This document shows, one piece after another, positions 1 through 64,000 of a stretch of 64,000 bases of DNA; the first letter of the stretch is position 1; each line of letters begins with the position of its first letter. The DNA comes from Pseudoflavonifractor sp. Marseille-P3106. GTDB lineage: Bacteria > Bacillota > Clostridia > Oscillospirales > Oscillospiraceae. Both the position numbers and the translations under genes were made by a program. The stretch is taken from the NCBI GenBank assembly GCA_900169975.1, contig LT827126.1:310001-374000 (forward strand), in the 5' to 3' direction. The notes under the pieces were generated by a model that searched no databases, was not told where the DNA came from, and worked only from the letters and a program-made list of their open reading frames with translations.

Positions 1-810
<810 letters not shown>

Positions 811-814
811 ATAT

Positions 815-1534
815 ATGGGGACTACCATTCAAGAAGAAGTCCGCCAGGGACTTGGGGCTTGGTATGATGCACTGCCGCAGGACGCGATTACTGCGGCGGA
901 GAACGCACTCCAGCAGGTCGATACGGAGGCACAGGGTGGAGCTTATATTCTCCCTAACAGGGAGGACATCTTTCGGGCGTTCCAACTGACCCCACCGCAG
1001 AACGTCAAATTCGTGCTGGTTGGCCAGGACCCTTACCCGACCATTGGCCATGCTATGGGACTGGCCTTTTCCGTCCGGCGGGATGTGAAGCCGTTCCCAC
1101 GGTCTCTCCAGAATATTTTTAAGGAGTTGCGCAACGACCTGGGCATCCCAATGCCTGAAACAGGTGATTTATCGGCCTGGGCACAGCAGGGGGGCCTGCT
1201 GCTGAATACTTCCCTGACCGTGGAGGCGGGGAAGGCGAATAGCCACTGGGATATTGGCTGGGGGCCATTCACAAGGCGCGTGCTGGACTATGTTGCTGGG
1301 TTGCCTCAGCCTCTGGTGTTCCTTCAGTGGGGAATGCAGGCAGTAAAGACTACCCCAGCCGCCGCCCTGGACCGGACAGACAGGGTATTCATTCGTTCCA
1401 CCCATCCGAGCCCTCTCGCAGCAAACCGGGCTTCCAAGGAGCTTCCATCTTTTATGGGGAGCCACCCGTTTAGCCGCACCAACGAGGAGCTCCATAGGAT
1501 GGGGCAGGAACCTGTTGATTGGCGTCTTACATAG
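815..1534 (+). CDS. ung: Uracil-DNA glycosylase, family 1
   Basis: It removes uracil from DNA and starts base excision repair. The 239-residue protein has the usual family-1 length. It carries the water-activating loop GQDPYP at residues 70-75 (the family norm ends in His, here Pro; catalytic Asp72), the uracil-pocket region LLLNTSLTVE around 128-137, and the HPSPLAA leucine loop with His197. The start is ATG, with GGAGGAG inside the end of ligA as its ribosome site. Placement between a ligase and an HD protein, with a dUTPase 29 kb away, suggests the plasmid carries its own uracil-exclusion and repair set. The Pro in place of His in the first motif is the only oddity. Confidence 0.95.
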   Translation: MGTTIQEEVRQGLGAWYDALPQDAITAAENALQQVDTEAQGGAYILPNREDIFRAFQLTPPQNVKFVLVGQDPYPTIGHAMGLAFSVRRDVKPFPRSLQNIFKELRNDLGIPMPETGDLSAWAQQGGLLLNTSLTVEAGKANSHWDIGWGPFTRRVLDYVAGLPQPLVFLQWGMQAVKTTPAAALDRTDRVFIRSTHPSPLAANRASKELPSFMGSHPFSRTNEELHRMGQEPVDWRLT

Positions 1535-1546
1535 CATAAAATGATT

Positions 1547-1586
1547 AAGCACTCAGGTGCTTTGGTGTTTAAGTACTTAGGTGCTC
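1547..1586. repeat. 8-bp phased repeat array A (5 units)
   Basis: Five consecutive 8-bp units in exact phase: AAGCACTC, AGGTGCTT, TGGTGTTT, AAGTACTT, AGGTGCTC. The first two form a 16-bp imperfect palindrome. It lies between ung and the HD gene. The HD gene's frame can be extended through it to an ATG at 1541, but the ribosome site sits downstream of the array. Confidence 0.75.
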
Positions 1587-1612
1587 ACTGCTCAAGGAGA
1601 CGAGGTGAAATT

Positions 1613-2386
1613 GTGGAGCAGGATATCTCAAAGGCTACGAACAGCATTGAACGGCTCAAAGAACTGATTATGGCCCCCAACGCCAAGAGGAAACTCATGG
1701 ACAATCAGGCTGAGGTCGTCCACATCATCCCGGAAATGGAACCGTGTATTGGCTTTCAGCAGAATAGCCCCTACCACATCTACGATGTGTGGGGCCATAT
1801 CGCAGCGGCAGTAGATGAGGCCGCAGGCGATTACCTGGTACGTATGGCACTCCTGTTCCACGACATTGGAAAGCCTCAATGCTACCAGGTCGACGAGAAC
1901 GGCATCGGGCATTTTCATGGGCACGGGCATGTCAGTGCGAAAATTACAGAGTGCGTACTGACGCGACTGAGCGCGGACCCTGTTTTCAAGGACGAAGTGG
2001 TTACACTCGTCCGCTACCATGATATGCGGATTGAGGTCTGCTCGAAAGCAGTCAGTAGACTTGTAGGGAAAATAGGGGAGGAGTTGTTCAATAAATGGCT
2101 TCTCGTCCGGGAGGCAGATGTATTGGCACAGGCCCCGGAATATGAACGGCAACGCTTAGATAAAATTGCAAATCTTCGATGCATTAAGGAGCGGCTAAAG
2201 ACAGGGGCGCAGGCAGACGAACAGAGTAAACTCAAAATCTCTGGCAGTGACCTGCTGGGCATTGGCTACGAGCCAGGCCCGGCGATAGGCCAGCAACTGC
2301 GACTGCTTCGGGAAATGGTACAGAAGGATGCCAGCCTCAATCGACGCGATATACTTTTAGAGCGAAGTAGCAAGGTCTCTAAATAA
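1613..2386 (+). CDS. HD-domain phosphohydrolase resembling the C-terminal half of CCA-adding enzymes
   Basis: I chose GTG at 1613 (257 residues) because GAGGTG lies 5 nt upstream, whereas the in-frame ATG at 1541 would make the repeat array coding and has no ribosome site. The protein has an HD metal-binding core (LLFHDIGK, then HFHGHGHVS and later VRYHDM). Near the end is a segment LKISGSDLLGIGYEPGPAIG that matches the tail region of bacterial tRNA nucleotidyltransferases (pattern G-x-DL-x3-G-x-x-PGP-x-IG). The nucleotidyltransferase head is absent, so it should not add CCA by itself. The HD part of that family has 2',3'-cyclic phosphodiesterase or phosphatase activity on RNA or nucleotides. 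A role in RNA-end repair on the plasmid is inference. Confidence 0.8.
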   Translation: MEQDISKATNSIERLKELIMAPNAKRKLMDNQAEVVHIIPEMEPCIGFQQNSPYHIYDVWGHIAAAVDEAAGDYLVRMALLFHDIGKPQCYQVDENGIGHFHGHGHVSAKITECVLTRLSADPVFKDEVVTLVRYHDMRIEVCSKAVSRLVGKIGEELFNKWLLVREADVLAQAPEYERQRLDKIANLRCIKERLKTGAQADEQSKLKISGSDLLGIGYEPGPAIGQQLRLLREMVQKDASLNRRDILLERSSKVSK

Positions 2387-2388
2387 GA

Positions 2389-2425
2389 AAGCACTCAGGA
2401 GCTTAAGTTCCTGAGTGCTTTTTTC
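2389..2425 (+). terminator. Intrinsic terminator built from four 8-bp repeat units (array B)
   Basis: The stem arms at 2390-2400 and 2409-2419 pair perfectly over 11 bp around an 8-nt loop and are followed by a T run. It can also be read as four phased 8-bp units (AAGCACTC, AGGAGCTT, AAGTTCCT, GAGTGCTT). It ends the ligA-ung-HD transcript; the opposing minus-strand gene stops 11 bp beyond it. Confidence 0.85.
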
Positions 2426-2435
2426 TTGCATAAAT

Positions 2436-3068
2436 TCAAATGACAGTGCATTTTGGTACGGGGTAATAACTGAATGGCTCTCGCCAATGCCCTCTTGCGT
2501 ATCGGATGGCTTGGTGGACATCGTATACCTTATCGGCGTCCTCAAACTTGCCGATGCCGTAGGAATGGCCGATACCATGCAGGTCAGGGTAGATTGACTC
2601 CCTGGCCTTTAGAAGGAGCTGCTCCGCTTCATCCCGCCGTTCACAGTAATCCTCAGAGGGAAGTTTCATATCAAGGAAATACCAGATGATTTCCTTGAAC
2701 TGCCCCATCCGTACCCGGGCATACAGTTCGCAGACACCTGAAATGAGTTCAGCCTGAGCATCTGATACTACAACGGACCCATCTGACGTCTCAAGCAGTT
2801 CTTTTAACGACAGAGCATCATCAACGATTTTCTTGACTTGTTCCGTAGTCAGGGATACATCGGGGGCACCAGATGAGATACAGGCTTTAGCTTGGTACAA
2901 ATACTCCCTGGCTGCTACACTGCGAGATTCATACTCACTGTCAGGGAGATTTTTGTCCAGGCAGAGGTCAATGACTGCCTGGTAGTCTCCATTCAGCATT
3001 CTCCCATAGAAATGACATGCCTCTGCTGCAAGTTTGGCTTGCTCAATCGGCATCTCTATTTTCAACAT
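2436..3068 (-). CDS. Hypothetical protein with two internal repeats
   Basis: I do not recognise this 210-residue protein. It has an internal duplication. Residues about 12-65 (core FYGRMLNGDYQAVIDLCLD, then LPDSEYESR) and about 107-160 (core LYARVRMGQFKEIIWYFLD, then LPSEDYCERR) align with the same pattern of a Tyr-x-Arg, a Gly-Asp/Gln-Tyr/Phe turn, a Leu-Pro and an acidic Tyr motif. Both are probably helical hairpins. It overlaps the upstream gene by 26 nt, so the two are translated as a pair from the promoter near 3852-3880. There is no signal peptide or membrane segment. Function unknown. Confidence 0.7.
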   Translation of the reverse strand: MLKIEMPIEQAKLAAEACHFYGRMLNGDYQAVIDLCLDKNLPDSEYESRSVAAREYLYQAKACISSGAPDVSLTTEQVKKIVDDALSLKELLETSDGSVVVSDAQAELISGVCELYARVRMGQFKEIIWYFLDMKLPSEDYCERRDEAEQLLLKARESIYPDLHGIGHSYGIGKFEDADKVYDVHQAIRYARGHWREPFSYYPVPKCTVI

Positions 3069-3690
3069 CTTTTCTCACCTCTTGGATACGACTCTCTTTC
3101 GCATAATATCGTTTGCCGGTTGGTCCTAACACATAGAAAGTATACTCTCCGGTTCCGTTTGACACAACAGCTCTGAACTGAAGGAGTTCTTTCATGATTT
3201 TGGTCAGTTCACCTGATGTGAGACCTACTTTGTCGGCTAAATCTGTATGGTACATCCCATGCCCACCATTCGTATTATGTAGGCATTGCAGAATCTTTGC
3301 AACCGTCTCGTTTTGGGAACAGACGGATACGATTTGGGTGTCTTGGACTTCCGCAGTATAAAGCATCCTGGACATATATGCGACACCAGCCAGGATACCG
3401 ATAAAATACGCAATGGTTTCGCGGTTCGACATATTGCCGAGCATATTTCTTGAAACGCCTTCTCTTCGAGATAGAACGCGGATAGCATTACCAAACTCGG
3501 TATGCGAAGATAATTCTGTCCATCTGTCCAAAAACAGCATACGAAAGTCATAGACCCGTCTCTTGACTTCTTTTACACTCTTGTGTTTTACCTGTTCGGC
3601 CAGTCCTTTAAGAATATGGAGACTGGGTTCATCAGGGAACTTGCCGTCAGAGGATGAGGAATTTGAAGTTCTTTTAGTGGCCTCACTCAT
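3043..3690 (-). CDS. Winged-helix-like protein, possible regulator
   Basis: The start is set at the ATG whose upstream AAGGAG is 9 nt away (215 residues); a longer frame begins 11 codons earlier but lacks a ribosome site. The middle (about residues 35-115) is helical with no known motif. The C-terminal third reads as a winged helix (HTDLADKVGLTSGELTKIMKELLQFRAVVS, then a beta wing with GTGEYTFYVLGPTGKRYY), as in MarR/ArsR-like DNA-binding domains. It is first in a two-gene operon with the repeat protein and is divergent from the block of small genes that starts at 4069, so it could regulate that block. That role is inference. Confidence 0.65.
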   Translation of the reverse strand: MSEATKRTSNSSSSDGKFPDEPSLHILKGLAEQVKHKSVKEVKRRVYDFRMLFLDRWTELSSHTEFGNAIRVLSRREGVSRNMLGNMSNRETIAYFIGILAGVAYMSRMLYTAEVQDTQIVSVCSQNETVAKILQCLHNTNGGHGMYHTDLADKVGLTSGELTKIMKELLQFRAVVSNGTGEYTFYVLGPTGKRYYAKESRIQEVRKDVENRDAD

Positions 3691-3851
3691 AAATGGATTC
3701 TCCTTTTCACACACACTGTTCAAAAACTGTCATATATCTGGCAACTCGCCTCGCCGTTTCAGTATTAGTTCTAGGGATGGCACACGTTCTTCACAAAGGT
3801 TCAGAAGCATGGTCTGAAATTTCGCGTAAAGTATAAAATCATCTCATAAAT

Positions 3852-3880
3852 ATTATACCATATAACAATGGATAATTCAA
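3852..3880 (-). promoter_or_regulatory. Sigma-A promoter, minus strand
   Basis: On the minus strand, TTGAAT and TATAAT are 17 bp apart, with the extended ATGG before the -10. It drives the 3690-2436 operon and lies back to back with the rightward promoter at 3908. Confidence 0.8.
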
Positions 3881-3907
3881 TAAATTGCCGCCTCTGAAAT
3901 CGCAAAA

Positions 3908-4060
3908 TTGACCGCAGAAATTTGTGATGGTATAATAAATCCATAGATTAAGGAAGTATCTAACGCAACACACTACAAATATAATTCAAGACAGCATCTA
4001 CACGTTATCGTGCAGGTGCTGTCTTTTTATATATACACAAACAATTTTTCAAAAAAGGAG
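3908..4060 (+). promoter_or_regulatory. AGGAAGTATC-type leader, copy 1
   Basis: TTGACC (3908-3913) and TATAAT (3931-3936) are 17 bp apart. AGGAAGTATC follows at 3951-3960, about +8 of the transcript. A long stem (3990-4004 with 4009-4023) is then followed by TTTTTATATATACACAAAC and the ribosome site of the next gene. The hairpin plus T run should stop transcription unless it is overcome, so this looks like an attenuator in front of the small-gene block. The 378 bp between the divergent genes hold only this leader and the opposing promoter. Confidence 0.75.
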
Positions 4061-4068
4061 TGAATCAC

Positions 4069-4290
4069 ATGGAAGGTAAGTGCCTTTATAGCTATTGTGG
4101 AGCAGTCACATCGTTCGGGACCATCTTGTCCAACCGTTGGACTGGCCACACATGTGCTGTGTCCGAGGAAAAGGCCCGTAACAACCTGGCTTTTCAGTTC
4201 AAGAAGCAGATGGGCCTGGTATTAGCAGTGCCGGTCTCTCTGCCTGGAAAGGTCGAGCGTCAGAAAGTGAGTGGAGGTAAGCAGTCATGA
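4069..4290 (+). CDS. Small conserved-looking hypothetical protein
   Basis: Starts at ATG 4069, 8 nt after AAAGGAG; an in-frame GTG at 4060 overlaps that ribosome site and is unlikely. The 73-residue product begins MEGKCLYSYCGAVTSFG and has two early cysteines and a basic, amphipathic middle (ARNNLAFQFKKQMGL). I do not recognise a family. It is the first gene behind the leader at 3908 and overlaps the next gene by an ATGA junction, so it opens a translationally coupled operon. Confidence 0.6.
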   Translation: MEGKCLYSYCGAVTSFGTILSNRWTGHTCAVSEEKARNNLAFQFKKQMGLVLAVPVSLPGKVERQKVSGGKQS

Positions 4291-4853
4291 ATCAGTTGCT
4301 GAAGGTTTCCCTGGGGCCGCTTCCGAACATCATCGTCAGCGACCCGAGCTTTAAAGACTCGTCCTGGAATCAGCATGTCATTAACCCGCTTCCTGATGGC
4401 AACTATGAGATGGATGCCTACGCGAAGCCGGTCGACATGGGCCGGGACAGCTATGTCCAGTTTGATTTTCTTGTCCGGCACCTGATTCCTGAGATGGAGC
4501 GGATGCCGTTGGCGAAGCTCTCTCCTAACGGCGACCTCAAGCTGAATGAAAAGCTGCTGGTTATCGGAGAGGCAAGGAAAATCGGCCTGAATGAGCCCAA
4601 ACTCTGCATCTGCACAGTAGATAGGTTCCATCAAGACCCCTTCGGCTATGCGGTCGATACAGCCTGCAGCGGCCGGGTCGGGACGATGCAGACCATCCTA
4701 CTGAAAAGCAAGCAGAGCCTGCTTCCGTTGAAAGAGGAACTGAGGCGGAACCGGACTGGCCTTTATGCCGTCCATATTCAGCTTCAACTGGAGCGATTCC
4801 AGGATGACGCTAACGCCCTCATTCACAAAGTAATTCAAGCACTAAGCGTCTGA
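4287..4853 (+). CDS. Hypothetical protein
   Basis: 188 residues, soluble, with no motif I recognise. The start codon overlaps the stop of the previous gene (ATGA) and has GGAGG 8-12 nt upstream. The N-terminal half contains several Pro-Asn/Asp turns; the C-terminal half (from about residue 100) has a Cys-x-Cys (KLCICTV) and ends in a helical segment. Context is the middle of a run of small co-directional genes of unknown role. Confidence 0.6.
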   Translation: MNQLLKVSLGPLPNIIVSDPSFKDSSWNQHVINPLPDGNYEMDAYAKPVDMGRDSYVQFDFLVRHLIPEMERMPLAKLSPNGDLKLNEKLLVIGEARKIGLNEPKLCICTVDRFHQDPFGYAVDTACSGRVGTMQTILLKSKQSLLPLKEELRRNRTGLYAVHIQLQLERFQDDANALIHKVIQALSV

Positions 4854-4870
4854 TAGGAGGAAAGAAAACC

Positions 4871-5122
4871 ATGGAAAGCATTGTAGATAAAATCCGCTCT
4901 CGAATCGACCTGCTGAACACCCTGTATCCGCACGAGCACGGCCGCTACTATGTCGACCACGAATACGGCGGATATAAGCTCTTTTTCGCCACTGCGTACA
5001 GTGAGGAGAAGTGCTTGTCGGCCCGGATGAAGCCGACCGAGTGTATTCGGATGCTGGACGTGCTCATCCAGGTTGCCGAGCACGAGGCGGACTTCAAGAA
5101 GAAAGGGAGAGATGACCAATGA
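4871..5122 (+). CDS. Small hypothetical protein
   Basis: 83 residues, starting 17 nt after the previous gene with AGGAGGAAAG as ribosome site. It opens with an amphipathic helix (IVDKIRSRIDLLNTLY), then an aromatic, charged stretch (HGRYYVDHEYGGYKLFF), then a second helix. The stop overlaps the next start by ATGA. No family recognised; the small size and acidic/aromatic mix resemble phage or plasmid accessory proteins. Confidence 0.6.
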   Translation: MESIVDKIRSRIDLLNTLYPHEHGRYYVDHEYGGYKLFFATAYSEEKCLSARMKPTECIRMLDVLIQVAEHEADFKKKGRDDQ

Positions 5123-5307
5123 GCCGCTGCGGTTCATGTGACCTGTATTGGCCGTCTGAGGACAAGAACAACTTCGGCGTTACCTGCAGGGGTGACTGCG
5201 GGGTAGAGGAATGCGCAGACAAACTGCAAGACCTTGTGTTCAACCTGAGAGCCGAGCTGGCACGGGTCAAGAGGGATAGCGACCACATCGATAGACAAAA
5301 AAGTTAA
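5119..5307 (+). CDS. Cysteine-rich small protein with coiled-coil tail
   Basis: 62 residues with six cysteines in the first 33 positions (CGSC, then CRGDCGVEEC), suggesting a zinc site. A charged helix follows (about 35-58) with leucine spacing that fits a short coiled coil. It is coupled to the previous gene by ATGA and ends inside the first unit of repeat array C. It is probably a small zinc-ribbon adaptor; there is no evidence for a specific partner. Confidence 0.55.
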   Translation: MSRCGSCDLYWPSEDKNNFGVTCRGDCGVEECADKLQDLVFNLRAELARVKRDSDHIDRQKS

Positions 5308-5345
5308 GTGCTTGAGCGCTTAGGTGCTGTGGTGCTTAAGAACTC
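5306..5345. repeat. 8-bp phased repeat array C (5 units)
   Basis: AAGTGCTT, GAGCGCTT, AGGTGCTG, TGGTGCTT and AAGAACTC follow one another without a break in 8-bp phase. The array overlaps the last two bases of the upstream stop codon and lies 26 bp before the next start. Confidence 0.75.
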
Positions 5346-5370
5346 AAAATCAGAAAAGGAGAAGTGAAGT

Positions 5371-5769
5371 ATGGATAAGACCAATATGGATGGTTTCAAA
5401 AAGACCTGCTTTGGGAAGACGATTGAGGCTGACGGGCAAATCATTTGCGGAAAGCCGAGCATCAACTTGTCGTCTATCCTGACGGTGCTCATCCAGGAGG
5501 CTGGCCGCTGGTGCAGAAGTTATGCCAGCGACCTGTTCATTTACTGGTCCAGCCTGCAAAAGCAGGTGGATGAAGGGACCATTGAGTCTGGTTCACACCT
5601 ATTTGGATTCCGTGAGACTGGGGTTGACGATGAGAAGGCTATCTTCCACCAGTACGCCAATTATGGCTACACACCAGCCCATGAGTATCGGGCCATCTGG
5701 CGGCTGGACGTCAACGTGGATGCTGAGCACAACAAGTTGACCATGGCCCTCTATGAGGTCATCCGCTGA
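5371..5769 (+). CDS. Hypothetical protein
   Basis: 132 residues, preceded by AAAAGGAGAAG. It is soluble and rich in aromatic residues (WCRSYASDLFIYWSSL at about 47-62; YANYGYTPAHEYRAIWRLDV at about 95-114). No catalytic motif is evident and I do not recognise a family. It begins a new sub-block after array C and is followed by a hairpin at 5783-5809. Confidence 0.6.
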   Translation: MDKTNMDGFKKTCFGKTIEADGQIICGKPSINLSSILTVLIQEAGRWCRSYASDLFIYWSSLQKQVDEGTIESGSHLFGFRETGVDDEKAIFHQYANYGYTPAHEYRAIWRLDVNVDAEHNKLTMALYEVIR

Positions 5770-5782
5770 GAACATAACATAT

Positions 5783-5809
5783 GCCGGGATTGGAGTGTCC
5801 AGTCCCGGC
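5783..5809 (+). terminator. Intergenic hairpin, weak or no terminator
   Basis: The 9-bp arms 5783-5791 and 5801-5809 (GCCGGGATT with AGTCCCGGC) pair with one G-T wobble. No T run follows, so it may be a processing or stability element between co-transcribed genes. Confidence 0.45.
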
Positions 5810-5831
5810 CGCTTAAAAAAGGAGATTGCAT

Positions 5832-6794
5832 ATGAAAACAATCAGCACCGCCTACTATGAGAAGATAGCTGAGGCAAAAATGACCTACTGTGCTTTTTGC
5901 GTAAGAGGCTCTAGGCCGTTCTGGGAAGACTGCGTGAACTGCAAAGTGAATCGAATGTTCAAGGCAGTCCAGGATATCATCAAGGAAGAGACAACCCCCG
6001 AGGATGAGGCTGCGGTGGAGCAGACCCGGAATGCTTACGATGGCATCGACTTACCCAAAGAGATGATAAAGTCTCTTGGCAAGGGGCCGAGGACTTCCGA
6101 TGGGTTCCGTACTAGCCCGGTTTTCCAGCTCTATATCACCAATGGAGCGTATCCCGATGTGGGAGTACAGCTCGTTGAGAGCAAGACTGGCTTCCCTGAC
6201 TTCGCCGGTTCTGAGGATGAGGCGTCCAGCCGCTCGGCCGTCTATTACGTGAACTACATCAAGGATGGCGTGCCGTCTTCGTTCCAATTATGGGACCTGA
6301 CATACGGCAGTCTGAAAGACGAGCTGAAATCCTCCCTGGAGCGGATGTTCAACAGGAACATCAATCAGTTATGGGGGATTCAGGCCCTTCCATTCCCGGA
6401 GCGGTATTTCATCACGAGCCGGTCTGCAAAGGAATTGGCCGCTGATATGATGAGCGAGGTGGCATCCTGTCAGGCTTGCATAGACGAATATGGCTGCGTT
6501 TACAGCCAGGAACACTATGTTGGCTGCCTGCGGAACAGCAATTTCACACCTCAGGGGCAGAACACAAGTGGAGGGGTCTATATGAAGCTGGGCAAATGCT
6601 TGCTGAAGAATGCTGGAAAGTATTTCATTGAGACCCGGTGTACGATTTCTCCGATGTTCGTTGATACCCGGCTCGTCAAAGAAATGACGGAGGACAGTGT
6701 TGCCGCAAAGATTTATAGCATCATCTGCTACATTGCGGCCCGTGAGGAAGGAGAGGCCCGTGCGAAGATGGTTAAGGAGGCAGCGGATGATTGA
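5832..6794 (+). CDS. Hypothetical protein with several Cys-x-x-Cys pairs
   Basis: The ATG at 5832 has AAAGGAGA 8 nt upstream; a TTG two codons earlier is rejected. The 320-residue product begins with a likely zinc-binding cluster (CAFC near residue 18 and CVNC near residue 37). A second cysteine-rich stretch (CQACIDEYGC) lies near residue 220. It is soluble and no enzyme motif is recognised. It overlaps the next gene by 8 nt, and its 3' end supplies that gene's AAGGAGG site, so the two are coupled. Confidence 0.6.
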   Translation: MKTISTAYYEKIAEAKMTYCAFCVRGSRPFWEDCVNCKVNRMFKAVQDIIKEETTPEDEAAVEQTRNAYDGIDLPKEMIKSLGKGPRTSDGFRTSPVFQLYITNGAYPDVGVQLVESKTGFPDFAGSEDEASSRSAVYYVNYIKDGVPSSFQLWDLTYGSLKDELKSSLERMFNRNINQLWGIQALPFPERYFITSRSAKELAADMMSEVASCQACIDEYGCVYSQEHYVGCLRNSNFTPQGQNTSGGVYMKLGKCLLKNAGKYFIETRCTISPMFVDTRLVKEMTEDSVAAKIYSIICYIAAREEGEARAKMVKEAADD

Positions 6795-6999
6795 CCTTCT
6801 GAACCACCTGGTTGAAAACGGCTATGCGGCGACCCTGGAAAATGCCCGAATCATCTGTGAGGATGATGAGATTTATCCTGATTTCTTTACGGATGACGGG
6901 CAGTTCATCGCGGGGTTCGACTACATCGATTCCGCAATTTATAAGCATCAGCATGAGCTGCAAAAGCTCGAAGAAGCTGCAGAGGAGGAAATTTCATGA
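6787..6999 (+). CDS. Small acidic hypothetical protein
   Basis: I place the start at ATG 6787, 6 nt after AAGGAGG (6774-6780), rather than at the longer open frame that begins at 6697 inside the previous gene. The 70-residue product is acidic and mainly helical (CEDDEIYPDFFTDDG, then a Lys/Glu-rich C-terminal helix). It overlaps the following gene by ATGA. No family recognised. Confidence 0.6.
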   Translation: MIDLLNHLVENGYAATLENARIICEDDEIYPDFFTDDGQFIAGFDYIDSAIYKHQHELQKLEEAAEEEIS

Positions 7000-7367
7000 T
7001 TACGGTTAAAGTGACGTACGATGACGGCGACTATACTGTCACGGGCTTTAACGGCACTTTGGACGAGGCCGTGAGGTATTTCCTTGGTTCTACGTTCAAC
7101 CTGGGAACAGAGCGGGATGATATGCACCGCTGCGTGAAGGTGGAACTGCTGGGGGATGAGCCGACAAAGGCACAGCAGGGATACAGACTGGTGCAGTTTA
7201 CGCGCTATGGCCAGGTTGTCGTTCCTGCAAACTCGGACGAAGAGGCCCTGGAGGCCGTCAAATCGGTTGACCCGAAGCGTATCAACTGGAAGCCCGTAAA
7301 AGCCGATGTGCTGGAAAGTGCCGAGGTCCTTGGAGTTGTCGATGAGAACGGCAGCATCATTTCATAA
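6996..7367 (+). CDS. Hypothetical protein
   Basis: 123 residues starting MITVKVTYDDGDYTVTGFNG, which looks like a beta-hairpin followed by a helix (LDEAVRYFLG). A second beta-rich half follows (YRLVQFTRYGQVVVPANSDEEALEAVK). This alternation suggests a compact alpha/beta fold, but I cannot name it. It is translationally coupled on its 5' side. Confidence 0.6.
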   Translation: MITVKVTYDDGDYTVTGFNGTLDEAVRYFLGSTFNLGTERDDMHRCVKVELLGDEPTKAQQGYRLVQFTRYGQVVVPANSDEEALEAVKSVDPKRINWKPVKADVLESAEVLGVVDENGSIIS

Positions 7368-7383
7368 GAGGGAGGACATCGCA

Positions 7384-7617
7384 ATGAAGAAAATCACAGT
7401 GCTGGGTCACACACCAGTGACTGTATCTGTCATGATAGAGGTGCCAGACAACGCTGTCCTGACCGAAAGTGAAATCTACGCCAAAGCCGTCAAGAAATTT
7501 GGTGGCATCCGTTCCTACCTTGGGAACGGGGGGAATGATAAACTCATCGGTGTTGAGGGAGACGGAGAGTCCATCTCAGCGGACGAGTCTGTGACCTTCG
7601 ACGATTTCCTCATCTAA
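7384..7617 (+). CDS. Small hypothetical protein
   Basis: ATG 7384 follows GGGAGG at proper distance; the longer frame from 7306 would overlap the previous gene by 62 nt and is rejected. The 77-residue product starts MKKITVLGHTPVTVSVMIEVPDN and is probably beta-rich. Its position in the coupled block is the only functional clue. Confidence 0.55.
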   Translation: MKKITVLGHTPVTVSVMIEVPDNAVLTESEIYAKAVKKFGGIRSYLGNGGNDKLIGVEGDGESISADESVTFDDFLI

Positions 7618-7638
7618 GTGAGGGGAAGTAGACAGAAA

Positions 7639-7854
7639 ATGGCTGATTATAGCAGATATAAAACGGAGACCCTGAAAAAGATGGAATCCGCCGCCTGGGA
7701 AAAGTACCAGGCACTCACGCTGAAGCCTTCAGGCAACTGGGGCGATGGAATGCGGCTTTCCAAGCTCCCGTCCCAGAAATCCTGGGAGCAGGCAAGGGAG
7801 CGGTACTACGCTGTCCGAGCAGAGTTGGAGCGGCGCAAAAAAGAAGCGGGCTGA
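7639..7854 (+). CDS. Small basic hypothetical protein
   Basis: A GTG at 7618 is in frame, but ATG 7639 gives a more typical start (MADYSRYKTETLKKM), with GAGGGG about 13 nt upstream, so the start is uncertain. The 71-residue product is basic, helical, and ends in a Glu/Arg/Lys-rich helix (RAELERRKKEAG). It may bind nucleic acid or a partner protein; nothing specific is seen. Confidence 0.5.
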   Translation: MADYSRYKTETLKKMESAAWEKYQALTLKPSGNWGDGMRLSKLPSQKSWEQARERYYAVRAELERRKKEAG

Positions 7855-7904
7855 TAGATTCAGCTCACTCAAAATTTTTCAAAAGTTTAAGGAGGACATT
7901 TGTT

Positions 7905-8105
7905 ATGGAATTCAAGCGTGCTATGGAGCTTCTGAACGAAATCGTCAACACCAAGGTCGAAGAGGCTGGCCTCGATGCCCGAGAGGCTGCTGAGGAACTG
8001 CTTGGCATGGGTTTCACTGTGGAAGAACTCATCCAGGACTTCGACTTTGACGCCGAAGACCTCGAAGACCTCACTTCTGCCGATGACGATGATGAGGATG
8101 ACTGA
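7905..8105 (+). CDS. Small highly acidic protein
   Basis: 66 residues, with an AAGGAGGA ribosome site. The first half is helical (FKRAMELLNEIVNTKVEEAG), the middle reads GMGFTVEELIQDFDF, and the last 20 residues are almost all Asp/Glu. The acidic tail resembles DNA-mimic or histone-like chaperone tails, but that comparison is only by composition. It is the last gene before the terminator at 8162. Confidence 0.6.
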   Translation: MEFKRAMELLNEIVNTKVEEAGLDAREAAEELLGMGFTVEELIQDFDFDAEDLEDLTSADDDDEDD

Positions 8106-8161
8106 TATCCAGGGTCCTTCTGACTTCACCGTGGATGTCTAGCTCACCCAACGCTCTTAAA

Positions 8162-8199
8162 GCCCCGGTCGATTTTCAATCGGCCGGGGCTTCCTTTTT
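8162..8199 (+). terminator. Intrinsic terminator
   Basis: Thirteen-bp arms (8162-8174 and 8178-8190, one wobble), a 3-nt loop and a T-rich tail (CTTTTT by 8199). It ends the 4.0-8.1 kb operon. Confidence 0.85.
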
Positions 8200-8229
8200 G
8201 GCCGTCGTCAGCAGGGACAATAAGCCATA

Positions 8230-8277
8230 AAGCACTTAATCACCTTAGCACCTAACAACTTAAGAACTTAGGTGAAA
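8230..8277. repeat. 8-bp phased repeat array D (6 units)
   Basis: AAGCACTT, AATCACCT, TAGCACCT, AACAACTT, AAGAACTT and AGGTGAAA in exact 8-bp phase. It lies between the terminator and the parS site. The 456-bp gap 8106-8562 holds terminator, array, parS, promoter and leader, with no gene. Confidence 0.75.
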
Positions 8278-8301
8278 AAGTTACTGATTTCGCAAATAAT
8301 C

Positions 8302-8317
8302 CGTTTCACGTGAAACA
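8302..8317. other. parS-like centromere site
   Basis: CGTTTCACGTGAAACA matches the ParB-binding consensus TGTTNCACGTGAAACA at 15 of 16 positions and contains a perfect 14-bp palindrome. No ParA or ParB gene is in this window, so the cognate ParB is either elsewhere on the plasmid or the host's chromosomal one. Confidence 0.8.
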
Positions 8318-8402
8318 ATCCGTCTTGAAAAGTTAGGACAAGCATTGGGAGTATTGAGACCAACAGCCGATGAACCTCGAACCCGCGCCTTTCCTTTGGA
8401 AT

Positions 8403-8552
8403 TTGACGGGTTCATTACTGAATGGTACAATAACTCTATCAGTAAGGAAGTATTTCTACCACAAAAGGCAATCAAATCATCAATTCAAGGCAGTAAATCC
8501 AGTTTGGATTTACTGCCTTTTTATATACACAAACTAAAAATCAAAAAAGGAG
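8403..8552 (+). promoter_or_regulatory. AGGAAGTATC-type leader, copy 2
   Basis: TTGACG (8403-8408) and TACAAT (8426-8431) are 17 bp apart. The motif AGGAAGTATT is at 8445-8454. A perfect 15-bp stem (8487-8501 with 8505-8519) is followed by a T run and ATATACACAAAC, then the ribosome site of the NADAR-HAD gene. Confidence 0.75.
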
Positions 8553-8562
8553 TTGACTTTAC

Positions 8563-9489
8563 ATGGCAATCACTAGATTTCGGGACGAGTACTTTTTCCT
8601 AAGTAACTTCTATCCGCACGAACTCAAATTCCATGGCATGACGTTCCTCAACTCGGAGGCCGCATTCCAGGCAATGAAGACCCAGGATATTGCTGAACAG
8701 CTCCAGTTTACGCTCCTGACGCCTCAGGAAGCCAAGAGACTGGGCCGCCGTATCAAGCTGCGTCCTGACTGGGAGCAGGTCAAGGACGGCGTTATGGAGG
8801 CCGTCCTGCGGGCAAAATTCTCTGACTTAGAGCTTCGCAACCGGCTGCTGGCGACCGGAGATGTGGAACTCGTGGAGGGAAATACCCATGGAGATACCTA
8901 CTGGGGCGTCTGCGACGGCAAGGGCCGCAATATGCTCGGTAAACTTCTCATGAAGCTCCGGGCAGAGTATCGGGAGCCCAAGTACCGGCTTTTCGTTGAC
9001 ATGGACGGCACCGTGGCGGAATGGAAAGCCGCAGAGGAATTCGAGGACCTCTATGAGAAGGGGTACTTCGCTTCGCTGCAGCCCTACCAGAACGTCGTGG
9101 ACGCTATCCGGCTGATTTTCCAGCATACGGCTATCGTGGAGATTTACACGCTCTCGGCAGTCCTGCCGGACAGCCCGTACAGCATCCCGGAAAAAATGGA
9201 GTGGCTCGACCGGCATATGCCGTTCATCCCCCGTGACCACCGGCTCTTTATCCATAACGGGATTGAGAAGATGGCGGCTGTTCCTGGAGGGGTTCGGCCT
9301 GGCGATGTGCTCCTGGACGACTACACCTTGAATCTTAGTCAGTGGGCTAAGCAGGCAAGAGCAATCAAACTGCTGAACGGTATCAATGGGACCAAAGGAA
9401 CCTGGAAGAGCGCTGCTGTGTCCCGGTTCTATCCGGCAGATGTGATTGCTGCGGCTGTTCTGCGGGAAATCAAAAGAGGGGAGGACTGA
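8563..9489 (+). CDS. NADAR (YbiA-like) glycosidase fused to a HAD-type phosphatase
   Basis: The N-terminal part (about 1-140) is a NADAR domain: FLSNFYP, a FLNSEAAFQAMK helix, RPDWEQVKDGVM, then VELVEGNTHGDTYWG and MLGKLLM. This superfamily cleaves N-glycosidic bonds of ADP-ribose-type substrates, and some members reverse ADP-ribosylation of guanine in DNA. The C-terminal part (from about 143) starts with the HAD nucleophile motif FVDMDGT and resembles small 5'-nucleotidase-like HADs; LLDDYTLNL is a plausible acidic motif. A two-domain enzyme could remove and then process an ADP-ribose product. That coupling is inference. It is the first gene behind its own leader and parS region. Confidence 0.8.
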   Translation: MAITRFRDEYFFLSNFYPHELKFHGMTFLNSEAAFQAMKTQDIAEQLQFTLLTPQEAKRLGRRIKLRPDWEQVKDGVMEAVLRAKFSDLELRNRLLATGDVELVEGNTHGDTYWGVCDGKGRNMLGKLLMKLRAEYREPKYRLFVDMDGTVAEWKAAEEFEDLYEKGYFASLQPYQNVVDAIRLIFQHTAIVEIYTLSAVLPDSPYSIPEKMEWLDRHMPFIPRDHRLFIHNGIEKMAAVPGGVRPGDVLLDDYTLNLSQWAKQARAIKLLNGINGTKGTWKSAAVSRFYPADVIAAAVLREIKRGED

Positions 9490-9493
9490 TTCC

Positions 9494-9799
9494 GTGCGGT
9501 ACATTGGATATTCACGGTGCTCCTGTGGAGCTATCACCATCACAACGGACGAGGGCGAGTACTCCTGTCTGGAAAAGGACCGGCGAAGATTCTTCCATGG
9601 GCTCGACCTTCGAAGGCTCAGGCACTACCAAGACACCTTCTGCTGTAACCATTGCGTCAACCACTATGGCCTGGACCTGTGTGGGTGCGGCAGCGGTGAG
9701 CCTTTTGGCGAATGTGATGCCGGACTTGATGCCTGTGCGGTGCCAATGCAGGCACTTGGGCAGTATCAGAGAGTCCGGGCGGCCGACGCTTTTAACTAA
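9494..9799 (+). CDS. Cysteine-rich protein with SEC-C-like zinc motif
   Basis: The likely start is GTG 9494, after GAGGGGAGG in the end of the previous gene; the frame extends upstream inside that gene. The 101-residue protein has CSCG near residue 9, CCNHC near residue 50 and CGCGSGEPFGEC near residue 60. The last resembles the SEC-C pattern (CxCGSGxxFxxC) used for zinc binding by SecA tails and many stand-alone proteins. It probably acts as a small metal-binding adaptor. No catalytic residues are visible. Confidence 0.6.
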   Translation: MRYIGYSRCSCGAITITTDEGEYSCLEKDRRRFFHGLDLRRLRHYQDTFCCNHCVNHYGLDLCGCGSGEPFGECDAGLDACAVPMQALGQYQRVRAADAFN

Positions 9800-9813
9800 A
9801 TGGGGGTGAGAAC

Positions 9814-10266
9814 GTGGAAACACTATTTTGGACCCATGAGGACGAGCCCTTTGAGGCTCTGGAAAAAGTCGATTTGGGCAACCGTCTTGATGCAAGTATT
9901 TTCCTTCACGGTGAATGCGGCATCTTTGCGCTGGCCCTGCATGAGACATTTGGCTACGAAATCTGGGTTGTAGCATTCGAACCGGAAGACTGGGGAGACG
10001 AGGAGGATACTTGGGAAAGCAGGCTCGTCCATGTCTACTGTCGTAAAGGAGACTGTTGCATCGACGTACGGGGCATCACTGATGACGTGGACGCATTCTT
10101 AGATGAGTTTGCGGACGAGCTTTATGGTGACGACGAGTACATCAATGTTCCGGCCTCAGACCTTAGGGATTGGATTTTTGAGTCTATGTCATCCGAAACC
10201 TACAATCTCTTTCATAACGCCGCGATGGACCTGATTCGGAAGCATTACGCTGAATATCAGGTTTGA
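9814..10266 (+). CDS. Hypothetical protein, possible papain-like fold
   Basis: 150 residues, GTG start after GGGGTGAG. The core HGECGIFALALHETFGYEI places a Cys at the start of a helix, followed by VHVYC and then CIDVRGI about 15 residues later. This Cys, then His, then Asp order on helix-strand-strand is what papain-like or transglutaminase-like cysteine hydrolases show, and similar short proteins occur on phages and plasmids. The rest is very acidic. The enzymatic assignment is inference from pattern only. Confidence 0.5.
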   Translation: METLFWTHEDEPFEALEKVDLGNRLDASIFLHGECGIFALALHETFGYEIWVVAFEPEDWGDEEDTWESRLVHVYCRKGDCCIDVRGITDDVDAFLDEFADELYGDDEYINVPASDLRDWIFESMSSETYNLFHNAAMDLIRKHYAEYQV

Positions 10267-10312
10267 ACGGCGATAATAGGGCATTTGCCAAAAAATTAAG
10301 GAGGAAAATTTT

Positions 10313-10690
10313 ATGAACCGTGCAATGTATCAGGCTCTCCAGCAGGAGACCATGCTCCACCAGGCACTGGAGGAGACCAAAGAGGCCATCTACCGGGACA
10401 TTCTGGGAGAAGGACCGATGAAAGGCGTCTTGCTGTTGCCGACTGAGGACGGCCCTATCTGTGCTGTCGTGAGTCTGAAGAGCCTCAACCAGATGAACCT
10501 CTCTGCGGAGCACTACATTCCGCAGGCACAGGCCAAAGTGGTACGCCGCAAGCTGGAGGGGGCCAAGAGCTTCACAGACCTGTATAACAGGCTGGATGAG
10601 ATGGTCAGTACAGGGATAGTCCGTTTCAGCGGAACGGACACCTGTAAACTGAATACCAATACCCTCGCAGTTCTGAGCCGCTACGTGTAA
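10313..10690 (+). CDS. Hypothetical protein
   Basis: 125 residues with a strong AAGGAGGA site 7 nt before ATG. It begins with a long helix (AMYQALQQETMLHQALEETKEAIY), followed by a beta-rich section (MKGVLLLPTEDGPICAVVSLKSL) and a second helical half. Soluble; no family recognised. It sits in a co-directional run from 8563 to 12151. Confidence 0.55.
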   Translation: MNRAMYQALQQETMLHQALEETKEAIYRDILGEGPMKGVLLLPTEDGPICAVVSLKSLNQMNLSAEHYIPQAQAKVVRRKLEGAKSFTDLYNRLDEMVSTGIVRFSGTDTCKLNTNTLAVLSRYV

Positions 10691-10703
10691 GTGGGGGTTC
10701 AGC

Positions 10704-11687
10704 ATGGACCATTTCAACTTGAAAAATCTGGCCACGGTAGCGTCCAAGATACTCGGCGACAAGTTCATTAAGGACGGCATTGTTGGCCAGCCGCTTATCA
10801 TTCGAACAGGGCGGTCCGTAGACTTCGTTCAGACCTATGGCATAGGCATGAACAACATGGTGTGCAGGCCGATACATCCCGGGGCCTCGGCAAAAACTTG
10901 GGCTCCGACGTTTATAGATGAAGCGCATTGGGCGCAGATGCTGATGCATCTGCGCCCTGGTCAAAGATTCTGGAATTGGTGCCTCCACATTGTGGATGAC
11001 GAAAACCTGGATTTGACTTCGACAGGCATCATAACCATGGACGACATTGCTGAATCCTTCAGAGAGCGTGATTTTATAAATCAGCCTATGAGGATTGCCA
11101 AAGGGAAGGTTTATTACTTCGATGAAAACCTTGTCTACCAGTGCCGAAAGGAAGTGTATGAGGGAGTAAGGTTCCTTCCCATCCGGCATTGGCCACTTGA
11201 AAATATGACCTTTTGGCAAATGGCTGCGACGCACTTCATCCCAGGCATGACTTTCGAGGAATGCACGAGAAAGTATCTGGAGATGAAGCGGGTCGGGCCA
11301 AAAAAGAAGCCGGAGGGGCTCTATACCAAGTTGGAACTATTGGTACAGAAAGTGGGCAGCCCTGAGTTTGAACGGTCTACCGACAATCCTAAGCAGAATA
11401 CTGTTGATAGAATCCGGGTGGAGGTATCCGTGCCTAAATACCGGCTGAGCAGGCAAGAACTGCTGGCGGAAATTAAGGCCCACAAATCTGAAATCGATAG
11501 ATTGGTTCTGGAAAAAATCGTCCAGTCAAGGCGATTTCAGAGGTATGGGGTGCCCATTAACTGCTTCCAGCTCACGAATTGTATTTTGCGGGCAGATAGC
11601 CAACTCGAATACCTGTTTGAGCTGAAGGAGATTCATGGTGCGGGAGAGAACACCTCCGCCGAAAAACATAAGGAGGGAAAACCATGA
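10704..11687 (+). CDS. Hypothetical protein
   Basis: 327 residues, ATG start with GTGGGGG upstream. There are no membrane segments. The C-terminal third contains a basic, helical, coiled-coil-like stretch (LSRQELLAEIKAHKSEIDRLVLEKI). Aromatic patches (RFWNWCLHIV; MTFWQMAATHF) suggest a globular N-terminal domain. I recognise no catalytic motif. The stop overlaps the next start (ATGA). Confidence 0.55.
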   Translation: MDHFNLKNLATVASKILGDKFIKDGIVGQPLIIRTGRSVDFVQTYGIGMNNMVCRPIHPGASAKTWAPTFIDEAHWAQMLMHLRPGQRFWNWCLHIVDDENLDLTSTGIITMDDIAESFRERDFINQPMRIAKGKVYYFDENLVYQCRKEVYEGVRFLPIRHWPLENMTFWQMAATHFIPGMTFEECTRKYLEMKRVGPKKKPEGLYTKLELLVQKVGSPEFERSTDNPKQNTVDRIRVEVSVPKYRLSRQELLAEIKAHKSEIDRLVLEKIVQSRRFQRYGVPINCFQLTNCILRADSQLEYLFELKEIHGAGENTSAEKHKEGKP

Positions 11688-12151
11688 CAACGAGAGAACG
11701 GGAACTGGTATTCCAGACGATTGAATTGCTGAGAAAGACAGCCAGCAGTTTGCCGGACTTTGCCAACGACAGCGACTGGAAAGATGTTGACGATTGGCTG
11801 TTTGCCCGGTTGGATTGGACTGCCGAGGACATCGATGCCCTTTACCATGGGCGCGAGGCGCTGATTTACACCGGCAGCACGGTTCCCGGATTTGCACCGG
11901 CAGGACTGACCTGTGAGGAGCTGATGCCGTTCGTCGGTGTCCTTTGTACATGCAGGGAACTGGACCTCCCGTGGGGGAAGCCTGTTGTCGTGCAGGCTGA
12001 AATCCCCGGGAATCCGGTACTGCTGCGAAGCGGCGACTGCCCCGAGCTTCAGAATCACATTGGCGAAGCCGTCAAGGTCGTTGTGACCGAGAATGGAATT
12101 CACTTGGTTTCACAGAATGGAGCGTTGCTCTATACTGCCAACAAAACATAA
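11684..12151 (+). CDS. Hypothetical protein
   Basis: 155 residues, translationally coupled to the preceding gene. The first half is helical and acidic (LVFQTIELLRKTASSLPDFANDSDWKDVDDWLF). The second half is beta-rich (KPVVVQAEIPGNPVLLR, VKVVVTENGIHLVSQNGALLY). No family recognised. It is last in its block, directly before array E. Confidence 0.55.
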   Translation: MTTRERELVFQTIELLRKTASSLPDFANDSDWKDVDDWLFARLDWTAEDIDALYHGREALIYTGSTVPGFAPAGLTCEELMPFVGVLCTCRELDLPWGKPVVVQAEIPGNPVLLRSGDCPELQNHIGEAVKVVVTENGIHLVSQNGALLYTANKT

Positions 12152-12157
12152 ATGCGG

Positions 12158-12199
12158 AATCACTAAGCACTTAAGCACTTTTGTGCTTAGGTGCTTAGT
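12158..12199. repeat. 8-bp phased repeat array E forming a 17-bp hairpin
   Basis: The units include AAGCACTT, AAGCACTT, TTGTGCTT and AGGTGCTT in phase. Arms 12162-12178 and 12183-12199 pair over 17 bp with one G-T wobble and a 4-nt loop. No T run follows, so as RNA it is a strong stem-loop rather than a textbook terminator. Confidence 0.8.
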
Positions 12200-12257
12200 A
12201 CCCATCTTGCCAATCAGGTCAACATCTGCTAGGATTGAATATACGAGGTGAGTATTT

Positions 12258-12566
12258 TTGTACCAAGTCGACGAGATTGCCTATGCAGATGAAAGGCGGC
12301 AAACACTCAAAGCTACTTCTGTGCGTCCACTTGAGGACCATAAAGTTTTAGTGGTTTTTAGTACCGGCGAGTTCCGCATTTTTGACGCCTCCAGTTTACT
12401 GAAAGCCCCTGCGTTCGCTCCACTTATTGATGATAGCTTGTTCAAAACCGCCGCTGTTGACCACGGAGTGGTTGTCTGGGGCAACGGTAATATTGATATT
12501 TCTACCGTTTATATCTATGAGCACTCGAAGCCAGTTACCGGCTGTGATTCGGGACCTATCGTGTGA
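12258..12566 (+). CDS. DUF2442 family protein
   Basis: 102 residues with the pattern of DUF2442: a conserved N-terminal strand pair, VVFSTGEFRIFDASSLL, then a C-terminal VVWGNGNIDISTVYIY. In many genomes DUF2442 sits beside a DUF4160 protein in what is thought to be a toxin-antitoxin-like pair. No DUF4160 is visible here, but a real toxin-antitoxin pair follows immediately. The start is TTG with ACGAGGTG upstream, giving 102 residues. Confidence 0.75.
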   Translation: MYQVDEIAYADERRQTLKATSVRPLEDHKVLVVFSTGEFRIFDASSLLKAPAFAPLIDDSLFKTAAVDHGVVVWGNGNIDISTVYIYEHSKPVTGCDSGPIV

Positions 12567-12578
12567 TAGAAATAAGGG

Positions 12579-12606
12579 TTGCAAAGTTGCTGAATATGAC
12601 TATAAT
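12579..12606 (+). promoter_or_regulatory. Promoter of the toxin-antitoxin pair
   Basis: TTGCAA (12579-12584) and TATAAT (12601-12606) with a 16-bp spacer. An AT-rich, partly palindromic stretch around 12595-12622 is a likely autoregulatory operator for the Phd/YefM-type antitoxin. Confidence 0.55.
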
Positions 12607-12638
12607 ATAATCAGAATATTACTATCGGAGGTAGCGCT

Positions 12639-12920
12639 ATGAATATCAAGCCGAGTGCCACGATTCGTCAGAACTATAACGAAATTGCGGAACTGTGCAA
12701 AACAACTGGCGAGCCTGTCTTTCTCACGAAGAATGGAGAAGGCGACCTGGTGGTGATGGACATTGAAGCGTATTCCAGACGCGAGAAGATGCTGAAATTG
12801 CGGGAGGAGTTGCTCAGCATTGAAGAAGAGCGGCTTCACGGTGAGCCTGGGTACTCGATTGACGATGTTACAAAAATGATGAACCAGGCCATTATGGAGG
12901 TGCGCCATGCCGGAGCGTGA
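12639..12920 (+). CDS. Phd/YefM-type antitoxin
   Basis: 93 residues. The N-terminus (MNIKPSATIRQNYNEIAELCKTTGEPVFLTKNGEGDLVVMDIEAY) is typical of the Phd/YefM DNA-binding fold, followed by a helical toxin-binding tail. The gene has a CGGAGGT site and overlaps the toxin gene by 14 nt. By analogy with the family it neutralises the downstream toxin and represses its own promoter. Confidence 0.9.
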   Translation: MNIKPSATIRQNYNEIAELCKTTGEPVFLTKNGEGDLVVMDIEAYSRREKMLKLREELLSIEEERLHGEPGYSIDDVTKMMNQAIMEVRHAGA

Positions 12921-13236
12921 AGACACGTATCAGGTCATTGTGTCAAAAAGGGCAGCTCATCAACTTGCGAATCATGCGGCATTTGTTGCCAACTTAGATG
13001 AAAGGCTTGCGCACTCTTTAGTTAAAGAGTTCAATGAAGCAGCTCAGTCTCTGCAACGATTCCCATATCGGTATCCTGCTATCCGGTCTGCTGAATTTGT
13101 AACAGACAAGTACAGGAAAATGGTATTCAACAAACGGTATATCCTCATCTACCAAATTAAAGGGGAGACGGTGTATATCGAATATGTAATTGACGGTAGG
13201 CAGGACTATCAATGGCTGCTTAGTTCGCTTGAATAA
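12907..13236 (+). CDS. RelE/ParE-family toxin
   Basis: 109 residues with the RelE/ParE superfamily layout: VIVSKRAAHQLANHAAFVA, paired helices, RFPYRYPAIRSAEF, then the beta core YRKMVFNKRYILIYQIKGETVYIEYVIDGRQDY. ParE members poison gyrase and RelE members cut mRNA in the ribosome; the sequence alone does not separate them with certainty. It overlaps the antitoxin gene, and together they act as a plasmid-stabilising module. Confidence 0.88.
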   Translation: MPEREDTYQVIVSKRAAHQLANHAAFVANLDERLAHSLVKEFNEAAQSLQRFPYRYPAIRSAEFVTDKYRKMVFNKRYILIYQIKGETVYIEYVIDGRQDYQWLLSSLE

Positions 13237-13246
13237 GACGTGATGA

Positions 13247-13276
13247 TAACGACCGGGGATAGAACTCCGGTCGTTA
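13247..13276 (+). terminator. Hairpin after the toxin gene
   Basis: Ten-bp perfect arms 13247-13256 and 13267-13276 (TAACGACCGG with its complement). No T run, so termination is uncertain. Confidence 0.5.
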
Positions 13277-13294
13277 CGCGGTTATTGAGAGTAG

Positions 13295-13334
13295 AATCAC
13301 CTAAGTGCTAAGGTACTTGGGTGCTTTGGTGCTG
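13295..13334. repeat. 8-bp phased repeat array F (5 units)
   Basis: AATCACCT, AAGTGCTA, AGGTACTT, GGGTGCTT and TGGTGCTG in phase, 30 bp before the phosphatase start. CACCTAAGT and ACTTGGGTG can pair with a wobble. Confidence 0.75.
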
Positions 13335-13363
13335 ACTGCGAAGCACGAGGAGGTGAGACTTCA

Positions 13364-14053
13364 ATGCATTACTGTTTATCAGATATCCATGGCGAATTTG
13401 ACCGTTATCAGGCAATTTTGGAGGAAATCCACCTTTCTGATGAGGATACCTTATATGTCATCGGAGATGTGATTGACCGCGCTCCAGGCGGCGTAGATAT
13501 CCTGGAAGACATTATGGCCAGAAAAAACGTAGTCATGCTGATGGGCAACCATGAACAGATGTGCCTTGATACCCTGGGCAAAATCAATGTCTATGGAGCC
13601 AGACAACTTTGGGCTTCAAACGGAGGGAGCGTTACCCGTCGTGAACTCCTGTATCACATGGATGCCCGGCGGCGGAATGCTTTGCTTAACTTCTTGGCCA
13701 GCCTGCCTGACAAACTGGATATCGAAGTGAACGGCCGGAGATTTCATCTGGTCCACGGATGCCCGGGTACATCCCATGATAGTCGCATCTGGGAGCGTCC
13801 TAGCCTGGACATGCCGAATCCGTTCCCGGATGGGCGTACCATCATTGTAGGCCACACACCAGTCTGCTTCCTTCTCTACCCAGGCAGGACAGAGCGGGAG
13901 CGGTGGCTAAAAGAGCTGGAAAGCACCGGGCAACACATGACAATTTTACACGCACCGGCTTTCATTGACATAGACTGCGGCTGCGGCAATGCTACTGAGG
14001 CCCGGCGGCTTGCGTGTTTGAGACTAGAGGACTTATCAGAATTTTACACATGA
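13364..14053 (+). CDS. PrpE/PP1-like metallophosphoesterase
   Basis: 229 residues with the complete two-metal phosphoesterase signature: DIHG (7-10), GDVIDR (34-39), GNHE (61-64), a later VHG and GHTP. It resembles bacteriophage lambda-type Ser/Thr phosphatases, PrpE and symmetrical diadenosine-tetraphosphatases. The substrate could be a phosphoprotein or a dinucleotide. The ribosome site GAGGAGG is close behind array F. It appears to be a single-gene unit ended by the hairpin at 14068. Confidence 0.88.
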   Translation: MHYCLSDIHGEFDRYQAILEEIHLSDEDTLYVIGDVIDRAPGGVDILEDIMARKNVVMLMGNHEQMCLDTLGKINVYGARQLWASNGGSVTRRELLYHMDARRRNALLNFLASLPDKLDIEVNGRRFHLVHGCPGTSHDSRIWERPSLDMPNPFPDGRTIIVGHTPVCFLLYPGRTERERWLKELESTGQHMTILHAPAFIDIDCGCGNATEARRLACLRLEDLSEFYT

Positions 14054-14067
14054 GGTGAAATCGATTC

Positions 14068-14104
14068 ACAGCCGGAAGTTATGATAGCTTCCGGCTGTTA
14101 TTTA
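14068..14104 (+). terminator. Intrinsic terminator
   Basis: Eleven-bp arms 14068-14078 and 14088-14098 (ACAGCCGGAAG with complement), followed by a T/A-rich tail. Confidence 0.75.
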
Positions 14105-14169
14105 TAGCATTACCAGCCTCCATAAATTGAGATAAATTCTGAGATAATTAAATCAGAAAGAAAAATCAG

Positions 14170-14198
14170 TTGACTCCTCAGAGATTCACTGCTACAAT
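14170..14198 (+). promoter_or_regulatory. Sigma-A promoter
   Basis: TTGACT (14170-14175) and TACAAT (14193-14198), 17-bp spacer, driving the gene at 14254. Unlike the leader family it lacks AGGAAGTATC and a leader hairpin. Confidence 0.8.
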
Positions 14199-14253
14199 AA
14201 AGGCGAACTTTGCTTAAGATGTAGAAAGAATTATCCTATACGGGGGAATCAAA

Positions 14254-15513
14254 ATGAGATATTATGGATTGAACAAAGCACAAACAATCGATATCCTGCT
14301 TCAGATGGAAAAACAGGAAACCGCCCCACAGTATACCCTACTTGAAGCAGAACAGCCTGGTACGAATAGATGCTTCGCTACATCACTTTCTGTTCAGGAT
14401 ATATTAACCCTGTTTTCTGTTGGCGAATGGGTGGAGGGGATTTTTCAAGACAAATCCCGTATTCGTGATTTATCGAATGCCATTAACAGGGATGGAATGG
14501 TCCTCATTAACCCCATGATAACAGTTGCGTTGTGGAAGGAGAAAGCCTCATTATACAACATTGTCCCCTTTCAAATTGCAGACGTCGCTCCCTTGTCCAA
14601 TCCAGTCTCGATACTTAAAATTGACTGGGCATCCTACTATAAGTCACTGATTGACCTTCCAGAAAAAAATGGCTTCTTTGTTAATGCCAAAGCACGCCTC
14701 GGACTCGTATTGGACGGCTATCAGCGCCTATTTGCTGCGGTACAGTCTGGAAAATTGGACTATTGCTTCCCTGTCAATATTATCATCATTGATTCTCAGT
14801 CAACAGTGGCTGTTTATAAGAACATCAAGCAAAGCGAATATGAATCCGCACAATTCAATTTTGAGCATCGAGAAGATATTCTGCAAATGTTCGGGCCGGA
14901 CATTTTCCAATCCGTGGGTGGTGCTTCTGAACCCAAAGTAGAATCAATCTTGCTGGCCAAGACACTTAATGAAGAGTCTACCATTTTTGCTGGCCGTATT
15001 CAGACGGGAGATACCTCATGGAAAGACCATCCTGGGAGAAAACGGCCTGTCGCCAAGCAATCGTCAATGGAAAAGTTATTGGTTGACTGGATTGCCGAAC
15101 TTCATAATATGGAGTTGCTCTATCCTGAGATTCACGTCAGCAGTAATACCGAGAAGGTTAAACTGTTAGATAACTACTTTGGGGCTTGGAAGCAGTGCTG
15201 GCCTGATGCATGGCTAGAAGATACCACGAACCCTCCGTATATGCTTTGCAAGACAACGGGTATCTCATTACTCTTTAAACTCTTTACACCGATTACAATG
15301 AATGTTCTCAAAGCGAGCAAAGACCTGTCAATGGAGAATTATGTTGAAGTTTTGAAGAAGGCATATTTTGAGCCGGACGGTGAAACACCAATCACACTCC
15401 ACTTTCCAGGGAAAGATGTCCTACTAAACTGGGAGAGCAAAAATTTCTCAGAGTTCTCTTCCGGTGCAGGAAAGAATAAACTGTGCAGACAACTGGAACT
15501 CTATCTTTACTGA
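14254..15513 (+). CDS. DGQHR-like protein (possible DndB/ParB-Srx-like fold)
   Basis: 419 residues, with GGGGGAATC before ATG and its own promoter. Near residue 155 is LVLDGYQRLFAAVQSGKL, a variant of the DGQHR motif (DGQHRL) that defines a family including DndB, the regulator of DNA phosphorothioation. The following segment FPVNIIIIDSQSTVAVYKNIKQSEY fits the family's strand-helix pattern. His is replaced by a different order (GYQR). No dnd or other modification genes are nearby. DNA in this stretch is visibly more AT-rich than its neighbours, hinting at separate acquisition. The assignment is tentative. Confidence 0.55.
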   Translation: MRYYGLNKAQTIDILLQMEKQETAPQYTLLEAEQPGTNRCFATSLSVQDILTLFSVGEWVEGIFQDKSRIRDLSNAINRDGMVLINPMITVALWKEKASLYNIVPFQIADVAPLSNPVSILKIDWASYYKSLIDLPEKNGFFVNAKARLGLVLDGYQRLFAAVQSGKLDYCFPVNIIIIDSQSTVAVYKNIKQSEYESAQFNFEHREDILQMFGPDIFQSVGGASEPKVESILLAKTLNEESTIFAGRIQTGDTSWKDHPGRKRPVAKQSSMEKLLVDWIAELHNMELLYPEIHVSSNTEKVKLLDNYFGAWKQCWPDAWLEDTTNPPYMLCKTTGISLLFKLFTPITMNVLKASKDLSMENYVEVLKKAYFEPDGETPITLHFPGKDVLLNWESKNFSEFSSGAGKNKLCRQLELYLY

Positions 15514-15540
15514 CAAACTACCACCTTATATACGAAGAAA

Positions 15541-15580
15541 ACAATGGCGGACCGGGAACTATATCCCAGTCCGCCATTGT
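15541..15580. terminator. Hairpin terminator between converging genes
   Basis: Perfect 11-bp arms 15541-15551 and 15570-15580. The A-rich stretch at 15534-15540 gives a T run on the minus strand, so it best fits termination of the small minus-strand frame at 15590-15709, and may also stop rightward transcripts. Confidence 0.6.
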
Positions 15581-15589
15581 TATACAAGT

Positions 15590-15709
15590 TTACTGAATAC
15601 CAAACTCTTTGTAGAGCTGGTTTCGTTTCGCTTGGTTTCGTTTGGCTTCGCCTTCCTGCCGACCTTCCAGCTTGCCTTTCCGCTCACCTTCTCTGAGGAC
15701 GTCTTCCAT
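15590..15709 (-). CDS. 39-residue Rpn C-terminal tail protein or remnant
   Basis: This frame translates as MEDVLREGERKGKLEGRQEG, then a repeated AKRNQ segment, ending in AKRNQLYKEFGIQ. The end is nearly identical to the C-termini of the Rpn-type proteins at 26135, 27342 and 27664. It has AAGGAG 12 nt upstream of its ATG and a terminator behind it. It is either the remnant of a deleted Rpn gene or a stand-alone tail peptide. A duplicated AKRNQ unit shows local slippage. The 334-bp gap 15514-15847 holds only this frame and two hairpins. Confidence 0.55.
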   Translation of the reverse strand: MEDVLREGERKGKLEGRQEGEAKRNQAKRNQLYKEFGIQ

Positions 15710-15799
15710 AAATAGTACCTCTCCTTGAGAATTATTCTTCGTCGTGATTGTGTGTAGCGGTAGGCATCATAACGGGCACTTCTCTCATAAATAAGTAAG

Positions 15800-15834
15800 C
15801 AGCGCCCCCGCCTGGGAATCAGGCGAGGGCGCTG
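15800..15834 (-). terminator. Intrinsic terminator of the SpaA-repeat gene
   Basis: Fifteen-bp arms 15800-15814 and 15820-15834 with one mismatch, lying 14 bp past the stop codon of the minus-strand gene. The tail is T/A-mixed on the minus strand. Confidence 0.75.
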
Positions 15835-15847
15835 CGGTGCTTAGAAC

Positions 15848-18800
15848 TTAATAACCAGTCCGGGGCAGGGTCGGGGTGTAGGGCTTGTAGTTGGAGTACA
15901 CGGAAGTGGTCCACCGTGCGATGGACTGCTGCCAGTACTGGCCGTACAGGCCGCCCACGTCCGCCTTGTTGGTGAACTGGTAGCCGTTGGTGAGCGCGTA
16001 GAGCGTGGTGCCATCAACGGTGGCGTCGGTCAACTGGTGGAAGCCAGAGGGCACGATGCCGAATACCAGCATGAACGAGGTGACATACTCGTTGGAGGCC
16101 AGGCCAAGGGCCGAGGCGGACATATCCAACGTGTAGTTCTGGGCCGTGGACAGGTTGTCATAAGCGGTCTGCCAGTTGCTGTTCAGGTTGGTGGTGTAGG
16201 TCACTTTGTAGTTCTGCGTGGCGCTGTAAGTGCCCGTCACCAGCCGGGTCAGGCGCATGGCGTCCGTCGGGATGGTGTCCCTCCAGTAGAAGCTGTTGAG
16301 GCTGACGCTGGAGGTGTTGGCCACACCGCTGACGGTGTACCGGATGAGGCTGTTGTTCATGACCTGCTGATAGCCGGTCTTCTTGATAGTCACTCCGGTT
16401 GAGATGCTGGGGTCGGAGACCTGAATCTGGACCACCTGGCCCGCGAACTCAAGGTCGGCGGTGAAGGTGTTGGGGTTCAGGCCGTAGTTGGTGGGCGCTG
16501 TCGTCTCCTTCACGGTGTAGATGCCCAGGGGCAGGAGCTTGGAGGAGGCGATGCCGCTGGCGTTGGTCTGGATGGTGTCCACCACGTTGTTGCGCTTGTC
16601 GTAGATGGTGAACACGGCACCGGCCAGCGGGGTGCCAGCGGGCAGGCCGTTGGTGGAGCTGTAGTCGGCGGAGGTCTTGATGACCTGAATCTGGGCGTAC
16701 TCGGCGGTGTTCTCCCACTCAATCATGGCAGTATCGCCGGACTGGACCCAGAAGGACTTGACCTCGTTGTCGAGGATGTAGCCGTCAGCGGCCACGATTT
16801 CCCGGACATAGTACTTGCCGTCCTCCAGGGACTTGTTCAGATGGACATAGCCCTGGTCGTCGGACTCGTACTCGCCGATGGGCGTCATGCTGGAGTCATA
16901 GACCATGAACTTGACGCCCTGGATGCCCTCCTTGGTCACAGAGTCGATTTTGTGGATGAGCATGGAGCCGGAGGCCGTGTTGGTCAGCTCCAGGGTGGTA
17001 GTCTCGCCGTCCTTCACCTCGACCTGCTGGGGCGTGGAGTCGAGCAGGTAGCCGTCAGGGGCCTTGAGCTCGACCACCTCGTACCAGCCGCTGTCCAGCT
17101 CAGAGAGCTGGATGTTGCCGTTGCGGTCGGTGTAGTAGGTGCCGACGAGTTCGCCGTTCATCTTGCGAATCTCGAACTGCGCGCCCTCCAGACGCTCTCC
17201 GGTGTCCTCGTCAATCTTGGTGATGATGAGGCCGCCGATGGGGGTGTCATAGAAGGTGAGGGTCTGGGTGTCGTTGGCCGTCACTTCCACAGTCTGGGAA
17301 GGGGCGTCCAGCAGGTAGCCGTCAGGGGCGGTCTCCTCGGTCACGACGTAGGTGCCGGGCTGGAGGCCGTAGATGACGATTTGACCGTTCCGGTCGGTGG
17401 TGTAGAGGCCGTTGGAGCTGGTCGTCCCGCCGCCCTGGGCCACGAAGGAGCCGTCGGAGGTCGTGACCCGGAAGGTCGCGCCGTAGAGGGGCTCGTTGGT
17501 GAGCTTGTCGCGCTTCTCAATGATGAGAGAGCTCTCGGGGTCATTGTAGAAGGTGAGGGTGTAGGTGCCGCCGCCGTCCACGGCGATGGTCTGCGGGGCC
17601 TCGTCCAGGATGTACCCGTCGGGGGCCTTGGTCTCCCGGACCACATAGGTGCCGGTCTCCAGGCCGGTCAGGGTAATCATGCCGGTCTCGTCAGTGGTGT
17701 AGTAGCCGTTGGAGCCCACCAGGCCGCTGGCGGTGTCGGCCACCTCACCGTAGGAGTTGGTGATGTAGAAGGTGGCACCGGCCAGGTTCTTGCCCGTGGC
17801 GCTGTCCTTCTTGACGATGTTCAGGGTGTTCTGCGGGGTGTCATAGAAGGTGAGGGTCTGGGTGTCGCCCATGGTCAGGCGCACGGTCTGAGAGGGGGCG
17901 TCCATCTCGTAGCCAGCGGGGGCCTTGATTTCCGTCACCACGTAGGTGTCGGCGTCCAGGCCGCTGATGACGATTTGGCCGTTGGAGTCCGTCTCATACT
18001 TGCCGTTGGAGCTGATGGTGCCGTTGTCGCTGATGACGGCGGAACCGCTGGAGTCCGTGACCTCGAAGACAGCGCCCTGGAGGGGCTCCTTCGTCACGGA
18101 ATCACGCTTCTCGATGACGATGGTGCCCTTGGGGGTATCGTAGAAGGTCAGGGTCTGGGTGTCGCCGTTGAGCAGCTTCACCGTCTGGGAGGGTGCGTCC
18201 ATCTCATAGCCCAGAGGGGCCTGAATCTCAGTGACGACGTAGGTGTCCTCCTTCAGGCCGGTGATGACGATTTGGCCCTCGGCGTCGGTGGTGTAGCGGC
18301 CGTTGCTGCTGATGGAGTCGTTGGAGCCCACCACAGCCGCGCCGTCAGAGGTCGTGACCTCGAAGATAGCGCCCTGCAGGGGGTTGCGGGTGATGCTGTC
18401 GCGCTTCTCGATGACCAGGGTCCCCTTGGGGGTGTCGTAGAACGTCAGGGTCTGCGTGTCGCCGCTGTTCATCTTCACCGTCTGGGAGGGTGCGTCCATC
18501 TGGTAGCCCTCAGGTGCCTCCACCTCAGTGACGATGTAGGTGTCCGGCTGCAGGTCCGTGATGACGATTTGGCCGCTGGCGTTGGTGGTGTAGAGCCCGT
18601 TGGAGCTCACCGCCCCGCCCGCGTTGTCCACGACGGTCCCGGCGGAGGTCGTGACCCGGAAGGTCGCGTCCGCCAGAGGCTCATGGGTCACGCTGTCGCG
18701 CTTCTCGATGATGAGGGCACCCTTGGGGGTATCCTCGATGATGACGGTCTGGGTATCGCCGTTGGTGCCGATGACCACGTTGGTCATGGGGCTGTCGATG

Positions 18801-21800
18801 ACGTACCCGTCAGGGGCCTTGATTTCCGTGATGACATAGGCCCCGGGCTGCAGGTTGGTGATGTGGATTTGGCCATTGGCGTCAGTGGTAAAGATACCGT
18901 TCTGCGTCAACGTGCTGTCGCCGATAACGCCGTCCAGGCCCACCTCGCAGCCAGCGGCTGTGGTCAGGCGGAACTGAGCGCCGGGGAGGGTCTCACCTGT
19001 CACGCTGTCGCGCTTCTCGATGATGAGCTCGCCCTTGGGCTGGTTGGCAAAGGTCAGGGCGACCGTTTTGCCAGCCTGGATGACGATGGTCTGGGGCTGG
19101 GTGTCGATGATGTAGCCGTCGGGAGCACGGGTCTCGGTGACGACCACGCTCTTACCGGGCTCCAGGCCGCTGATGAGGATTTCACCGTTGGCGTCGGTGG
19201 TATAGACGCCGTTGCTCTCCCCGATGAGGCTCCCGTCGGCGTACGTCACTTTGAACTCAGCGCCCGCCAACGTCACGCTGGGGTTGACGGAGCAGACCTT
19301 CTTGATGAGCAGGTTGCCGTCCGGGGCGTTGTCGAATTCCACAGTGATGACGTCCTGGTCCTTGCCGGAGATGTACACCGTCTGGGCGGCGGTGACGATG
19401 TTGTAGCCGTCGGCCGCCTCGATTTCCTCGACGATGTAGGTGCCAGCCTCAAGCTGGGTCCAGATGACGGAGCCGTTGGTGCCGGTGGTCTTCTGGCCGA
19501 TGACCGTACCGCCGGTGCCGCTGGTGCCGCCCAGGTAACGCAGTTGGAAGGTACAGCCGGGGACGGGGTTGCCGTTCACGCTGTCCTTCTTCAGCACCAC
19601 GATAGCGGACAGGGGCGTGTTCTCAAAGGTGAGGGACTTCACGTCGTCGCCCGCCAGGTAGATGCTCTGGGTCGCGGGGTCCTTGATTTGGTAGCCGTCC
19701 GGGGCCTCCAGCTCCGTGACCTGATACCAGCCGGGCTTCAGGCGGTCAGTGTCCGTCTTGCCCAGGTTGATTTGGCCGTTCTCGTCGCTCCAGTAGATGC
19801 CCAGGTCCTCCAGGGAACCGGCTGCGGGGCCGTTCCCGGCGTACCAGATTTGGAACTTCGCGCCCTCCACGGGGCCGCCCACGATGCTGTCCTTCTTATA
19901 GATGGTCAGCTCGGGGGTGCGCTCGTTCTCCAGACGCAGGGTGTAATACGCTTTGCCGTCGCCGCTGGCCCCTTCCTCCAGGAGCACGTCATGGGGCGTG
20001 GAATCCAGGATATAGCGGTTGGGGACAAAGGTCTCGGTCACGGTGTACCAGCCAGCGTCCAGGTCAGGAATGAAGATTTCGCCGTTCTCGTCGGTGGTGT
20101 AGGTGCCGATATCGGAGCCGTCCTTCACCTTGACGTTGAACTTGACGCCCTCGATGCCCTTCCCGTCGGTGTCCACCTTCTGGATGAGCAGGCCGGGCCG
20201 CTGCTGGTTGAAGAACTCCAGGGTGGAGGTCTTATTGGGCTCCAGCGTCACGGTCTGGGGGACGTCGTTGAGGATGTAGTTCCCAGGGACACGGATTTCC
20301 GTGACCTTGTAGGAACCGGCCTCCAGGTGCTCGATGAAGATTTCGCCGTTCTCGTCCGTGGTGGCCTCCTCGGAGTAGCTGCCGTCGATTTTCTCAATCA
20401 GGAAGGTGACGCCGGGCACAGGCTCGCCGGTCAGCTTATCCTTCTTGATGATTCTCAGGCCGGGCTCTGTGGAGTTCTCGAACACCAGCTCGCGCTCAGC
20501 TCCGGCCGCGAGGTCGATTGTCTGACGATTATTGGTGTCCAGGATGTACGGGTCAGGAACGGACAGCTCTGTGACCTCATAGGTGCCGGTAGGCAGGCCA
20601 GTCAGAGTGTAGGTGCCGTCTGCACCAGTTGTGATGGTGTTTTGGTAACTGACATTGATGCCGCGAATCTCGAAAGTGGTGTTAGGCACAGGCTCACGAG
20701 TGGCTGCATCAATCTTCTTGATAGTCAACTCAGGGCTCTTGAAGTCCTTCGCTGTTACCACGATGGTCTCTTCGCCTTGGATATCTGCTTGGTCGACATG
20801 GACACCGACTGGAGTGCTCAGTTTCGCATACCCATCGGGAGCCTCTGTTTCGATGAAATAATAGAAGCCCTCAGTTACATTGGGAACTGTGATGGTGCCC
20901 TGAGCGTCTGTTGCCTGGGTCCCAATCAGTTGGCCGTCTTTGAAGATGTTAAAGATAGCACCTTCCAGAGGCTGGTTACTTTCGTCAACCTTCTTGAGTT
21001 GAACCTTAACTTTGGAGTCGTTTTGGAACACGAGTTGGATATTGCTCTTACCGTCCCAGTAGAACTCCTGCATGTTCTCATCGGGGTCGTCACTCAGGGT
21101 ATAGCCCTCAGGAACACCGACCTCTTCGGCAATATAGGAGCCGATAGGGAGGTCCTCAAAGTTGAAGTCGTCTGCGCTGACGTAGCCGCCTTCGCCGGTA
21201 ACGACGCGGGTGGGACCGTATCCATTGTCAATGCCCCGAATCTCGATGACTGCACCAGCCAGGCCGACAGTCGGGTTGTCCTTATCGACCTTGCGAATGC
21301 TGCCGCTTCCTGTGATTTCTGCATCATCATAGAAGGTGAAGGTGGCGCTTGCAGTGTCGCCCACGCCAACGGTCACATATTTAGTTGATGTGTCACTAAT
21401 TGTGTAACCAGGAGGCGCTTTGATTTCAGTAACTCCATACGTTCCGGGGCCGAAACCATTTTCACTTTCATCGATTGTAATGAGGCCGTTTTCATCCGTG
21501 GTGTAGACCTTATCAAAGGAACCTCCAATAGCAGTCACCTGGAACTGAGCACCCTGAAGCCCTTTGTTTTGGTTGCTTGAATCGAATTTTCGGATAATCA
21601 ATTCGCAGGGGTTTTCAATATCTCCTGTTGGCTCATAAATGCCAACAATGATGGACTGGATTTTGCTGGGGTCTGGATGGGAGTCGCTACCCTCATCGGC
21701 GTAGTTGTACATGTAAATGCTCCAGTCGCCCCACCAGTCTACGTGGTTGACGATGTACTCTGCAGCATCATAACAACTCCAGTCGCCATCATAGATGTCA

Positions 21801-22390
21801 TCATAATGAGTTGCCCAGCTATAACCCGCATCGTGATAAGCATTGACTACAAGCATACGCTGGGTCGCTACTTCTTGAATCCAGCCCTCACGGTCTGTCT
21901 CATAATCGGGAAGCTCACCAATTTGGGCCAGCCATACGCACCCCTGGAACCATCCCTGAGCCCATGTTCTTTGGAACTCATCGTATGGCGTCAGGTTTTG
22001 TGCTTGGCCTGCAGCACTGAATTTGCCATAGGCATAGGAGTAGTAATGGGACAGCAAGAGTTTAATGTTTTTGTCTGTAATCTCTTGTGGAGTGTCCCAA
22101 ACATCGCCAATCAACGAGTTACCCATCTCTGCACTATGGTCGCCACAGAAGCCAACAGTTTCAGCCCCTGCGACATTCATGGTAAACTCGTGGATATAGC
22201 AATCCTTAAGTGGCCCGTAATTGTATGTGATGGGGTTGTCGACGTGATAGTCTGCGTTTTTCAGCGTTACCGTGCCCGGCACGGATGTTGATTCAGCCGC
22301 GAAAGCCGCCGTAGGAATGAGGCCCACGATACACACGACAGCGAGAAACATCGCCACAATACGGGTGCGAAGAGATGCCGTTCTCTTCAT
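15848..22390 (-). CDS. Giant SpaA/Cna_B-repeat surface adhesin, LPRTG at the very C-terminus
   Basis: About 2180 residues. I prefer the second Met (MKRTASLRTR) because AAAGGA abuts the first one. A signal peptide ends in PTAAFA-A. The N-terminal domain (about 40-260) has FCGDHSAEMG and a WFQGCVWLAQ segment that could form a Cys-Gln thioester, as in Gram-positive TED adhesins. Then come about 18 SpaA-type prealbumin-like repeats of 85-105 residues, each ending in a TEIKAPDGY-like motif and most opening with an IEKRDS or IKKID-like strand; such domains usually form Lys-Asn isopeptide bonds. A separate C-terminal domain follows. The last residues are PTLPRTGY: a sortase motif with no hydrophobic helix or basic tail. 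It probably mediates cell contact during transfer (inference). Confidence 0.9.
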   Translation of the reverse strand: MKRTASLRTRIVAMFLAVVCIVGLIPTAAFAAESTSVPGTVTLKNADYHVDNPITYNYGPLKDCYIHEFTMNVAGAETVGFCGDHSAEMGNSLIGDVWDTPQEITDKNIKLLLSHYYSYAYGKFSAAGQAQNLTPYDEFQRTWAQGWFQGCVWLAQIGELPDYETDREGWIQEVATQRMLVVNAYHDAGYSWATHYDDIYDGDWSCYDAAEYIVNHVDWWGDWSIYMYNYADEGSDSHPDPSKIQSIIVGIYEPTGDIENPCELIIRKFDSSNQNKGLQGAQFQVTAIGGSFDKVYTTDENGLITIDESENGFGPGTYGVTEIKAPPGYTISDTSTKYVTVGVGDTASATFTFYDDAEITGSGSIRKVDKDNPTVGLAGAVIEIRGIDNGYGPTRVVTGEGGYVSADDFNFEDLPIGSYIAEEVGVPEGYTLSDDPDENMQEFYWDGKSNIQLVFQNDSKVKVQLKKVDESNQPLEGAIFNIFKDGQLIGTQATDAQGTITVPNVTEGFYYFIETEAPDGYAKLSTPVGVHVDQADIQGEETIVVTAKDFKSPELTIKKIDAATREPVPNTTFEIRGINVSYQNTITTGADGTYTLTGLPTGTYEVTELSVPDPYILDTNNRQTIDLAAGAERELVFENSTEPGLRIIKKDKLTGEPVPGVTFLIEKIDGSYSEEATTDENGEIFIEHLEAGSYKVTEIRVPGNYILNDVPQTVTLEPNKTSTLEFFNQQRPGLLIQKVDTDGKGIEGVKFNVKVKDGSDIGTYTTDENGEIFIPDLDAGWYTVTETFVPNRYILDSTPHDVLLEEGASGDGKAYYTLRLENERTPELTIYKKDSIVGGPVEGAKFQIWYAGNGPAAGSLEDLGIYWSDENGQINLGKTDTDRLKPGWYQVTELEAPDGYQIKDPATQSIYLAGDDVKSLTFENTPLSAIVVLKKDSVNGNPVPGCTFQLRYLGGTSGTGGTVIGQKTTGTNGSVIWTQLEAGTYIVEEIEAADGYNIVTAAQTVYISGKDQDVITVEFDNAPDGNLLIKKVCSVNPSVTLAGAEFKVTYADGSLIGESNGVYTTDANGEILISGLEPGKSVVVTETRAPDGYIIDTQPQTIVIQAGKTVALTFANQPKGELIIEKRDSVTGETLPGAQFRLTTAAGCEVGLDGVIGDSTLTQNGIFTTDANGQIHITNLQPGAYVITEIKAPDGYVIDSPMTNVVIGTNGDTQTVIIEDTPKGALIIEKRDSVTHEPLADATFRVTTSAGTVVDNAGGAVSSNGLYTTNASGQIVITDLQPDTYIVTEVEAPEGYQMDAPSQTVKMNSGDTQTLTFYDTPKGTLVIEKRDSITRNPLQGAIFEVTTSDGAAVVGSNDSISSNGRYTTDAEGQIVITGLKEDTYVVTEIQAPLGYEMDAPSQTVKLLNGDTQTLTFYDTPKGTIVIEKRDSVTKEPLQGAVFEVTDSSGSAVISDNGTISSNGKYETDSNGQIVISGLDADTYVVTEIKAPAGYEMDAPSQTVRLTMGDTQTLTFYDTPQNTLNIVKKDSATGKNLAGATFYITNSYGEVADTASGLVGSNGYYTTDETGMITLTGLETGTYVVRETKAPDGYILDEAPQTIAVDGGGTYTLTFYNDPESSLIIEKRDKLTNEPLYGATFRVTTSDGSFVAQGGGTTSSNGLYTTDRNGQIVIYGLQPGTYVVTEETAPDGYLLDAPSQTVEVTANDTQTLTFYDTPIGGLIITKIDEDTGERLEGAQFEIRKMNGELVGTYYTDRNGNIQLSELDSGWYEVVELKAPDGYLLDSTPQQVEVKDGETTTLELTNTASGSMLIHKIDSVTKEGIQGVKFMVYDSSMTPIGEYESDDQGYVHLNKSLEDGKYYVREIVAADGYILDNEVKSFWVQSGDTAMIEWENTAEYAQIQVIKTSADYSSTNGLPAGTPLAGAVFTIYDKRNNVVDTIQTNASGIASSKLLPLGIYTVKETTAPTNYGLNPNTFTADLEFAGQVVQIQVSDPSISTGVTIKKTGYQQVMNNSLIRYTVSGVANTSSVSLNSFYWRDTIPTDAMRLTRLVTGTYSATQNYKVTYTTNLNSNWQTAYDNLSTAQNYTLDMSASALGLASNEYVTSFMLVFGIVPSGFHQLTDATVDGTTLYALTNGYQFTNKADVGGLYGQYWQQSIARWTTSVYSNYKPYTPTLPRTGY

Positions 22391-22425
22391 TACGCATATC
22401 ATTCCTTTCTATTGTCAAAGTACAC

Positions 22426-22454
22426 ATCTTACCACTTAACATTGAATTAGTCAA
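22426..22454 (-). promoter_or_regulatory. Proximal promoter of the SpaA-repeat gene
   Basis: On the minus strand TTGACT and TAAGAT are 17 bp apart, about 35 bp upstream of the start codon. A second promoter lies 120 bp further upstream. Confidence 0.65.
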
Positions 22455-22547
22455 TGCAAGAGGAAGAAACGCCCAGATAATCCTCTTCGACCCTCCTTTA
22501 GAATTAAAGATTTGGGCTGTCACAAGGGTTTCCTTATGAACAACAAT

Positions 22548-22576
22548 ATTATACCATGTTTTAATATTTTAGTCAA
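22548..22576 (-). promoter_or_regulatory. Distal promoter of the SpaA-repeat gene
   Basis: TTGACT and TATAAT on the minus strand, 17-bp spacer, extended ATGG before the -10. It would give a leader of about 150 nt. Confidence 0.75.
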
Positions 22577-22580
22577 TTTT

Positions 22581-22616
22581 TAAAAATAAAAAGGCGGCGA
22601 GCATTATGCTCGCCGC
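22581..22616 (-). terminator. Intrinsic terminator of the SLH-CAP gene
   Basis: Perfect 10-bp arms 22594-22603 and 22607-22616 with a 3-nt loop. The A-rich run at 22581-22592 is the T tract on the minus strand. It lies 23 bp past the stop. Confidence 0.85.
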
Positions 22617-22638
22617 TAGGTAAGGATGTCTGTTTGGT

Positions 22639-24024
22639 TTAATCTTTATCTGTAAAGACTTGGCAAAAATAGTATCGCCCATCTTCACCGACGGAAATTC
22701 CAACTCCAACAAGAGTTTTATTGGCTCCAGTCATGGATGCAAAGTGACCAGGGGAATTTTCCCACAAATCAACAATATAATCTGAATCTAAAATGGTGCT
22801 CCATCCAAGAATTTCAACATACTGCATTTCGAACCTGTCAAGCCCATACTCTTCAAAGATAGTGCTATAGTAAGAGCCGTCCGGTCTGAAATGTTCGATG
22901 GATTCGCTTTCTGCGCTTTCCTCAGCGCGTTGCTGCGCAATTTCCATCAAGAGGTCACTTTTTGTCAACGCCCCGACACCATTCTCAGCACGAACTTCAT
23001 TGGTCAGTTCAATGATTTCATCCTTCACATCAGCATAATCATCGGAATCCGATGTGCCAGGATTAGACGTAGAAGTTCCGGCAACTGTCACAGTTAGGGT
23101 TGCCTCAATGCCGTTGGAATCCGTAGCAGTGATAATCGCAGTACCAGGGCCAACGGCACTGATTTCACAGGAAAAATTATTCCCGGAATAAGCCTTCACG
23201 GTAACAACAGATGTGTCAGAGGACTTAAAGGTATAGGTCAGATTCTCTTTAGCAGTGGAGGGAATGGTGTTTACATCAGCCACGACCTTATCGCCAACCG
23301 ACAAATTATGGTTCATGAGAGCAATCTTCATTGTGTAATCCACATCATCAGAAGCACTGGGATTCTCAGGCTGTGTGGTCTCTCCGCCGGGGTTGTCGGA
23401 CTGGGTATCGTCATTGAATGCCTTGTCGTAACGCATCAGCATGGTCGCCACCTGAGCGCGGGTCGCGTTGCCAGCAGGGGAGATGGTGTCGCTGCTGGTG
23501 CCGGAGACGATGCCGTTCTCGACCGCCCAGGCCAGGGGCTGCAGAGCGTAGGAGGAAATATTGATGGTATCGATGAACTTATTCAGCTCAGCGGTATCGG
23601 CCGTGATGTCCTCGCCTGCGTTCTCAGCGTAGCGATACAACATAGCAGCGAACTGCTCACGGGTGATATTGTTGTTGGGATTGGTGCCATCACTGATGCC
23701 GTTTTCAACGGCCCAGTCCAGGCCGGGCTGATACCATGCCTCGCCGCTGGATGCATTGGTGTTAGCATCATCCATCCGGGCCAGAACAACCCACAGCATA
23801 GCGCGGGTCATGGTGCCCTCAGGATTGAAGGTAGTCTCACTGGTGCCTGCGAACAGGCCCTCGTCGACGACATACTCGATGGCGTCGTGAGCCCAGTGGG
23901 CCTCAGGGACATCAGTGAAGCGGTTATCAGCACTCACCAGAGAGCTGAAACATACGGTGGCGGCCAGTGCCAAGGCCAGAGCCGAAGCCTGGAAACGCCG
24001 AGTGCTTGTGAACTTGTGCATCAT
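22639..24024 (-). CDS. Secreted SLH - Ig-like - CAP domain protein
   Basis: The start is taken at MMHKFTSTRRF (461 residues), 9 nt after AGAGAGG; a longer frame adds 16 residues without a ribosome site. In order: signal peptide (ending near SLVSA), three S-layer homology repeats (about 35-205; FTDVPEAHWAHDAIEYVVDEGLFAG is the first), a Thr/Pro/Ser linker, a Big_2-like Ig fold (about 235-325, ending GTAIITATDSNGIEATLTV), and a C-terminal CAP/SCP domain (LTNEVRAENGVGALT, then HFRPDGS and WENSPGHFASM). SLH repeats hold proteins on secondary wall polymers, so it should decorate the cell surface. It shares promoter type and strand with the SpaA-repeat gene, suggesting joint use. Confidence 0.9.
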   Translation of the reverse strand: MMHKFTSTRRFQASALALALAATVCFSSLVSADNRFTDVPEAHWAHDAIEYVVDEGLFAGTSETTFNPEGTMTRAMLWVVLARMDDANTNASSGEAWYQPGLDWAVENGISDGTNPNNNITREQFAAMLYRYAENAGEDITADTAELNKFIDTINISSYALQPLAWAVENGIVSGTSSDTISPAGNATRAQVATMLMRYDKAFNDDTQSDNPGGETTQPENPSASDDVDYTMKIALMNHNLSVGDKVVADVNTIPSTAKENLTYTFKSSDTSVVTVKAYSGNNFSCEISAVGPGTAIITATDSNGIEATLTVTVAGTSTSNPGTSDSDDYADVKDEIIELTNEVRAENGVGALTKSDLLMEIAQQRAEESAESESIEHFRPDGSYYSTIFEEYGLDRFEMQYVEILGWSTILDSDYIVDLWENSPGHFASMTGANKTLVGVGISVGEDGRYYFCQVFTDKD

Positions 24025-24113
24025 ATGCAAAAACCTCTCTTTCAAAACCAAATTATAGGTTGATTGTAGCACGCAGTCTTTGAGAATTCAATGCCTCTCT
24101 TGACTACGATAAT

Positions 24114-24142
24114 ATTATACCATATGATAATGAATTAGTCAA
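24114..24142 (-). promoter_or_regulatory. Promoter of the SLH-CAP gene
   Basis: TTGACT and TATAAT on the minus strand with a 17-bp spacer and ATGG extension, 90 bp upstream of the start. Confidence 0.8.
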
Positions 24143-24159
24143 TATTATTTTGAGAGCAA

Positions 24160-24191
24160 AAGCACTTAAGCTCCCGGGTGCTTAGGTGCCT
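24160..24191. repeat. 8-bp phased repeat array G (4 units)
   Basis: AAGCACTT, AAGCTCCC, GGGTGCTT and AGGTGCCT in phase. Read on the minus strand it can fold with AAGCAC against GTGCTT and is followed by T residues. It lies behind the orphan leader. The 646-bp gap 24025-24670 holds promoter, arrays G and H, the orphan leader and leader copy 4, with no gene. Confidence 0.75.
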
Positions 24192-24250
24192 GCAGACCAA
24201 TTACCATATGGGGACGGCAAGGATAGGTGCGCAACATCTGAACCAGGCTA

Positions 24251-24373
24251 TAAAAAGAGGGACCTGGAGCGGTTTCCGGTCCCTGTTGGTATGCGTAAGC
24301 ACTATCCTGTGTGATGCAGTGAATACTTCCTTGTCGTTGAGAGTATCTTACCACATAGAATGAATTGGTGCAA
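24251..24373 (-). ncRNA. Orphan AGGAAGTATC-type leader (copy 3), possible short RNA of about 90 nt
   Basis: On the minus strand, TTGCAC and TAAGAT are 17 bp apart (24345-24373). AGGAAGTATT follows at 24331-24322, then a hairpin (AGGGACC with GGTCCCT, 24258-24264 and 24278-24284) and the tail CTTTTTATAG. The design and spacing match the other seven leaders. No ribosome site or gene follows; the next feature is array G and then the upstream region of the SLH-CAP gene. It is either a leader whose gene was lost or a free-standing RNA. Confidence 0.6.
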
Positions 24374-24472
24374 ATTTCGTGGTTGGGGAGGGGGGAGCAT
24401 CGGTTGCGGTGCGGTAGAAGGGGGGGCGCATTCCTGCGACATGGCTGGCCGCCTGCAGTCACAAATAAAAGC

Positions 24473-24512
24473 AAACGCTTAAGAACCTAAGCACTGAAGC
24501 ACTAAAGCACCG
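24473..24512. repeat. 8-bp phased repeat array H (5 units)
   Basis: AAACGCTT, AAGAACCT, AAGCACTG, AAGCACTA and AAGCACCG in phase, ending 10 bp before the -35 box of leader copy 4. Confidence 0.8.
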
Positions 24513-24522
24513 GCTCTGTAAC

Positions 24523-24660
24523 TTGAAAAGTTCACAAACGCATGGTACAATACTTATATCACTAAGGAAGTATCAGTTTATTGGACATATTCTGGGCTGT
24601 CCCGAGAATTCCAGGGACGGCCGAAAGGCTTTCCCTGTTTTGATAACAAAATTTAAAGCG
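24523..24660 (+). promoter_or_regulatory. AGGAAGTATC-type leader, copy 4, with two exclusive hairpins
   Basis: TTGAAA (24523-24528), TACAAT (24546-24551), spacer 17. The motif is at 24565-24574. Hairpin 1 pairs 24595-24603 with 24614-24622. Hairpin 2 pairs 24613-24622 with 24627-24636, ends in GTTTTG and reuses the right arm of hairpin 1, so the two exclude each other. This looks like an attenuator switch ahead of the GNAT gene. Confidence 0.7.
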
Positions 24661-24670
24661 GGGTTGTAGT

Positions 24671-25186
24671 ATGTATTTTTCACCATTTATCATCAGAAAC
24701 TCTGATAACAAAAAAATCCGTGCAGTTATCTCTCCAATGAAGAGGAAGGATGCTGTGCAGACCACACGCGAACCAGGTTGGCAATCAAATTGGACCAACG
24801 AAGAGTTAGAGGAATTTGAAAAGTATTCCCTAAAGACCGAAGATGGAGAATTGGTGGCATTAGGGGCATATGAAATCCTCCAAAAGAAGGTTTGTGTCCA
24901 TATCGTCTACATTGAGAGCCAACCGGAAAGTAATCCGACAATGACGCAGGAAAAAAAGTACAATGGTATTGGACGCCTTTTGATTGCGTTCGGAATCAAA
25001 CTCTCCATTGATAATGGTTGCGGAGGGGATGTCACGTTTCAGGCAAAGACTCCAGAATTAGCCAAACACTATGCAGACGATTTTGGAGCATTCCCCGTAT
25101 CAACCTACGGTGGAGTTGCTCCCTGGTATGCACTTTCAAGAGAATCGGAAAAGGAAATTTTCATGACTTACTTGGAAGAAGAGTAA
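24671..25186 (+). CDS. GNAT-family N-acetyltransferase-like protein
   Basis: 171 residues. The acetyl-CoA-binding region is visible as EKKYNGIGRLLIAFGIKLSIDNGCGGDVTF: a Lys/Gln-x-x-Gly-x-Gly loop then a helix and strand. The ending KTPELAKHYADDFGAFPV is typical of GNAT motif B. The substrate is unknown. The ribosome site is weak (GCGGGG). It is followed 15 nt later by a 79-residue gene, and the pair is expressed from leader copy 4. A toxin-type GNAT is possible but no ribbon-helix-helix antitoxin is present. Confidence 0.7.
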   Translation: MYFSPFIIRNSDNKKIRAVISPMKRKDAVQTTREPGWQSNWTNEELEEFEKYSLKTEDGELVALGAYEILQKKVCVHIVYIESQPESNPTMTQEKKYNGIGRLLIAFGIKLSIDNGCGGDVTFQAKTPELAKHYADDFGAFPVSTYGGVAPWYALSRESEKEIFMTYLEEE

Positions 25187-25201
25187 TGGAGGTGTGATAA
25201 A

Positions 25202-25441
25202 ATGGCTAACAGCGATATGCAGTGGTACATTGATAGAGCAAAGGACACACGCGAAAACAAGTATTACGACATTTTCTTTGATGTTTGTCGTCGGTATCAT
25301 GTCTCCTGGCGTGATGCATCGGCCAAGGAACGTGCCTTTGTCGAAGAAGTCGCTCGTGTAGAATTCGAGCAAAGTGAGGCTGTTGAGAAGGGCCTCCCCA
25401 TAAGTTCCGTCCGGCCCTTTTTTGGAACAGTTGCAGGGTAG
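25202..25441 (+). CDS. Small hypothetical protein whose 3' end contains a terminator
   Basis: 79 residues, ATG 6 nt after GGAGGTGA, co-transcribed with the GNAT gene. The first 60 residues are charged and helical (MQWYIDRAKDTRENKYYDIFFDVCRRYHVSWRDASAKERAFVEEV begins the pattern). The last 15 codons run through a perfect terminator hairpin (25388-25423), so the C-terminus may come from read-through into that element after a past rearrangement. It could be a partner of the GNAT protein; no family recognised. Confidence 0.55.
   Translation: MANSDMQWYIDRAKDTRENKYYDIFFDVCRRYHVSWRDASAKERAFVEEVARVEFEQSEAVEKGLPISSVRPFFGTVAG
25388..25423 (+). terminator. Intrinsic terminator inside the end of a coding frame
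   Basis: Seven-bp GC-rich arms AAGGGCC (25388-25394) and GGCCCTT (25413-25419), then a run of six T. It overlaps the last 15 codons of the 79-residue gene. Confidence 0.7.
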
Positions 25442-25474
25442 AATACTTGAGTAGCTCCGTTCAGACTAACGGGG

Positions 25475-25774
25475 CCACTTTGCTATGGCCGGACTGACAC
25501 GGCCTTGTACGAAACACTGCGCATCTGCCGGGAGCGCAAAATTCTCAAGCCGTTCCTGGACAGCAGAGAAAAGGAGGTTGTGGATATCATGACGACATTG
25601 TTCGACCAGGAGAAGGTCATGGAGATTGAGCTTTACAACCTTGCGCAGGAAAAGCTCAATGAAGGGCGAGCTGCTGTTCTTCGTGGGCTTCTTAAGAAAT
25701 TCAGCATTTCTGACACCTCGGAAATGACCGGAATCTCTCAGGAAGAAATCAAAAGGCTAACTCAGCAGAGCTAA
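25475..25774 (+). pseudogene. Rpn-type nuclease C-terminal copy 1 (stand-alone or remnant)
   Basis: The N-terminal catalytic half is missing. The readable part is LYETLRICRERKILKPFL to the end, with the helix-turn tail EMTGISQEEIKRL common in PD-(D/E)XK transposase-like (Rpn) proteins. About 115 bp match copy 2 closely before the two diverge. An ATG at 25589 lies 11 nt after AAGGAGG and would give a 61-residue protein (MTTLFDQEKVMEIEL onward). So it may still be expressed as a small C-terminal protein, as reported for in-frame RpnS products that inhibit full-length Rpn. Followed by its own terminator. Confidence 0.6.
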
Positions 25775-25786
25775 CTGCCATAAAGG

Positions 25787-25816
25787 CCCTCCGTTCATTC
25801 GGACGGAGGGTTTTTA
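25787..25816 (+). terminator. Intrinsic terminator
   Basis: CCCTCCGT (25787-25794) pairs with ACGGAGGG (25803-25810), followed by TTTTTATT. Confidence 0.85.
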
Positions 25817-25832
25817 TTACAGGGGAGTATTT

Positions 25833-26135
25833 GGTGGCACTGACGAATCCCTGTATGAAACACTGCGCATCTGTCGGGAGCGCAAAATTCTCAAGCCGTT
25901 CCTGGACAGCAGGGAAAAGGAGGTTGTGGACATCATGACGACTCTGTTTGACCAGCAGAAGGTCTGGGAAATTGAACTTCATAACGTCGCTCAGGAAAAC
26001 CTCCATGAGGGCGAAAATAAGCTAGGGCTCCTGATGAAGGCCCTCTTTGCAGCCCACAGATTCGAAGAGGCAGATGAGGCTGCCACAGACGAAGCCAAAA
26101 GAAACCAACTCTATAAGGAGTTTGGTATCCAGTGA
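25833..26135 (+). pseudogene. Rpn-type nuclease C-terminal copy 2 (stand-alone or remnant)
   Basis: Readable from GGTDESLYETLRICRERK to the C-terminus AKRNQLYKEFGIQ, without the catalytic half. The first third is a near copy of copy 1. The tail (GENKLGLLMKALFAAHRFEEADEAATDE) is a near copy of the full-length protein at 26398. An ATG at 25935, 11 nt past AAGGAGG, could make a protein of about 66 residues. The mosaic makeup indicates recombination between Rpn copies. Confidence 0.6.
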
Positions 26136-26140
26136 CCAAA

Positions 26141-26172
26141 GGTGCCCCATAGTTTCTATGGGGCACCTTTTG
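26141..26172 (+). terminator. Intrinsic terminator
   Basis: Perfect 12-bp arms 26141-26152 and 26156-26167 around the CCCCATAG...CTATGGGG core, followed by TTTTG. The same core recurs at 27348 and 27669. Confidence 0.85.
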
Positions 26173-26195
26173 CTTTTATGAGTGGAGGGATTGCT

Positions 26196-26227
26196 AGGTG
26201 CTTAGGTGCCAAAGCACCAATGCACCA
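26196..26227. repeat. 8-bp phased repeat array I (4 units)
   Basis: AGGTGCTT, AGGTGCCA, AAGCACCA and ATGCACCA in phase, ending 10 bp before the -35 of leader copy 5, the same distance as array H to leader copy 4. Confidence 0.8.
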
Positions 26228-26237
26228 GCCCATCAAC

Positions 26238-26385
26238 TTGAAAAGTTCATAAATGCGTGGTACAATATCCATATCATCAAGGGAGTATCGGTTCATTCGT
26301 TATATAGGGGTTGCCCCTGAGAAAATTCCAGGGGCAGCCAAGAGGCTTTCCCTGTTTGATATATTAAATTAAAACAAGGAAAGTG
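26238..26385 (+). promoter_or_regulatory. AGGAAGTATC-type leader, copy 5, with two exclusive hairpins
   Basis: TTGAAA (26238-26243), TACAAT (26261-26266), spacer 17; motif AGGGAGTATC at 26280-26289. Hairpin 1 pairs 26309-26318 with 26330-26339. Hairpin 2 pairs 26330-26339 with 26344-26353. The layout is the same as in copy 4 although stem bases differ, which supports a real RNA structure. Confidence 0.7.
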
Positions 26386-26397
26386 AGGTAATAATTT

Positions 26398-27342
26398 GTG
26401 GCAAACGAGAAAGACTTTACTGAGAAACTCCTGTTTGCGCTGGCCGACGTTTTCGCAGACATCATCAACGTTCTCGTGTACCACGGAGAACCCGTGGTAA
26501 AACCAGAGGACCTGTTGCCTGACGAAACAATTTCCGACCTCAAGCTCGCGGACGGCCTGCACATGCAGGAACGTGATGTGTCGAAAATCTGGACCAAGGG
26601 CAATGTCCGATTCGCTTTGATTGGCATTGAGAACCAGACAGCCCAGGACAAGGATATGCCTCTTCGTATCATCAGCTACGACGGAGCATCCTACAAGGCC
26701 CAGGTCAATCAGCACAAAGCGGCTGAACGGAGCAAGGACCCAACAGAGAAACCGCATCCGGTCTATCCTGTGGTTTCGTTCGTTCTGCACTTTGGAATGG
26801 AGAAGTGGAATGCACCCAAAAATCTGTTCGATTGTTTTGAGGTGGATATCCCTGAGAAAATGAAACCGTACATCAGCAACTACCACATCAATGTTGTGGA
26901 TGTTCCGTGGTTGGACGATGAGACGGTGAAGCTCTTCAAGTCAGATTTCCGCCTCGTGGCAGACTACTTCGTTCAGAAGAGGAAAAATGGTGGCGATTAC
27001 AAACCGCCCAAGGAGACAATCACACATGTACACGAGTTTCTGGCATTCTTGAATGCTGTCTCAGGTGATAAACGCTACTTGGAGATTCTGACGGACCCTG
27101 CGTTCCAGGAGAACATGCGGAAAGGAGATATTACTATGTGCGAAGTTTTGGATAACGTCGAGAAGCGTGGTTATGAAAAGGGAATTGAAGTCGGTGAAGG
27201 GAGAGGCGAGAAGAAAGGCGAGAACAAATTGGGCCGCCTGATGAAAGCCCTCTTTGCAGCCCATAGATTCGAAGATGCAGATGAGGCAGCCACAAATGAA
27301 GCCAAACGCAATCAACTCTACCGTGAGTTTGGAATCCAGTAA
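26398..27342 (+). CDS. Rpn-family recombination-promoting nuclease / putative transposase, full length
   Basis: 314 residues, GTG start. This family has a PD-(D/E)XK nuclease core and cuts DNA; Escherichia coli RpnA promotes RecA-independent recombination. Here the core spans about 1-200 (DETISDLKLADGLHMQERDVSK, then VRFALIGIENQTAQDKDMPLRII, where GIENQ fits the E-x-Q/K arm). The tail (KGENKLGRLMKALFAAHRFEDADEAAT onward) is shared with the short copies nearby. An internal ATG at 27136 has a perfect AAAGGAG 8 nt upstream and would yield a 68-residue in-frame C-terminal protein, as described for RpnS. It is expressed from leader copy 5. Confidence 0.82.
   Translation: MANEKDFTEKLLFALADVFADIINVLVYHGEPVVKPEDLLPDETISDLKLADGLHMQERDVSKIWTKGNVRFALIGIENQTAQDKDMPLRIISYDGASYKAQVNQHKAAERSKDPTEKPHPVYPVVSFVLHFGMEKWNAPKNLFDCFEVDIPEKMKPYISNYHINVVDVPWLDDETVKLFKSDFRLVADYFVQKRKNGGDYKPPKETITHVHEFLAFLNAVSGDKRYLEILTDPAFQENMRKGDITMCEVLDNVEKRGYEKGIEVGEGRGEKKGENKLGRLMKALFAAHRFEDADEAATNEAKRNQLYREFGIQ
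27136..27342 (+). CDS. Internal in-frame C-terminal product of the Rpn gene (RpnS-like)
   Basis: ATG 27136 is in frame with the 314-residue gene and is preceded by AAAGGAG (27121-27127) at 8 nt. The 68-residue product starts MCEVLDNVEKRGYEKG. Published work on Rpn proteins describes such internal small products that block the nuclease; by analogy this could be the antitoxin of the long form. Expression is predicted only. Confidence 0.5.
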   Translation: MCEVLDNVEKRGYEKGIEVGEGRGEKKGENKLGRLMKALFAAHRFEDADEAATNEAKRNQLYREFGIQ

Positions 27343-27347
27343 TGAAA

Positions 27348-27380
27348 GACCTCCCCATAGTTTCTATGGGGAGGTCTATT
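27348..27380 (+). terminator. Intrinsic terminator
   Basis: Thirteen-bp perfect arms 27348-27360 and 27364-27376 with the CCCCATAG...CTATGGGG core and a T-rich tail. Confidence 0.85.
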
Positions 27381-27493
27381 TTTACCTAAATACTAGATGC
27401 TGTCATGTTTACTAAAACTCAAATGCACAGGAGCTTGGAGTCTTGATAAATTCTTTACTTCCTGATATACTGACTGCAAAAGGGGACTTGGCT

Positions 27494-27664
27494 ATGGATA
27501 AAATCTTAGATACTGTCGAGAAGCGTGGCGTTGAGAAAGGCGAAAACAAGCTGGGACTGCTGATGAAGAAGCTCTTTGCTGCAAAACGGTATGCAGATGC
27601 CGATGAAGCGGCCACAGACGAAATCAAACGGAATCAGCTCTACCGAGAGTTCGGCATTCAATAA
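27494..27664 (+). CDS. Stand-alone Rpn C-terminal protein (RpnS-like), copy 4
   Basis: A TTG at 27443 opens a longer frame, but ATG 27494 has AAAGGGG 8-12 nt upstream and aligns exactly with the internal start of the full-length gene (MDKILDTVEKRGVEKGENKL against MCEVLDNVEKRGYEKG). The 56-residue product ends IKRNQLYREFGIQ. Upstream DNA (27400-27490) is an eroded remnant of the catalytic half. Retention of the ribosome site, frame and a strong terminator while the nuclease half is gone suggests selection for the small protein. Confidence 0.6.
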   Translation: MDKILDTVEKRGVEKGENKLGLLMKKLFAAKRYADADEAATDEIKRNQLYREFGIQ

Positions 27665-27668
27665 CACA

Positions 27669-27706
27669 ACGGCCGCCCCATAGTCTATGGGGCGGCCGTT
27701 TTTTCG
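27669..27706 (+). terminator. Intrinsic terminator
   Basis: Arms 27669-27683 and 27685-27699 are nearly perfect around the same CCCCATAG core, followed by TTTTTT. Confidence 0.85.
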
Positions 27707-27722
27707 GCAAAGAAATGCTTGG

Positions 27723-27762
27723 TGGTGTTTAGGTGCTTAAGAACTTTTGTGCTTAAGTCCTT
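27723..27762. repeat. 8-bp phased repeat array J (5 units)
   Basis: TGGTGTTT, AGGTGCTT, AAGAACTT, TTGTGCTT and AAGTCCTT in phase, upstream of the SLOG gene. Confidence 0.75.
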
Positions 27763-27809
27763 GTCTAAACATCTGCCATCGTCTAAACTCTTGAATAGGG
27801 GGTGATTTC

Positions 27810-28298
27810 GTGCTCAAAGACCAGACATGTTGTTGCATTGGCCCAACGTTTGTTCCAGCAAATGCTCAGATGGACCTGAATATGTGGATAGACAGTACAA
27901 TTACAAGGTTATATCAGGACTACCACATCTGGTACTTCGGCATTGGTGGCAACCGGGGATTTGAACTGGCTGCGGCAAACGCCATCCTTTTGAAAAGAGC
28001 TAGACTCCCGGACTGCAAAATAATTCTGGTAGCGCCTTGTCCTGAGTTTGCAGACCGCTGGCGGGACAAGGATAAGAGTTTGTATGCGAAGGTGACGGGA
28101 AGCGCAAACAAGGTCGTCAGCGTTTCACCTCACTACACGCCGGAATGCATGAGATTGCGGAACAAACACCTCATTGACAACTCCAGTGTATTGATTTGCA
28201 TGGATGACAGCTTCGGCACAGAAACCAGCCTGGCGATTCAATATGCCAAGGATTGTGGCTTAGAGGTTTTCTGCTTCCGGGCTTCCAATAGGCACTGA
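27810..28298 (+). CDS. SLOG-family protein (DUF1273/YpsA-like)
   Basis: 162 residues, GTG start with AGGGGG upstream. The opening CCCIGPTFVPANA and the strand-loop WYFGIGGNRGFELAAANAILLKR match the Rossmann-like SLOG fold, whose Gly-rich loop binds nucleotides or nucleotide-derived ligands. LVAPCPEFADRW and the later LIDNSSVLICMDDS complete the YpsA/DUF1273 pattern. YpsA-like proteins are linked to division control in Firmicutes, and other SLOG members to nucleotide signalling. The ligand here is unknown. It appears to be a single-gene unit beside the origin. Confidence 0.75.
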   Translation: MLKDQTCCCIGPTFVPANAQMDLNMWIDSTITRLYQDYHIWYFGIGGNRGFELAAANAILLKRARLPDCKIILVAPCPEFADRWRDKDKSLYAKVTGSANKVVSVSPHYTPECMRLRNKHLIDNSSVLICMDDSFGTETSLAIQYAKDCGLEVFCFRASNRH

Positions 28299-28334
28299 CG
28301 TTTTTAGACGCCCCGGCACACATACTTCGATAAC

Positions 28335-29156
28335 TTAACTCGTCTTTTTGAGGAATACCCGCCGAATTGGCCTGCTGAACGCTTCCGTCTGGACCAGTTC
28401 CGCTTCGACCTGAGGAACGCCCTTGGCGAGGGCGGTGGCCCGATGATTGATTTCAAAGTGGATACCAACCGTCTTACGCTTATCCTCTGTGCTTTTGATA
28501 GGAGTATAGGATACCATGATGTCCGTGCAGGCATTGATTTCCTCGACAGCGCCGGAGAGAACAGATTTTGAGAGGCTTTTGAAATCCTTGTAACGGTCGA
28601 CGCCCGTCTTTGTGTTCAGGAGATTCAGCGACTTCCGCAGGCGTTCCAAGGTGAAATCCACACTGCCGACATAGGCAAAGGAACGAAGTAGATTGTAGAG
28701 CTTGATGGCATAGGACGAACTCAGCGTACTCACAAATCCAAACTGATACTGCGTGAAATTCCGGGTCTGCTGCAGCAGGTACTTGGACAGGTCCTCATTG
28801 AATTTGAAGAGCGCCTTACCGTTTTCGATGTCCCGGTCTATCTGGATGCAGCCGAACCACGGGAACACCGTGATGCGTTCCTTGTTGTAGATATAATAGG
28901 ACTTCTGAGCCATATCCTCCAGGAGGTCGGTCAGGTACGCTTTTTTGCCGCCCTTGTTGGAATCGTAGTTGATGATGGCCAGCAGGGTCTTGTAGTCCAC
29001 TTCGATAGGGAAGAAGAGCTCATCCTCACGCTCGATACAGCTCATCAGGAAGTAGAGAATTTTGAGCTGATTCATCTTCATGCTGTTAGAAGTCTCCACT
29101 ATCAGCTCGTTCCCTTGGACAACGACCGCCTGTTTCTTAGAAACCTGCTCCGTCAT
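28335..29156 (-). CDS. Rep_3-family plasmid replication initiator
   Basis: 273 residues with the tandem winged-helix organisation of Rep_3/RepB initiators: LIVETSNSMKMNQLKILYFLMSC near the start, the internal KYLLQQTRNFTQYQFGFVSTLSSSYAIKLYNLLRSF helix block, FTLERLRKSLNL, then YKDFKSLSKSVLSGAVEEINACTDI. These proteins bind iterons and open the origin. GGGGGAGG lies 7 nt before ATG. The promoter (29189-29217) points away from an iteron cluster about 500 bp upstream, the usual arrangement. It shows that this DNA can replicate on its own. Confidence 0.92.
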   Translation of the reverse strand: MTEQVSKKQAVVVQGNELIVETSNSMKMNQLKILYFLMSCIEREDELFFPIEVDYKTLLAIINYDSNKGGKKAYLTDLLEDMAQKSYYIYNKERITVFPWFGCIQIDRDIENGKALFKFNEDLSKYLLQQTRNFTQYQFGFVSTLSSSYAIKLYNLLRSFAYVGSVDFTLERLRKSLNLLNTKTGVDRYKDFKSLSKSVLSGAVEEINACTDIMVSYTPIKSTEDKRKTVGIHFEINHRATALAKGVPQVEAELVQTEAFSRPIRRVFLKKTS

Positions 29157-29188
29157 AGAAAAGCACCTCCCCCGGATAGGTAAATAAT

Positions 29189-29217
29189 ATTATACCATAT
29201 AATATTGAATTATGCAA
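29189..29217 (-). promoter_or_regulatory. Promoter of the replication initiator gene
   Basis: TTGCAT and TATAAT on the minus strand, 17-bp spacer, ATGG extension, 33 bp before the start. Confidence 0.8.
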
Positions 29218-29658
29218 TAAATTAAGTTTGGGGCAATTAAAGACTATCTGAAGCGGTCCAACACATGAGATGTCAGACTGGCCAAAGCGAGGCCGGGGCG
29301 GCTGCTTCTCCCGGCAGAGTGGGGTGGACGGTGGCGGGGCTCAAAAGCACTACAAGTTAATAAAATTAGTTCTAATTTTATAATATTAGTTACTAATTTT
29401 ATAAAAATCATTGGAAAGTGACAAGTTCTCCAACACAAATTGCGAGGTGGGAGCAACGCTCCCACCAGGCTGACTAACAAAGTGTAATTTTCTCTTAGTT
29501 GAAACTTCGGGCAAAAATTTTAAAGTCAATCTAAAATAAAAATTTTCTTCAGTTAAGACTATTTTTCTAATAGAACTAGAAGTTCTAATATTAGTAAGAT
29601 ACTTTTAGATATTTAAGGCCCCCGGAACCCGTTGGGGCGCAACGGGTCTGGCGAGATT

Positions 29659-29745
29659 GGGGGTAAGTTTTTGTCGGGTTGGGGGGTAGTTTTTGTCGGA
29701 AAAGGGGGTAAGTTTTTGTCGGAGTCTGGGGGTAATTTTTGTCGG
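29659..29745 (+). repeat. Iteron cluster, four direct repeats
   Basis: Copies of GGGGGTAAGTTTTTGTCGG lie at 29659-29677, 29681-29699 (GGGGGGTAGTTTTTGTCGG), 29704-29722 and 29728-29745 (one base shorter). Start-to-start spacing is 22-24 bp, about two helical turns, so the bound initiator would sit on one face. Confidence 0.9.
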
Positions 29746-29921
29746 TAGCCCCATTTTTCTGGCCCCGAATGAGGTCAACTTTTCGGTTGATAGATTTTTT
29801 CTTATGTGGCATAACCGATTTTGGTTTCGAAGGAAGCATTTTTTTACTGAACATGATATCGCTGCTACTAATTAACGCTATTTGGTACAGGATAACACGG
29901 ATTAAGACAACATGAGAAATA

Positions 29922-29994
29922 GAGGGGTAATTTTTGTCGGTGACATAGTGGAACCCTTGAAATTAAGGCAAAAATAGAGGGGGACTTTTTGTCG
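29922..29994 (+). repeat. Two outlying iterons
   Basis: GAGGGGTAATTTTTGTCGG at 29922-29940 and a degenerate GGGGGACTTTTTGTCG at 29979-29994 are separated from the main cluster by about 180 bp. The second lies 40 bp upstream of the dUTPase leader promoter, so initiator binding might affect that promoter. Confidence 0.75.
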
Positions 29995-30035
29995 TATCGA
30001 AGAATCTTTCGTTTTGAACGAATATTCCAGTCCAT

Positions 30036-30188
30036 TTGCGCACAGACCGAATCCATGCTACAATGTTAGTGTTGTAACTGAGGAAGTATCTATCACCTAA
30101 GACATCATAGAGATTTTCGTACGAGCAGGCATCAGGCTGATTTGGCCGGGCCTGCTTTTTTGCTGTCATTTTATCGAGGAGGAGAAGA
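30036..30188 (+). promoter_or_regulatory. AGGAAGTATC-type leader, copy 6
   Basis: TTGCGC (30036-30041), TACAAT (30059-30064), spacer 17; motif AGGAAGTATC at 30081-30090. The terminal hairpin AGCAGGC (30124-30130) with GCCTGCT (30150-30156) is followed by six T, then the dUTPase ribosome site. Confidence 0.72.
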
Positions 30189-30190
30189 CT

Positions 30191-30640
30191 ATGAAAGTTA
30201 AGTTCAAAAAGGAGTATCCCGACGCCATCATCCCGGACAAGGATACGTCGCAGTCTGCCTGTGTAAACCTATATGCCTACATCATCGACCCCAAACACCG
30301 GGGCGAAGGCATTACCATCAATCCCCATAAGTGCTACCAGTTCGGCAGTGGAATTAGCGTGGAAATTCCCGAAGGATATGTAGGACTTCTGCTGGCCAAA
30401 GGGAACTACGGCATTATGAGGCAGCTCTCTCCCGCAAACAGTGCCGGAGTCATCGACCCAGACTATCGCGGCGAGGTCATGATTGGCCTTGAAAACGGCG
30501 GGAATACAAAACAGGTGGTTCGCCATGGAGACAAGGTGGCCCAGCTTTGTATCGTGCCTGCCCTTCAGTTTGATATGGAAGAAGCGGAAACGCTGTCTGA
30601 AACAGAGCGTGGCCGCCGGAACTATCGGTATCGATTTTAA
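30191..30640 (+). CDS. dUTPase-family protein with altered motifs
   Basis: 149 residues. Trimeric dUTPases hydrolyse dUTP to dUMP and keep uracil out of DNA. Motif 3, NSAGVIDPDYRGEV with catalytic Asp89 and Tyr92, is intact, and motif 4 (GDKVAQLCIVP, 113-123) is good. Motif 1 reads SACVNLYA where the family has an AGxDL core, motif 2 reads AKGNYGI in place of RSGL, and the C-terminal motif 5 lacks the usual Gly-rich FGSTG. It may have shifted specificity (for example dCTP deaminase-like or regulatory) or reduced activity. GAGGAGGAG precedes ATG. It is the first gene right of the origin and ends at a terminator. Confidence 0.82.
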   Translation: MKVKFKKEYPDAIIPDKDTSQSACVNLYAYIIDPKHRGEGITINPHKCYQFGSGISVEIPEGYVGLLLAKGNYGIMRQLSPANSAGVIDPDYRGEVMIGLENGGNTKQVVRHGDKVAQLCIVPALQFDMEEAETLSETERGRRNYRYRF

Positions 30641-30657
30641 TGCAGCAGTTCGTATAA

Positions 30658-30684
30658 GCCCCCTCATGCGAGGGGGCTTTTTTC
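30658..30684 (+). terminator. Intrinsic terminator
   Basis: GCCCCCT (30658-30664) pairs with AGGGGGC (30671-30677), followed by TTTTTT. Confidence 0.85.
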
Positions 30685-30692
30685 TTATAAAC

Positions 30693-30721
30693 TTGCGTAA
30701 TATATTGTTATGTGGTATAAT
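30693..30721 (+). promoter_or_regulatory. Promoter of the topoisomerase gene
   Basis: TTGCGT (30693-30698), TATAAT (30716-30721), 17-bp spacer, GTGG extension. The leader is short, with no AGGAAGTATC. Confidence 0.8.
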
Positions 30722-30750
30722 ATTGCAACAGAGAGCGAGGTGAATTTAAC

Positions 30751-33318
30751 TTGAAACTCATCATTGCAGAGAAACCGATGCTTGTCGCTGCAATCGCTGA
30801 AGCAATTCCTGGCCAGAAAACACTACTGGCTGGGTCTACATATATGACCAAAGGCGAATACACCCTGATTTCTGTGTTTGGCCACCTGCTCACTTTGAAG
30901 GAGCCAGAGGACTATGATGAGAAATATGCTGACCGAAAGGACATCAGTCTCCTGCCCATCTACTTTGATGACTGGCAGATGAAGGTGAAGCCGCCGGATG
31001 AGAAGCATAAGGATTCTCCACCCGAGCAGCGGCTCAATGAGATTGGACGGCTTTTGAAGCAGTGCGAATATGTCATCCATGCCGGAGACCCGGACGAAGA
31101 AGGCCAACTCCTCATTGATGAGGTCCTGCGATGGTTCCACTATACAGGAAAGACCTACCGGCTGGATACTCTCGACACGACGCCGGATGCCATGCGGTAT
31201 GCTATGGCTCACCTGCATGACAATAAGAGCTATGAGACCGCAGGCTGGTCCGCCTATGCCAGAAGTGTGGCGGACGCCATGGTCGGGTACAACCTGTCCA
31301 GATATTTCTCCATCCTGAACGCACCGGCGTTCCTGCCTGTTGGGAGGGTCCAAACAGCCACCATGGGTCTGGTTTGCCAGCGAGACCTCTTGATAGAAGG
31401 GCACCATAAAGTGACCTACTATGAGGTTGCCGCAGACCTGAATGTAGATGGAACGGCTCTGACAGCCATGTATGTGCCATCGAAGGACGACCCTAACCTG
31501 GATGACGGCCGGATATTGAATAAAGCCTATGCGGTGTCAAAGGCCGAGATGCTGAAAGATGAAACCCTGGAAGGCGTGAAGGTAACACGGAAGGCGGTGG
31601 ATGAACCGCCCCCGCTCCCATTCAACCTGTCCAAGCTGACATCATATTGCGGCTCCAAGTTCGGTTATTCCCCAATGGACGTTATGAATATCACCCAGTC
31701 TCTGCGTGATAACTATAAAGCCATCTCCTATAACCGGACAGACTGCCAGTACCTGACATCTAGGCAGTATGAGCAGTCCGGCGTCACGATGGATGCTGTC
31801 ATTCAGAACATCGGATTCAGACCGAAGCTGTTGGATATGTCCATCAAGTCCAGATGCTTCAATGACAAGTACACCACGGAATCCGACGGTGCTCACACGG
31901 CCATCATCCCGCAGGCAATCCATGTCGATATCAATGCGATGACGGAGCGGGAGCGGAATGTCTATCTCGCTATCTGTAAGTACTACATGGCGCAGTTCCT
32001 GCCTCCGGCCAAGAAGGAGAAGTCTCGCCTTGCCGCGCCCCTGAACGACGGCGGGTCTTTGGTCGCCACCGCGACAAAGACCGTTGAGCCAGGCTATCTG
32101 ACCATCTTCAAGAAAGACGCTGATGTGGAGCCAGATGATATCAGCCCTCTTTGCAATTTGAAGACAGGAGAATACAGTGCCGATGTGACAGATGCCCATG
32201 TGCTGGAAAAGGAGACCAAGCCGCCAGCACGGTATACCCAATCCACACTTGCCGCAGACATGACCTGTATAGCCAAGTACGTGGATGACCCGACCGCGAA
32301 AGCCCTGTTGCGGGAAAAGGACAAGGAAAAGCCAGACGAGAATGGCTCAATCGGTACACCGGCAACGCGGGCCAGCATCATCGTGGGGCTTATTAAGCAT
32401 GGGTATTTGACGGATGACGGCAAGCACGTCATCTCGACCAAGAAGGCCCGGGAGTTCTACCGCATCTTGCCGGATGAGGTAAAGAAAGCGGATATGACGG
32501 CCTACTGGTGGGCCCTGCAGGAAGATATCCGCACTGGCGCACGAGATTACCATGTACTGACGGACAGTGTGTTGGAGACCGTCACGCGCATCGTGCATAC
32601 CGATTACCCGAGGCTCTCTGAGGACCTCTTAAAGGAACTGGCCGCAGGAGATTCAGCAAACCGTCCCAGCCTGGGCAAGTGCCCTCGATGCGGCAGTCCC
32701 GTCATTGAAGGGAAGAAGGGGTACGGCTGTTCAGGCTGGAAGAATGGGTGTAAATTTGTGATTTGGAAGAAATCAAAGCACCCCATGCTTCAGAACTGTT
32801 CCATCAGTGCCAGCAATGTGAAGACATGGCTGTCTGCCCCCTGGAAAGAAGAAGTCGCCGATGGCCAGAATACCGGCAGGCTGGTATCCGGTAAGACCGT
32901 TCACTTCAAAAAGCTCCTGTCTCAGAAGAAAGAGAAGACCTTTGAGGGCGATATATTCCTGGTCGATGACCCTTCCAGCGAGTATGGACCCGGATTTAAG
33001 CTGGCTATCGGCGATGATAAGGCCGTATTGGGGAAGTGCCCACGATGCGGCGGAGATGTCACAGAGTTTTCTTTGGGCTTTTCTTGCAGTAACCATAAAT
33101 CCGGCTGCGGCTTTGTGATTTGGAAAAAGTCAAAGCTGAAAACGCTCAGCAAGATTACCTTCACAGCAAGCGATGTAAAAGCGTTCCTCGCGGGAAAGAC
33201 CGTGAAAAAGTCCAATCTCGTCAAGCGAGACGGGAGTACATATGCCGCCTCACTGCGGATGAAGGATGACCCAACCAGCCAGTACGGACCGGACTTCGAG
33301 CCAGTCTTCGGAAAGTGA
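30751..33318 (+). CDS. topB: DNA topoisomerase III (type IA) with two C-terminal zinc ribbons
   Basis: 855 residues, TTG start with GCGAGGTG upstream. The TOPRIM domain opens the protein (KLIIAEKP, then HAGDPDEEGQLL with the metal-binding Asp-x-Asp-x-Glu around 113-117). The strand-passage core includes LPVGRVQTATMGL, and the catalytic Tyr is in ISYNRTDCQYL (about residue 326). DGAHTAIIPQ and GTPATRASII are conserved type IA blocks. Two Cys4 ribbons (KCPRCGSPVIEGKKGYGCSG and KCPRCGGDVTEFSLGFSCS) follow near 643 and 757. Plasmid TopB proteins decatenate replicons and often accompany Gram-positive conjugation loci. The stop overlaps the frame of the next gene. Confidence 0.95.
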   Translation: MKLIIAEKPMLVAAIAEAIPGQKTLLAGSTYMTKGEYTLISVFGHLLTLKEPEDYDEKYADRKDISLLPIYFDDWQMKVKPPDEKHKDSPPEQRLNEIGRLLKQCEYVIHAGDPDEEGQLLIDEVLRWFHYTGKTYRLDTLDTTPDAMRYAMAHLHDNKSYETAGWSAYARSVADAMVGYNLSRYFSILNAPAFLPVGRVQTATMGLVCQRDLLIEGHHKVTYYEVAADLNVDGTALTAMYVPSKDDPNLDDGRILNKAYAVSKAEMLKDETLEGVKVTRKAVDEPPPLPFNLSKLTSYCGSKFGYSPMDVMNITQSLRDNYKAISYNRTDCQYLTSRQYEQSGVTMDAVIQNIGFRPKLLDMSIKSRCFNDKYTTESDGAHTAIIPQAIHVDINAMTERERNVYLAICKYYMAQFLPPAKKEKSRLAAPLNDGGSLVATATKTVEPGYLTIFKKDADVEPDDISPLCNLKTGEYSADVTDAHVLEKETKPPARYTQSTLAADMTCIAKYVDDPTAKALLREKDKEKPDENGSIGTPATRASIIVGLIKHGYLTDDGKHVISTKKAREFYRILPDEVKKADMTAYWWALQEDIRTGARDYHVLTDSVLETVTRIVHTDYPRLSEDLLKELAAGDSANRPSLGKCPRCGSPVIEGKKGYGCSGWKNGCKFVIWKKSKHPMLQNCSISASNVKTWLSAPWKEEVADGQNTGRLVSGKTVHFKKLLSQKKEKTFEGDIFLVDDPSSEYGPGFKLAIGDDKAVLGKCPRCGGDVTEFSLGFSCSNHKSGCGFVIWKKSKLKTLSKITFTASDVKAFLAGKTVKKSNLVKRDGSTYAASLRMKDDPTSQYGPDFEPVFGK

Positions 33319-33326
33319 GGCTGGTC

Positions 33327-33881
33327 ATGACCTATCGAACACACATCCTTGGCGGCGTTGCAATCGGGGCGGTTGTCACAACTGCCGCAGGGCAGGGGTA
33401 CTTTGGCCTGACCCCGCTCTCTACACCGGCTATCTTTGGCACATTCATAGCCGCTATGTTTGGAAGCGTTTTCCCAGACATTGACCAACCTAAGAGCAAA
33501 ATGGGACAGCAAATTCCCATTTTATCAAAGCTGATGCGGGGCACGTTCGGGCATCGTGGTTTCTGCCACAGCCTGCTGTTCCTGCTGATTCTGCACTTCC
33601 TAGTCGTTCGCTTCCTTCCATCTATGGCCTTTTACAGCCTTGTTTTCTGCTTGGGAGCCGCGACGCATCTATTCTTTGATATGTTCAATAGTCCTGGAGT
33701 CCCTCTTTTCTGGCCAGTGAAAATTCGGGTACGGATAGCAAAAATCAGAACCGAGTCGCAATTCAACTCTAAAGCGGCCAATCTCCCTGAAAAAATGTTC
33801 CGTGGAGTTGTCTGCGTACTTGATGTTTTACTTGCTGTCAACATGGCTGTGGTGCTGAACGGCGGTTTCCCGGCCATATGA
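33327..33881 (+). CDS. YdjM-like membrane-bound metal-dependent hydrolase
   Basis: I chose ATG 33327 (184 residues), 6 nt after AGTGAGG; an in-frame GTG at 33315 overlaps topB. The opening THILGGVAIGA, then FGSVFPDIDQPKSKMGQ, FGHRGFCHSLLF and FCLGAATHLFFDMFN give the His/Asp motifs and four or so membrane helices of the YdjM/DUF457 family. The E. coli homologue is induced with the SOS response. Its role on plasmids is unknown. Confidence 0.85.
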   Translation: MTYRTHILGGVAIGAVVTTAAGQGYFGLTPLSTPAIFGTFIAAMFGSVFPDIDQPKSKMGQQIPILSKLMRGTFGHRGFCHSLLFLLILHFLVVRFLPSMAFYSLVFCLGAATHLFFDMFNSPGVPLFWPVKIRVRIAKIRTESQFNSKAANLPEKMFRGVVCVLDVLLAVNMAVVLNGGFPAI

Positions 33882-33951
33882 AAAGACACAAATAACCCCA
33901 CCGTGAAAGGAGGTAGGGGCATAGATTTTCTCAATACGATGCCCGAAGCCT

Positions 33952-34533
33952 ATGACATATGAAGATAAACTGACTGTTTGCAGAATGCGACTGAACGGCT
34001 CCAATATTTCATCTATCGCCGAAGAGCTCGGATGCTCATATCAGACCATCTGCAACTTTTTGAAAAAGCTCCCGAGGGTGGACCGGCAGATTCGGTCCCA
34101 TCCGAACCGGAGCAATAAGAAACTGATGGCTGTCTGCGCGGATTATCTGGCGGGTGCGTCCATCGGAAGCCTGGCGAAGACCTACCGCATGTCAGAACCG
34201 GAAGTCCTGGAGATTTTCTCCTATATTGCGGAAAAGAAGCCTATCGCCATTCGCAACTCCCAATACCCGGCGCTGACTGACTGGATGAATCTGAATGGCT
34301 ACACAGTACAGTCCTTTGCGGTCTTACTGGATATACCAGCCAGTAAGTTGAGCCGCATTATCAACGGCCGGACCCACCTTCGGTATGAAACTGCTATGCA
34401 AATCAAGGATATTACCGGATTGCCGCTGCGGAAGATATATCATCATGTGCTGAATCCCAAGCAGGAAGGGAAGGAGGCTCCGCAGGTGTCGCTGGAGCCT
34501 CCCAAAAAGCAGCAGAAGGAGGCTGTCGTATGA
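33952..34533 (+). CDS. Double helix-turn-helix protein
   Basis: 193 residues. The N-terminal HTH is ISSIAEELGCSYQTICNFLKKL (about 19-40), of resolvase/homeodomain-like type. A second helical motif follows (IGSLAKTYRMSEPEVLEIF). A third, XRE-like one near 118-150 (YTVQSFAVLLDIPASKLSRIINGR) is the clearest. The ATG lacks a close ribosome site. A 7-codon frame, MPEAYDI, starts at 33939 and overlaps it, so translation may depend on reinitiation. The protein probably binds DNA and may regulate the following membrane protein, whose start overlaps its stop (ATGA). Confidence 0.7.
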   Translation: MTYEDKLTVCRMRLNGSNISSIAEELGCSYQTICNFLKKLPRVDRQIRSHPNRSNKKLMAVCADYLAGASIGSLAKTYRMSEPEVLEIFSYIAEKKPIAIRNSQYPALTDWMNLNGYTVQSFAVLLDIPASKLSRIINGRTHLRYETAMQIKDITGLPLRKIYHHVLNPKQEGKEAPQVSLEPPKKQQKEAVV

Positions 34534-35663
34534 ACGGAGAGCGGGCAAAGCTCATCATAAAACTGATATTGGGCATTGCGGCTATTGCCGTGTGCTGTCT
34601 ATTCATCATCTTCGTGATGCGGGCGTGTTCTGCTGGTGATGATGACCCAGATGCGAGCAACACGCCATCCATCAGCGATGATGGAGAAAATAGCAGCCCA
34701 TCTGGCAACGGGAGTGGTACGGAAGTTCCCGATGATACTCTTTCTGACTACGCAGATTACGAGGACAACTCTGACTACGAGTCTCTCGGGAACTATATGA
34801 ACGACCGCATCCTCACCTATGACTACGGCTCCGGCACGATATCCATTGGTGTTGACCTTGGCGTTCAGGACTACCTCTATCTCAATCCGGTTTGTTCTGA
34901 GGCTTCGGCCGAGGCAGGAAAGCAAGTCGGCTTTTTCATTACAGCCAGCAGCCCCAGGCTGGATATCAGCTATGCCGAGGGTGCTGCGGCGACAGAGGAG
35001 CTGAACGCCCAGGAGGCTAATCTGGTCATGCTCGGTCAGACCTATGACACGGCGGCCCCTGCCGGGTATAAGTCCGCTGAGAATTTTGGTGTCCGGTGGG
35101 AACGGGACACAATGGAAATCAATGAAGATGATGGCGGCACAACACTTTATATTCGGGCAGTCAATCTCAGCAGCGGTGAGCTGATTGCCATGTGCAAAGC
35201 CACCATCGTTTATGACGCGGCCACAGACACCCATCACCTGGACACCCTGACATCTTCGGATGTAGTCGATACTGGCGAAATGACCCAGGAAGAAAAATCT
35301 GTGCTGGTTCAGGACGCCATTACCTTCATGCAGGGGACGGGGAATTTCACCCCGCCCAGTGAGGCTGGCTGGACGAACGCTGCGGCTACGGCCAAGGTGG
35401 AACACGTGCCGGAGCCATATTTCACGCAGTTCTCAGATACAGAAGGTCAGCCGGTTCGGTCTTTCGATTTTCCGTATAACCGCTGTGAAATCTGGGCGGT
35501 AAACCTGCAGTTCCCAAGCGGATTTATCACTGTGTACTTTGCGCCGTACCTTCAGACACTTGGCATGGAATCCATGACGGCTCCTGGAGAGACTGACATT
35601 GACCTGCGACCCATCGGATATGATTGCCTGAATCCATTCACAGAGGATACTATCCTCTGGTAA
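34530..35663 (+). CDS. Membrane-anchored extracytoplasmic protein
   Basis: 377 residues: short cytoplasmic start, one transmembrane helix (LIIKLILGIAAIAVCCLFIIFVM, about 8-30), a Ser/Asp/Gly-rich linker, then an exported domain of about 290 residues rich in beta strands. Cys33 follows the helix, but the context (RACSAG) is not a clear lipobox. No enzyme motif is seen. It is translationally coupled to the HTH protein and followed by a small cytoplasmic protein; the three form one operon with unknown purpose, perhaps tied to conjugation or envelope contact. Confidence 0.65.
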   Translation: MNGERAKLIIKLILGIAAIAVCCLFIIFVMRACSAGDDDPDASNTPSISDDGENSSPSGNGSGTEVPDDTLSDYADYEDNSDYESLGNYMNDRILTYDYGSGTISIGVDLGVQDYLYLNPVCSEASAEAGKQVGFFITASSPRLDISYAEGAAATEELNAQEANLVMLGQTYDTAAPAGYKSAENFGVRWERDTMEINEDDGGTTLYIRAVNLSSGELIAMCKATIVYDAATDTHHLDTLTSSDVVDTGEMTQEEKSVLVQDAITFMQGTGNFTPPSEAGWTNAAATAKVEHVPEPYFTQFSDTEGQPVRSFDFPYNRCEIWAVNLQFPSGFITVYFAPYLQTLGMESMTAPGETDIDLRPIGYDCLNPFTEDTILW

Positions 35664-35683
35664 ACAATTTGGGAGGACAGATT

Positions 35684-36127
35684 ATGCCTACGATTATTGA
35701 AAACACGCAACAGGTCAACGCCCTCAATGAGATTGAGGCGGCGCTGGCAATCATCAAGTCCATTAACACCATTATTTCTGCCGGTGATGGTGCGTTGGCC
35801 ATCGTATACAAGCCGGAGAAGGGCCGTAAGGTTCAGGTGGACGTGCCGGATGCTTCCCGCGCCAAAGCAATCGGGATTCTGAGCGCCATAAAGGACCGGC
35901 TGGTCAAAGAGGTGAAGGTCAAGGCAACGAAATTCCATATCGGCCTTGATGAAGCGGACCTAGCCTGCATGAGTGATGTTCCTCAAAGCACTCCTTCAGA
36001 AGCTAACGAGCCTGTGGACGGCCAGGGAGGCGCAGAGACTATACAGGAAGATAACGAACATTCTGGTGGAGAGAATGCTTCTGGGGGACTTGAAGGCGAA
36101 CTTGGTGAAGACGAATCCCTGATTTAA
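35684..36127 (+). CDS. Hypothetical protein with acidic low-complexity tail
   Basis: ATG 35684 follows GGGAGGA (147 residues); the upstream in-frame extension overlaps the previous gene and is rejected. Residues 1-100 look like a compact alpha/beta domain (VNALNEIEAALAIIKSINTIIS, LAIVYKPEKGRKVQVDVPD, AKAIGILSAIKDRLVKEVK). The rest is acidic and Gly/Ser-rich. No family recognised. Ends before a bidirectional terminator. Confidence 0.6.
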   Translation: MPTIIENTQQVNALNEIEAALAIIKSINTIISAGDGALAIVYKPEKGRKVQVDVPDASRAKAIGILSAIKDRLVKEVKVKATKFHIGLDEADLACMSDVPQSTPSEANEPVDGQGGAETIQEDNEHSGGENASGGLEGELGEDESLI

Positions 36128-36154
36128 TCAGCATATCAACTGAAGACGTAGATG

Positions 36155-36200
36155 TAAAAAAGGCAGACAATGCAGAACATAGCATTGTCTGTCTTTCTTT
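36155..36200. terminator. Bidirectional terminator
   Basis: Arms 36164-36173 and 36182-36191 (CAGACAATGC and complement) have A-rich DNA on the left and T-rich DNA on the right, serving both converging genes. Confidence 0.8.
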
Positions 36201-36223
36201 GAACCATTTGCGTGTGGGCGATG

Positions 36224-36628
36224 TTATATAATGTTGATAAAAAAGGGGTTTTGCTTGAATTTCTTTTTTCCTTGGCGTGTCACAATGACACTTTGACATA
36301 TATCAAAAATAGTGTCTTTCAACACAAGGCTTTTGAAAATGTTAGTACCCTGTTCAAGATTTTTTGAGTTACATGCGTAAAATGTTTTGAAATTGTTTTG
36401 AATAATTTGGGGCGTGTCAAGGTTCTCTCCAATAGGAAGAGAGTGCAATTTTTCAATAAATTGCGTAGGGGATAGCAAGGCATACTGTTGGTTTGGAACC
36501 AGTATAAAGTCAAATTTCTGCTTTTTTAGTTTTCGTAAAAGGACTTCCTCTGAATAGGTTGCTGTATATGAAAAGCAGAGGGAAATAAGTGATATGAAAA
36601 TAGAAAGCAGCGGGAGAATGTATTCCAC
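36224..36628 (-). CDS. AT-rich membrane-anchored hypothetical protein
   Basis: The ATG-initiated frame from 36670 runs through a terminator, so I place the start at GTG 36628, 6 nt after GGAGGA (134 residues). One N-terminal membrane helix (YILPLLSIFISLISLCFSYT), then a basic soluble part with no motif I recognise. Its DNA is clearly more AT-rich than the flanking genes, and it sits behind the terminator of the upstream gene with no obvious promoter. It looks like a recent insertion or a poorly expressed gene. Confidence 0.5.
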   Translation of the reverse strand: MEYILPLLSIFISLISLCFSYTATYSEEVLLRKLKKQKFDFILVPNQQYALLSPTQFIEKLHSLPIGENLDTPQIIQNNFKTFYACNSKNLEQGTNIFKSLVLKDTIFDICQSVIVTRQGKKKFKQNPFFINII

Positions 36629-36642
36629 GGAAATTCCTCCAG

Positions 36643-36682
36643 AAAAAGTCTGTGCCGCAAAAAGCGGCACAGACCTTTTTTA
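36643..36682. terminator. Strong terminator
   Basis: Perfect 11-bp arms 36648-36658 and 36664-36674, A run on the left and T run on the right. It ends the 38772-36680 minus-strand operon. Confidence 0.88.
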
Positions 36683-37300
36683 TAGTTGGTAGTACGCCAG
36701 GAGTTGGCTCGGGTTCCTCTGGTGGTAATAGACCAGATAAGGGCAGCCCGGGAAGAACTCTCCCTTCTTGTCCCGCACCAGGAATCGGTAGTAGGTGGGA
36801 ACCTCGTCGGATGTACAGAAGGAAACATAGTAGTCAGAGGATATCCTGGAAGTTTTCTGTACATTGTAGCAAAGCAGAGACAACTCTACGATTTTCCCGT
36901 CACGAAAATCTAACCGGGATGAAATCCCCATATAGATGAAGAAAGCGGAAAACGCGAGAAGAATCAAGAACTGCGGGGACATGAGGGATATGGACATAAC
37001 CACTCCAAGCAGCGCAGAGACAATAGCGGCAAGATACAGCTTGATTTCCCGGTCTGCCAAGGCTGTGGGAAGTTCGATTGCAAGGAGTTTGCGCTCGTCT
37101 TCCTTCTCTTGCTCATGAACGGCAGACTTCACTTCATCGGAAATGGGGTCATCAGGCCCATCGTCTGCGACCTGATATGACTTCTTAGACGGGGAAGGCT
37201 CATGTGGGGGAGCTTCTGCAGCCTGTTTCTCGGCAGCCGCAGAAGTATCTTCCTGGTCAAAACCCGGAAAGTGGATGATTTTCGGCTCTTTATCGACCAT
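36680..37300 (-). CDS. Integral membrane protein with cytoplasmic N-terminal domain
   Basis: 206 residues. Residues 1-85 are hydrophilic and acidic. Two adjacent membrane helices follow (LYLAAIVSALLGVVMSISL and FLILLAFSAFFIYMGI, about 88-123). The C-terminal 80 residues are Tyr-rich and beta-like (ISSDYYVSFCTSDEVPTYYRFLV). No family recognised. It begins 5 bp after the SAF-domain gene, so the two share a transcript and may form a membrane complex. Confidence 0.6.
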   Translation of the reverse strand: MVDKEPKIIHFPGFDQEDTSAAAEKQAAEAPPHEPSPSKKSYQVADDGPDDPISDEVKSAVHEQEKEDERKLLAIELPTALADREIKLYLAAIVSALLGVVMSISLMSPQFLILLAFSAFFIYMGISSRLDFRDGKIVELSLLCYNVQKTSRISSDYYVSFCTSDEVPTYYRFLVRDKKGEFFPGCPYLVYYHQRNPSQLLAYYQL

Positions 37301-37305
37301 GGTAA

Positions 37306-38772
37306 TTACTCCTCCTGCTGTTCCTGCTGAGCCTGGGCCTGCTGTTGGGCCTCCGCCTGGGCCTGCTGGACGGCCTCCTCATTGAGGGCAATGGCCTGAT
37401 TGATAGTCTCATCCAGCGCCCGGGCTTGAGAAGCAAACTCACGTTTGGCATCGGTGGTGACATCGATATCATTCGCATCATGAAGCGCATAGGAAATCGT
37501 GATGTTATTGGAATTGAAATCACCGATTTCCGTTGCAAGGGTTGAGTCGATTTTAACCCGGATATAGGCGGGTGTCAACTTCCGTTCCAGGTCGGCATCC
37601 TCCAGAAGTGCGTCTCGGATATAGTCCAAGCGTTCACCGGCCGGGATAGCCAGATAGGACGAATACTGTGGATAGATGCTTTCCTGGTCTGCGTTCCAGA
37701 TGTCACAGATGATGATAGAGGTGAAAGGATATTTCTTTTCACTGGTGACGGTCGTAATCGTTCCATCCTCCTGCTGGGAGGTCTGGCTGGTGGTCTTCTT
37801 GGTCACAGTAATATCGGCCTTGGCCCCAAAATTGAGCAGGGAAGAGGCGGCTGTCGTCTCATCAAGGGGAAGCGTCACATAAGTCATCCCAGCCTGTTCA
37901 TTGACCCAAGGATTTGAAGCAGGAGTGTATGTTGCACTCTCATCACCGGAGGCGATGTACCCGCCTTTCGGGATATACTTGTTGACGACCATGCCAATGA
38001 GGTTATTGACCGTATCCCACTGGTACAGGATACGTCCATTGGCCCGCAGCAGCTCATAATCTGCGGCGCTGATTTCTGCGGCCTGCACATTGTCCTCGGT
38101 AATCGTATCCCCGGGAATCATGATGTCCTTTACCTGAATGACCTGGATATTGCTGAGTGTCGGGTCAGGCTCACTCGTCTGCGGGTTTTCTCCCCCGGTG
38201 CCTTGTTGGCTTCCAGACGGTGGTGTGACCTCCGTACTGCTTGCAGGCGGTACATCCGGCGGCGCAAAGACGCGATTCACAGCGGGTGTAATGATGAAGA
38301 CCATCAACAGAAGGAGAATGACTCCGATAATCACCACATGCATCCATGTCAGCGGCAATCTCTTTGATATGGGGGTGTGGAGCTTCTCCATAATGGGGCT
38401 TTCCGCACCGTCTCCTTTTTTCTTGAGAAAAGAAAACAGTCCCTTCGCCTTATCAGCGAGGGAAGTTGGTGTATCGCCGCCGTCGCTGCTGTCATCTACT
38501 GACTCATCCTCGCTGGGCCCCTCGTCTTCGGGTTCTTCCCCGTCAGGAGGCGGGGGCGGAGGGGGAGGCGTGTTGATGATTGCAAGGCGTCCATTCCATT
38601 CGCCATTGGCGTCTAAGTAATAGAAGCGTCTGGTTTTTTCGTCATATAGGCCGGTCTGCTGCAGATTTCCAATTAGAAATGTACGTTTTGGCAGGCTTTT
38701 GATTTTCTCAACATCTTCTTGCGTGAGCTTTATCGTTGTGGCATTTTCTTGCCCAGTATCGGGAGCAGCCAT
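37306..38772 (-). CDS. Membrane protein with extracytoplasmic SAF-like domain
   Basis: The start is the Met in MAAPDTGQ, 8 nt after AAAGGAG (488 residues). Cytoplasmic part: an N-terminal segment with LIGNLQQTGLYDEKTRRFYYLDANGEW, a run of nine prolines and an acidic linker. One membrane helix lies near 142-165 (MHVVIIGVILLLLMVFIITP). Outside, IQVKDIMIPGDTITEDNVQAAEI and later NKYIPKGGYIA match the SAF fold found in CpaB and FlgA pilus/flagellar assembly proteins. The C-terminus is Gln/Ala-rich coiled coil. A role in a surface or pilus structure is inferred; no Tad pilus genes are nearby. Confidence 0.7.
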   Translation of the reverse strand: MAAPDTGQENATTIKLTQEDVEKIKSLPKRTFLIGNLQQTGLYDEKTRRFYYLDANGEWNGRLAIINTPPPPPPPPDGEEPEDEGPSEDESVDDSSDGGDTPTSLADKAKGLFSFLKKKGDGAESPIMEKLHTPISKRLPLTWMHVVIIGVILLLLMVFIITPAVNRVFAPPDVPPASSTEVTPPSGSQQGTGGENPQTSEPDPTLSNIQVIQVKDIMIPGDTITEDNVQAAEISAADYELLRANGRILYQWDTVNNLIGMVVNKYIPKGGYIASGDESATYTPASNPWVNEQAGMTYVTLPLDETTAASSLLNFGAKADITVTKKTTSQTSQQEDGTITTVTSEKKYPFTSIIICDIWNADQESIYPQYSSYLAIPAGERLDYIRDALLEDADLERKLTPAYIRVKIDSTLATEIGDFNSNNITISYALHDANDIDVTTDAKREFASQARALDETINQAIALNEEAVQQAQAEAQQQAQAQQEQQEE

Positions 38773-38802
38773 CTGTATCACTCCTTTCTGCCTTTATACA
38801 AT

Positions 38803-38831
38803 AATATACCATGTAATATTAAAATGGTCAA
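38803..38831 (-). promoter_or_regulatory. Promoter of the SAF-domain operon
   Basis: TTGACC and TATATT on the minus strand, 17-bp spacer, ATGG extension, 31 bp upstream of the start. Confidence 0.75.
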
Positions 38832-38901
38832 TTTCTAAGGGCTGGACTTTGCTTTAGAGAAGAAATTTCACAATAATTTCAATTTCAATAAGTCTTGATT
38901 A

Positions 38902-38930
38902 TTGACTGATTTATTATTATGTGGTATAAT
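38902..38930 (+). promoter_or_regulatory. Promoter of the HTH gene pair
   Basis: TTGACT (38902-38907), TATAAT (38925-38930), 17-bp spacer, GTGG extension. The leader of about 115 nt is AT-rich without a terminator hairpin. It is divergent from the SAF operon promoter. Confidence 0.8.
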
Positions 38931-39053
38931 CCATTCATATCAATATCATGAAATTCGATAATTTGTACCACTCCACATCATTCAATATTGCACCATCTGA
39001 CAAAAATTTATGTTCATAATTAGGTAAAATATCAGAAGGGGGCGGAATCAGAC

Positions 39054-39980
39054 GTGGCTAGAAAAGCAATTTCAACTGAGGACAAGACTGAGATGCCAAG
39101 GAGAAAAACGAAGGCAAAAGCAACGAAGCGAAAAGCGGCAAGCTCTTATAGGGAAAAGGCTCCAGTCCGGCGGGACCTTGAAACTGAAAAATTTCCTGCT
39201 GACTATGAAGATGCCCTTTATACCTATGTAAACGCCTATCTGGATTCCATAAAAGACGATACGGCACGGTATACGAAGAAAGCAGCCGCATTCGCTGATT
39301 ACCAAGAGAGACGCAGCACAGTTCCGGTCGGCGGCGGACATGCGAAGACAAGAACTTTGAAAGTGGACTTTAGCGATGACGGTCTAGTCCCTCTCATGGA
39401 AATTGCTGACCTCAATTACTGCGATTTGTTCGATATTGTATTTGCCTCGTTGATAAAAGAGAAAAGAGAGTCTGCCGGGTACAGTGTGGTCCAGTCCCGC
39501 CAAATGACACCGGACAAGGAAGAACTCCAGCACATTTGCGATTTTCTCGCCGACGAGGAATTCAAGCGGCTTCAAAAACTGGCCTTTGAAATGTCGCCTG
39601 CCTTCTGGAATACGCCTCAAGCTCTGAAATGGACTCCAACAGAGAGGACCTGGACAATCGCAGAACGAAAACTGCCTGCCCGCGCTAGGGGGCCGATGCT
39701 TCCAATCGAATTGAAGACTCCCGGCCTTGAAAAGGCGCTACGTGACAACCATCATGGAACAAGAATTCCTATTGAGGATATCCCAGCGATTGCGGAATAC
39801 TTTCATGTATCCATCCATTGGCTTGTTATGGGTTCTGATAAAATAGCGGCCACAGCCAAAAAGCCAAGAACAGAAAGTGTATTAACGGCTTACTGCTTTA
39901 TGTCAGAGGCAGCGAAAAAAGACTTTTTGGCAACGGCAAGGTTTATCGCCGAAAAATCCAGTGCAGGGAAGGAGGCGTGA
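39054..39980 (+). CDS. Basic protein with XRE-like C-terminal helix-turn-helix
   Basis: 308 residues, GTG start after AGAAGGGGG. The N-terminal 45 residues are strongly basic (RRKTKAKATKRKAASS). The centre is helical and unrecognised. Near 235-262, HHGTRIPIEDIPAIAEYFHVSIHWLVMGS has the shape of the recognition end of phage repressor-type HTH domains (compare IPKLAEYFGVSLDWLL). It is the first gene of a two-gene unit and probably binds DNA; possible targets are the divergent promoters next to it. Confidence 0.6.
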   Translation: MARKAISTEDKTEMPRRKTKAKATKRKAASSYREKAPVRRDLETEKFPADYEDALYTYVNAYLDSIKDDTARYTKKAAAFADYQERRSTVPVGGGHAKTRTLKVDFSDDGLVPLMEIADLNYCDLFDIVFASLIKEKRESAGYSVVQSRQMTPDKEELQHICDFLADEEFKRLQKLAFEMSPAFWNTPQALKWTPTERTWTIAERKLPARARGPMLPIELKTPGLEKALRDNHHGTRIPIEDIPAIAEYFHVSIHWLVMGSDKIAATAKKPRTESVLTAYCFMSEAAKKDFLATARFIAEKSSAGKEA

Positions 39981-39983
39981 GGA

Positions 39984-41006
39984 ATGGAGACTGAAAAGAC
40001 TCCCCAATTTACCATAATTATAGCCGATAAGCCAGAAGAGGAAGCTCTGGCTAGTATTGATTCTTCAAGTTCAAGCAAAGCAGCGAAGAAACAGGCTGAA
40101 GCAAAACATGCGGCAGAGGTTCAAGACAGGGTTAAATCCATCAAGGCTGGGCAGGAAAAAGTATATCCAGTTGATGTCCAGTCTCTATATGCGGAGCCCA
40201 ATCCAACTCTTCGCACAAAACTCATCGCTACGGTTCTTGATGCCTGTAGAGGCGAGATTATGCAGCGAACAGATGCTGTTATCAAAGAAAAATACGGTCG
40301 CTCCCGGTGTGCAATAGCGGAAGACTGCGGAATGGACCAGACGGCGCTTGCCCGAACTTTAAATCGCAGGTTTTATCTGCCGATGGATTCTTGCGAGAAG
40401 TTCTGCTATAAGTACCTGAATAAAAGCATCCACGAACTGTTCTTTGGATTTCCAAAGGCAACGCCCCTTCCACGGCACTTAAATTTTCTCGGCCAGGAGC
40501 TGGACAGGCTGAATGGTTCAGGCAGCGACGGCGCGTACGAACTGTGCTCTTTGTATATGCTCTGCAAAGAAATCTTTGACAGGGATGAAGATAAATTCCA
40601 GGGTTCATTGAATGCTCCTGTTGTGGAGGGAGCAGCCTTTGCCATTTGCAGAGAGCGTCTCTATGAAATCGCGGATGGAGTATTCAGCATCCCGGAAGAA
40701 GGCGCTGGGCGTGTCCTATCGTCCAATGTCCGCGCCTGGATACGGAAAATACAGTACAGTGAGGAAGCAAATGGTACGACGTTTGCCATCATGCACTTGG
40801 CGATAGAGTATCAAACGACCATGGATTATCTGTTGGTCAGGAACTATGTTCAGGTGGGCGATATCTGCTATCGTGACGAAGACGGCAGCGAAGTCATCAT
40901 CAAAGACCGCTATGCGAGGGACATCTTTGGAATGATTTTACAGATGTCCGAAAAAGCCAGAACTGAATTTATCCGTCAGGCGTGGTATCGCCTGCTTTTT
41001 AAATAG
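39984..41006 (+). CDS. Helix-turn-helix-like protein, partner of the preceding gene
   Basis: 340 residues, starting 3 nt after the previous stop, with GGAGG in the previous gene. Residues about 98-150 (CAIAEDCGMDQTALARTLNRRFYLPMDSCEKFCYKYLNKSIHELFFG) resemble an XRE-type HTH and the trailing helices seen in the upstream gene product, so the two may be distant paralogues or heteromer partners. The C-terminal half is unrecognised. It ends in a hairpin and precedes array K and the MoxR-VWA module. Confidence 0.6.
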   Translation: METEKTPQFTIIIADKPEEEALASIDSSSSSKAAKKQAEAKHAAEVQDRVKSIKAGQEKVYPVDVQSLYAEPNPTLRTKLIATVLDACRGEIMQRTDAVIKEKYGRSRCAIAEDCGMDQTALARTLNRRFYLPMDSCEKFCYKYLNKSIHELFFGFPKATPLPRHLNFLGQELDRLNGSGSDGAYELCSLYMLCKEIFDRDEDKFQGSLNAPVVEGAAFAICRERLYEIADGVFSIPEEGAGRVLSSNVRAWIRKIQYSEEANGTTFAIMHLAIEYQTTMDYLLVRNYVQVGDICYRDEDGSEVIIKDRYARDIFGMILQMSEKARTEFIRQAWYRLLFK

Positions 41007-41021
41007 ATAGCATCCCTTCTT

Positions 41022-41056
41022 TCCCTGCTCTGCTGAAACACAGAGCAGGGATTTTG
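41022..41056 (+). terminator. Intrinsic terminator
   Basis: Eleven-bp arms 41022-41032 and 41041-41051 (TCCCTGCTCTG and complement), followed by TTTTG. Confidence 0.75.
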
Positions 41057-41071
41057 CACGCACACTGCTCA

Positions 41072-41119
41072 CGGTACTTAGGTGCTTAAACACTTAGGTG
41101 CCTAAGTTCTTGAGTGCTC
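41072..41119. repeat. 8-bp phased repeat array K (6 units)
   Basis: CGGTACTT, AGGTGCTT, AAACACTT, AGGTGCCT, AAGTTCTT and GAGTGCTC in phase, ending 29 bp before the -35 of leader copy 7. ACTTAGG and CCTAAGT within it can pair. Confidence 0.8.
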
Positions 41120-41148
41120 TTTGAGGATTCTTGTTCAGCCTGCTCAAT

Positions 41149-41350
41149 TTGACTTACTTTCCAGCGCGTGGTAGCATAGTTCTATAAAACAAGGAAGTAT
41201 CTTAATTTAATTATACATTTTCATCGGTATTACAAGGCAGTTGTTCTGGATTTCCAGAGCGGCTGCCTTTTTATATATACACAAACTTTTAAAGATGCCC
41301 GTAAGAACATAAGACCCTGTACGAATCCAGGGCAGGCGGGCGAAAGGAGT
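41149..41350 (+). promoter_or_regulatory. AGGAAGTATC-type leader, copy 7
   Basis: TTGACT (41149-41154), TAGCAT (41172-41177), spacer 17; motif AGGAAGTATC at 41192-41201. A 17-bp stem (41234-41250 with 41253-41269) leads into TTTTTATATATACACAAAC. This controls the MoxR-VWA module. The 351-bp gap holds terminator, array and leader only. Confidence 0.75.
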
Positions 41351-41357
41351 AAGTATT

Positions 41358-41564
41358 ATGTACGACTATGACTATTTCACAAAACGGATGGGTTATGTTA
41401 TTGATGACGTACCCCTCGGCTCCAGAGAAGCAGCTTATGACTATCTGGTCACGAAATGCGGAATGGATGACACGGAAGCGGAGTCCTTCCTGCATCGCAT
41501 CCGCAGTGAGTACTTGGCAAGGGTCCGGGCTGCGAAAAAGGCGTTGAAGGAGGTGCGTGGATAA
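41358..41564 (+). CDS. Small hypothetical protein leading the MoxR-VWA operon
   Basis: 68 residues, ATG 8 nt after AAAGGAG. Tyr/Asp-rich start (MYDYDYFTKRMGYVIDDVPLG), then a helical, basic C-terminal half. The stop overlaps the next start by one base (TAATG), so it is translationally coupled to the ATPase gene and may be a co-factor or specificity subunit. No family recognised. Confidence 0.6.
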   Translation: MYDYDYFTKRMGYVIDDVPLGSREAAYDYLVTKCGMDDTEAESFLHRIRSEYLARVRAAKKALKEVRG

Positions 41565-43354
41565 TGGCGACCCATGCCTTGAATGTTCAGGCTGCGAGTT
41601 GGAATTCCGACCTTTTCCCGGCGGAAATCTCTACGTGGAGTTCGACTCTGAATGACCCAAACTCGCTGTCTCCTCTTAGAATGAGTCCAAACGGCACAGT
41701 AACAGGCGCACAACGCACTATTCTGAGCGTCGACGCAGCACGGGCCATCATCGCTTACATCAAAAGAGGCGACGCTGATATGGCCCTTGTGGACACGGGG
41801 AACGGCATGACCTACTCGGCGGAAAAGACCCTGCCGGATGGGACAACACTCGTTGCAACAGTGAATCGGCCGTCATTCCAAAGCAACACTTTAAATCTCA
41901 GGGCCTCTATCGTAACGGCAGCGGGTGCGTATACCCCAATCCCGCCTCTTTCCAGGAACTCTACTGTCGATTTATCCCCCGTCTTTCTATGCCTGCTGGC
42001 GCACGCAATCGAGTCCTATCAAACCGTTTCAGAAGATATCGATTTGCTTGCAGCACACTATGCAACGACAGGAAAGTTTGACGGTGCGGCTGTCAACTTC
42101 CGCAGAATTGCGGATTCGCTGGTATTCATTCTAAATGAAAAACTCTTTGACGTCGCAGTCCCCGGGAGCAATATCGATATGCTGGCACAGCAGTCCGTAA
42201 CGATGGGCAGTTTGAACGGAGTCACTATTTGTGGGACTCCTAACATTCTGGCTGAAATCAATGGAGTGAAACGGGCAACTGCAAGAACAATGACTTTTGC
42301 AGAGGCGAAGGCAAAATTCAAGTCTTTTGCTCAGAAGCATGAGTGGAGCGATGAAGAACGGGCACTTATCCCGGTGTTTCCCGAGGACTACAAGGTTCCT
42401 CAGGAAGCAATCAAAATCGCGGACCTCTATGTGGCTACGCGAAACAGCCGTAGGCCCATGAACAACTTCATGTGGCGTGGCGTTACCTCCTATGGTAAAT
42501 CCAGCGGTGTGGAGCTGATGGCGGCATTCCTTGAAATCCCGCTCCTGCGGATGACCTGTTCGACCTCGATGGAGACCCAGGACTTCCTGTCAAACTTTGT
42601 CCCGGACAATGGCCCTCAAGGAAGCATGGCAGGGGAGCTGCCGTCCTTCACGGAGATTTCCGCAGACCCGGCTACCGCATACCAGATGCTGACCGGCATT
42701 GAGGATGATAATGCGACCTGCGATATGTGCCTGAAGGCATATGCAGAAGCCGCTGTCGCCCGGGCTGGGAATGGGTCTGCCCGATTCAAGCATGTAGAGA
42801 GCAATTTCGTTAAGGCTCTGACCCGTGGCTATATCGTGGAAATCCAGGAAATCAGCCGAATCAAAGACGCCGGTGTGCTGGTCGGACTCAATGAGTATGA
42901 CCGGCCAGGCGCGATTATCCCCCTGGTGGACGGCTCCTTTAAGCGCCGCCACCCGGATGCGATGGTCGTGTACACCGATAACGTCGGCTATGCATCCTGC
43001 CGGGCGATTGACCCGTCAGTCCTGCGCCGGATGTCCATTATCATCGACTCCTACGACATGCCGCGAGAGGACGTTATTGCCCGCGTGCTCTACAATACGG
43101 ATTTCCCTGACAGCTCGATGCTTGACCAAATGTACGACGTCTGGTCCGCAATCCAGGAATACTGCCAGGAGCACGACATCTCTGATGGTACTGTCTCGGT
43201 GACAGAACTGGAGATGTGGGCGCTCGCCGTGAAAGTGGATAACATGAGCAACATCAAGGATTACTGCCGTGACTGCGTTGTTGCAAAAGCGACCTCAGAC
43301 CGGCAGGAGCAGGAAGCAATTATGGCGGATGTTGTGGATATCCGTCTGAGTTAA
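41564..43354 (+). CDS. MoxR/CobS-like AAA+ ATPase with altered Walker B
   Basis: 596 residues. Residues 1-290 are a unique N-terminal region. The AAA+ core starts near 300: Walker A GVTSYGKS (306-313), Walker B position IVEIQEI (about 424-430, where D-E is replaced by Q-E), sensor-1-like VVYTDNVGY, and an arginine-finger region DPSVLRRMSIIIDSYDMP. This layout matches MoxR and CobS/RavA chaperone ATPases that pair with VWA proteins to remodel targets or insert metals, and a VWA gene follows. The missing Walker B Asp may lower hydrolysis. A hairpin separates it from the VWA gene. Confidence 0.78.
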   Translation: MATHALNVQAASWNSDLFPAEISTWSSTLNDPNSLSPLRMSPNGTVTGAQRTILSVDAARAIIAYIKRGDADMALVDTGNGMTYSAEKTLPDGTTLVATVNRPSFQSNTLNLRASIVTAAGAYTPIPPLSRNSTVDLSPVFLCLLAHAIESYQTVSEDIDLLAAHYATTGKFDGAAVNFRRIADSLVFILNEKLFDVAVPGSNIDMLAQQSVTMGSLNGVTICGTPNILAEINGVKRATARTMTFAEAKAKFKSFAQKHEWSDEERALIPVFPEDYKVPQEAIKIADLYVATRNSRRPMNNFMWRGVTSYGKSSGVELMAAFLEIPLLRMTCSTSMETQDFLSNFVPDNGPQGSMAGELPSFTEISADPATAYQMLTGIEDDNATCDMCLKAYAEAAVARAGNGSARFKHVESNFVKALTRGYIVEIQEISRIKDAGVLVGLNEYDRPGAIIPLVDGSFKRRHPDAMVVYTDNVGYASCRAIDPSVLRRMSIIIDSYDMPREDVIARVLYNTDFPDSSMLDQMYDVWSAIQEYCQEHDISDGTVSVTELEMWALAVKVDNMSNIKDYCRDCVVAKATSDRQEQEAIMADVVDIRLS

Positions 43355-43360
43355 GTTACA

Positions 43361-43391
43361 AGCGGAGCCTGAAGTTTCAGGCTCCGCTTTC
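43361..43391 (+). terminator. Hairpin between the ATPase and VWA genes
   Basis: Perfect 13-bp arms 43361-43373 and 43376-43388, a very short loop and a weak T tail. It may attenuate rather than block transcription, lowering VWA expression relative to the ATPase. Confidence 0.6.
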
Positions 43392-43406
43392 TGAAAGGAG
43401 TGCAAT

Positions 43407-45485
43407 ATGCCAAAAAGAGATATTGCGGCTCGGCTACGTCAGATGACGGCCGAGCAGTGTGCCACCCTGGACCCGCAGGAGATATTTACCTCTCCCGAGT
43501 TTGCAGAACACCTGCAGGGCCTGGTGAATGAGACCATGAAGATTGGAGGCAAGGCGACTAGCGAAATCTCCGTCAATGTGGTTACTACGCCGAACTCTCC
43601 ACCTGGTTGGACAGACGGCAACGACATCTATGTCAATACCATCAATTCCGTATCCAGCCACTACACCTTGCCTTTGGAACAGTTTATCACACTTCGTGGC
43701 ATCTGCTTCCATGAGTGCAGTCATGTACTCTACTTGGACTTCAACGAGGAGAAAAAGGCGCTGAAGTCTATTGGAGATGGCAAATTGTATGGCGAACTTC
43801 TTGTCCCACAGACTGCGGAAGATGATTTGATGATGCACGAAATGGAGGATGCCTTGGCTGACCCTCTGTACCGTCCTATCTTCCAGCAGGTCTTTTCTGA
43901 CGTCACTAATACGATAGACGACCCCCATGATGAGGGGAAAATCATCCGTCGGTTTGGCGGCATCGTGGAACAGGGCATTGTCTTGGCCCGCGAGTCCCTG
44001 CTTCGTTCCTTCGATTATGCGGAGAACATCGTCGCAGGAAAGGGCTCAGACCTGGAAAAAATATATAGCCTTATGCTGGAGTACGCCCGGTTTGAAACCA
44101 TCATGATGCGGGACCAGGACGCCTGCTTGAAAACTCAGCCGCTGGTCCAGTGCGTTGTCTCCCTGGCCAAGCCGATTGCCACCGCCCGTTGGACGGATGA
44201 CATGAAGGTGCGGTTCGCGCAAATCAATGAGATTATGCTGAAGCTCTGGCCCTATATTAAGGCTGAGTTGGAAAAGCAGAAACAGCAAAAGAAACAGGAG
44301 AAGCAAAATCAACAGGGGGACGATGATTCTAAGAATCCGCAGGGCAATCAGTCTGGAGGCAATTCCACGCAGGAAGCGGTACAGAATATTTTGGACCAAC
44401 TCCAGAAGGTATCCCAAAATCAGAACGTCTCTGCTCACCCGAACCGGCGCACTTCCTCCACGGAAGCTGTCAAGAATCGGCAGGCCGCTCGGGCTGGGAA
44501 GCAACCAGCCAGTGGGGAGAAGACCCGTCCAGTGAATCAGGACAGTGCAATGAAGTCTGCCCAGGCCGCCTTGGACGCTGTTGCGAAGAAAGTCGCAGAA
44601 CGGATTGCGGCGGCAGCCATGGAGCGGGACTTGACATCAAACCTGATGATGGAGATAGACCAGACCGCTATCGGCTCCAGTCACAGCGGCAAAATATGTG
44701 CAAAGCGTGATTTAGAGGTAGATGCCAGTGACATCAAGTTGTACGAGAGGCAGATGGAGGATGTAAAGGCATACTCCAAGAGGCTCCAGAGACGGATGTC
44801 TGATGCTCTGCGTGACATGCAGGAAGGTGGGGTGGCCCATCACAAGCAGTTTGGCAACCGTATCGAGGCCCAATATGCCTACCGCCCGGACCAGAAGTTC
44901 TATGCGAACAAAAAACTGCCGCAGGACTGGCCCTCTATGGCAATCTCCATCCTGGTAGACCTCTCCACCTCCATGCGAGGGGAGCGGCTGAACTCTGCAA
45001 TGAAGGCAACGATGCTGCTCTATGACTTCGCCACCGGCTTAGGTATTCCTGTATTTGTAGCTGGACACAATGCCGTGTTTGGTCAGGTCAACTATCAAAT
45101 CATGGCGGACTTTGAGAAGGTGAGTGAGAACGATAAGTACCGGCTTGCGCACATGTACCTGAGCGGGTGCAATCGGGACGGAGCGGCCATTGAGGTCTCT
45201 TCGTCGCTATTGGCTAAACGGAGCGAAGATGTCAAACTCCTGTTCATTATCTCGGACGGGCAGCCTAACGATGGAAACTATAAGGGAGAAACCGCCAAGA
45301 AGGATATCCAGGACATCCTGACCAAGTACCGCCGCAAGGGTATTACGACCTTTGCCACGGCAATCGGGTCAGACAAGGATAAAATCAAAGCAATCTATGG
45401 GGACGGGTATCTGGACATCACAGATTTGACTCAATTCCCCAAGCAACTGACCAACATGGTCGTGAAGCGCATCATGCGCTATTGA
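43407..45485 (+). CDS. HExxH metallopeptidase-like - VWA domain protein (CobT-like)
   Basis: 692 residues. The N-terminal region contains FHECSHVLYLD (His102-Glu103, His106), an HExxH zinc-peptidase motif, with an acidic HEMEDALAD helix about 40 residues later that could give the third ligand. A Gln/Lys/Ser-rich linker (about 290-370) follows. The C-terminal VWA domain (about 510-692) has the metal site DLSTS at 518-522 and FIISDGQPND near 616. CobT of cobaltochelatase and other MoxR partners have a VWA; an intact HExxH in the same chain suggests a protease or metal-handling unit controlled by the ATPase. Ribosome site AAAGGAG. Substrate unknown. Confidence 0.78.
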   Translation: MPKRDIAARLRQMTAEQCATLDPQEIFTSPEFAEHLQGLVNETMKIGGKATSEISVNVVTTPNSPPGWTDGNDIYVNTINSVSSHYTLPLEQFITLRGICFHECSHVLYLDFNEEKKALKSIGDGKLYGELLVPQTAEDDLMMHEMEDALADPLYRPIFQQVFSDVTNTIDDPHDEGKIIRRFGGIVEQGIVLARESLLRSFDYAENIVAGKGSDLEKIYSLMLEYARFETIMMRDQDACLKTQPLVQCVVSLAKPIATARWTDDMKVRFAQINEIMLKLWPYIKAELEKQKQQKKQEKQNQQGDDDSKNPQGNQSGGNSTQEAVQNILDQLQKVSQNQNVSAHPNRRTSSTEAVKNRQAARAGKQPASGEKTRPVNQDSAMKSAQAALDAVAKKVAERIAAAAMERDLTSNLMMEIDQTAIGSSHSGKICAKRDLEVDASDIKLYERQMEDVKAYSKRLQRRMSDALRDMQEGGVAHHKQFGNRIEAQYAYRPDQKFYANKKLPQDWPSMAISILVDLSTSMRGERLNSAMKATMLLYDFATGLGIPVFVAGHNAVFGQVNYQIMADFEKVSENDKYRLAHMYLSGCNRDGAAIEVSSSLLAKRSEDVKLLFIISDGQPNDGNYKGETAKKDIQDILTKYRRKGITTFATAIGSDKDKIKAIYGDGYLDITDLTQFPKQLTNMVVKRIMRY

Positions 45486-45493
45486 ACATGCAA

Positions 45494-45530
45494 AGAGGCT
45501 CGTACCGCTATGCGGTGCGGGCCTCTTCAT
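45494..45530 (+). terminator. Intrinsic terminator
   Basis: Fifteen-bp arms 45494-45508 and 45512-45526 with two G-T wobbles, followed by a T-containing tail that runs into array L. Confidence 0.75.
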
Positions 45531-45532
45531 TT

Positions 45533-45572
45533 AGGCACTTAGGTGAGTAGGTGCTTAGACACTTAAGCACCT
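45533..45572. repeat. 8-bp phased repeat array L (5 units)
   Basis: AGGCACTT, AGGTGAGT, AGGTGCTT, AGACACTT and AAGCACCT in phase. AGGTGCTTA and TAAGCACCT pair perfectly over 9 bp. It ends 47 bp before the -35 of leader copy 8. Confidence 0.8.
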
Positions 45573-45619
45573 AGTGAAAATGGAGTGACCAGTAGAAGAA
45601 TACCTACCATCTCGCAAAA

Positions 45620-45775
45620 TTGACCAATAAATTTTAACGTGGTACAATAATCCTATCAAATAAGGGAGTATCTCATTCACAAAACATCTAAATCATCGAA
45701 GATTCAAGACAGCTTTCCTAATTACATGGAGGGCTGTCTTTTTATATATATGCCACATCTCAAAAAGGAGGAATT
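45620..45775 (+). promoter_or_regulatory. AGGAAGTATC-type leader, copy 8
   Basis: TTGACC (45620-45625), TACAAT (45643-45648), spacer 17; motif AGGGAGTATC at 45663-45672. Stem 45707-45718 with 45728-45739, then a T run and ATATATA, then AAAAAGGAGG for the next gene. Confidence 0.75.
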
Positions 45776-45778
45776 TGA

Positions 45779-46699
45779 ATGGTCAACACCATCATTGCCA
45801 AGACGAACGGCAAGGATAAAGTCATTGACTTTCGAGATTGCCTGAACTTGGCAAACAAGGATGACTATGCAATGATGCATGGCATCGGAGGGAAAGAGCA
45901 CGCCCGGACATCAGTCATCAAGCTGACTATCTGCGATTACACGGCGGGGAAGGGGGAACTGTCCAAGACGGTTTCTGCCAATATCTCACCCGCCACATGC
46001 GAGAAATTGTTTGAGGTCTGCAAGCGAAACATTGGGACGCTCGTTGTCGATGACAATGTGGCTCCCTTGGTTGAGCAAAGGTCCCACAACAAGAAGCAGA
46101 ATAAGATTGCGGATATGCAGTTTGAAGTGCTTCAGCACGTTCTGAAACTCACGAAGGCAATCTATAAGGCGGCGAATCAGAAGCAGATGCCTGGCGTGGA
46201 AGTCATTGCGAACTCGCTGATTTCCATGCTCTCGCAGGCAAAAGACCATGTTTTGGCTCAGGAGGAAGACCCGCCCAGACCGGCCGCGTTTGAAATTCCG
46301 TGCCACTGTGACATCAACTATGTTCAGGACCGGGTTCATGCCAGCAAAGCCGGAGCGGATGGGTATGCCCCGGTCCAGCGGCTCACGATTGCCCATCATA
46401 CCTACCGGCAGGATGGCAAACAGAGCATGTATCCCTGGATGGTCAAGGTGGTAAACGGGAATGCCTTTGTGAAGGTCAGTGACATTGGGGCCACGACCTT
46501 CGACCCCAAGACACTCCGTGATACGACTGAGGCATTCATCATGATTTCAGACGACGATATGTTTCGTTGCATGAACAGCGTATTGCATTATATCGACGCC
46601 TGGGAAAAGTTGGCCTGTATCCCGCTTATCAAGGAGGGCTTGAAGAAGCGGCAGGCGGAGTATGAAGCGTATAAGCAGAGTCAGCAGGAAGGAGTGTAA
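45779..46699 (+). CDS. Hypothetical protein of the recombination/primase operon
   Basis: 306 residues, ATG after AAAAAGGAGG. No motif is recognised. The N-terminal half has helices with basic patches (HNKKQNKIADMQFEVLQHVLKLTKAIYKAANQKQ). The C-terminal half contains paired cysteine and histidine residues (IPCHCDINY, then IAHHTYRQDGKQ) and an acidic stretch. It is followed by the ERF annealing protein and primase genes on the same transcript, so a DNA-processing role is plausible but unproven. Confidence 0.6.
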   Translation: MVNTIIAKTNGKDKVIDFRDCLNLANKDDYAMMHGIGGKEHARTSVIKLTICDYTAGKGELSKTVSANISPATCEKLFEVCKRNIGTLVVDDNVAPLVEQRSHNKKQNKIADMQFEVLQHVLKLTKAIYKAANQKQMPGVEVIANSLISMLSQAKDHVLAQEEDPPRPAAFEIPCHCDINYVQDRVHASKAGADGYAPVQRLTIAHHTYRQDGKQSMYPWMVKVVNGNAFVKVSDIGATTFDPKTLRDTTEAFIMISDDDMFRCMNSVLHYIDAWEKLACIPLIKEGLKKRQAEYEAYKQSQQEGV

Positions 46700-46705
46700 A
46701 AACTA

Positions 46706-47488
46706 ATGGAACTGGATGAAGTCAAGAAACTGAACATTTTTGAGCGGGTGGCCCTCATTACAGCCGAAATCGGCTCTGTGACAAAAGACCTCAAGGTCGG
46801 TGAGGGGGAGAAGTCCTACCAGGCGACCAGTGAAGGAAGTGTCCTGTCGGCGGTGAAGCCGTTGGAAGAGAAGTACCGTGTCTTTTCCTATGCAGTGACC
46901 CGTGAGAAGGAGACACAAATCATTGAGAAGGAATATACCTGGAACGGACAGCAGCGGAAAATCCGCCTGGTCAAGGTTGACATCACGGCCACTTATCGAT
47001 TTGTGAACATCGATAACCCGAAGGAATACATCGAGACCATTTCCTACGGCACTGGCCTGGATACCGGCGACAAGGCGGCCGGGAAGGCGATGACCTATGC
47101 GGATAAGTATGCCCTGATGAAGATGTACAAAATTTCGACCGGCAACGCAAATGACCCGGATTCCTACAGTTCGCCCGATGATGGGTACATTTTCGGCCAG
47201 TTTGCGGACTATCCGAGTGAGGATAACCCGCTGGACTATTCGCCGAGAGAGGAACCAAAAGCAGAGCAAAGTGCTCAAAACGCCAATCCTGAAGGGGGCC
47301 GCATGAGCCTTGATGAGGCCAAAGCAGTCATTCTCCCGATTGGTGAGCATAAGGGCCACACCATGGGTGAAGTTCTTGCTATCAAGCCGGGACTCATCGA
47401 TTTCTATGCCAGCCAGAAATTCAATTCCGGCAAGTATCCGTATTTAAAGGAAGCGGCTCAGGTCATTCTTGAGAACCAAGGTGCTTAA
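46706..47488 (+). CDS. ERF-superfamily single-strand annealing protein
   Basis: 260 residues. The signature is GTGLDTGDKAAGKAMTYADKYALMKMYKIST (about 114-144), the classic ERF pattern G-x-D-x-x-DKA-x-x-KA-x-TYA-x-KY. It is preceded by a beta-rich segment (VKVDITATYRFVN) and followed by a second small domain (HKGHTMGEVLAIKPGLIDFYAS). ERF proteins pair complementary single strands for recombination in phages and conjugative plasmids. AAGGAG ribosome site. Its last codons lie in a two-unit copy of the 8-bp repeat. It works with the primase encoded next to it. Confidence 0.88.
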   Translation: MELDEVKKLNIFERVALITAEIGSVTKDLKVGEGEKSYQATSEGSVLSAVKPLEEKYRVFSYAVTREKETQIIEKEYTWNGQQRKIRLVKVDITATYRFVNIDNPKEYIETISYGTGLDTGDKAAGKAMTYADKYALMKMYKISTGNANDPDSYSSPDDGYIFGQFADYPSEDNPLDYSPREEPKAEQSAQNANPEGGRMSLDEAKAVILPIGEHKGHTMGEVLAIKPGLIDFYASQKFNSGKYPYLKEAAQVILENQGA

Positions 47489-47494
47489 GCACCA
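47479..47494. repeat. 8-bp repeat pair M
   Basis: AGGTGCTT and AAGCACCA back to back, a 14-bp palindromic core that includes the ERF stop codon. It shows that the unit can be tolerated inside coding sequence. Confidence 0.6.
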
Positions 47495-47517
47495 AAAGAA
47501 AGGAGGCAGCCTCGGCG

Positions 47518-48972
47518 ATGTACAGCCAGCCCAAAATTGACATCCGCGAGGTTGTCAACCTACTGGGGCTTAAAGTTGACCCAAAGTGCTCCATAAACTC
47601 TGATACGTTCAATGTACAATGTCCTTTTTGCCGCGACAAAAAGTATCACATGAATATCAACGCTGAGAAGAACGTGTATTCATGTGTGCTTTGCAGCAAA
47701 GAGAAGGGGCAGGGCGCTTTGGACCTATACAGCAGAGTTGTGCATGGAGAGCGATGCGTCAAGGGGCAAAATTCCAAAAAAATCTTTATGGAACTCTGTG
47801 ATGCTTTGCACCTCGGAGGACCATCAGAACGAAAGACGGAGGTGAAAGAGCGGCCATCGTTGCCGAGAATTCTTCGGGCAGATGATGACACGGTAGGGAA
47901 GACTTATGCGGCGCTTCTTGCTTTCGAGCCCCTTGCTCTTACAGAGCAGCATCGGGAGAATTTGAAGCGGCGTGGGTTTTCAGATGAGACGATTGACCGG
48001 AATGAGTACCGCTCCTTGGGCCAGAACTATGACTGGCTCGGCGAGTACTCAGATAGCAGAAGTCTCTATCGCAGGCTCAGGTCAGCCATCAAGGAAAATA
48101 AAAAATTAAGACATAAAAGGGAGGATGAAATTGTCGCTGGTCTGGCTCTGGCACAGCACTTACTCAAACTTGGGTGTACTCTAGCAGGCGTTCCTGGTTT
48201 TTATAAAATCGGTGACTCCTGGAGCTTCAACATCACGCCCGGAATGCTTGTCCCAACCCGAAACATGAAGGGTCAGGTAGTTGCCCTACAAGTCCGGCGG
48301 GATAAACCGGAGAATTGGGAGACAAAAAACAAGGACCGCAAGTTTCTGCGGTATATGACTGTTTCCTCGAAGGGATTGCCTGCTGGCGTTACCGAGGGAA
48401 TCAGCCGAGCACATTTCCCCCTGGCGAATCCACCTCTTTCCAAGGATGTGCATGTGTGTGTCACAGAGGGGCCACTGAAGGCAGACGCCGCAAGTGAACT
48501 GCTGGGGTCCGATGCAAAGGTGTTTTTCATCGCGCTTCATGGAACCATGAACACGAAGGAGCTCCCTGGTTTCTTTAAACTGTGCAAGGAAAAGGGAATC
48601 GAGCGTATTGAAAATGCGTTCGATATGGATAAGACCACAAATTTCCATGTCGCGGAGGCCGGAAAAGGCGTCTGGAAAAAGGCAAAAGCTGCTGGCCTCT
48701 CCGTCGCGGTGCGTTGCTGGGATGAGGACTTCGCAAAGAAGAAATATCGTGAGTTGGGTATTCTGTGTGCCAATCACGATATCTTTGTACCGACTTCTCT
48801 CAACGTTTTCGTCGATGTCGCGGCCATGGCAAGAGCGCTGGAAGCCGCAGGTGTGGAGCATAGTGTTGAGACTTTACCAGACGGAACAGAAGTCAAACAC
48901 TACTGGGATGATGCTACTAAGGGCATAGATGATTACCTGCTTACGCAAAAGCAGCAGAAGACTAACTCCTAA
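47518..48972 (+). CDS. Primase-like protein: CHC2 zinc finger plus TOPRIM-like domain
   Basis: 484 residues, ATG after AAAGGAGGC. The N-terminus has a DnaG-type zinc finger (Cys35-x2-Cys38, His44, Cys56-x2-Cys59, in VQCPFC and SCVLCS). A middle helical part follows, then HVCVTEGPLKADAASELLG (about 310-328) and an ALHG strand that correspond to a TOPRIM or DUF3854-type domain. Such two-domain proteins prime plasmid or phage DNA, and plasmids use them on the transferred strand after conjugation. It lies behind ERF in the same operon and ends at a strong terminator. Confidence 0.82.
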   Translation: MYSQPKIDIREVVNLLGLKVDPKCSINSDTFNVQCPFCRDKKYHMNINAEKNVYSCVLCSKEKGQGALDLYSRVVHGERCVKGQNSKKIFMELCDALHLGGPSERKTEVKERPSLPRILRADDDTVGKTYAALLAFEPLALTEQHRENLKRRGFSDETIDRNEYRSLGQNYDWLGEYSDSRSLYRRLRSAIKENKKLRHKREDEIVAGLALAQHLLKLGCTLAGVPGFYKIGDSWSFNITPGMLVPTRNMKGQVVALQVRRDKPENWETKNKDRKFLRYMTVSSKGLPAGVTEGISRAHFPLANPPLSKDVHVCVTEGPLKADAASELLGSDAKVFFIALHGTMNTKELPGFFKLCKEKGIERIENAFDMDKTTNFHVAEAGKGVWKKAKAAGLSVAVRCWDEDFAKKKYRELGILCANHDIFVPTSLNVFVDVAAMARALEAAGVEHSVETLPDGTEVKHYWDDATKGIDDYLLTQKQQKTNS

Positions 48973-49006
48973 GAGCAGGACCCTATTATGGGTCCTGCTC
49001 TTTTGC
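48972..49006 (+). terminator. Intrinsic terminator
   Basis: Perfect 12-bp arms 48972-48983 and 48990-49001, then TTTTG. It starts at the last base of the primase stop codon. Confidence 0.88.
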
Positions 49007-49023
49007 TTTCTCAAATCATAAAA

Positions 49024-49052
49024 TTGACTAATAAAATACAAAATGGTAAAAT
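49024..49052 (+). promoter_or_regulatory. Promoter of the T4SS operon
   Basis: TTGACT (49024-49029), TAAAAT (49047-49052), 17-bp spacer, ATGG extension. It begins a 155-nt leader. Confidence 0.78.
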
Positions 49053-49067
49053 ATTAAACGAAGAAGC

Positions 49068-49178
49068 AAAGCGCGTCGCGCTTCTGAACTCGCAGCGTCG
49101 AGAGGCGTACTCCACAGTCCGTCTTTTGGCGGGTGCCAGCATTATGTGGGTAGTGTGAGTACCCGCCCGACGGACTGT
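49068..49178 (+). promoter_or_regulatory. Structured leader of the T4SS operon (nested inverted repeats)
   Basis: An outer 10-bp stem (49114-49123 with 49169-49178, ACAGTCCGTC and complement) encloses an inner 7-bp stem (GGCGGGT 49128-49134 with ACCCGCC 49161-49167). A small hairpin (AAGCG...CGCTT near 49068-49085) precedes it. No T run follows, so it is not a terminator. It may be a regulatory RNA, or as DNA a recombination or transfer site. It lacks AGGAAGTATC. Confidence 0.6.
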
Positions 49179-49214
49179 AAGTTACTTTGACGCGGGAAAG
49201 GATGTGTGTTAGAA

Positions 49215-49628
49215 ATGCCCACCGGCCTGATGATTCCGCAAATCGGCAGTCTGACACAGAAGCAGAAGAGGGTCATTGTCCTGCTGTGCTTCGCCGCAGT
49301 AGTTCTGTTTCTGCTAATGATGCCTGCTTTTGCGCAGAGCACGACTACTACGATTGAGACCGAAATCAAGAAGGGTACTCAGAGCATTTATGACCTGTTC
49401 AAGGCAATCCTTGCCCCTATCGCAGTTGTCATGGTGGTCTGGAACGTCTACAAGGCTCTATTCCTTGGTGACAAGGGTATGGAATCCGCAAAGAAGGGCG
49501 TCCTGATTATCCTGTGCATCGTGGCTGTCGTGTACCTTGCCCCCGTTATCGTTACGACTGTTCGGGATTGGTTCTCCGGCATTGGCAACCAGGGTGTGTT
49601 CACCACTGGTACAGGTACAACGCCATAA
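49215..49628 (+). CDS. VirB2/TrbC-like pilin subunit 1
   Basis: 137 residues from ATG 49215; an in-frame GTG at 49206 sits only 3 nt from AAAGGA. It has a signal-peptide-like helix ending MMPAFA-QS, then a hydrophilic loop and two membrane helices (FKAILAPIAVVMVVWNVYKALF and GVLIILCIVAVVYLAPVIVTTV). This is the plan of VirB2/TrbC pilins, which form the T4SS conduit or surface adhesin in Gram-positives. A second, related gene follows after a terminator-like region, so the first is probably made in excess. Confidence 0.72.
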   Translation: MPTGLMIPQIGSLTQKQKRVIVLLCFAAVVLFLLMMPAFAQSTTTTIETEIKKGTQSIYDLFKAILAPIAVVMVVWNVYKALFLGDKGMESAKKGVLIILCIVAVVYLAPVIVTTVRDWFSGIGNQGVFTTGTGTTP

Positions 49629-49670
49629 GCTCCGCAGGGAACACTACGCAACATTATCCAGTCACAAAAA

Positions 49671-49716
49671 GGAGCTGGCCGTCCGGCCCACACCGGATTG
49701 GCCATGCCCCTTTTTT
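49671..49716 (+). terminator. Terminator-like hairpin between the two pilin genes
   Basis: TGGCCGTCCGG (49676-49686) pairs with CCGGATTGGCCA (49693-49704) with wobbles, followed by CCCCTTTTTTG. Partial read-through would set the ratio of pilin to channel genes. Confidence 0.7.
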
Positions 49717-49721
49717 GTTGG

Positions 49722-49752
49722 CCTATGGAGCAGGAATAATCTGCTCCATAGG
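49722..49752. repeat. Perfect inverted repeat
   Basis: CCTATGGAGCA (49722-49732) and TGCTCCATAGG (49742-49752) form an 11-bp perfect stem 45 bp before the second pilin gene. No T run; a protein site or mRNA stabiliser. Confidence 0.7.
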
Positions 49753-49797
49753 CGAGCAATCATTGCCCGCTCAATTAGAAAAGAGGTGAATTCTATT

Positions 49798-50205
49798 ATG
49801 TATAGGAGCCTGATTGGAAGAGAACGAGGGCGCTGGATAATTTGCACTTTGATAAGCGGTGTAATTTTGGCCCTTTGCTTATCATCTCCTGCTTTTGCGA
49901 GTAATGTATGGTCTGGTACGCACGCCAATGATAATTGGAACTTGACGGGCTTTTTGGACCGGATTATGGATGTCTACAACTTAATCAAAGCAATTTGCGC
50001 TCCCTTGGCTGTTTGCTCTATTGCTGGTGGTGGGTTTGAAGTTTTGTTTGGAAATGAGCAGGAACAGTCAAAAGGAATTGCTCGCATCAAGTACACGCTC
50101 ATGGCTGTGGCTGCTATCTTTCTTCTCCCGGCTGTCATCAATATTGGCTACGATTTGGCAAAGAACTTCATGTGGGACCCCAATAATCCAGACTACGTTC
50201 CGTGA
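49798..50205 (+). CDS. VirB2/TrbC-like pilin subunit 2
   Basis: ATG 49798 (135 residues) fits a signal peptide (GRWIICTLISGVILALCLSSPAFA-SN) followed by an extracellular stretch and two membrane helices (LIKAICAPLAVCSIAGGGFEVLF and TLMAVAAIFLLPAVINIGYDLA). The layout matches the previous gene, though sequence similarity is low, so these are two diverged pilin-like subunits. Directly followed by the VirB6-like gene. Confidence 0.72.
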   Translation: MYRSLIGRERGRWIICTLISGVILALCLSSPAFASNVWSGTHANDNWNLTGFLDRIMDVYNLIKAICAPLAVCSIAGGGFEVLFGNEQEQSKGIARIKYTLMAVAAIFLLPAVINIGYDLAKNFMWDPNNPDYVP

Positions 50206-50229
50206 TGCAGAAAGGAGGTAGATTGTTTT

Positions 50230-52398
50230 ATGATAGAAACCATCCTGAGTTGGATTCTCACAGCGGTTGGGGAAGGGCTCGAAGCCATGATGGATTATCT
50301 GTTCGGACTTCTTGACCTTAGTCTCAGCACAATAGTCAGTTATTTCCCGTTCCTTGTTGCAGCATATCAAGTTCTGCAAGCCTGTGCTCTTGGACTAATC
50401 CTGGCGATTGCGGGATGGAATTTGGTGAAATTCTTCGGTGGGCGGCTTGCAAACGTACAAGATACTCCGATACAAATACTGATTCGAAGTGGCATCGCAG
50501 CCGTGCTGGTCTTTAGCGGAGGGTATCTCCTGACTACCATTGTAGACATAGCAAAGCAACCTTATGATGCCTTGCGGAGTATGGATGCAGTTGGACAGCA
50601 ACTGGCCCCACCGGCCCTTGGTGCATCTGACTTTGTAGCGCTTGGTGTGGGGCCTGCAGCAACACTGCTGATTGCTCTAATTTTTTCGATACTGATAGCA
50701 TGGAACCTCATCAAGCTCTTTATTGAGATTGTGGAGCGATACCTATTGGTTGGAGTGCTGGCATACACATCCCCAATTTTCTATCCATTTTTGTGCTCGA
50801 CTTCGATGTCCCAAGTCTTTTCAAAGTTTATAGGGATGTTCGTTGGGCAATGTGCGATGATGACGGTATCCGTTCTATTCACAAATCTCATTTGCTCTAT
50901 ATTTACTGTCTCTGACTCAGACCCAGACGCCATGTTGAAGTTACTCTTTGGGCTTGCCATGTGTAAGGTCGCTCAACGAGCAGATGCCTACCTCCAACAA
51001 CTAGGAATCGGTGTCGCAACGACGGGAGGCAACCTGCTGGGCGATGTCGTCTCTCTTGGTTTGATGGCCAGCCGTGGACTTCGTGATGGATTTACCGGCG
51101 GTGGAAGCGGCGGCGAGTCTGGCGGCAGTAACAGCCGGAAGACAGTGCTGGGCTCTAAAGCAGGTGGTTTCGGCGGCATAGCTGGATTTGCTGCAGGCAG
51201 TTACAAAGCGTATAAGGATGGTGCGACTGGTGCTGACATCTTTAAGCAAGGGGCTAAGACTGCTCATGAGAATGGCGTTAGTTCAATGAATCCTTTCCGC
51301 TTTGTCAGAAATGCGCAGCAGGCCCGTCGGGAGAATATTGCCAGAGTTTCCGTTGAGAATGAGACCAAATTCAATGAGCGCTCTAAATACTGGAACGACC
51401 AGCATAAGCGTTCTTCCACTACTGGTGGCGCGGTCTCCACAAAGAACTACGCAGATTTGGCCAAGGGCGCAGGTATGACCGACCAGCAATACTGGCGCAC
51501 GATGTATAAGATGAACGGTGCTGGCAGCGCAGTAGTGGCTCCGTCCAGTGACGGGAAAGGGCAGTCTGGAGCCTTTGAACTTGATAATGCTTCGCAGGCT
51601 GCTGGTATGATGGTCTCTGATGTCAATTACCAAGGAAAGGGCGCAAATACCGGAGAACCTTTGGAAGGGAAGACCATGCTGACCGGCCCAGACCAGGTTG
51701 TAGCAGCCCACATCAGAGAGAACTATCAGAAGGCCCAGACTGGTCTGGTGGATGGCAAAGGTAATGTGGACGAGGAGGCCACCAGTTCTTATCAGGACGC
51801 AATGGTCAACACGATTCAGTATGGCGCTCCTGTGGTAGCCGAAGACGTACTCTTTGGAAGCGATAAAACGCTTGAAGGGAATGATGCGGTTGGGCAGGCC
51901 GCTATCAAAGCCACGTTTGGCAACAAAATCGTTCCTGAGTCAGAAAACGGCTTGCAGAACATCAAGGCCGAGACCGCTCCTGTTGTCAAAAACAGTGACG
52001 GTCAGATTATCTCCGGCGGCGGCCGTACTATTACCGCCACCTATGAAACTCCTGTCTATGACAAATCTGGCGCGGTTCAGAAAGTTGTGGAGAACGGCGT
52101 TGAGAAAAATAAGACCACGACCCATCAAATGGTCATTATGGACGATGTGGCTTATTCACAGATGGACCAGAGCGAGCAGTGGAAGATGCAGGCCATTCAG
52201 TCCGAGGGCGGCGGAACCTACTATGTCCGGCGCGCAGAGGTTTCTCAGTATGATGTCAAAAAGGACGATTCGGGTGGTTCTTCGACAGAGCGGGATACTG
52301 ATGCTTCGCAAACTGGAAGCCGACGCCAGAGCAGTCCTTTTGGTAAGCGGCCCGGCAGACGCACCTTTAGACGTACCAACAATCGTGATGCAGAATAA
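50230..52398 (+). CDS. VirB6/TrbL-like T4SS channel protein
   Basis: 722 residues, AAAGGAGG before ATG. Six or so membrane helices fill the first 270 residues, including a TrbL-like pair (ALGLILAIAGWNLVKFF; GIAAVLVFSGGYLLTTIV) and FIGMFVGQCAMMTVSVLFTNLI. A long Gly/Ser/Gln-rich soluble region follows (about 290-722) with GGGSGGESGGSNS linkers. VirB6/TrbL proteins form the inner part of the DNA channel; the large tail is typical of Gram-positive versions. Ends before a terminator and a new promoter. Confidence 0.82.
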   Translation: MIETILSWILTAVGEGLEAMMDYLFGLLDLSLSTIVSYFPFLVAAYQVLQACALGLILAIAGWNLVKFFGGRLANVQDTPIQILIRSGIAAVLVFSGGYLLTTIVDIAKQPYDALRSMDAVGQQLAPPALGASDFVALGVGPAATLLIALIFSILIAWNLIKLFIEIVERYLLVGVLAYTSPIFYPFLCSTSMSQVFSKFIGMFVGQCAMMTVSVLFTNLICSIFTVSDSDPDAMLKLLFGLAMCKVAQRADAYLQQLGIGVATTGGNLLGDVVSLGLMASRGLRDGFTGGGSGGESGGSNSRKTVLGSKAGGFGGIAGFAAGSYKAYKDGATGADIFKQGAKTAHENGVSSMNPFRFVRNAQQARRENIARVSVENETKFNERSKYWNDQHKRSSTTGGAVSTKNYADLAKGAGMTDQQYWRTMYKMNGAGSAVVAPSSDGKGQSGAFELDNASQAAGMMVSDVNYQGKGANTGEPLEGKTMLTGPDQVVAAHIRENYQKAQTGLVDGKGNVDEEATSSYQDAMVNTIQYGAPVVAEDVLFGSDKTLEGNDAVGQAAIKATFGNKIVPESENGLQNIKAETAPVVKNSDGQIISGGGRTITATYETPVYDKSGAVQKVVENGVEKNKTTTHQMVIMDDVAYSQMDQSEQWKMQAIQSEGGGTYYVRRAEVSQYDVKKDDSGGSSTERDTDASQTGSRRQSSPFGKRPGRRTFRRTNNRDAE

Positions 52399-52410
52399 AA
52401 CCCAACGCAT

Positions 52411-52444
52411 AAACGGGGTGCCTGTACATGGGCATCCCGTTTTA
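52411..52444 (+). terminator. Intrinsic terminator
   Basis: AACGGGGTGCC pairs with GGGCATCCCGTT across a short loop, followed by TTTATT. It closes the pilin-VirB6 transcript. Confidence 0.75.
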
Positions 52445-52473
52445 TTGATTATTTTATTGTTAAATGGTATAAT
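52445..52473 (+). promoter_or_regulatory. Internal T4SS promoter
   Basis: TTGATT (52445-52450), TATAAT (52468-52473), 17-bp spacer, ATGG extension, 45 bp before the next gene. Confidence 0.78.
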
Positions 52474-52518
52474 ATTGTAGCTTTATTAGCTGAATATTTT
52501 TCAAAGGAGGTTGTAGAT

Positions 52519-53865
52519 GTGGCTGACAGCAATCAGGAAAATACACTTGAATCTGCGCAGAGAGATATCTCAAATGCAGTCAAGATGGGCGCAAATGCGG
52601 CTAAAACGGCAAAGACTGTTGGTAAAGTCGCCGCCCAAGCGGCATCCGGGAACGTCGCCGGAGCAGCCGTTACTTTATTGAAAGACCCACAAACTCTGAA
52701 GAAGATTCTCATAATTGCGTTACTTCCTGTGTTCTTTGTTGTGTGCCTTGGGGTTTTCTTTCTGTACGCTTTGCCCACCGCTATTTTCGAGGCAGTTACC
52801 TCTTACTTCCAGGGTGTCGGTCAAGAATGGGAGGAAGGCGTTTACAGCGCAGAAGGCGGAATTATCCTTGCAGGAATCTTTGAGACGATAAAGGCAGGTG
52901 GGCGAATAATTGGGGATGCGGTAGGAGGCGCGCTGGATTTCGTAAAAGGAATCTGGGACGGCCTGACATCCTGGTTTACCTCCGACAGTTCAAGCGATGA
53001 CGGAAGCGGAGCCCGTGTCGACGACGGGACAGAGACTATTACCGAAGATGGGACCGAAATCTATGTTACCCATGAAGAAGCAGCAGAAAAGGAGACTCTT
53101 TTGAACAAGATTGAGTCATGCCAAAAGAAAATCGAAGTGCGGGCGGACCAAATAAAGCAGGCAATCATGGACCAGCATTCAGCGATTGACCAAGTATTCC
53201 GAAGCCGCTTTGCTGGTACATACGACGTCTGGGACGGAACGACCATCAATGTTGTGTACAATGATATTTCCCAGTCTGAGGCCATTCGTTTGTTATCAGC
53301 CTTTACGGTTATCCATGGTGCCTCGCTTGAAGACATGAATCTTTCAGACTTCTTGAAATGGCTTGGTTATTACCGTGAGCTTTCTGGTGCTCACACAGAG
53401 TTCAATCTTGGCGGTGACAGCATCGGGGTCACAGCCAAGGTCAAGACATGGTGCGGGACCTTTATGCCTCAGTATCTCCAAGAACAGATGGAGCAGGACA
53501 TTGAGGCTAAAGAGCGCGAGATTGCGGAAAATGGCGGGGATGAAAGCCAGATGGAGGCTGCCCGCAAGTCTATTAAAACCAGTTATGAACAGTACCAGGG
53601 GCCTGCTGCGGATTTGCTCTTGGTTGTGGACTGCCCGAACTTCGAGGATGTCCAGCCCATTTACAGGACGGAAATCACCGAAGATGGAAGCGAAATCATT
53701 CATTGCTCCGTATCCTTCTCTGTTGCCATCAAAACCCGGTCTGTGGACACTCTTTCTACGGAGATTATTGGATTCTGGGATAAAGACCTGGAAGGCGCTA
53801 TGGCTGACGGGCAAGTTGCCGACCAAACTGATACAGACGATGATGCACTCGAACCGGCAGCTTAA
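52519..53865 (+). CDS. Bitopic T4SS-associated membrane protein
   Basis: 448 residues, GTG start 8 nt after AAAGGAGG. The N-terminus is Ala-rich and cytoplasmic (MGANAAKTAKTVGKVAAQAASGN). One strong membrane helix lies near 73-98 (ILIIALLPVFFVVCLGVFFLYAL). The rest is extracytoplasmic: a Ser/Asp linker, then helices with a coiled-coil tendency (KETLLNKIESCQKKIEVRADQIKQ) and a beta-rich end. Its position between VirB6 and the wall hydrolase matches the CD1107-like or VirB8-like slot of Clostridial conjugation loci, but I cannot assign a family from sequence. Confidence 0.6.
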   Translation: MADSNQENTLESAQRDISNAVKMGANAAKTAKTVGKVAAQAASGNVAGAAVTLLKDPQTLKKILIIALLPVFFVVCLGVFFLYALPTAIFEAVTSYFQGVGQEWEEGVYSAEGGIILAGIFETIKAGGRIIGDAVGGALDFVKGIWDGLTSWFTSDSSSDDGSGARVDDGTETITEDGTEIYVTHEEAAEKETLLNKIESCQKKIEVRADQIKQAIMDQHSAIDQVFRSRFAGTYDVWDGTTINVVYNDISQSEAIRLLSAFTVIHGASLEDMNLSDFLKWLGYYRELSGAHTEFNLGGDSIGVTAKVKTWCGTFMPQYLQEQMEQDIEAKEREIAENGGDESQMEAARKSIKTSYEQYQGPAADLLLVVDCPNFEDVQPIYRTEITEDGSEIIHCSVSFSVAIKTRSVDTLSTEIIGFWDKDLEGAMADGQVADQTDTDDDALEPAA

Positions 53866-53899
53866 GATGTCTGCGCTATGCTAAGGAGATGATGCAGTT

Positions 53900-55228
53900 T
53901 TGAGACAGAAAACGAGGCGAAAAATCAGCTCCATTCTGATGGCACTGATGCTGATGCTTTGCCTGCCGACGACCGCATATGCGGCGATTTCTCCGCATGG
54001 TGTAGAGGATGCCTTCAACCCGGAGTGGAGCGAGTCTGCGGGTTCTTACGCTGATTCCTTTGGTTGGAACACCGACAACATCATGTCCTTCCAGTGGACT
54101 GACGAAGACGGGGACTCCTACGAACGGCAGACTGGATGGCAGCAGGATTTCTACGAGAATAATGTCCTGACGACCATGCAGTACCTTGGCATCAATGATG
54201 GCGGTATAGGAGGTGTTGGAGGTACAGGGGGCTCCGGCGGCAATATTGTTGCCGTTGCTCTGGGCGAACTCGGCAAAGAGGACTCTCTGGAAGTTCCACC
54301 TGGCTCTAATAAGTGTAAGTACAATGATTGGTACTGGGGTGAAGGTTCTGCTCAGGAATGGTGTGCGGCGTTTGTATGCTGGTGCGCGAACGAATGCGGT
54401 TATTTGGGCAGCATCATACCGAAAACAGCCAGTTGTTCAACTATGTTTGACTTACTGACCAATGATTACGGCTATTCCTATTATCCAGTCCTGTCCACAA
54501 CGCCATTCGGAGGTTCCTCCTACACGCCCGTACCAGGCGACCTGATGTTTTTCTCAGAAACAGGCGACCTGAGTCTCTATAAACCATTCGAGCACATCGG
54601 AATTATCGTCGAGGTAGAGGAAAACGGTTGGTACACCGTCGAGGGCAATACGACCGGCGGCGGTCAAATTCCTGGCGGCGGTGTTGCAAATAACCATTTT
54701 ACATCATCCACGACCCAAGCGCGTGTCCGCAACGGATATGTCGTTCATGTAGAATATCCCGGCCTTGTCGGCAGCGATAATATTGAGCAGGCTTATAACT
54801 TCCTGACTGGTGTCATGGAATTCAATTCTGCGGCCGCCTGTGGCATCCTGGCCAATATGAATGCCGAGTCCACCGGCCTTGTTCCTGACCAGGAGGAAAT
54901 CGGTGGTGGCGGTGGCTACGGCATCTGCCAGTGGACCGATACCCGCAGGGATGACCTCGTAGAGTGGTGTGAAAATAACGGTTATGACTATACGACCTTG
55001 GAGGGACAGCTTTGGTTCTTCCGCTACGAAATCTCAGCAATTACTCCCGGCCTCGTCTCAACATTGAAGTCTATCCCCAATACAGCAGAAGGGGCTTATG
55101 ATGCCGCAGTAGCCTTCTGTAAGCAATATGAGATACCAAAAGATACAGAGACTGCAGCAGTTATCCGGGGGCAATCAGCTAAGTCGGATTTCTGGCCAAC
55201 CTACGGGAACCGAGAACCTGAGACGTAA
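53900..55228 (+). CDS. Secreted peptidoglycan hydrolase: CHAP plus phage-tail-lysozyme domain
   Basis: 442 residues, TTG start with AAGGAG upstream. Signal peptide ends near TTAYA-A. The CHAP amidase/endopeptidase domain (about 115-270) has catalytic Cys155 in EWCAAFVCWC and His232 in FEHIGIIVEV. The C-terminal domain (about 278-425) matches phage-tail lysozyme: AYNFLTGVMEFNSAAACGILANMNAESTGL then GYGICQWTDTRRDDL. This is the VirB1-type enzyme that opens the wall for the channel. Here the peptidase precedes the muramidase, the reverse of Tn916 Orf14, where the lysozyme comes first. Confidence 0.9.
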   Translation: MRQKTRRKISSILMALMLMLCLPTTAYAAISPHGVEDAFNPEWSESAGSYADSFGWNTDNIMSFQWTDEDGDSYERQTGWQQDFYENNVLTTMQYLGINDGGIGGVGGTGGSGGNIVAVALGELGKEDSLEVPPGSNKCKYNDWYWGEGSAQEWCAAFVCWCANECGYLGSIIPKTASCSTMFDLLTNDYGYSYYPVLSTTPFGGSSYTPVPGDLMFFSETGDLSLYKPFEHIGIIVEVEENGWYTVEGNTTGGGQIPGGGVANNHFTSSTTQARVRNGYVVHVEYPGLVGSDNIEQAYNFLTGVMEFNSAAACGILANMNAESTGLVPDQEEIGGGGGYGICQWTDTRRDDLVEWCENNGYDYTTLEGQLWFFRYEISAITPGLVSTLKSIPNTAEGAYDAAVAFCKQYEIPKDTETAAVIRGQSAKSDFWPTYGNREPET

Positions 55229-55247
55229 GGAAAGTGGGTGAAATTTT

Positions 55248-57650
55248 ATGACAGAACAACAAAAGAAAATGATAGGGAAGCTGGGCATTGCACTTGTGAT
55301 ATGCATTACGGCGAGCCTGTACATCTGCGGCATTTTTGAGGGAGTCCAATCTTTACAGCCAACGCTGAATCCTGCAACCATGCTGGCGCGATTCGTCACG
55401 GACGGGTTCCCGCTATCCAGCTTCCTGTGGACATTCTTCCTGACTTTCATCATCAGCGTCCTCCTCATGGCCCGGTCTTATTCCAACCTGTCTACTTATG
55501 ATAAGATGGGAAGACTCTTCAAAATGACGAAGGGTACGAAGACCTATGGTGAGGCCCATTTTGAGGACCCGGAAGAATATAAGACAGTGGCTGTCGTCCA
55601 GAGGGAGGAAGATTCGGTCGGCACGATTCTGGGGCAGCTTGATGAAAGCGGGAAATACCCAATCGTGTTCCGGGAGGATAAAGAGAACCGTCTGAACCGC
55701 CACATTGCCATTGTAGGTGCCTCCGGTTCCGGTAAGACCTATACCTTCTCCAAAAACTATGTGTTCCAGGCTGTGAAGCGCCGCGAGTCGGTCATCCTTA
55801 CGGACCCGGATGGCGGCCTGTTTGCAGATATGGCAGGTTATTTCGAGGACCGAGGCTATATCGTCCGACGGTTCGACCTGGCCAATCTGGACAAGAGTGA
55901 CGGCTGGAACTGCATGAAAATCCTCACAAACGACCTGGACCGTATCGAGGAAAACGCGGAGATATTCTCTGAAATCATCATCTCCAATATCTCCGGCCCA
56001 GCCTCCAAGAGTATGCCGATTTTCAAAGACGGCCCGAAGTCTTTGCTTAAGGCCCTGCTTCTCCGTGTGGCGCTCGGCCATGACTTCAAGCCGGAAGAAA
56101 AGAACATCGGGTCAGTTTACCAACTGCTCCAAAATCCGCTGGGCGAGGAATTTCTGGACTCGATGTTTGACGCGGATACCTTGACACCAGAAGAGAAGCC
56201 TTGCCTGGGTCCCTACCTGTCGTTTAAGCAGGCGTCTCCCAATCTCCGGGGAAATCTGATGGTGAACCTGGCGGCCAACTTGAATGTGCTGCAGACAAAA
56301 AAGGTTCGGACTGTCCTATCCACAGACTGCATCGACTTATCTCTTCCAGGCAAGCAGCCCTGCGCTTATTTCTGCATTTTCCCGGACAGCCATTCAACTT
56401 ATAAGTTCATCGTGTCCCTGTTTTTCTCCATGTTATTTGTGACGCTCACAAATGACGCTGACTCCCGCCGTTCTAGGAAGTTGGACACTCCGGTAGACTT
56501 CCTGCTGGACGAGTTCCCATCCATCGGCGTGATACCTGACTTTGCCAGAAAGATGGCCACTATCCGAAAGCGTATGATGAATGTCTGCATGATTTTCCAG
56601 GATATCACACAACTTCGTCAGAACTATTTGGACTCTTGGACGACTGTTTTAGGCAACTGCGCTACCTTTATTGACCTGGGCATCAATGACGCGGATAGTG
56701 CCGACCTGGTTACAAAGCGAATCGGTGATACAACGGTGCAAGTCGAAACAGTGAAGCATAATCCGATGGAGATAATTTTCAATAACCAGAATATTTTCCA
56801 TCAGCGAAATACTGGTGAAGGTAAGCGGGCGCTGGTCAGCTTTTCTGAATTGTTCAGCGGTATGAAGGAAAATGACAGCATTATCATGTTCCAGTACCAT
56901 AACCCTATCCTGGCAAAAAAGTATCCCTATGTCCTGCATTCCGAGGCCAAATATCTTCGGCCTATCTACCCTGATGAAATTCCTTCGATAGACGACGAGG
57001 CGGGGAGAGCAGCCTACTATGCGGAGCAGGAGCGCATCTATAAAGACTTCATGGAAAAACACCCGCATATCAACGAAATCGACCGCACCTATCAAGGGCG
57101 CTGCGAGTCTGTTGCAGTTAAGAGTGTGTGGGAAGAAGGCTCTGATGCTATAAAAGCCTTTGCGAAAGAAGTCAAAAATAAGCCTAAGAAAGATTCTCCT
57201 GGCCAGGATGTTGCTGAAGTCTCCTGCCAAGAAGACAGCGACACTTCCTTCGAGACAGTAGAGGCTGTTGAGGCTACCCCAGTCATCGTTCAGGCCCAGA
57301 TTGAGCAGGAGACTGAATCTTCTGATGGGCCGGATGAGGAGCTTTTCCCGGATGATGATAGCGACACCGGGAGACAAGAAACTGCCAAACCAGACAGTGC
57401 GGTGCCGGGCGAAGATGGTGTCCCACAGGCCGTCAGAGAGGCCCAGGAGCGTGCCACAGCCAAGGCAATGGCAGATGCCGCGCACAAGAAAAAACACGGT
57501 GGTGATGGCGTAAAATCGCCAGAAGAAGAGGCGTTTGAATCAGAGGTTGGTCTCCACTTCAATCCCACGACGATACCATCCAAACGCGGTGAAACGAAAC
57601 CGTTTACCTCCTGTGCATCTGCTCCACCGCAAAAGAGAAAAAAGCCATAA
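55248..57650 (+). CDS. VirD4/TraG-type coupling ATPase
   Basis: 800 residues. Two N-terminal membrane helices (about 12-30 and 57-75), then the T4CP ATPase: Walker A GASGSGKTYTF (about 157-167) and Walker B VDFLLDEFPSIG (about 415-426). Conserved QDITQLRQNYL and ILGNC-like motifs follow. The C-terminal 200 residues are acidic and low-complexity, probably for substrate docking. It recruits the relaxase-DNA complex to the channel and helps drive transfer. The relaxase itself is not in this window. Ends at a strong terminator. Confidence 0.93.
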   Translation: MTEQQKKMIGKLGIALVICITASLYICGIFEGVQSLQPTLNPATMLARFVTDGFPLSSFLWTFFLTFIISVLLMARSYSNLSTYDKMGRLFKMTKGTKTYGEAHFEDPEEYKTVAVVQREEDSVGTILGQLDESGKYPIVFREDKENRLNRHIAIVGASGSGKTYTFSKNYVFQAVKRRESVILTDPDGGLFADMAGYFEDRGYIVRRFDLANLDKSDGWNCMKILTNDLDRIEENAEIFSEIIISNISGPASKSMPIFKDGPKSLLKALLLRVALGHDFKPEEKNIGSVYQLLQNPLGEEFLDSMFDADTLTPEEKPCLGPYLSFKQASPNLRGNLMVNLAANLNVLQTKKVRTVLSTDCIDLSLPGKQPCAYFCIFPDSHSTYKFIVSLFFSMLFVTLTNDADSRRSRKLDTPVDFLLDEFPSIGVIPDFARKMATIRKRMMNVCMIFQDITQLRQNYLDSWTTVLGNCATFIDLGINDADSADLVTKRIGDTTVQVETVKHNPMEIIFNNQNIFHQRNTGEGKRALVSFSELFSGMKENDSIIMFQYHNPILAKKYPYVLHSEAKYLRPIYPDEIPSIDDEAGRAAYYAEQERIYKDFMEKHPHINEIDRTYQGRCESVAVKSVWEEGSDAIKAFAKEVKNKPKKDSPGQDVAEVSCQEDSDTSFETVEAVEATPVIVQAQIEQETESSDGPDEELFPDDDSDTGRQETAKPDSAVPGEDGVPQAVREAQERATAKAMADAAHKKKHGGDGVKSPEEEAFESEVGLHFNPTTIPSKRGETKPFTSCASAPPQKRKKP

Positions 57651-57653
57651 TAC

Positions 57654-57692
57654 AGCGGGCGGCTCGAATTATTCGCGCCGCCCGCTTTTATA
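57654..57692 (+). terminator. Intrinsic terminator
   Basis: Perfect 10-bp GC-rich arms 57654-57663 and 57677-57686, then TTTTATAT. Confidence 0.88.
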
Positions 57693-57721
57693 TTGACTAA
57701 TATAATATTATGTGGTATAAT
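57693..57721 (+). promoter_or_regulatory. Promoter of the signal peptidase gene
   Basis: TTGACT (57693-57698), TATAAT (57716-57721), 17-bp spacer, GTGG extension, directly abutting the terminator. Confidence 0.82.
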
Positions 57722-57750
57722 ATTGTTAGATTGAAAGAGGGGAGGACTCT

Positions 57751-58329
57751 ATGACTGAATTGAACAAGAAGAAAAAAGATACTGGAGTGCGTTTGAACGG
57801 TGTTCACATCGACGAGTCCTGGCCTAAGTGGAAGCAGTTTTACACTGCCTATTACCCGCTGCTGCGTGATATGTGCGCAGTTTTGCTGATATGTTTCGTC
57901 CTATTCGGGATGATTTTTAATATCCATACAGTAAGTGGTTCCTCGATGGAGCCGACTTTTGATAGCGGAACTATTATCATCGGGAACCATATTGCGCCAG
58001 ACCTGGAACGAGGTAACATTGTCGTTTGCAAACCTTCGAATCACGATAAAATCATCATCAAGCGTATTATCGGTGTCCCCGGTGATGTCATTGATATCGA
58101 CTATGAAAATGGCATCGTATATCGTAACGGAGTCGCACTGGAAGAGGACTATGTGAAGGCTCCTACACGAGCTGACCTGGGTCTGGAACTTCCAATTACC
58201 GTCGAGGACGACTGTTATTTTGTCATGGGAGATAACCGCAACAACAGCCTGGACAGCCGCTATCCGCAGATTGGCCTCATCCATAGGGATGAAATCATCA
58301 GCACCTATCTATTTACTGTATTTGGTTAA
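57751..58329 (+). CDS. lepB: Type I signal peptidase
   Basis: 192 residues, AGGGGAGG before ATG. One N-terminal membrane helix (MCAVLLICFVLFGMIF, about 41-56), then SGSSMEPT with catalytic Ser65, KRIIGVPGD with general-base Lys104, and GDNRNNSLDSR. All three S26 signatures are intact. On a conjugative plasmid it probably processes the pilins, the wall hydrolase and the surface proteins encoded nearby, all of which have signal peptides. It has its own promoter and terminator. Confidence 0.94.
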   Translation: MTELNKKKKDTGVRLNGVHIDESWPKWKQFYTAYYPLLRDMCAVLLICFVLFGMIFNIHTVSGSSMEPTFDSGTIIIGNHIAPDLERGNIVVCKPSNHDKIIIKRIIGVPGDVIDIDYENGIVYRNGVALEEDYVKAPTRADLGLELPITVEDDCYFVMGDNRNNSLDSRYPQIGLIHRDEIISTYLFTVFG

Positions 58330-58352
58330 TTTTCAGCAGGAATTTTCTTTTT

Positions 58353-58381
58353 GCCAGCCGAGAAATCGGCTGGCTTTTTTT
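58353..58381 (+). terminator. Intrinsic terminator
   Basis: Perfect 9-bp arms 58353-58361 and 58366-58374 (GCCAGCCGA and complement), then seven T. Confidence 0.9.
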
Positions 58382-58523
58382 CATGCTCATTTTGCCGCAG
58401 TACATTTCTTGAAAACAAATTATTAAATTTTTTCTGAAAACTGAAGTTTAGAGACCTTAAAACTATGCTCCAGCCCGCTTAGGAACAGGCATCCAGAGAA
58501 AAAAGGATGGTCCGCCTCTAAAA

Positions 58524-58552
58524 TTGACCAAAATAATGTAAAATGGTACAAT
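58524..58552 (+). promoter_or_regulatory. Promoter of the S1-PrgI-VirB4 operon
   Basis: TTGACC (58524-58529), TACAAT (58547-58552), 17-bp spacer, ATGG extension. The -10 sits in a palindrome GGTACAATATTGTACC (58545-58560), a possible operator, followed by a small hairpin CCGGG...CCCGG. Confidence 0.78.
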
Positions 58553-58599
58553 ATTGTACCGGGATATATAGCCCGGAAAATAAAAAGGAGGTCAAGAAC

Positions 58600-59973
58600 A
58601 TGGCTGATTCTATGGAAGTCCATGCAGAGGAAGTCGGGCAGCCTGCCGATGAACTGGTCGTACAAGACCCTGATTTCAATGGTGAGAACGAGGAAATCAA
58701 TGCTGCCGATGCGGAAAACGAAGCAGCCTCTGCTGGCTCTGCTCCGTCTGGTGACGGCCAGGATAGTCCCCAGGAAGCCCAGCCTGAAGAGAAGCCGAAG
58801 CGCCGCCGGGCAAAGCAGACTACAGCAAAGGATGCTTCTGACGGCGAAGGAGAATCTGAGCCTGCAGAAGCCGGGCCTACGCGCCGTAGGACGAAGATGG
58901 AGGCTGCTGGCGATTCCGGTATGAGCCGTGCAGAAGTTCTCAGAGATGCCCGGCAGCGTGAAGCGGAGCGGCTGATTGCCCGTCAGGAGCGTGAGCGTTT
59001 CCTGGCAGGCTGGTCGGCTCTGAAGACCGCTATGCGCCGCCACAGCATTGTCAACGGCGTTGTGTCCAGCGTCGAAATCAGGCACGTTGGAGGTCCTGAT
59101 GAAGTGACTGAAGACCTTGTTCTGCTGGCTGTCATGCTGGACGGAGGGTACAAGGTCCTGGTGCCTTTGGAGGAGTTTTATCAGGAGAATCCGGTCGACA
59201 TGCGTACAGCGACTGACCTGGATACCGCCGAAGGTCAGAGAGAGCTTACACGCCGTAAGAGAGCCCTGGCAGAAAAGCTCTATGAGCTTCAGATTCCTCT
59301 CATCATCACCGATATGGAGATGAACGACCGGGACGAGACCGGGGCCTATGATTATGCCATCGTTGGTTCCCGGCGCAAGGCGCTTGACATCATTGAGATG
59401 CAGAACTTTGGCGCTGGCCGTGGCGGGAATCAGGCAATCAATGAGGGTGACATGGTGCCCGCCACCATTACCTCTGTGTCAATTCATGGCGTTGCGGTCG
59501 TGGTAGGCGGCGTGGATACTCGTATTCCCATGCGCCTTCTGACATTCCGGTATCTGTTGGATGCCCGGACTGCATACCACGTTGGGCAGGAACTTTTGGT
59601 CTACGTGAACAAGATTGAGACCCTTCCGAATGGGCGGCACGAGATTGAGGTCAGTGCGAAGCAAGCTGAGCTCCAATCTGCCCGGATGCGGCAGAAGCTG
59701 CTCCCTGTCGGAACCTCAACTTTGGGCGTTATTACGTCAGTTCGTCCTGCGCCCTCGCGTCCTGATATCCCCGCCGGAACGCTGAATATCACAGCGTATT
59801 TGAAGATGTATGACATGCCTGCGATTGTCCGTGGCCTTCCGGTGGCATACCTTGGGCGGCCGCCTATCGCTGGTGATGAGGTGCGTCTGGTCGTCCTCGG
59901 CTTCACGCCTGCGGGGTTTGTTGTGGCTGACTGCCGCAGCTTTAATGGCGCACCCGGGTTGCTGAATCACTAA
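58600..59973 (+). CDS. S1-domain protein in the T4SS locus
   Basis: ATG 58600 with AAAAAGGAGG upstream (457 residues); the longer frame from 58543 overlaps the promoter -10. Residues 1-90 are acidic with basic KPKRRRAKQ patches, and 95-135 form a charged helix. A central domain spans about 150-275. Residues about 280-350 (INEGDMVPATITSVSIHGVAVVVGGVDTRIPMRLL, then VGQELLVYVNKIET) match the S1 OB-fold; a second, weaker S1-like stretch follows to the end. S1 domains bind RNA or single-stranded DNA. Candidates are control of transfer mRNAs or handling of the transferred strand; neither is shown. Confidence 0.75.
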   Translation: MADSMEVHAEEVGQPADELVVQDPDFNGENEEINAADAENEAASAGSAPSGDGQDSPQEAQPEEKPKRRRAKQTTAKDASDGEGESEPAEAGPTRRRTKMEAAGDSGMSRAEVLRDARQREAERLIARQERERFLAGWSALKTAMRRHSIVNGVVSSVEIRHVGGPDEVTEDLVLLAVMLDGGYKVLVPLEEFYQENPVDMRTATDLDTAEGQRELTRRKRALAEKLYELQIPLIITDMEMNDRDETGAYDYAIVGSRRKALDIIEMQNFGAGRGGNQAINEGDMVPATITSVSIHGVAVVVGGVDTRIPMRLLTFRYLLDARTAYHVGQELLVYVNKIETLPNGRHEIEVSAKQAELQSARMRQKLLPVGTSTLGVITSVRPAPSRPDIPAGTLNITAYLKMYDMPAIVRGLPVAYLGRPPIAGDEVRLVVLGFTPAGFVVADCRSFNGAPGLLNH

Positions 59974-60002
59974 TAGCAACCCCCAGAGGCTGGTGATTTC
60001 AC

Positions 60003-60842
60003 ATGGCAAAAGTTGATATGGAGCGGGTAAATGAGTACCTGATTCCGATGAACTTTATCGATGAGTCCAGGTTCCTGAACGGTATTTTTAAAACGAGAAA
60101 CTTCGTAGAGGGGTCCATCATGGGCGGCACTGTCGGCATCATTTTTTGGGCTCTGATATCCGCCCCCTTTGAAGCGAAGCTCTCTCTTATTATCGGCATT
60201 GCATTCCCGTTCTTTATGCTTGGACTCAGTGGTATCAACGGCGACGCTTTCTCCACTTTCGTTTTTAATGCGTTGACTTGGGTGAGGACTCGCGGCACCA
60301 TGCTCTACAACAATGAGACGCGGGCCCTTGCCCAAGCTCCTCTGGCCACGATGATGGAAGAAGAGGGGATGAACGACAAAATCCTCGATATTCTGGATTC
60401 GTTTAAGGAGCGCTCGCAGAAAAAACGTGCGAATACTCCCTTGGTGGAAGGTCGAGATTTTGTATTCGCAGAAGATACAGCGTTAGCCGGGAATTACTTG
60501 GATGAAATCGATGACGAGGATGCAGCACCCAAAGGTAAGCGGCGGAAGACTTCCTCTAAAGATGTCGATACTGAGCCAGAGTCCAAAACAAGCAGTACCC
60601 CTATTTTTGCTGTTGAGGTGCAAGAGGTCGACGTATCCGTAGAACCCGTTCGCATTACATCTAACGTCGACAAAACAGGCGATGATTCCCTTGAATTATT
60701 CAGCGCTGAGCCGCCAGAGCCGCCTGTGGAAGAACAGGAGGGACCGGCTCCCCCAGAGCTAGATAAGAGCGATGGGGAAAAAGAGCCTACAATTCCCGAT
60801 GATACGGATGAATCTGGCGACGAGGAGGATGAACTGTTTTGA
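60003..60842 (+). CDS. VirB3/PrgI-like T4SS membrane protein
   Basis: 279 residues. The opening NEYLIPMNFIDESRFLNGIFKTRNFVEG is typical of PrgI-type proteins. Two membrane helices follow (IMGGTVGIIFWALIS and LSLIIGIAFPFFMLGLSG, about 39-80). The C-terminal 170 residues are acidic and disordered, longer than the usual family size of about 110-130. Its stop overlaps the VirB4 start, the usual gene order, since VirB3 and VirB4 work together and are sometimes fused. Confidence 0.8.
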   Translation: MAKVDMERVNEYLIPMNFIDESRFLNGIFKTRNFVEGSIMGGTVGIIFWALISAPFEAKLSLIIGIAFPFFMLGLSGINGDAFSTFVFNALTWVRTRGTMLYNNETRALAQAPLATMMEEEGMNDKILDILDSFKERSQKKRANTPLVEGRDFVFAEDTALAGNYLDEIDDEDAAPKGKRRKTSSKDVDTEPESKTSSTPIFAVEVQEVDVSVEPVRITSNVDKTGDDSLELFSAEPPEPPVEEQEGPAPPELDKSDGEKEPTIPDDTDESGDEEDELF

Positions 60843-63331
60843 AGCAGAAAAAATTAAAGAAAATTATAAGCTGTCAATCCTTCTCACCGATTAAGGATAT
60901 CCGTGATGGCATCATTGTAACAAAGAAAGGGAATTTTGTGAAGCTGATGGAATTTGCTCCAATCAACTTCTCTCTGCGCTCCGCTTCAGAGCGAAACCTC
61001 ATCATTTCACAGTATCAAGCGGCCATTCGCACTTTCCCTCGGACGGTACAGTTCAAAGTCGTTTCCAGACGGGCTGACGTTGGCAGGTATCTGACTGGAA
61101 TTATGTCCGACATGGAAAAGGAGACGAATCCTGGGGCGAAGGAACTGATGGTCGAGCAGATGAAAATGATTGGCGATATAGGCGCTCATCAGGGTGTAAC
61201 GCGCCGTTTTTTCCTTGCTTTCCCCTACGAGAATGAAGGGGGCCTAACCAGGTCTCCCTCATTCCGTGAAATCCGTTCTACGATAGACCGGCAAGCGGAA
61301 GGCATCCGTCAGACGATGGCGCTTTGCGGCAATGAGATGATTTCCAAGGAGAATGATGACCAGTATATCTTGGAAGCCCTTTATAGCATCATGTCCCGTG
61401 CGCAAAGTGAGGAACGCCCATTTGAGCAGCGGCAAGCAGATGTAGTGGCGAGGTATGCTGGTGCCGACAACATCGACTTTCTGGCCCACCCCAACATCCA
61501 GTTGCCGGTCAATGATTTCATTGCGCCGGAGTACATCGACACCGAGGCAAGCCCCAAATACATCGTGATTGATGGTACGTATTATCTGTTCTGCTACCTG
61601 CCCAGCGACGCATATCCGGTTAGAGCGATTGCCGGTTGGATGCAGCTTTTCGTTGGTATGGGGGAGGGCATTGATGTTGATTTATGGCTCCATAAGGAGG
61701 ACCCGGGACGTACACAGACGAAGCTGCAGTACAAGCTCCGCTGGAACAAAATCAAAATGAAACAGACTGACGATACGAGCCAGGACTTCGACGATTTACA
61801 ATCCGCGATTGATTCCGGCTTCTATCTGAAGCAGGGTCTTTCCTCTGGCGATGAGTTCGCTTATATGGCGACCATGCTGACGATTACCGGCAAAAGCGTC
61901 AAGGAAATTGAGTACAAGTTTTCAGAAGTGAAGAGAATTTGCGCCCAATCTGATATGAAAATCAAACAGTGCCTTTTCCAGCAAGAAGCTGCGTTCCAAT
62001 CCTCTATCCCTATCTGTGAATACAACGCCAACATCTTTCGAAAGAGTCGCCGTAACATCCTGACTTCTGATTTCGGAAGCACCTATCTATTCGTTTCCTC
62101 TGAGCTGAATGACGAGGGCGGTATCCTGATGGGCGTTGATAGCCAGTATAAATCTCAGGTCTTTGTCAACGTCTTTGACAGCAGGAAGTACCCAAACGCG
62201 AATGTTGCAATTTTGGGTTCCTCAGGTGCAGGAAAGACCTACACACTGGAAACTATGGCCCTTCGGATGAGGCAAAATCAGACGCAGGTATTCATCATTG
62301 CTCCGTTAAAAGGCTGGGAATTTGAACGGGCCTGCAACCAGGTCGGAGGCAGCTATGTGAAGATTGCCCCAGGGTCCGGCCAGAACATCAACATCATGGA
62401 AATCCGCAGACGGGATACTTCAGCAAACCGGAAAATTGATGGAAGTACAGGTGGTTCTGGCTCCATTCTGATGGCAAAAATTCAGCAACTGCACATCTTT
62501 TTTTCCTTGCTCGTTCAGGATATTACGGTTGAAGAGCGGCAGTATCTGGACGAAGCGCTGATGAAAACCTATGCTAGATTTGGAATTACGAATAAGAACA
62601 AGAGCCTGTTTGACCCCGCTGACCACACGAAGTACCGGAAGATGCCGATACTATCTGACCTGCATGAAGAACTAAAAAAATGCGGGCCTGGGGCGAAGCG
62701 GCTGTACCAAATCCTCACTAGATATGTGAGCGGTTCCGCTTCATCGTTTAACTCCCAAACCAATGTGGACCTGACGGAAAAATACATTGTGTTGGATGTT
62801 TCCACCCTTTCCAGGGAGATGCTTCCTCTCGGAATGTTCATTGCTCTGGACTATGTGTGGGATAAAATCCAAGAGGATATCACCGCCAGGAAGACCGTTT
62901 TTATTGACGAGGCTTGGCGTCTGATTGGCCCCGGCGCTTCGAAACAGGCGGCCGACTTCGTGGTTGAGATATTCAAAACCATAAGAGGCATGGGTGGCAG
63001 TGCCGTTGCCGCAACGCAGGATTTGAACGACTTTTTTGCACTAGATAACGGCAGTTATGGTACTGCTATTATCAGTAACTCCAAAATCAAATTACTTATG
63101 AAATGTGAGCCCAAGGAGGCCGCTGCGATAGCCGAATCCATGGAACTCACAAAGGCAGAAGTCGACAAGATTCAGACGATGAAGCGAGGGACCTGCCTCC
63201 TAGTCGCCAACCAAAACCACATCTTTATTGATGTGAAAGCTACTCCCATGGAGCATGACCTCATTACGACAGACCGCGAGGATTTGCAGCGGATTGCGCG
63301 GAAAAACGCTGAGGCCAGGGTATTCCAGTGA
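60839..63331 (+). CDS. virB4: VirB4-type T4SS ATPase
   Basis: 830 residues, TTG start overlapping the previous stop, with GGAGG upstream. The N-terminal half is the VirB4/TraE domain; the ATPase half has Walker A GSSGAGKTYTL (about 459-469), Walker B TVFIDEAWRLIG (about 686-697), and later SAVAATQDLNDFF and ISNSKIKLLMKCEP, all conserved in VirB4. It energises channel assembly and transfer and is the most reliable marker of a conjugation system here. Ends at a hairpin terminator. Confidence 0.94.
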   Translation: MKQKKLKKIISCQSFSPIKDIRDGIIVTKKGNFVKLMEFAPINFSLRSASERNLIISQYQAAIRTFPRTVQFKVVSRRADVGRYLTGIMSDMEKETNPGAKELMVEQMKMIGDIGAHQGVTRRFFLAFPYENEGGLTRSPSFREIRSTIDRQAEGIRQTMALCGNEMISKENDDQYILEALYSIMSRAQSEERPFEQRQADVVARYAGADNIDFLAHPNIQLPVNDFIAPEYIDTEASPKYIVIDGTYYLFCYLPSDAYPVRAIAGWMQLFVGMGEGIDVDLWLHKEDPGRTQTKLQYKLRWNKIKMKQTDDTSQDFDDLQSAIDSGFYLKQGLSSGDEFAYMATMLTITGKSVKEIEYKFSEVKRICAQSDMKIKQCLFQQEAAFQSSIPICEYNANIFRKSRRNILTSDFGSTYLFVSSELNDEGGILMGVDSQYKSQVFVNVFDSRKYPNANVAILGSSGAGKTYTLETMALRMRQNQTQVFIIAPLKGWEFERACNQVGGSYVKIAPGSGQNINIMEIRRRDTSANRKIDGSTGGSGSILMAKIQQLHIFFSLLVQDITVEERQYLDEALMKTYARFGITNKNKSLFDPADHTKYRKMPILSDLHEELKKCGPGAKRLYQILTRYVSGSASSFNSQTNVDLTEKYIVLDVSTLSREMLPLGMFIALDYVWDKIQEDITARKTVFIDEAWRLIGPGASKQAADFVVEIFKTIRGMGGSAVAATQDLNDFFALDNGSYGTAIISNSKIKLLMKCEPKEAAAIAESMELTKAEVDKIQTMKRGTCLLVANQNHIFIDVKATPMEHDLITTDREDLQRIARKNAEARVFQ

Positions 63332-63340
63332 TGCTGAAAT

Positions 63341-63386
63341 GGCTGTTGCCGCTCTGCTGTGGTGGCACCGGCAACAGCCGTTTCTT
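63341..63386 (+). terminator. Intrinsic terminator
   Basis: Perfect 10-bp arms 63341-63350 and 63370-63379 (GGCTGTTGCC and complement), then TTTC. Confidence 0.75.
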
Positions 63387-63437
63387 TAAAAAAATTCATT
63401 TTTATTTCTAATACCCATCTTAAAGGAGCTGATTCGC

Positions 63438-64000
63438 GTGATTTATGAGGCAACCGTAGACAACCTTCAAGCGCTGATGCGTGCCTGTATCGTTCTTGAT
63501 AGGACTCAGATTTACAGATTCTTTTCAGCGCATCATGACCAAAGTAGGATTGACTTTTTCATTGACTTTTTGATTAAGGAGCGCGTGCTGGATGCCGACG
63601 AAACGAAGAAGAATCGTGTCTGGCTCCGGCGGCAGGCACGCCCTATCTCGCGGCCAAAAGAGGCCGTCATAGCGTCCCGGATTAAGGCGTTCTGGGTGAT
63701 TGCCAGCTTTGGGTGTGACAACATTGCCGACGTCGCTCTCCTGGAGTATCCGGCCCAATTCATGTTCGTTACAACGAATAATGAAATCTACGACCTGACG
63801 GTCTGTGATACGCCGCAGGTTGCCGCAGTAGCGGCACATAAGAGAGCACTGTATGCACTACACGATACAAAGTATGACGATGATGTGAACCATATCGCCA
63901 TTGTAAGTGATGAAAAAACGGGCCTTGCTATCGGCGGTTATGGGTTCGATAGTTTCTGTATTTTGGATGCGAACAAGATTCCGAGGTATCAGCAATGGTA
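63438..64000 (+). CDS. Hypothetical protein, 3' end outside the window
   Basis: A frame opens at GTG 63438, 9 nt after AAAGGAG, and stays open to the end of the window (187 codons read). It starts VIYEATVDNLQALMRACIVLDR; the first 60 residues look like a winged-helix (TQIYRFFSAHHDQSRIDFFIDFLIKERVLD), followed by an alpha/beta region (FWVIASFGCDNIADVALLEYP). It may be a regulator or accessory T4SS gene. A minus-strand frame at 63525-63839 overlaps it and is a shadow. Confidence 0.65.
   Translation, partial: MIYEATVDNLQALMRACIVLDRTQIYRFFSAHHDQSRIDFFIDFLIKERVLDADETKKNRVWLRRQARPISRPKEAVIASRIKAFWVIASFGCDNIADVALLEYPAQFMFVTTNNEIYDLTVCDTPQVAAVAAHKRALYALHDTKYDDDVNHIAIVSDEKTGLAIGGYGFDSFCILDANKIPRYQQW

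Follow-up and report, generated by a model that had tools for sequence, protein, structure and literature searches.

Why should operons of very different content within one stretch of DNA be preceded by the same short leader? The window (the whole 64,000-nucleotide stretch of DNA analysed) holds eight such leaders. All eight sites listed in the initial annotation are present at their coordinates, and its description of a promoter, a motif and a terminator-like hairpin ahead of dissimilar operons is borne out. Each leader is ~130 bp long and runs from an extended, near-consensus sigma-A promoter through AAGGAAGTATC to a terminator-like hairpin. The proposed consensus A[AG]GG[AG]AGTAT[CT] is exact in seven of the eight window copies, the copy at 30036 reading GAGGAAGTATC. 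The leaders in the window are as follows (hairpin scores are explained below).

3908..4042, plus strand: leader 1; promoter 3908-3936, motif AAGGAAGTATC 3950-3960, stem-loop 3989-4024, then a T-run and the TATATATACACAAAC tail
8403..8534, plus strand: leader 2; motif 8444-8454, terminator stem-loop 8488-8518, tail; before a NADAR/NT5C gene (Pfam)
24259..24374, minus strand: leader 3, the sole minus-strand copy; motif 24322-24332, hairpin 24259-24283 (score 15, below cut-off)
24523..24641, plus strand: leader 4; motif 24564-24574, hairpin 24612-24637 with four T only; overlapping upstream alternative hairpin
26238..26357, plus strand: leader 5; motif 26279-26289, hairpin 26329-26354 with three T only, failing the cut-off; overlapping upstream alternative hairpin; before a Transposase_31 (YhgA-like) gene
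30036..30163, plus strand: leader 6; motif GAGGAAGTATC 30080-30090, bulged stem-loop at about 30123-30157 and T-run (score 12); before a dUTPase gene
41149..41286, plus strand: leader 7; motif 41191-41201, terminator stem-loop 41235-41268, tail; before 68-aa, 596-aa and VWA/CobT genes
45620..45754, plus strand: leader 8; motif 45662-45672, stem-loop 45707-45739, variant tail; before 306-aa, ERF and primase-like genes

The family is real and larger than first noted. Copies were gathered with the word GG[AG]AGTAT, so that the invariance of these columns is partly by construction, and all 30 copies (29 plus, 1 minus) lie inside one conjugative element, at C20:255,480-478,028. In 234 kb the promoter-plus-motif pattern has 28 plus-strand matches and one minus-strand match, against a mean of 0.017 and a maximum of 1 in 60 Markov resamplings. 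The 12-mer WAAGGRAGTATY occurs 11 times in the 3.12-Mb genome, always on one strand and always within the element; its reversed-pattern control gave 1+1. A weak 31st candidate at C20:289384 has the motif, a hairpin and T5. Among other promoter-like sites, a three-mismatch search gave 289429 as the sole leader candidate (by eye), and a profile search agrees. Paralogous leaders have several blocks in common.

The element spans ~250 kb at ~52% G+C and is integrated in host DNA of 61–66% G+C. It encodes VirD4-, VirB4- and PrgI-like proteins and has a serine recombinase at its right edge. The transfer apparatus, the recombinase and the foreign composition within a host replicon mark it as a predicted integrative conjugative element; it had been taken for a plasmid, and the G+C step instead places it as integrated, not as a free plasmid, in this assembly. 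Regulator-type genes on the element encode a sigma-70 factor, HTH regulators, a ProQ-C-like protein and a protein of 123 aa in which an alpha-CTD domain of RNA polymerase is recognised.

Across the 30 copies the gap between the -10 box and AAGGAAGTATC is 11–15 bp, and 12–13 bp in 26 of them; in the window copies it is 12–15 bp, compared with the 14–17 bp noted earlier. The 17-bp spacer ascribed to all eight promoters is found in six, 30036 having been scored with 16 bp (TGCGCA) and the minus-strand copy with 18 bp (TTTGCA). Assuming that transcription begins 7 nt beyond the -10 box, the motif would occupy about +7/+8 to +18. Promoter spacer columns carry 0.02–0.7 bits against 2.0 bits in the core motif columns, the core being the collection criterion. 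The linker from motif to hairpin is A-rich, G-poor (12% G) and unconserved, and a ribosome site with a start codon lies 102–122 nt after the motif GG in 25 of 29 plus-strand leaders.

This placing bears on two readings of the motif. As a Shine-Dalgarno-like standby site or leader-peptide signal, it would couple attenuation to translation, and the motif 12-mers do pair with a 16S tail at -6.6 to -8.4 kcal/mol; among random 12-mers, 7% are at -6 or below and 2% at -8 or below. An ATG, GTG or TTG at usable distance is nevertheless found in only 3 of 30 leaders and the resulting peptides are unrelated; the leader-peptide or Shine-Dalgarno candidate was rejected on this start-codon count, and we regard it as scarcely credible. 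Alternatively, terminated leaders could be small RNAs acting in trans through a shared 5′ seed, GGAAGUAU, which would suit the narrow range of leader lengths and the position of the motif near the 5′ end. The ribosome sites and start codons downstream of 25 of the 29 plus-strand leaders argue against this, as do the potential targets: no complement of the 12-mer occurs in the genome, and the 404 kb searched contain a 10-nt complement at just two places, the minus-strand leader and position 522,558, which is not part of the element. A small-RNA role is thus highly improbable.

A hairpin and T-rich stretch are present in all 30 copies, with scores of 11–31 (26238 scores 0 in the scoring to which the cut-off of 18 applies), and a T-run lies 66–80 nt after the motif start in 28 of them. 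A terminator score of at least 18 is reached by 24 of the 30 leaders, compared with 1.5% of 600 random stretches, none of 29 motif-free sigma-A-like promoters and none of the 29 plus-strand promoters of a second class (class II, below). The six leaders below the cut-off are 298413, 336281, 340082, 454990, 476581 and 334330m. Within the window, where every copy had been credited with a terminal hairpin, the score passes at 3908, 8403, 24523, 41149 and 45620; it is 0 at 26238, 12 at 30036 and 15 at 24373 (minus), the latter two keeping a stem followed by T5-6. T-runs are short (five in 16 of 30 leaders, four in 4 of 30), and leader terminators may therefore leak.

The stems vary in sequence and still pair, as was claimed: pairing holds at 284 of 288 positions in those stems, 22 of 30, for which a register could be set, and swapping arms among leaders leaves pairing at 17–72% of inner positions and 91% of outermost ones. 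The tail reported as common to four window copies is likewise present. If the leaders were recent copies of a single promoter cassette, alike through descent only, blocks common to paralogous leaders would be expected; conservation is patchy, however, with promoter boxes, motif, stem base and tail kept and linker, promoter spacer and distal stem variable, and we consider this explanation very unlikely.

The initial annotation took the kept pairing to argue for selected RNA structure; the covarying structure is simply the terminator. In folds of the 30 leaders the motif is paired with a mean probability of 0.50, its partners changing from copy to copy, and no shared secondary structure including the motif was seen. 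RNAalifold on a MAFFT alignment of the leaders returned no structure because the stems are out of register in the alignment. Since the covarying part is the terminator and the motif pairs with differing partners, the leaders do not have the appearance of structured riboswitch-type RNAs. In agreement with the earlier remark that no described family was recognised, Rfam gave no match on the 28 of 30 leaders scanned (all but the two in stretch L018), none in the window at gathering scores and none on leader 8 at E<=1; six further 20-kb stretches held 13 tRNAs and one HEARO RNA, none on a leader. A riboswitch, T-box, EAR or other Rfam leader was rejected on the covariance-model scan of those 28 leaders. 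Leaders 24523 and 26238 combine short U-tracts (4 and 3) with an overlapping, mutually exclusive upstream hairpin. An alternative-structure attenuator was rejected as the general explanation, as exclusive hairpins are confined to these two and no upstream pairing is common to the 30 leaders (by eye).

Promoters of a second kind, specific to the element, occupy 28 sites, one of them a hybrid, and otherwise have no motif. These class II promoters precede transfer, partition and sigma-factor genes, the sigma-factor gene having one just upstream. Those in the window are:

49024..49055, plus strand: class II promoter in the transfer region, with no motif and no leader terminator
52445, 57693, 58524 and 30693, plus strand: further class II promoters
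24142, minus strand: class II promoter after leader 3, preceding an SLH/CAP gene
22576 and 3880, minus strand: further class II promoters

The proposed plasmid-wide control is consequently half right: some 30 leaders exist, and about as many promoters of the second class lack both motif and leader terminator. Processive read-through of the transfer region was dropped from the evidence; strong internal terminators are present there, but they give no support because at least six have class II promoters right behind them. In the hybrid leader, 476581, a class II-like promoter is followed by the motif and a bulged hairpin and then T5.

A further reading takes the motif for a DNA element, an operator or an extension of the promoter, to which a protein such as an element regulator or the element's sigma factor would bind before initiation or while it proceeds; the hairpin would then chiefly govern translation or the stability of the mRNA 5′ end. 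Fixed promoter spacing would fit such an element, and the sigma-70 factor, alpha-CTD-domain protein and HTH regulators offer possible binders. On the other hand, the motif is asymmetric, stability requires no U-tract directly after the stem, the sigma gene's own promoter is class II, and even in the hybrid copy the motif is accompanied by its hairpin. We judge this reading improbable.

A search for a dedicated protein returned no obvious candidate among the families covered. The whole genome has one PF02357 match and the element none; the match lies on another contig in what reads as a secE-nusG-rplK-rplA cluster, and NusG-paralogue antitermination (LoaP/RfaH) was rejected on this ground, though a paralogue too diverged for PF02357 may have escaped. 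CsrA (PF02599) has no match in the genome, compared with 3 of 14 controls, and CsrA-regulated leaders were rejected too. No antitermination family was among the best 25 families (pooled Pfam and PHROGs) for 166 plus-strand proteins of 60–345 aa.

The outcome of this search is one point in favour of constitutive licensing, whereby the motif alone, as RNA or DNA, would make host polymerase resistant in the manner of put or canT RNAs. Leader operons would then always be on, and their terminators would stop only transcription drifting from neighbours. The fixed place of the motif near the RNA 5′ end is compatible with this, as are the 19 of 29 plus-strand leaders in which no terminator scoring at least 18 immediately precedes the promoter. 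For an RNA antiterminator, however, 11 nt with no structure in common would be very small; known ones are longer structured RNAs. Unless the motif depends on its promoter context, it would be transcribed by any passing polymerase as well, and class II promoters have an upstream terminator only a little more often (16 of 29) than leaders do (10 of 29), so that insulation alone does not separate the promoter classes. We rate constitutive licensing as unlikely, if less so than the other rivals.

The reading preferred here, as in the initial annotation, is attenuation or antitermination; the architecture is read from the sequence, and termination and read-through are what we infer. We tentatively favour, with slightly less than even confidence, leaders that are promoter-coupled attenuation or antitermination modules of one element regulon served by a trans-acting factor. 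Polymerase starting at the leader promoter meets, 75–90 nt on, a terminator-like hairpin, both features being predicted from sequence, and by default would make a short RNA and stop. The 11-nt motif may be the loading or recognition site for a trans-acting factor, probably encoded by the element, which could render the early elongation complex terminator-resistant via the nascent 5′ RNA or the exposed non-template strand. About 30 operons, with numerous DNA-metabolism genes and small genes of unknown function among their content, would thereby be switched on together, and the same leader terminator would stop stray transcription from upstream operons. The constant spacing between promoter and motif may mean that licensing is limited to polymerases initiating at that promoter. 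Confidence in antitermination is lowered by the weak separation of the classes by upstream terminators and by the six leaders that fail the cut-off. That this is a new antitermination class, in which an element factor reads a promoter-positioned 11-nt motif in the first ~18 nt across ~30 operons and class II runs transfer and maintenance, is a doubtful proposition, if a real possibility.

The only sighting of the leader family beyond this genome is in a fragment of the same element from an Intestinimonas MAG. A pattern scan of genome contigs returned one stretch (L030); viral contigs gave none, whether scanned by pattern or, at protein level, with the sigma factor and the product of one leader gene as queries. 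Among 400 family genomes, only the window's own has more than three copies of the 12-mer, and the class II pattern occurs in two, the window's own and G287. In a profile search of 384 order genomes, 70 others had matches at E<=0.001, at most three each among the candidates scored; scoring covered 14 candidates in each genome, so that the window's own genome shows 14 of its 30 copies, and weak relatives may be missed. At 19 outside loci examined, GG[AG]AGTAT was present in three, a downstream terminator of at least 18 in two and both in none. The best of these (G730, 35 bits) proved to be the ribosome site belonging to a gene. A look-alike in G128 was set aside, there being no leader family in the 280 kb examined. 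Distant VirB4, ligase and RecD2 relatives are encoded on a Subdoligranulum plasmid of 247 kb, but nothing comparable to the motif recurs in its start regions, its best start-region 8-mer occurring at 4 of 216 promoters compared with 24 of 229 on the element. No description of the motif or leader family was found in the open-licence papers searched.

Several known systems resemble parts of this arrangement. According to PMC7969949, Q and AlpA have a binding element between -35 and -10, and AlpA opens terminators between promoter and first gene and controls two operons. The leaders share with these systems (phage lambda/21 Q; Pseudomonas aeruginosa AlpA) a terminator between promoter and first gene (score at least 18 in 24 of 30), a putative recognition site fixed relative to the promoter and presence at more than one operon; they differ in that conservation is weak in the spacer and is found instead at a site beyond the inferred start. 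No Q or AlpA homologue was noted. LoaP, according to PMC12691694, acts on leader terminators in Gram-positive bacteria via a UNCG hairpin. LoaP and RfaH likewise pair a leader signal with a leader terminator before operons, but they are NusG paralogues, the element has no NusG-domain (PF02357) match, and, unlike LoaP targets, the 30 leader folds share no hairpin besides the terminator (by eye). The GG--GTA-C of the motif would match the RfaH ops core at six of nine positions.

Among Gram-positive conjugative elements, conAn (pLS20) and canT (Tn916) are antitermination systems acting on one long transfer operon (PMC8955417, PMC11658703). The setting is alike, if antitermination is the correct reading here, but here a short motif precedes ~30 dispersed operons, and a different promoter class is found across much of the transfer region. 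PMC8708921 describes, for pLS20-family plasmids, EGeRS1 (400–600 bp, many inverted repeats, no strong sigma-A promoter) and the repressor-based EGeRS2. These too are repeated regulatory sequences before several variable operons of one conjugative element; the present leaders differ in that each, within ~130 bp, combines a strong promoter with a single terminator.

With class II promoters present for contrast in the same element, the question can be put to a direct test, and the ~130 bp leader offers a compact reporter for finding the factor and for asking whether antitermination loads from the initially transcribed region. Compared with conAn and canT, which in the sources consulted act on one long operon, a ~30-leader regulon with a promoter-tied motif and a built-in terminator would, if true, be a new form of element-wide gating. 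It would also imply that a 250-kb mobile element, with its own sigma factor and alpha-CTD-like protein, is transcribed under two programmes.

The eight leaders that the initial annotation had described in the window, each comprising a promoter, an 11-nt motif and a terminator-like hairpin, are all present where it placed them and belong to a larger family. A scan of 404 kb of contig LT827126.1 (C20, on which the window spans 310,001-374,000) for GG[AG]AGTAT, keeping by eye those matches with a sigma-A promoter just upstream, gave 30 leaders at C20:255,480-478,028, all but one of them on the plus strand. A promoter-plus-motif profile recovered 30/30 leaders genome-wide at >=24.8 bits (150/829 candidates scored); the score range of the weakest leader is shared by two incompletely matching class II promoters (25.5 and 24.9 bits), members of a second element-specific promoter class. 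The profile added one candidate, at 289,384 (23.6 bits); its hairpin and T5 follow the motif at a distance of only ∼47 nt, and no clear gene comes next. The pattern TTG...-N16-18-T....T-N10-15-motif has 28 plus-strand matches and one minus-strand match in C20:255-489 kb, compared with a chance mean of 0.017 and a maximum of 1 in 60 first-order Markov resamplings. Moreover, the 12-mer WAAGGRAGTATY occurs 11 times in the whole 3.12-Mb genome, always inside the element and in one direction, and its reversed control occurs once per strand.

The consensus of these class I leaders is AATTTGACN-N16/17-ATGGTAcaAT-N12/13-(C/T)AAGGAAGTATC. The distance from the -10 box to the motif is 13 bp in 19 of the 30, 12 in seven, 11 in two, and 14 and 15 in one each. 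If transcription is taken to start 7 nt after the -10 box, the motif would begin at +7 or +8, in agreement with the earlier placement near +8. Part of the invariance of GG.AGTAT follows from the collection word, but the flanking columns are free of that bias: an A precedes it in 30/30 leaders and a C follows in 23/30. The motif is followed by an A-rich, G-poor (12% G), unconserved linker, and then by a hairpin whose stem is conserved at its base and varies distally, a T-run of 4-7 and, in 22/30 leaders, the tail TATATA (exactly TATATACACAAAC in 14/30). Measured from the motif start, the distance to the T-run is 66-80 nt in 28/30 leaders. All 29 plus-strand leaders are followed by a ribosome site and start codon, 102-184 nt beyond the motif GG (102-122 in 25/29).

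For 22 leaders the stems could be placed in register, and in these pairing is kept at 284/288 positions; when arms are exchanged between leaders, only 17-72% of inner stem positions pair. Compared with shuffled sequences, folding is much more stable for window leaders 1, 2, 7 and 8 (z -5.1 to -8.6) and only moderately more stable for leaders 4 and 5 (z -2.3 and -3.1). Inspection by eye of the 30 leader folds revealed no upstream alternative pairing common to them. The leaders at window positions 24523 and 26238 (C20 334566 and 336281) stand apart: their U-tracts are short, and in each a hairpin lying upstream overlaps the terminator and would exclude it (window 24600-24641 and 26317-26356). 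These mutually exclusive hairpins resemble a classical attenuator and were not seen by eye in the other 28.

Under a single scoring scheme, a terminator score of >=18 was reached by 24/30 leaders, compared with 1.5% of 600 random stretches and 0/29 motif-free sigma-A-like promoters of the element. Several of the leaders that score lower have bulged stems or long loops, which the ungapped score penalises, whereas leader 336281 has T3 only. The leaders below the cut-off are:

C20:298413, score 17
C20:454990, score 16
C20:334330, minus strand, score 15
C20:340082, score 12
C20:476581, score 11
C20:336281, score 0

Class II promoters, TTGAYTAATATAATGATAAATGGTATAATATT with a conserved A+T-rich spacer, came to light behind terminators inside the transfer region. 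Allowing <=2 mismatches, there are 28 sites in the whole genome, all within C20:240,308-479,759, and 0 control matches. Leader 476581 is a hybrid whose promoter is one of these 28 sites (476,539). Those in the window are:

49024, 52445, 57693, 58524 and 30693, plus strand, class II promoters
24142, 22576 and 3880, minus strand, class II promoters

None of 29 plus-strand class II promoters (<=3 mismatches, leaders left out) is followed by a leader terminator scoring >=18, and their median 5' UTR is 32 nt. A terminator lies just upstream of 16/29 class II promoters and 10/29 plus-strand leaders, so on that point the classes differ modestly. The class II promoters are perhaps under a common regulator.

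All 30 leaders lie on the conjugative element, which has ∼52% G+C (8-kb windows 44-56%) and occupies about 235 to 490 kb of the 1,025,722-bp contig; adjoining windows are at 62-66% (left) and 61-63% (right), and G+C dips a second time, to 54%, at 506-522 kb. The element encodes VirD4- and VirB4-like proteins, a second TraG-like protein, a CHAP/lysozyme protein, PrgI-like and T4SS-pilin-like proteins (both below curated cut-offs), ERF recombinase, RecD2, YqaJ, a C5 methylase, topoisomerase, dUTPase, ParA, NAD-dependent ligase, NrdD, Csd1 and tRNAs, with a serine recombinase at its right edge. Two further products are:

C20:414640-416034 (fetched stretch L019:640-2034), sigma-70 factor, 464 aa, containing regions 2 and 4 as well as a long N-terminal portion; immediately preceded by a class II promoter
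C20:300472-300843, 123-aa RNA polymerase alpha-CTD protein (PF03118, 1.1e-16), downstream of leader 300358

No plasmid or phage match covering 80% of the alpha-CTD protein was found. Genes were assigned to the nearest upstream promoter, ignoring terminators inside the assigned runs. Behind leaders lie, among others, NrdD, NADAR/NT5C, dUTPase, ERF with a primase-like protein, UvrD, the C5 methylase, YqaJ-RecD2, an HD protein, the alpha-CTD-like protein and many unknown small genes; behind class II promoters lie transfer genes, surface (SLH) proteins, ParA, Csd1, sigma, ligase and topoisomerase, a split that is descriptive only. The CRISPR-associated gene Csd1 and the 235-aa gene before it (C20:249223-251855) are downstream of a class II promoter, and therefore Cas genes may be element cargo. 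A HEARO RNA lies directly 5' of an RRXRR-HNH gene, presumably IscB-like (L019:10644-12239; C20:424644-426239), possibly a guide-RNA nuclease locus. Twelve tRNA genes lie near the right end (L022:5931-11381; C20:479931-485381) and one more at L019:2404-2476.

When genome_contigs was scanned for exact motif-plus-tail matches, a single stretch emerged, L030, from a MAG of Intestinimonas (apparently also G287), a different genus in the same family; over 5.5 kb it shares 93.4% identity with the right part of the element and retains two leaders. The window also encodes a 2184-aa SpaA-repeat surface protein (15848-22402, minus strand); in L030:1-3582 a stretch 97% identical to it adjoins the element's right part in inverted order, an arrangement that suggests rearrangement. 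Two patterns found 0 leaders in viral_contigs, no other genome among 400 of the family had >3 copies of the 12-mer, and a profile of reduced sensitivity recognised no leader family in 384 genomes of the order (19 outside loci inspected). Searched against plasmids, two window stretches gave no DNA match. Relatives of VirB4, with best identities of 41-47%, are common (47/400 genomes, the window's own included), but 4-5.5-kb stretches around 29 of them showed no leaders. A look-alike in another genus of the family (G128:C1:174958) combines a promoter with AAAGAAGTGTC, which overlaps a terminator hairpin scoring 26, and a ribosome site after it; no further copies were recognised in 280 kb fetched.

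Most copies place a terminator ahead of the first gene, and the motif is tied to the promoter and missing where promoters lack a terminator; as judged from sequence, this combination suggests that read-through is conditional or licensed. The fixed motif-promoter distance and variable linker favour recognition in the start region over a mobile nut-like site; the motif would be read, by a putative factor, as start-region DNA or as RNA within the early elongation complex, and such control might have a timing role. In the published descriptions, as far as they were compared, AlpA and Q are loaded at the promoter and relieve termination close to it (PMC7969949), which the leaders' terminator near the promoter recalls, but they do so through a site between -35 and -10. 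LoaP, a NusG paralogue, uses a leader hairpin (PMC12691694), conAn and canT serve one long operon (PMC8955417, PMC11658703), and EGeRS marks several operons of one plasmid but is long and built differently (PMC8708921). By analogy, the leaders look like members of the promoter-loaded antitermination class; because they have this look, yet the full definition of none of these systems in the descriptions compared applies to them, they would represent a variant within a known class.
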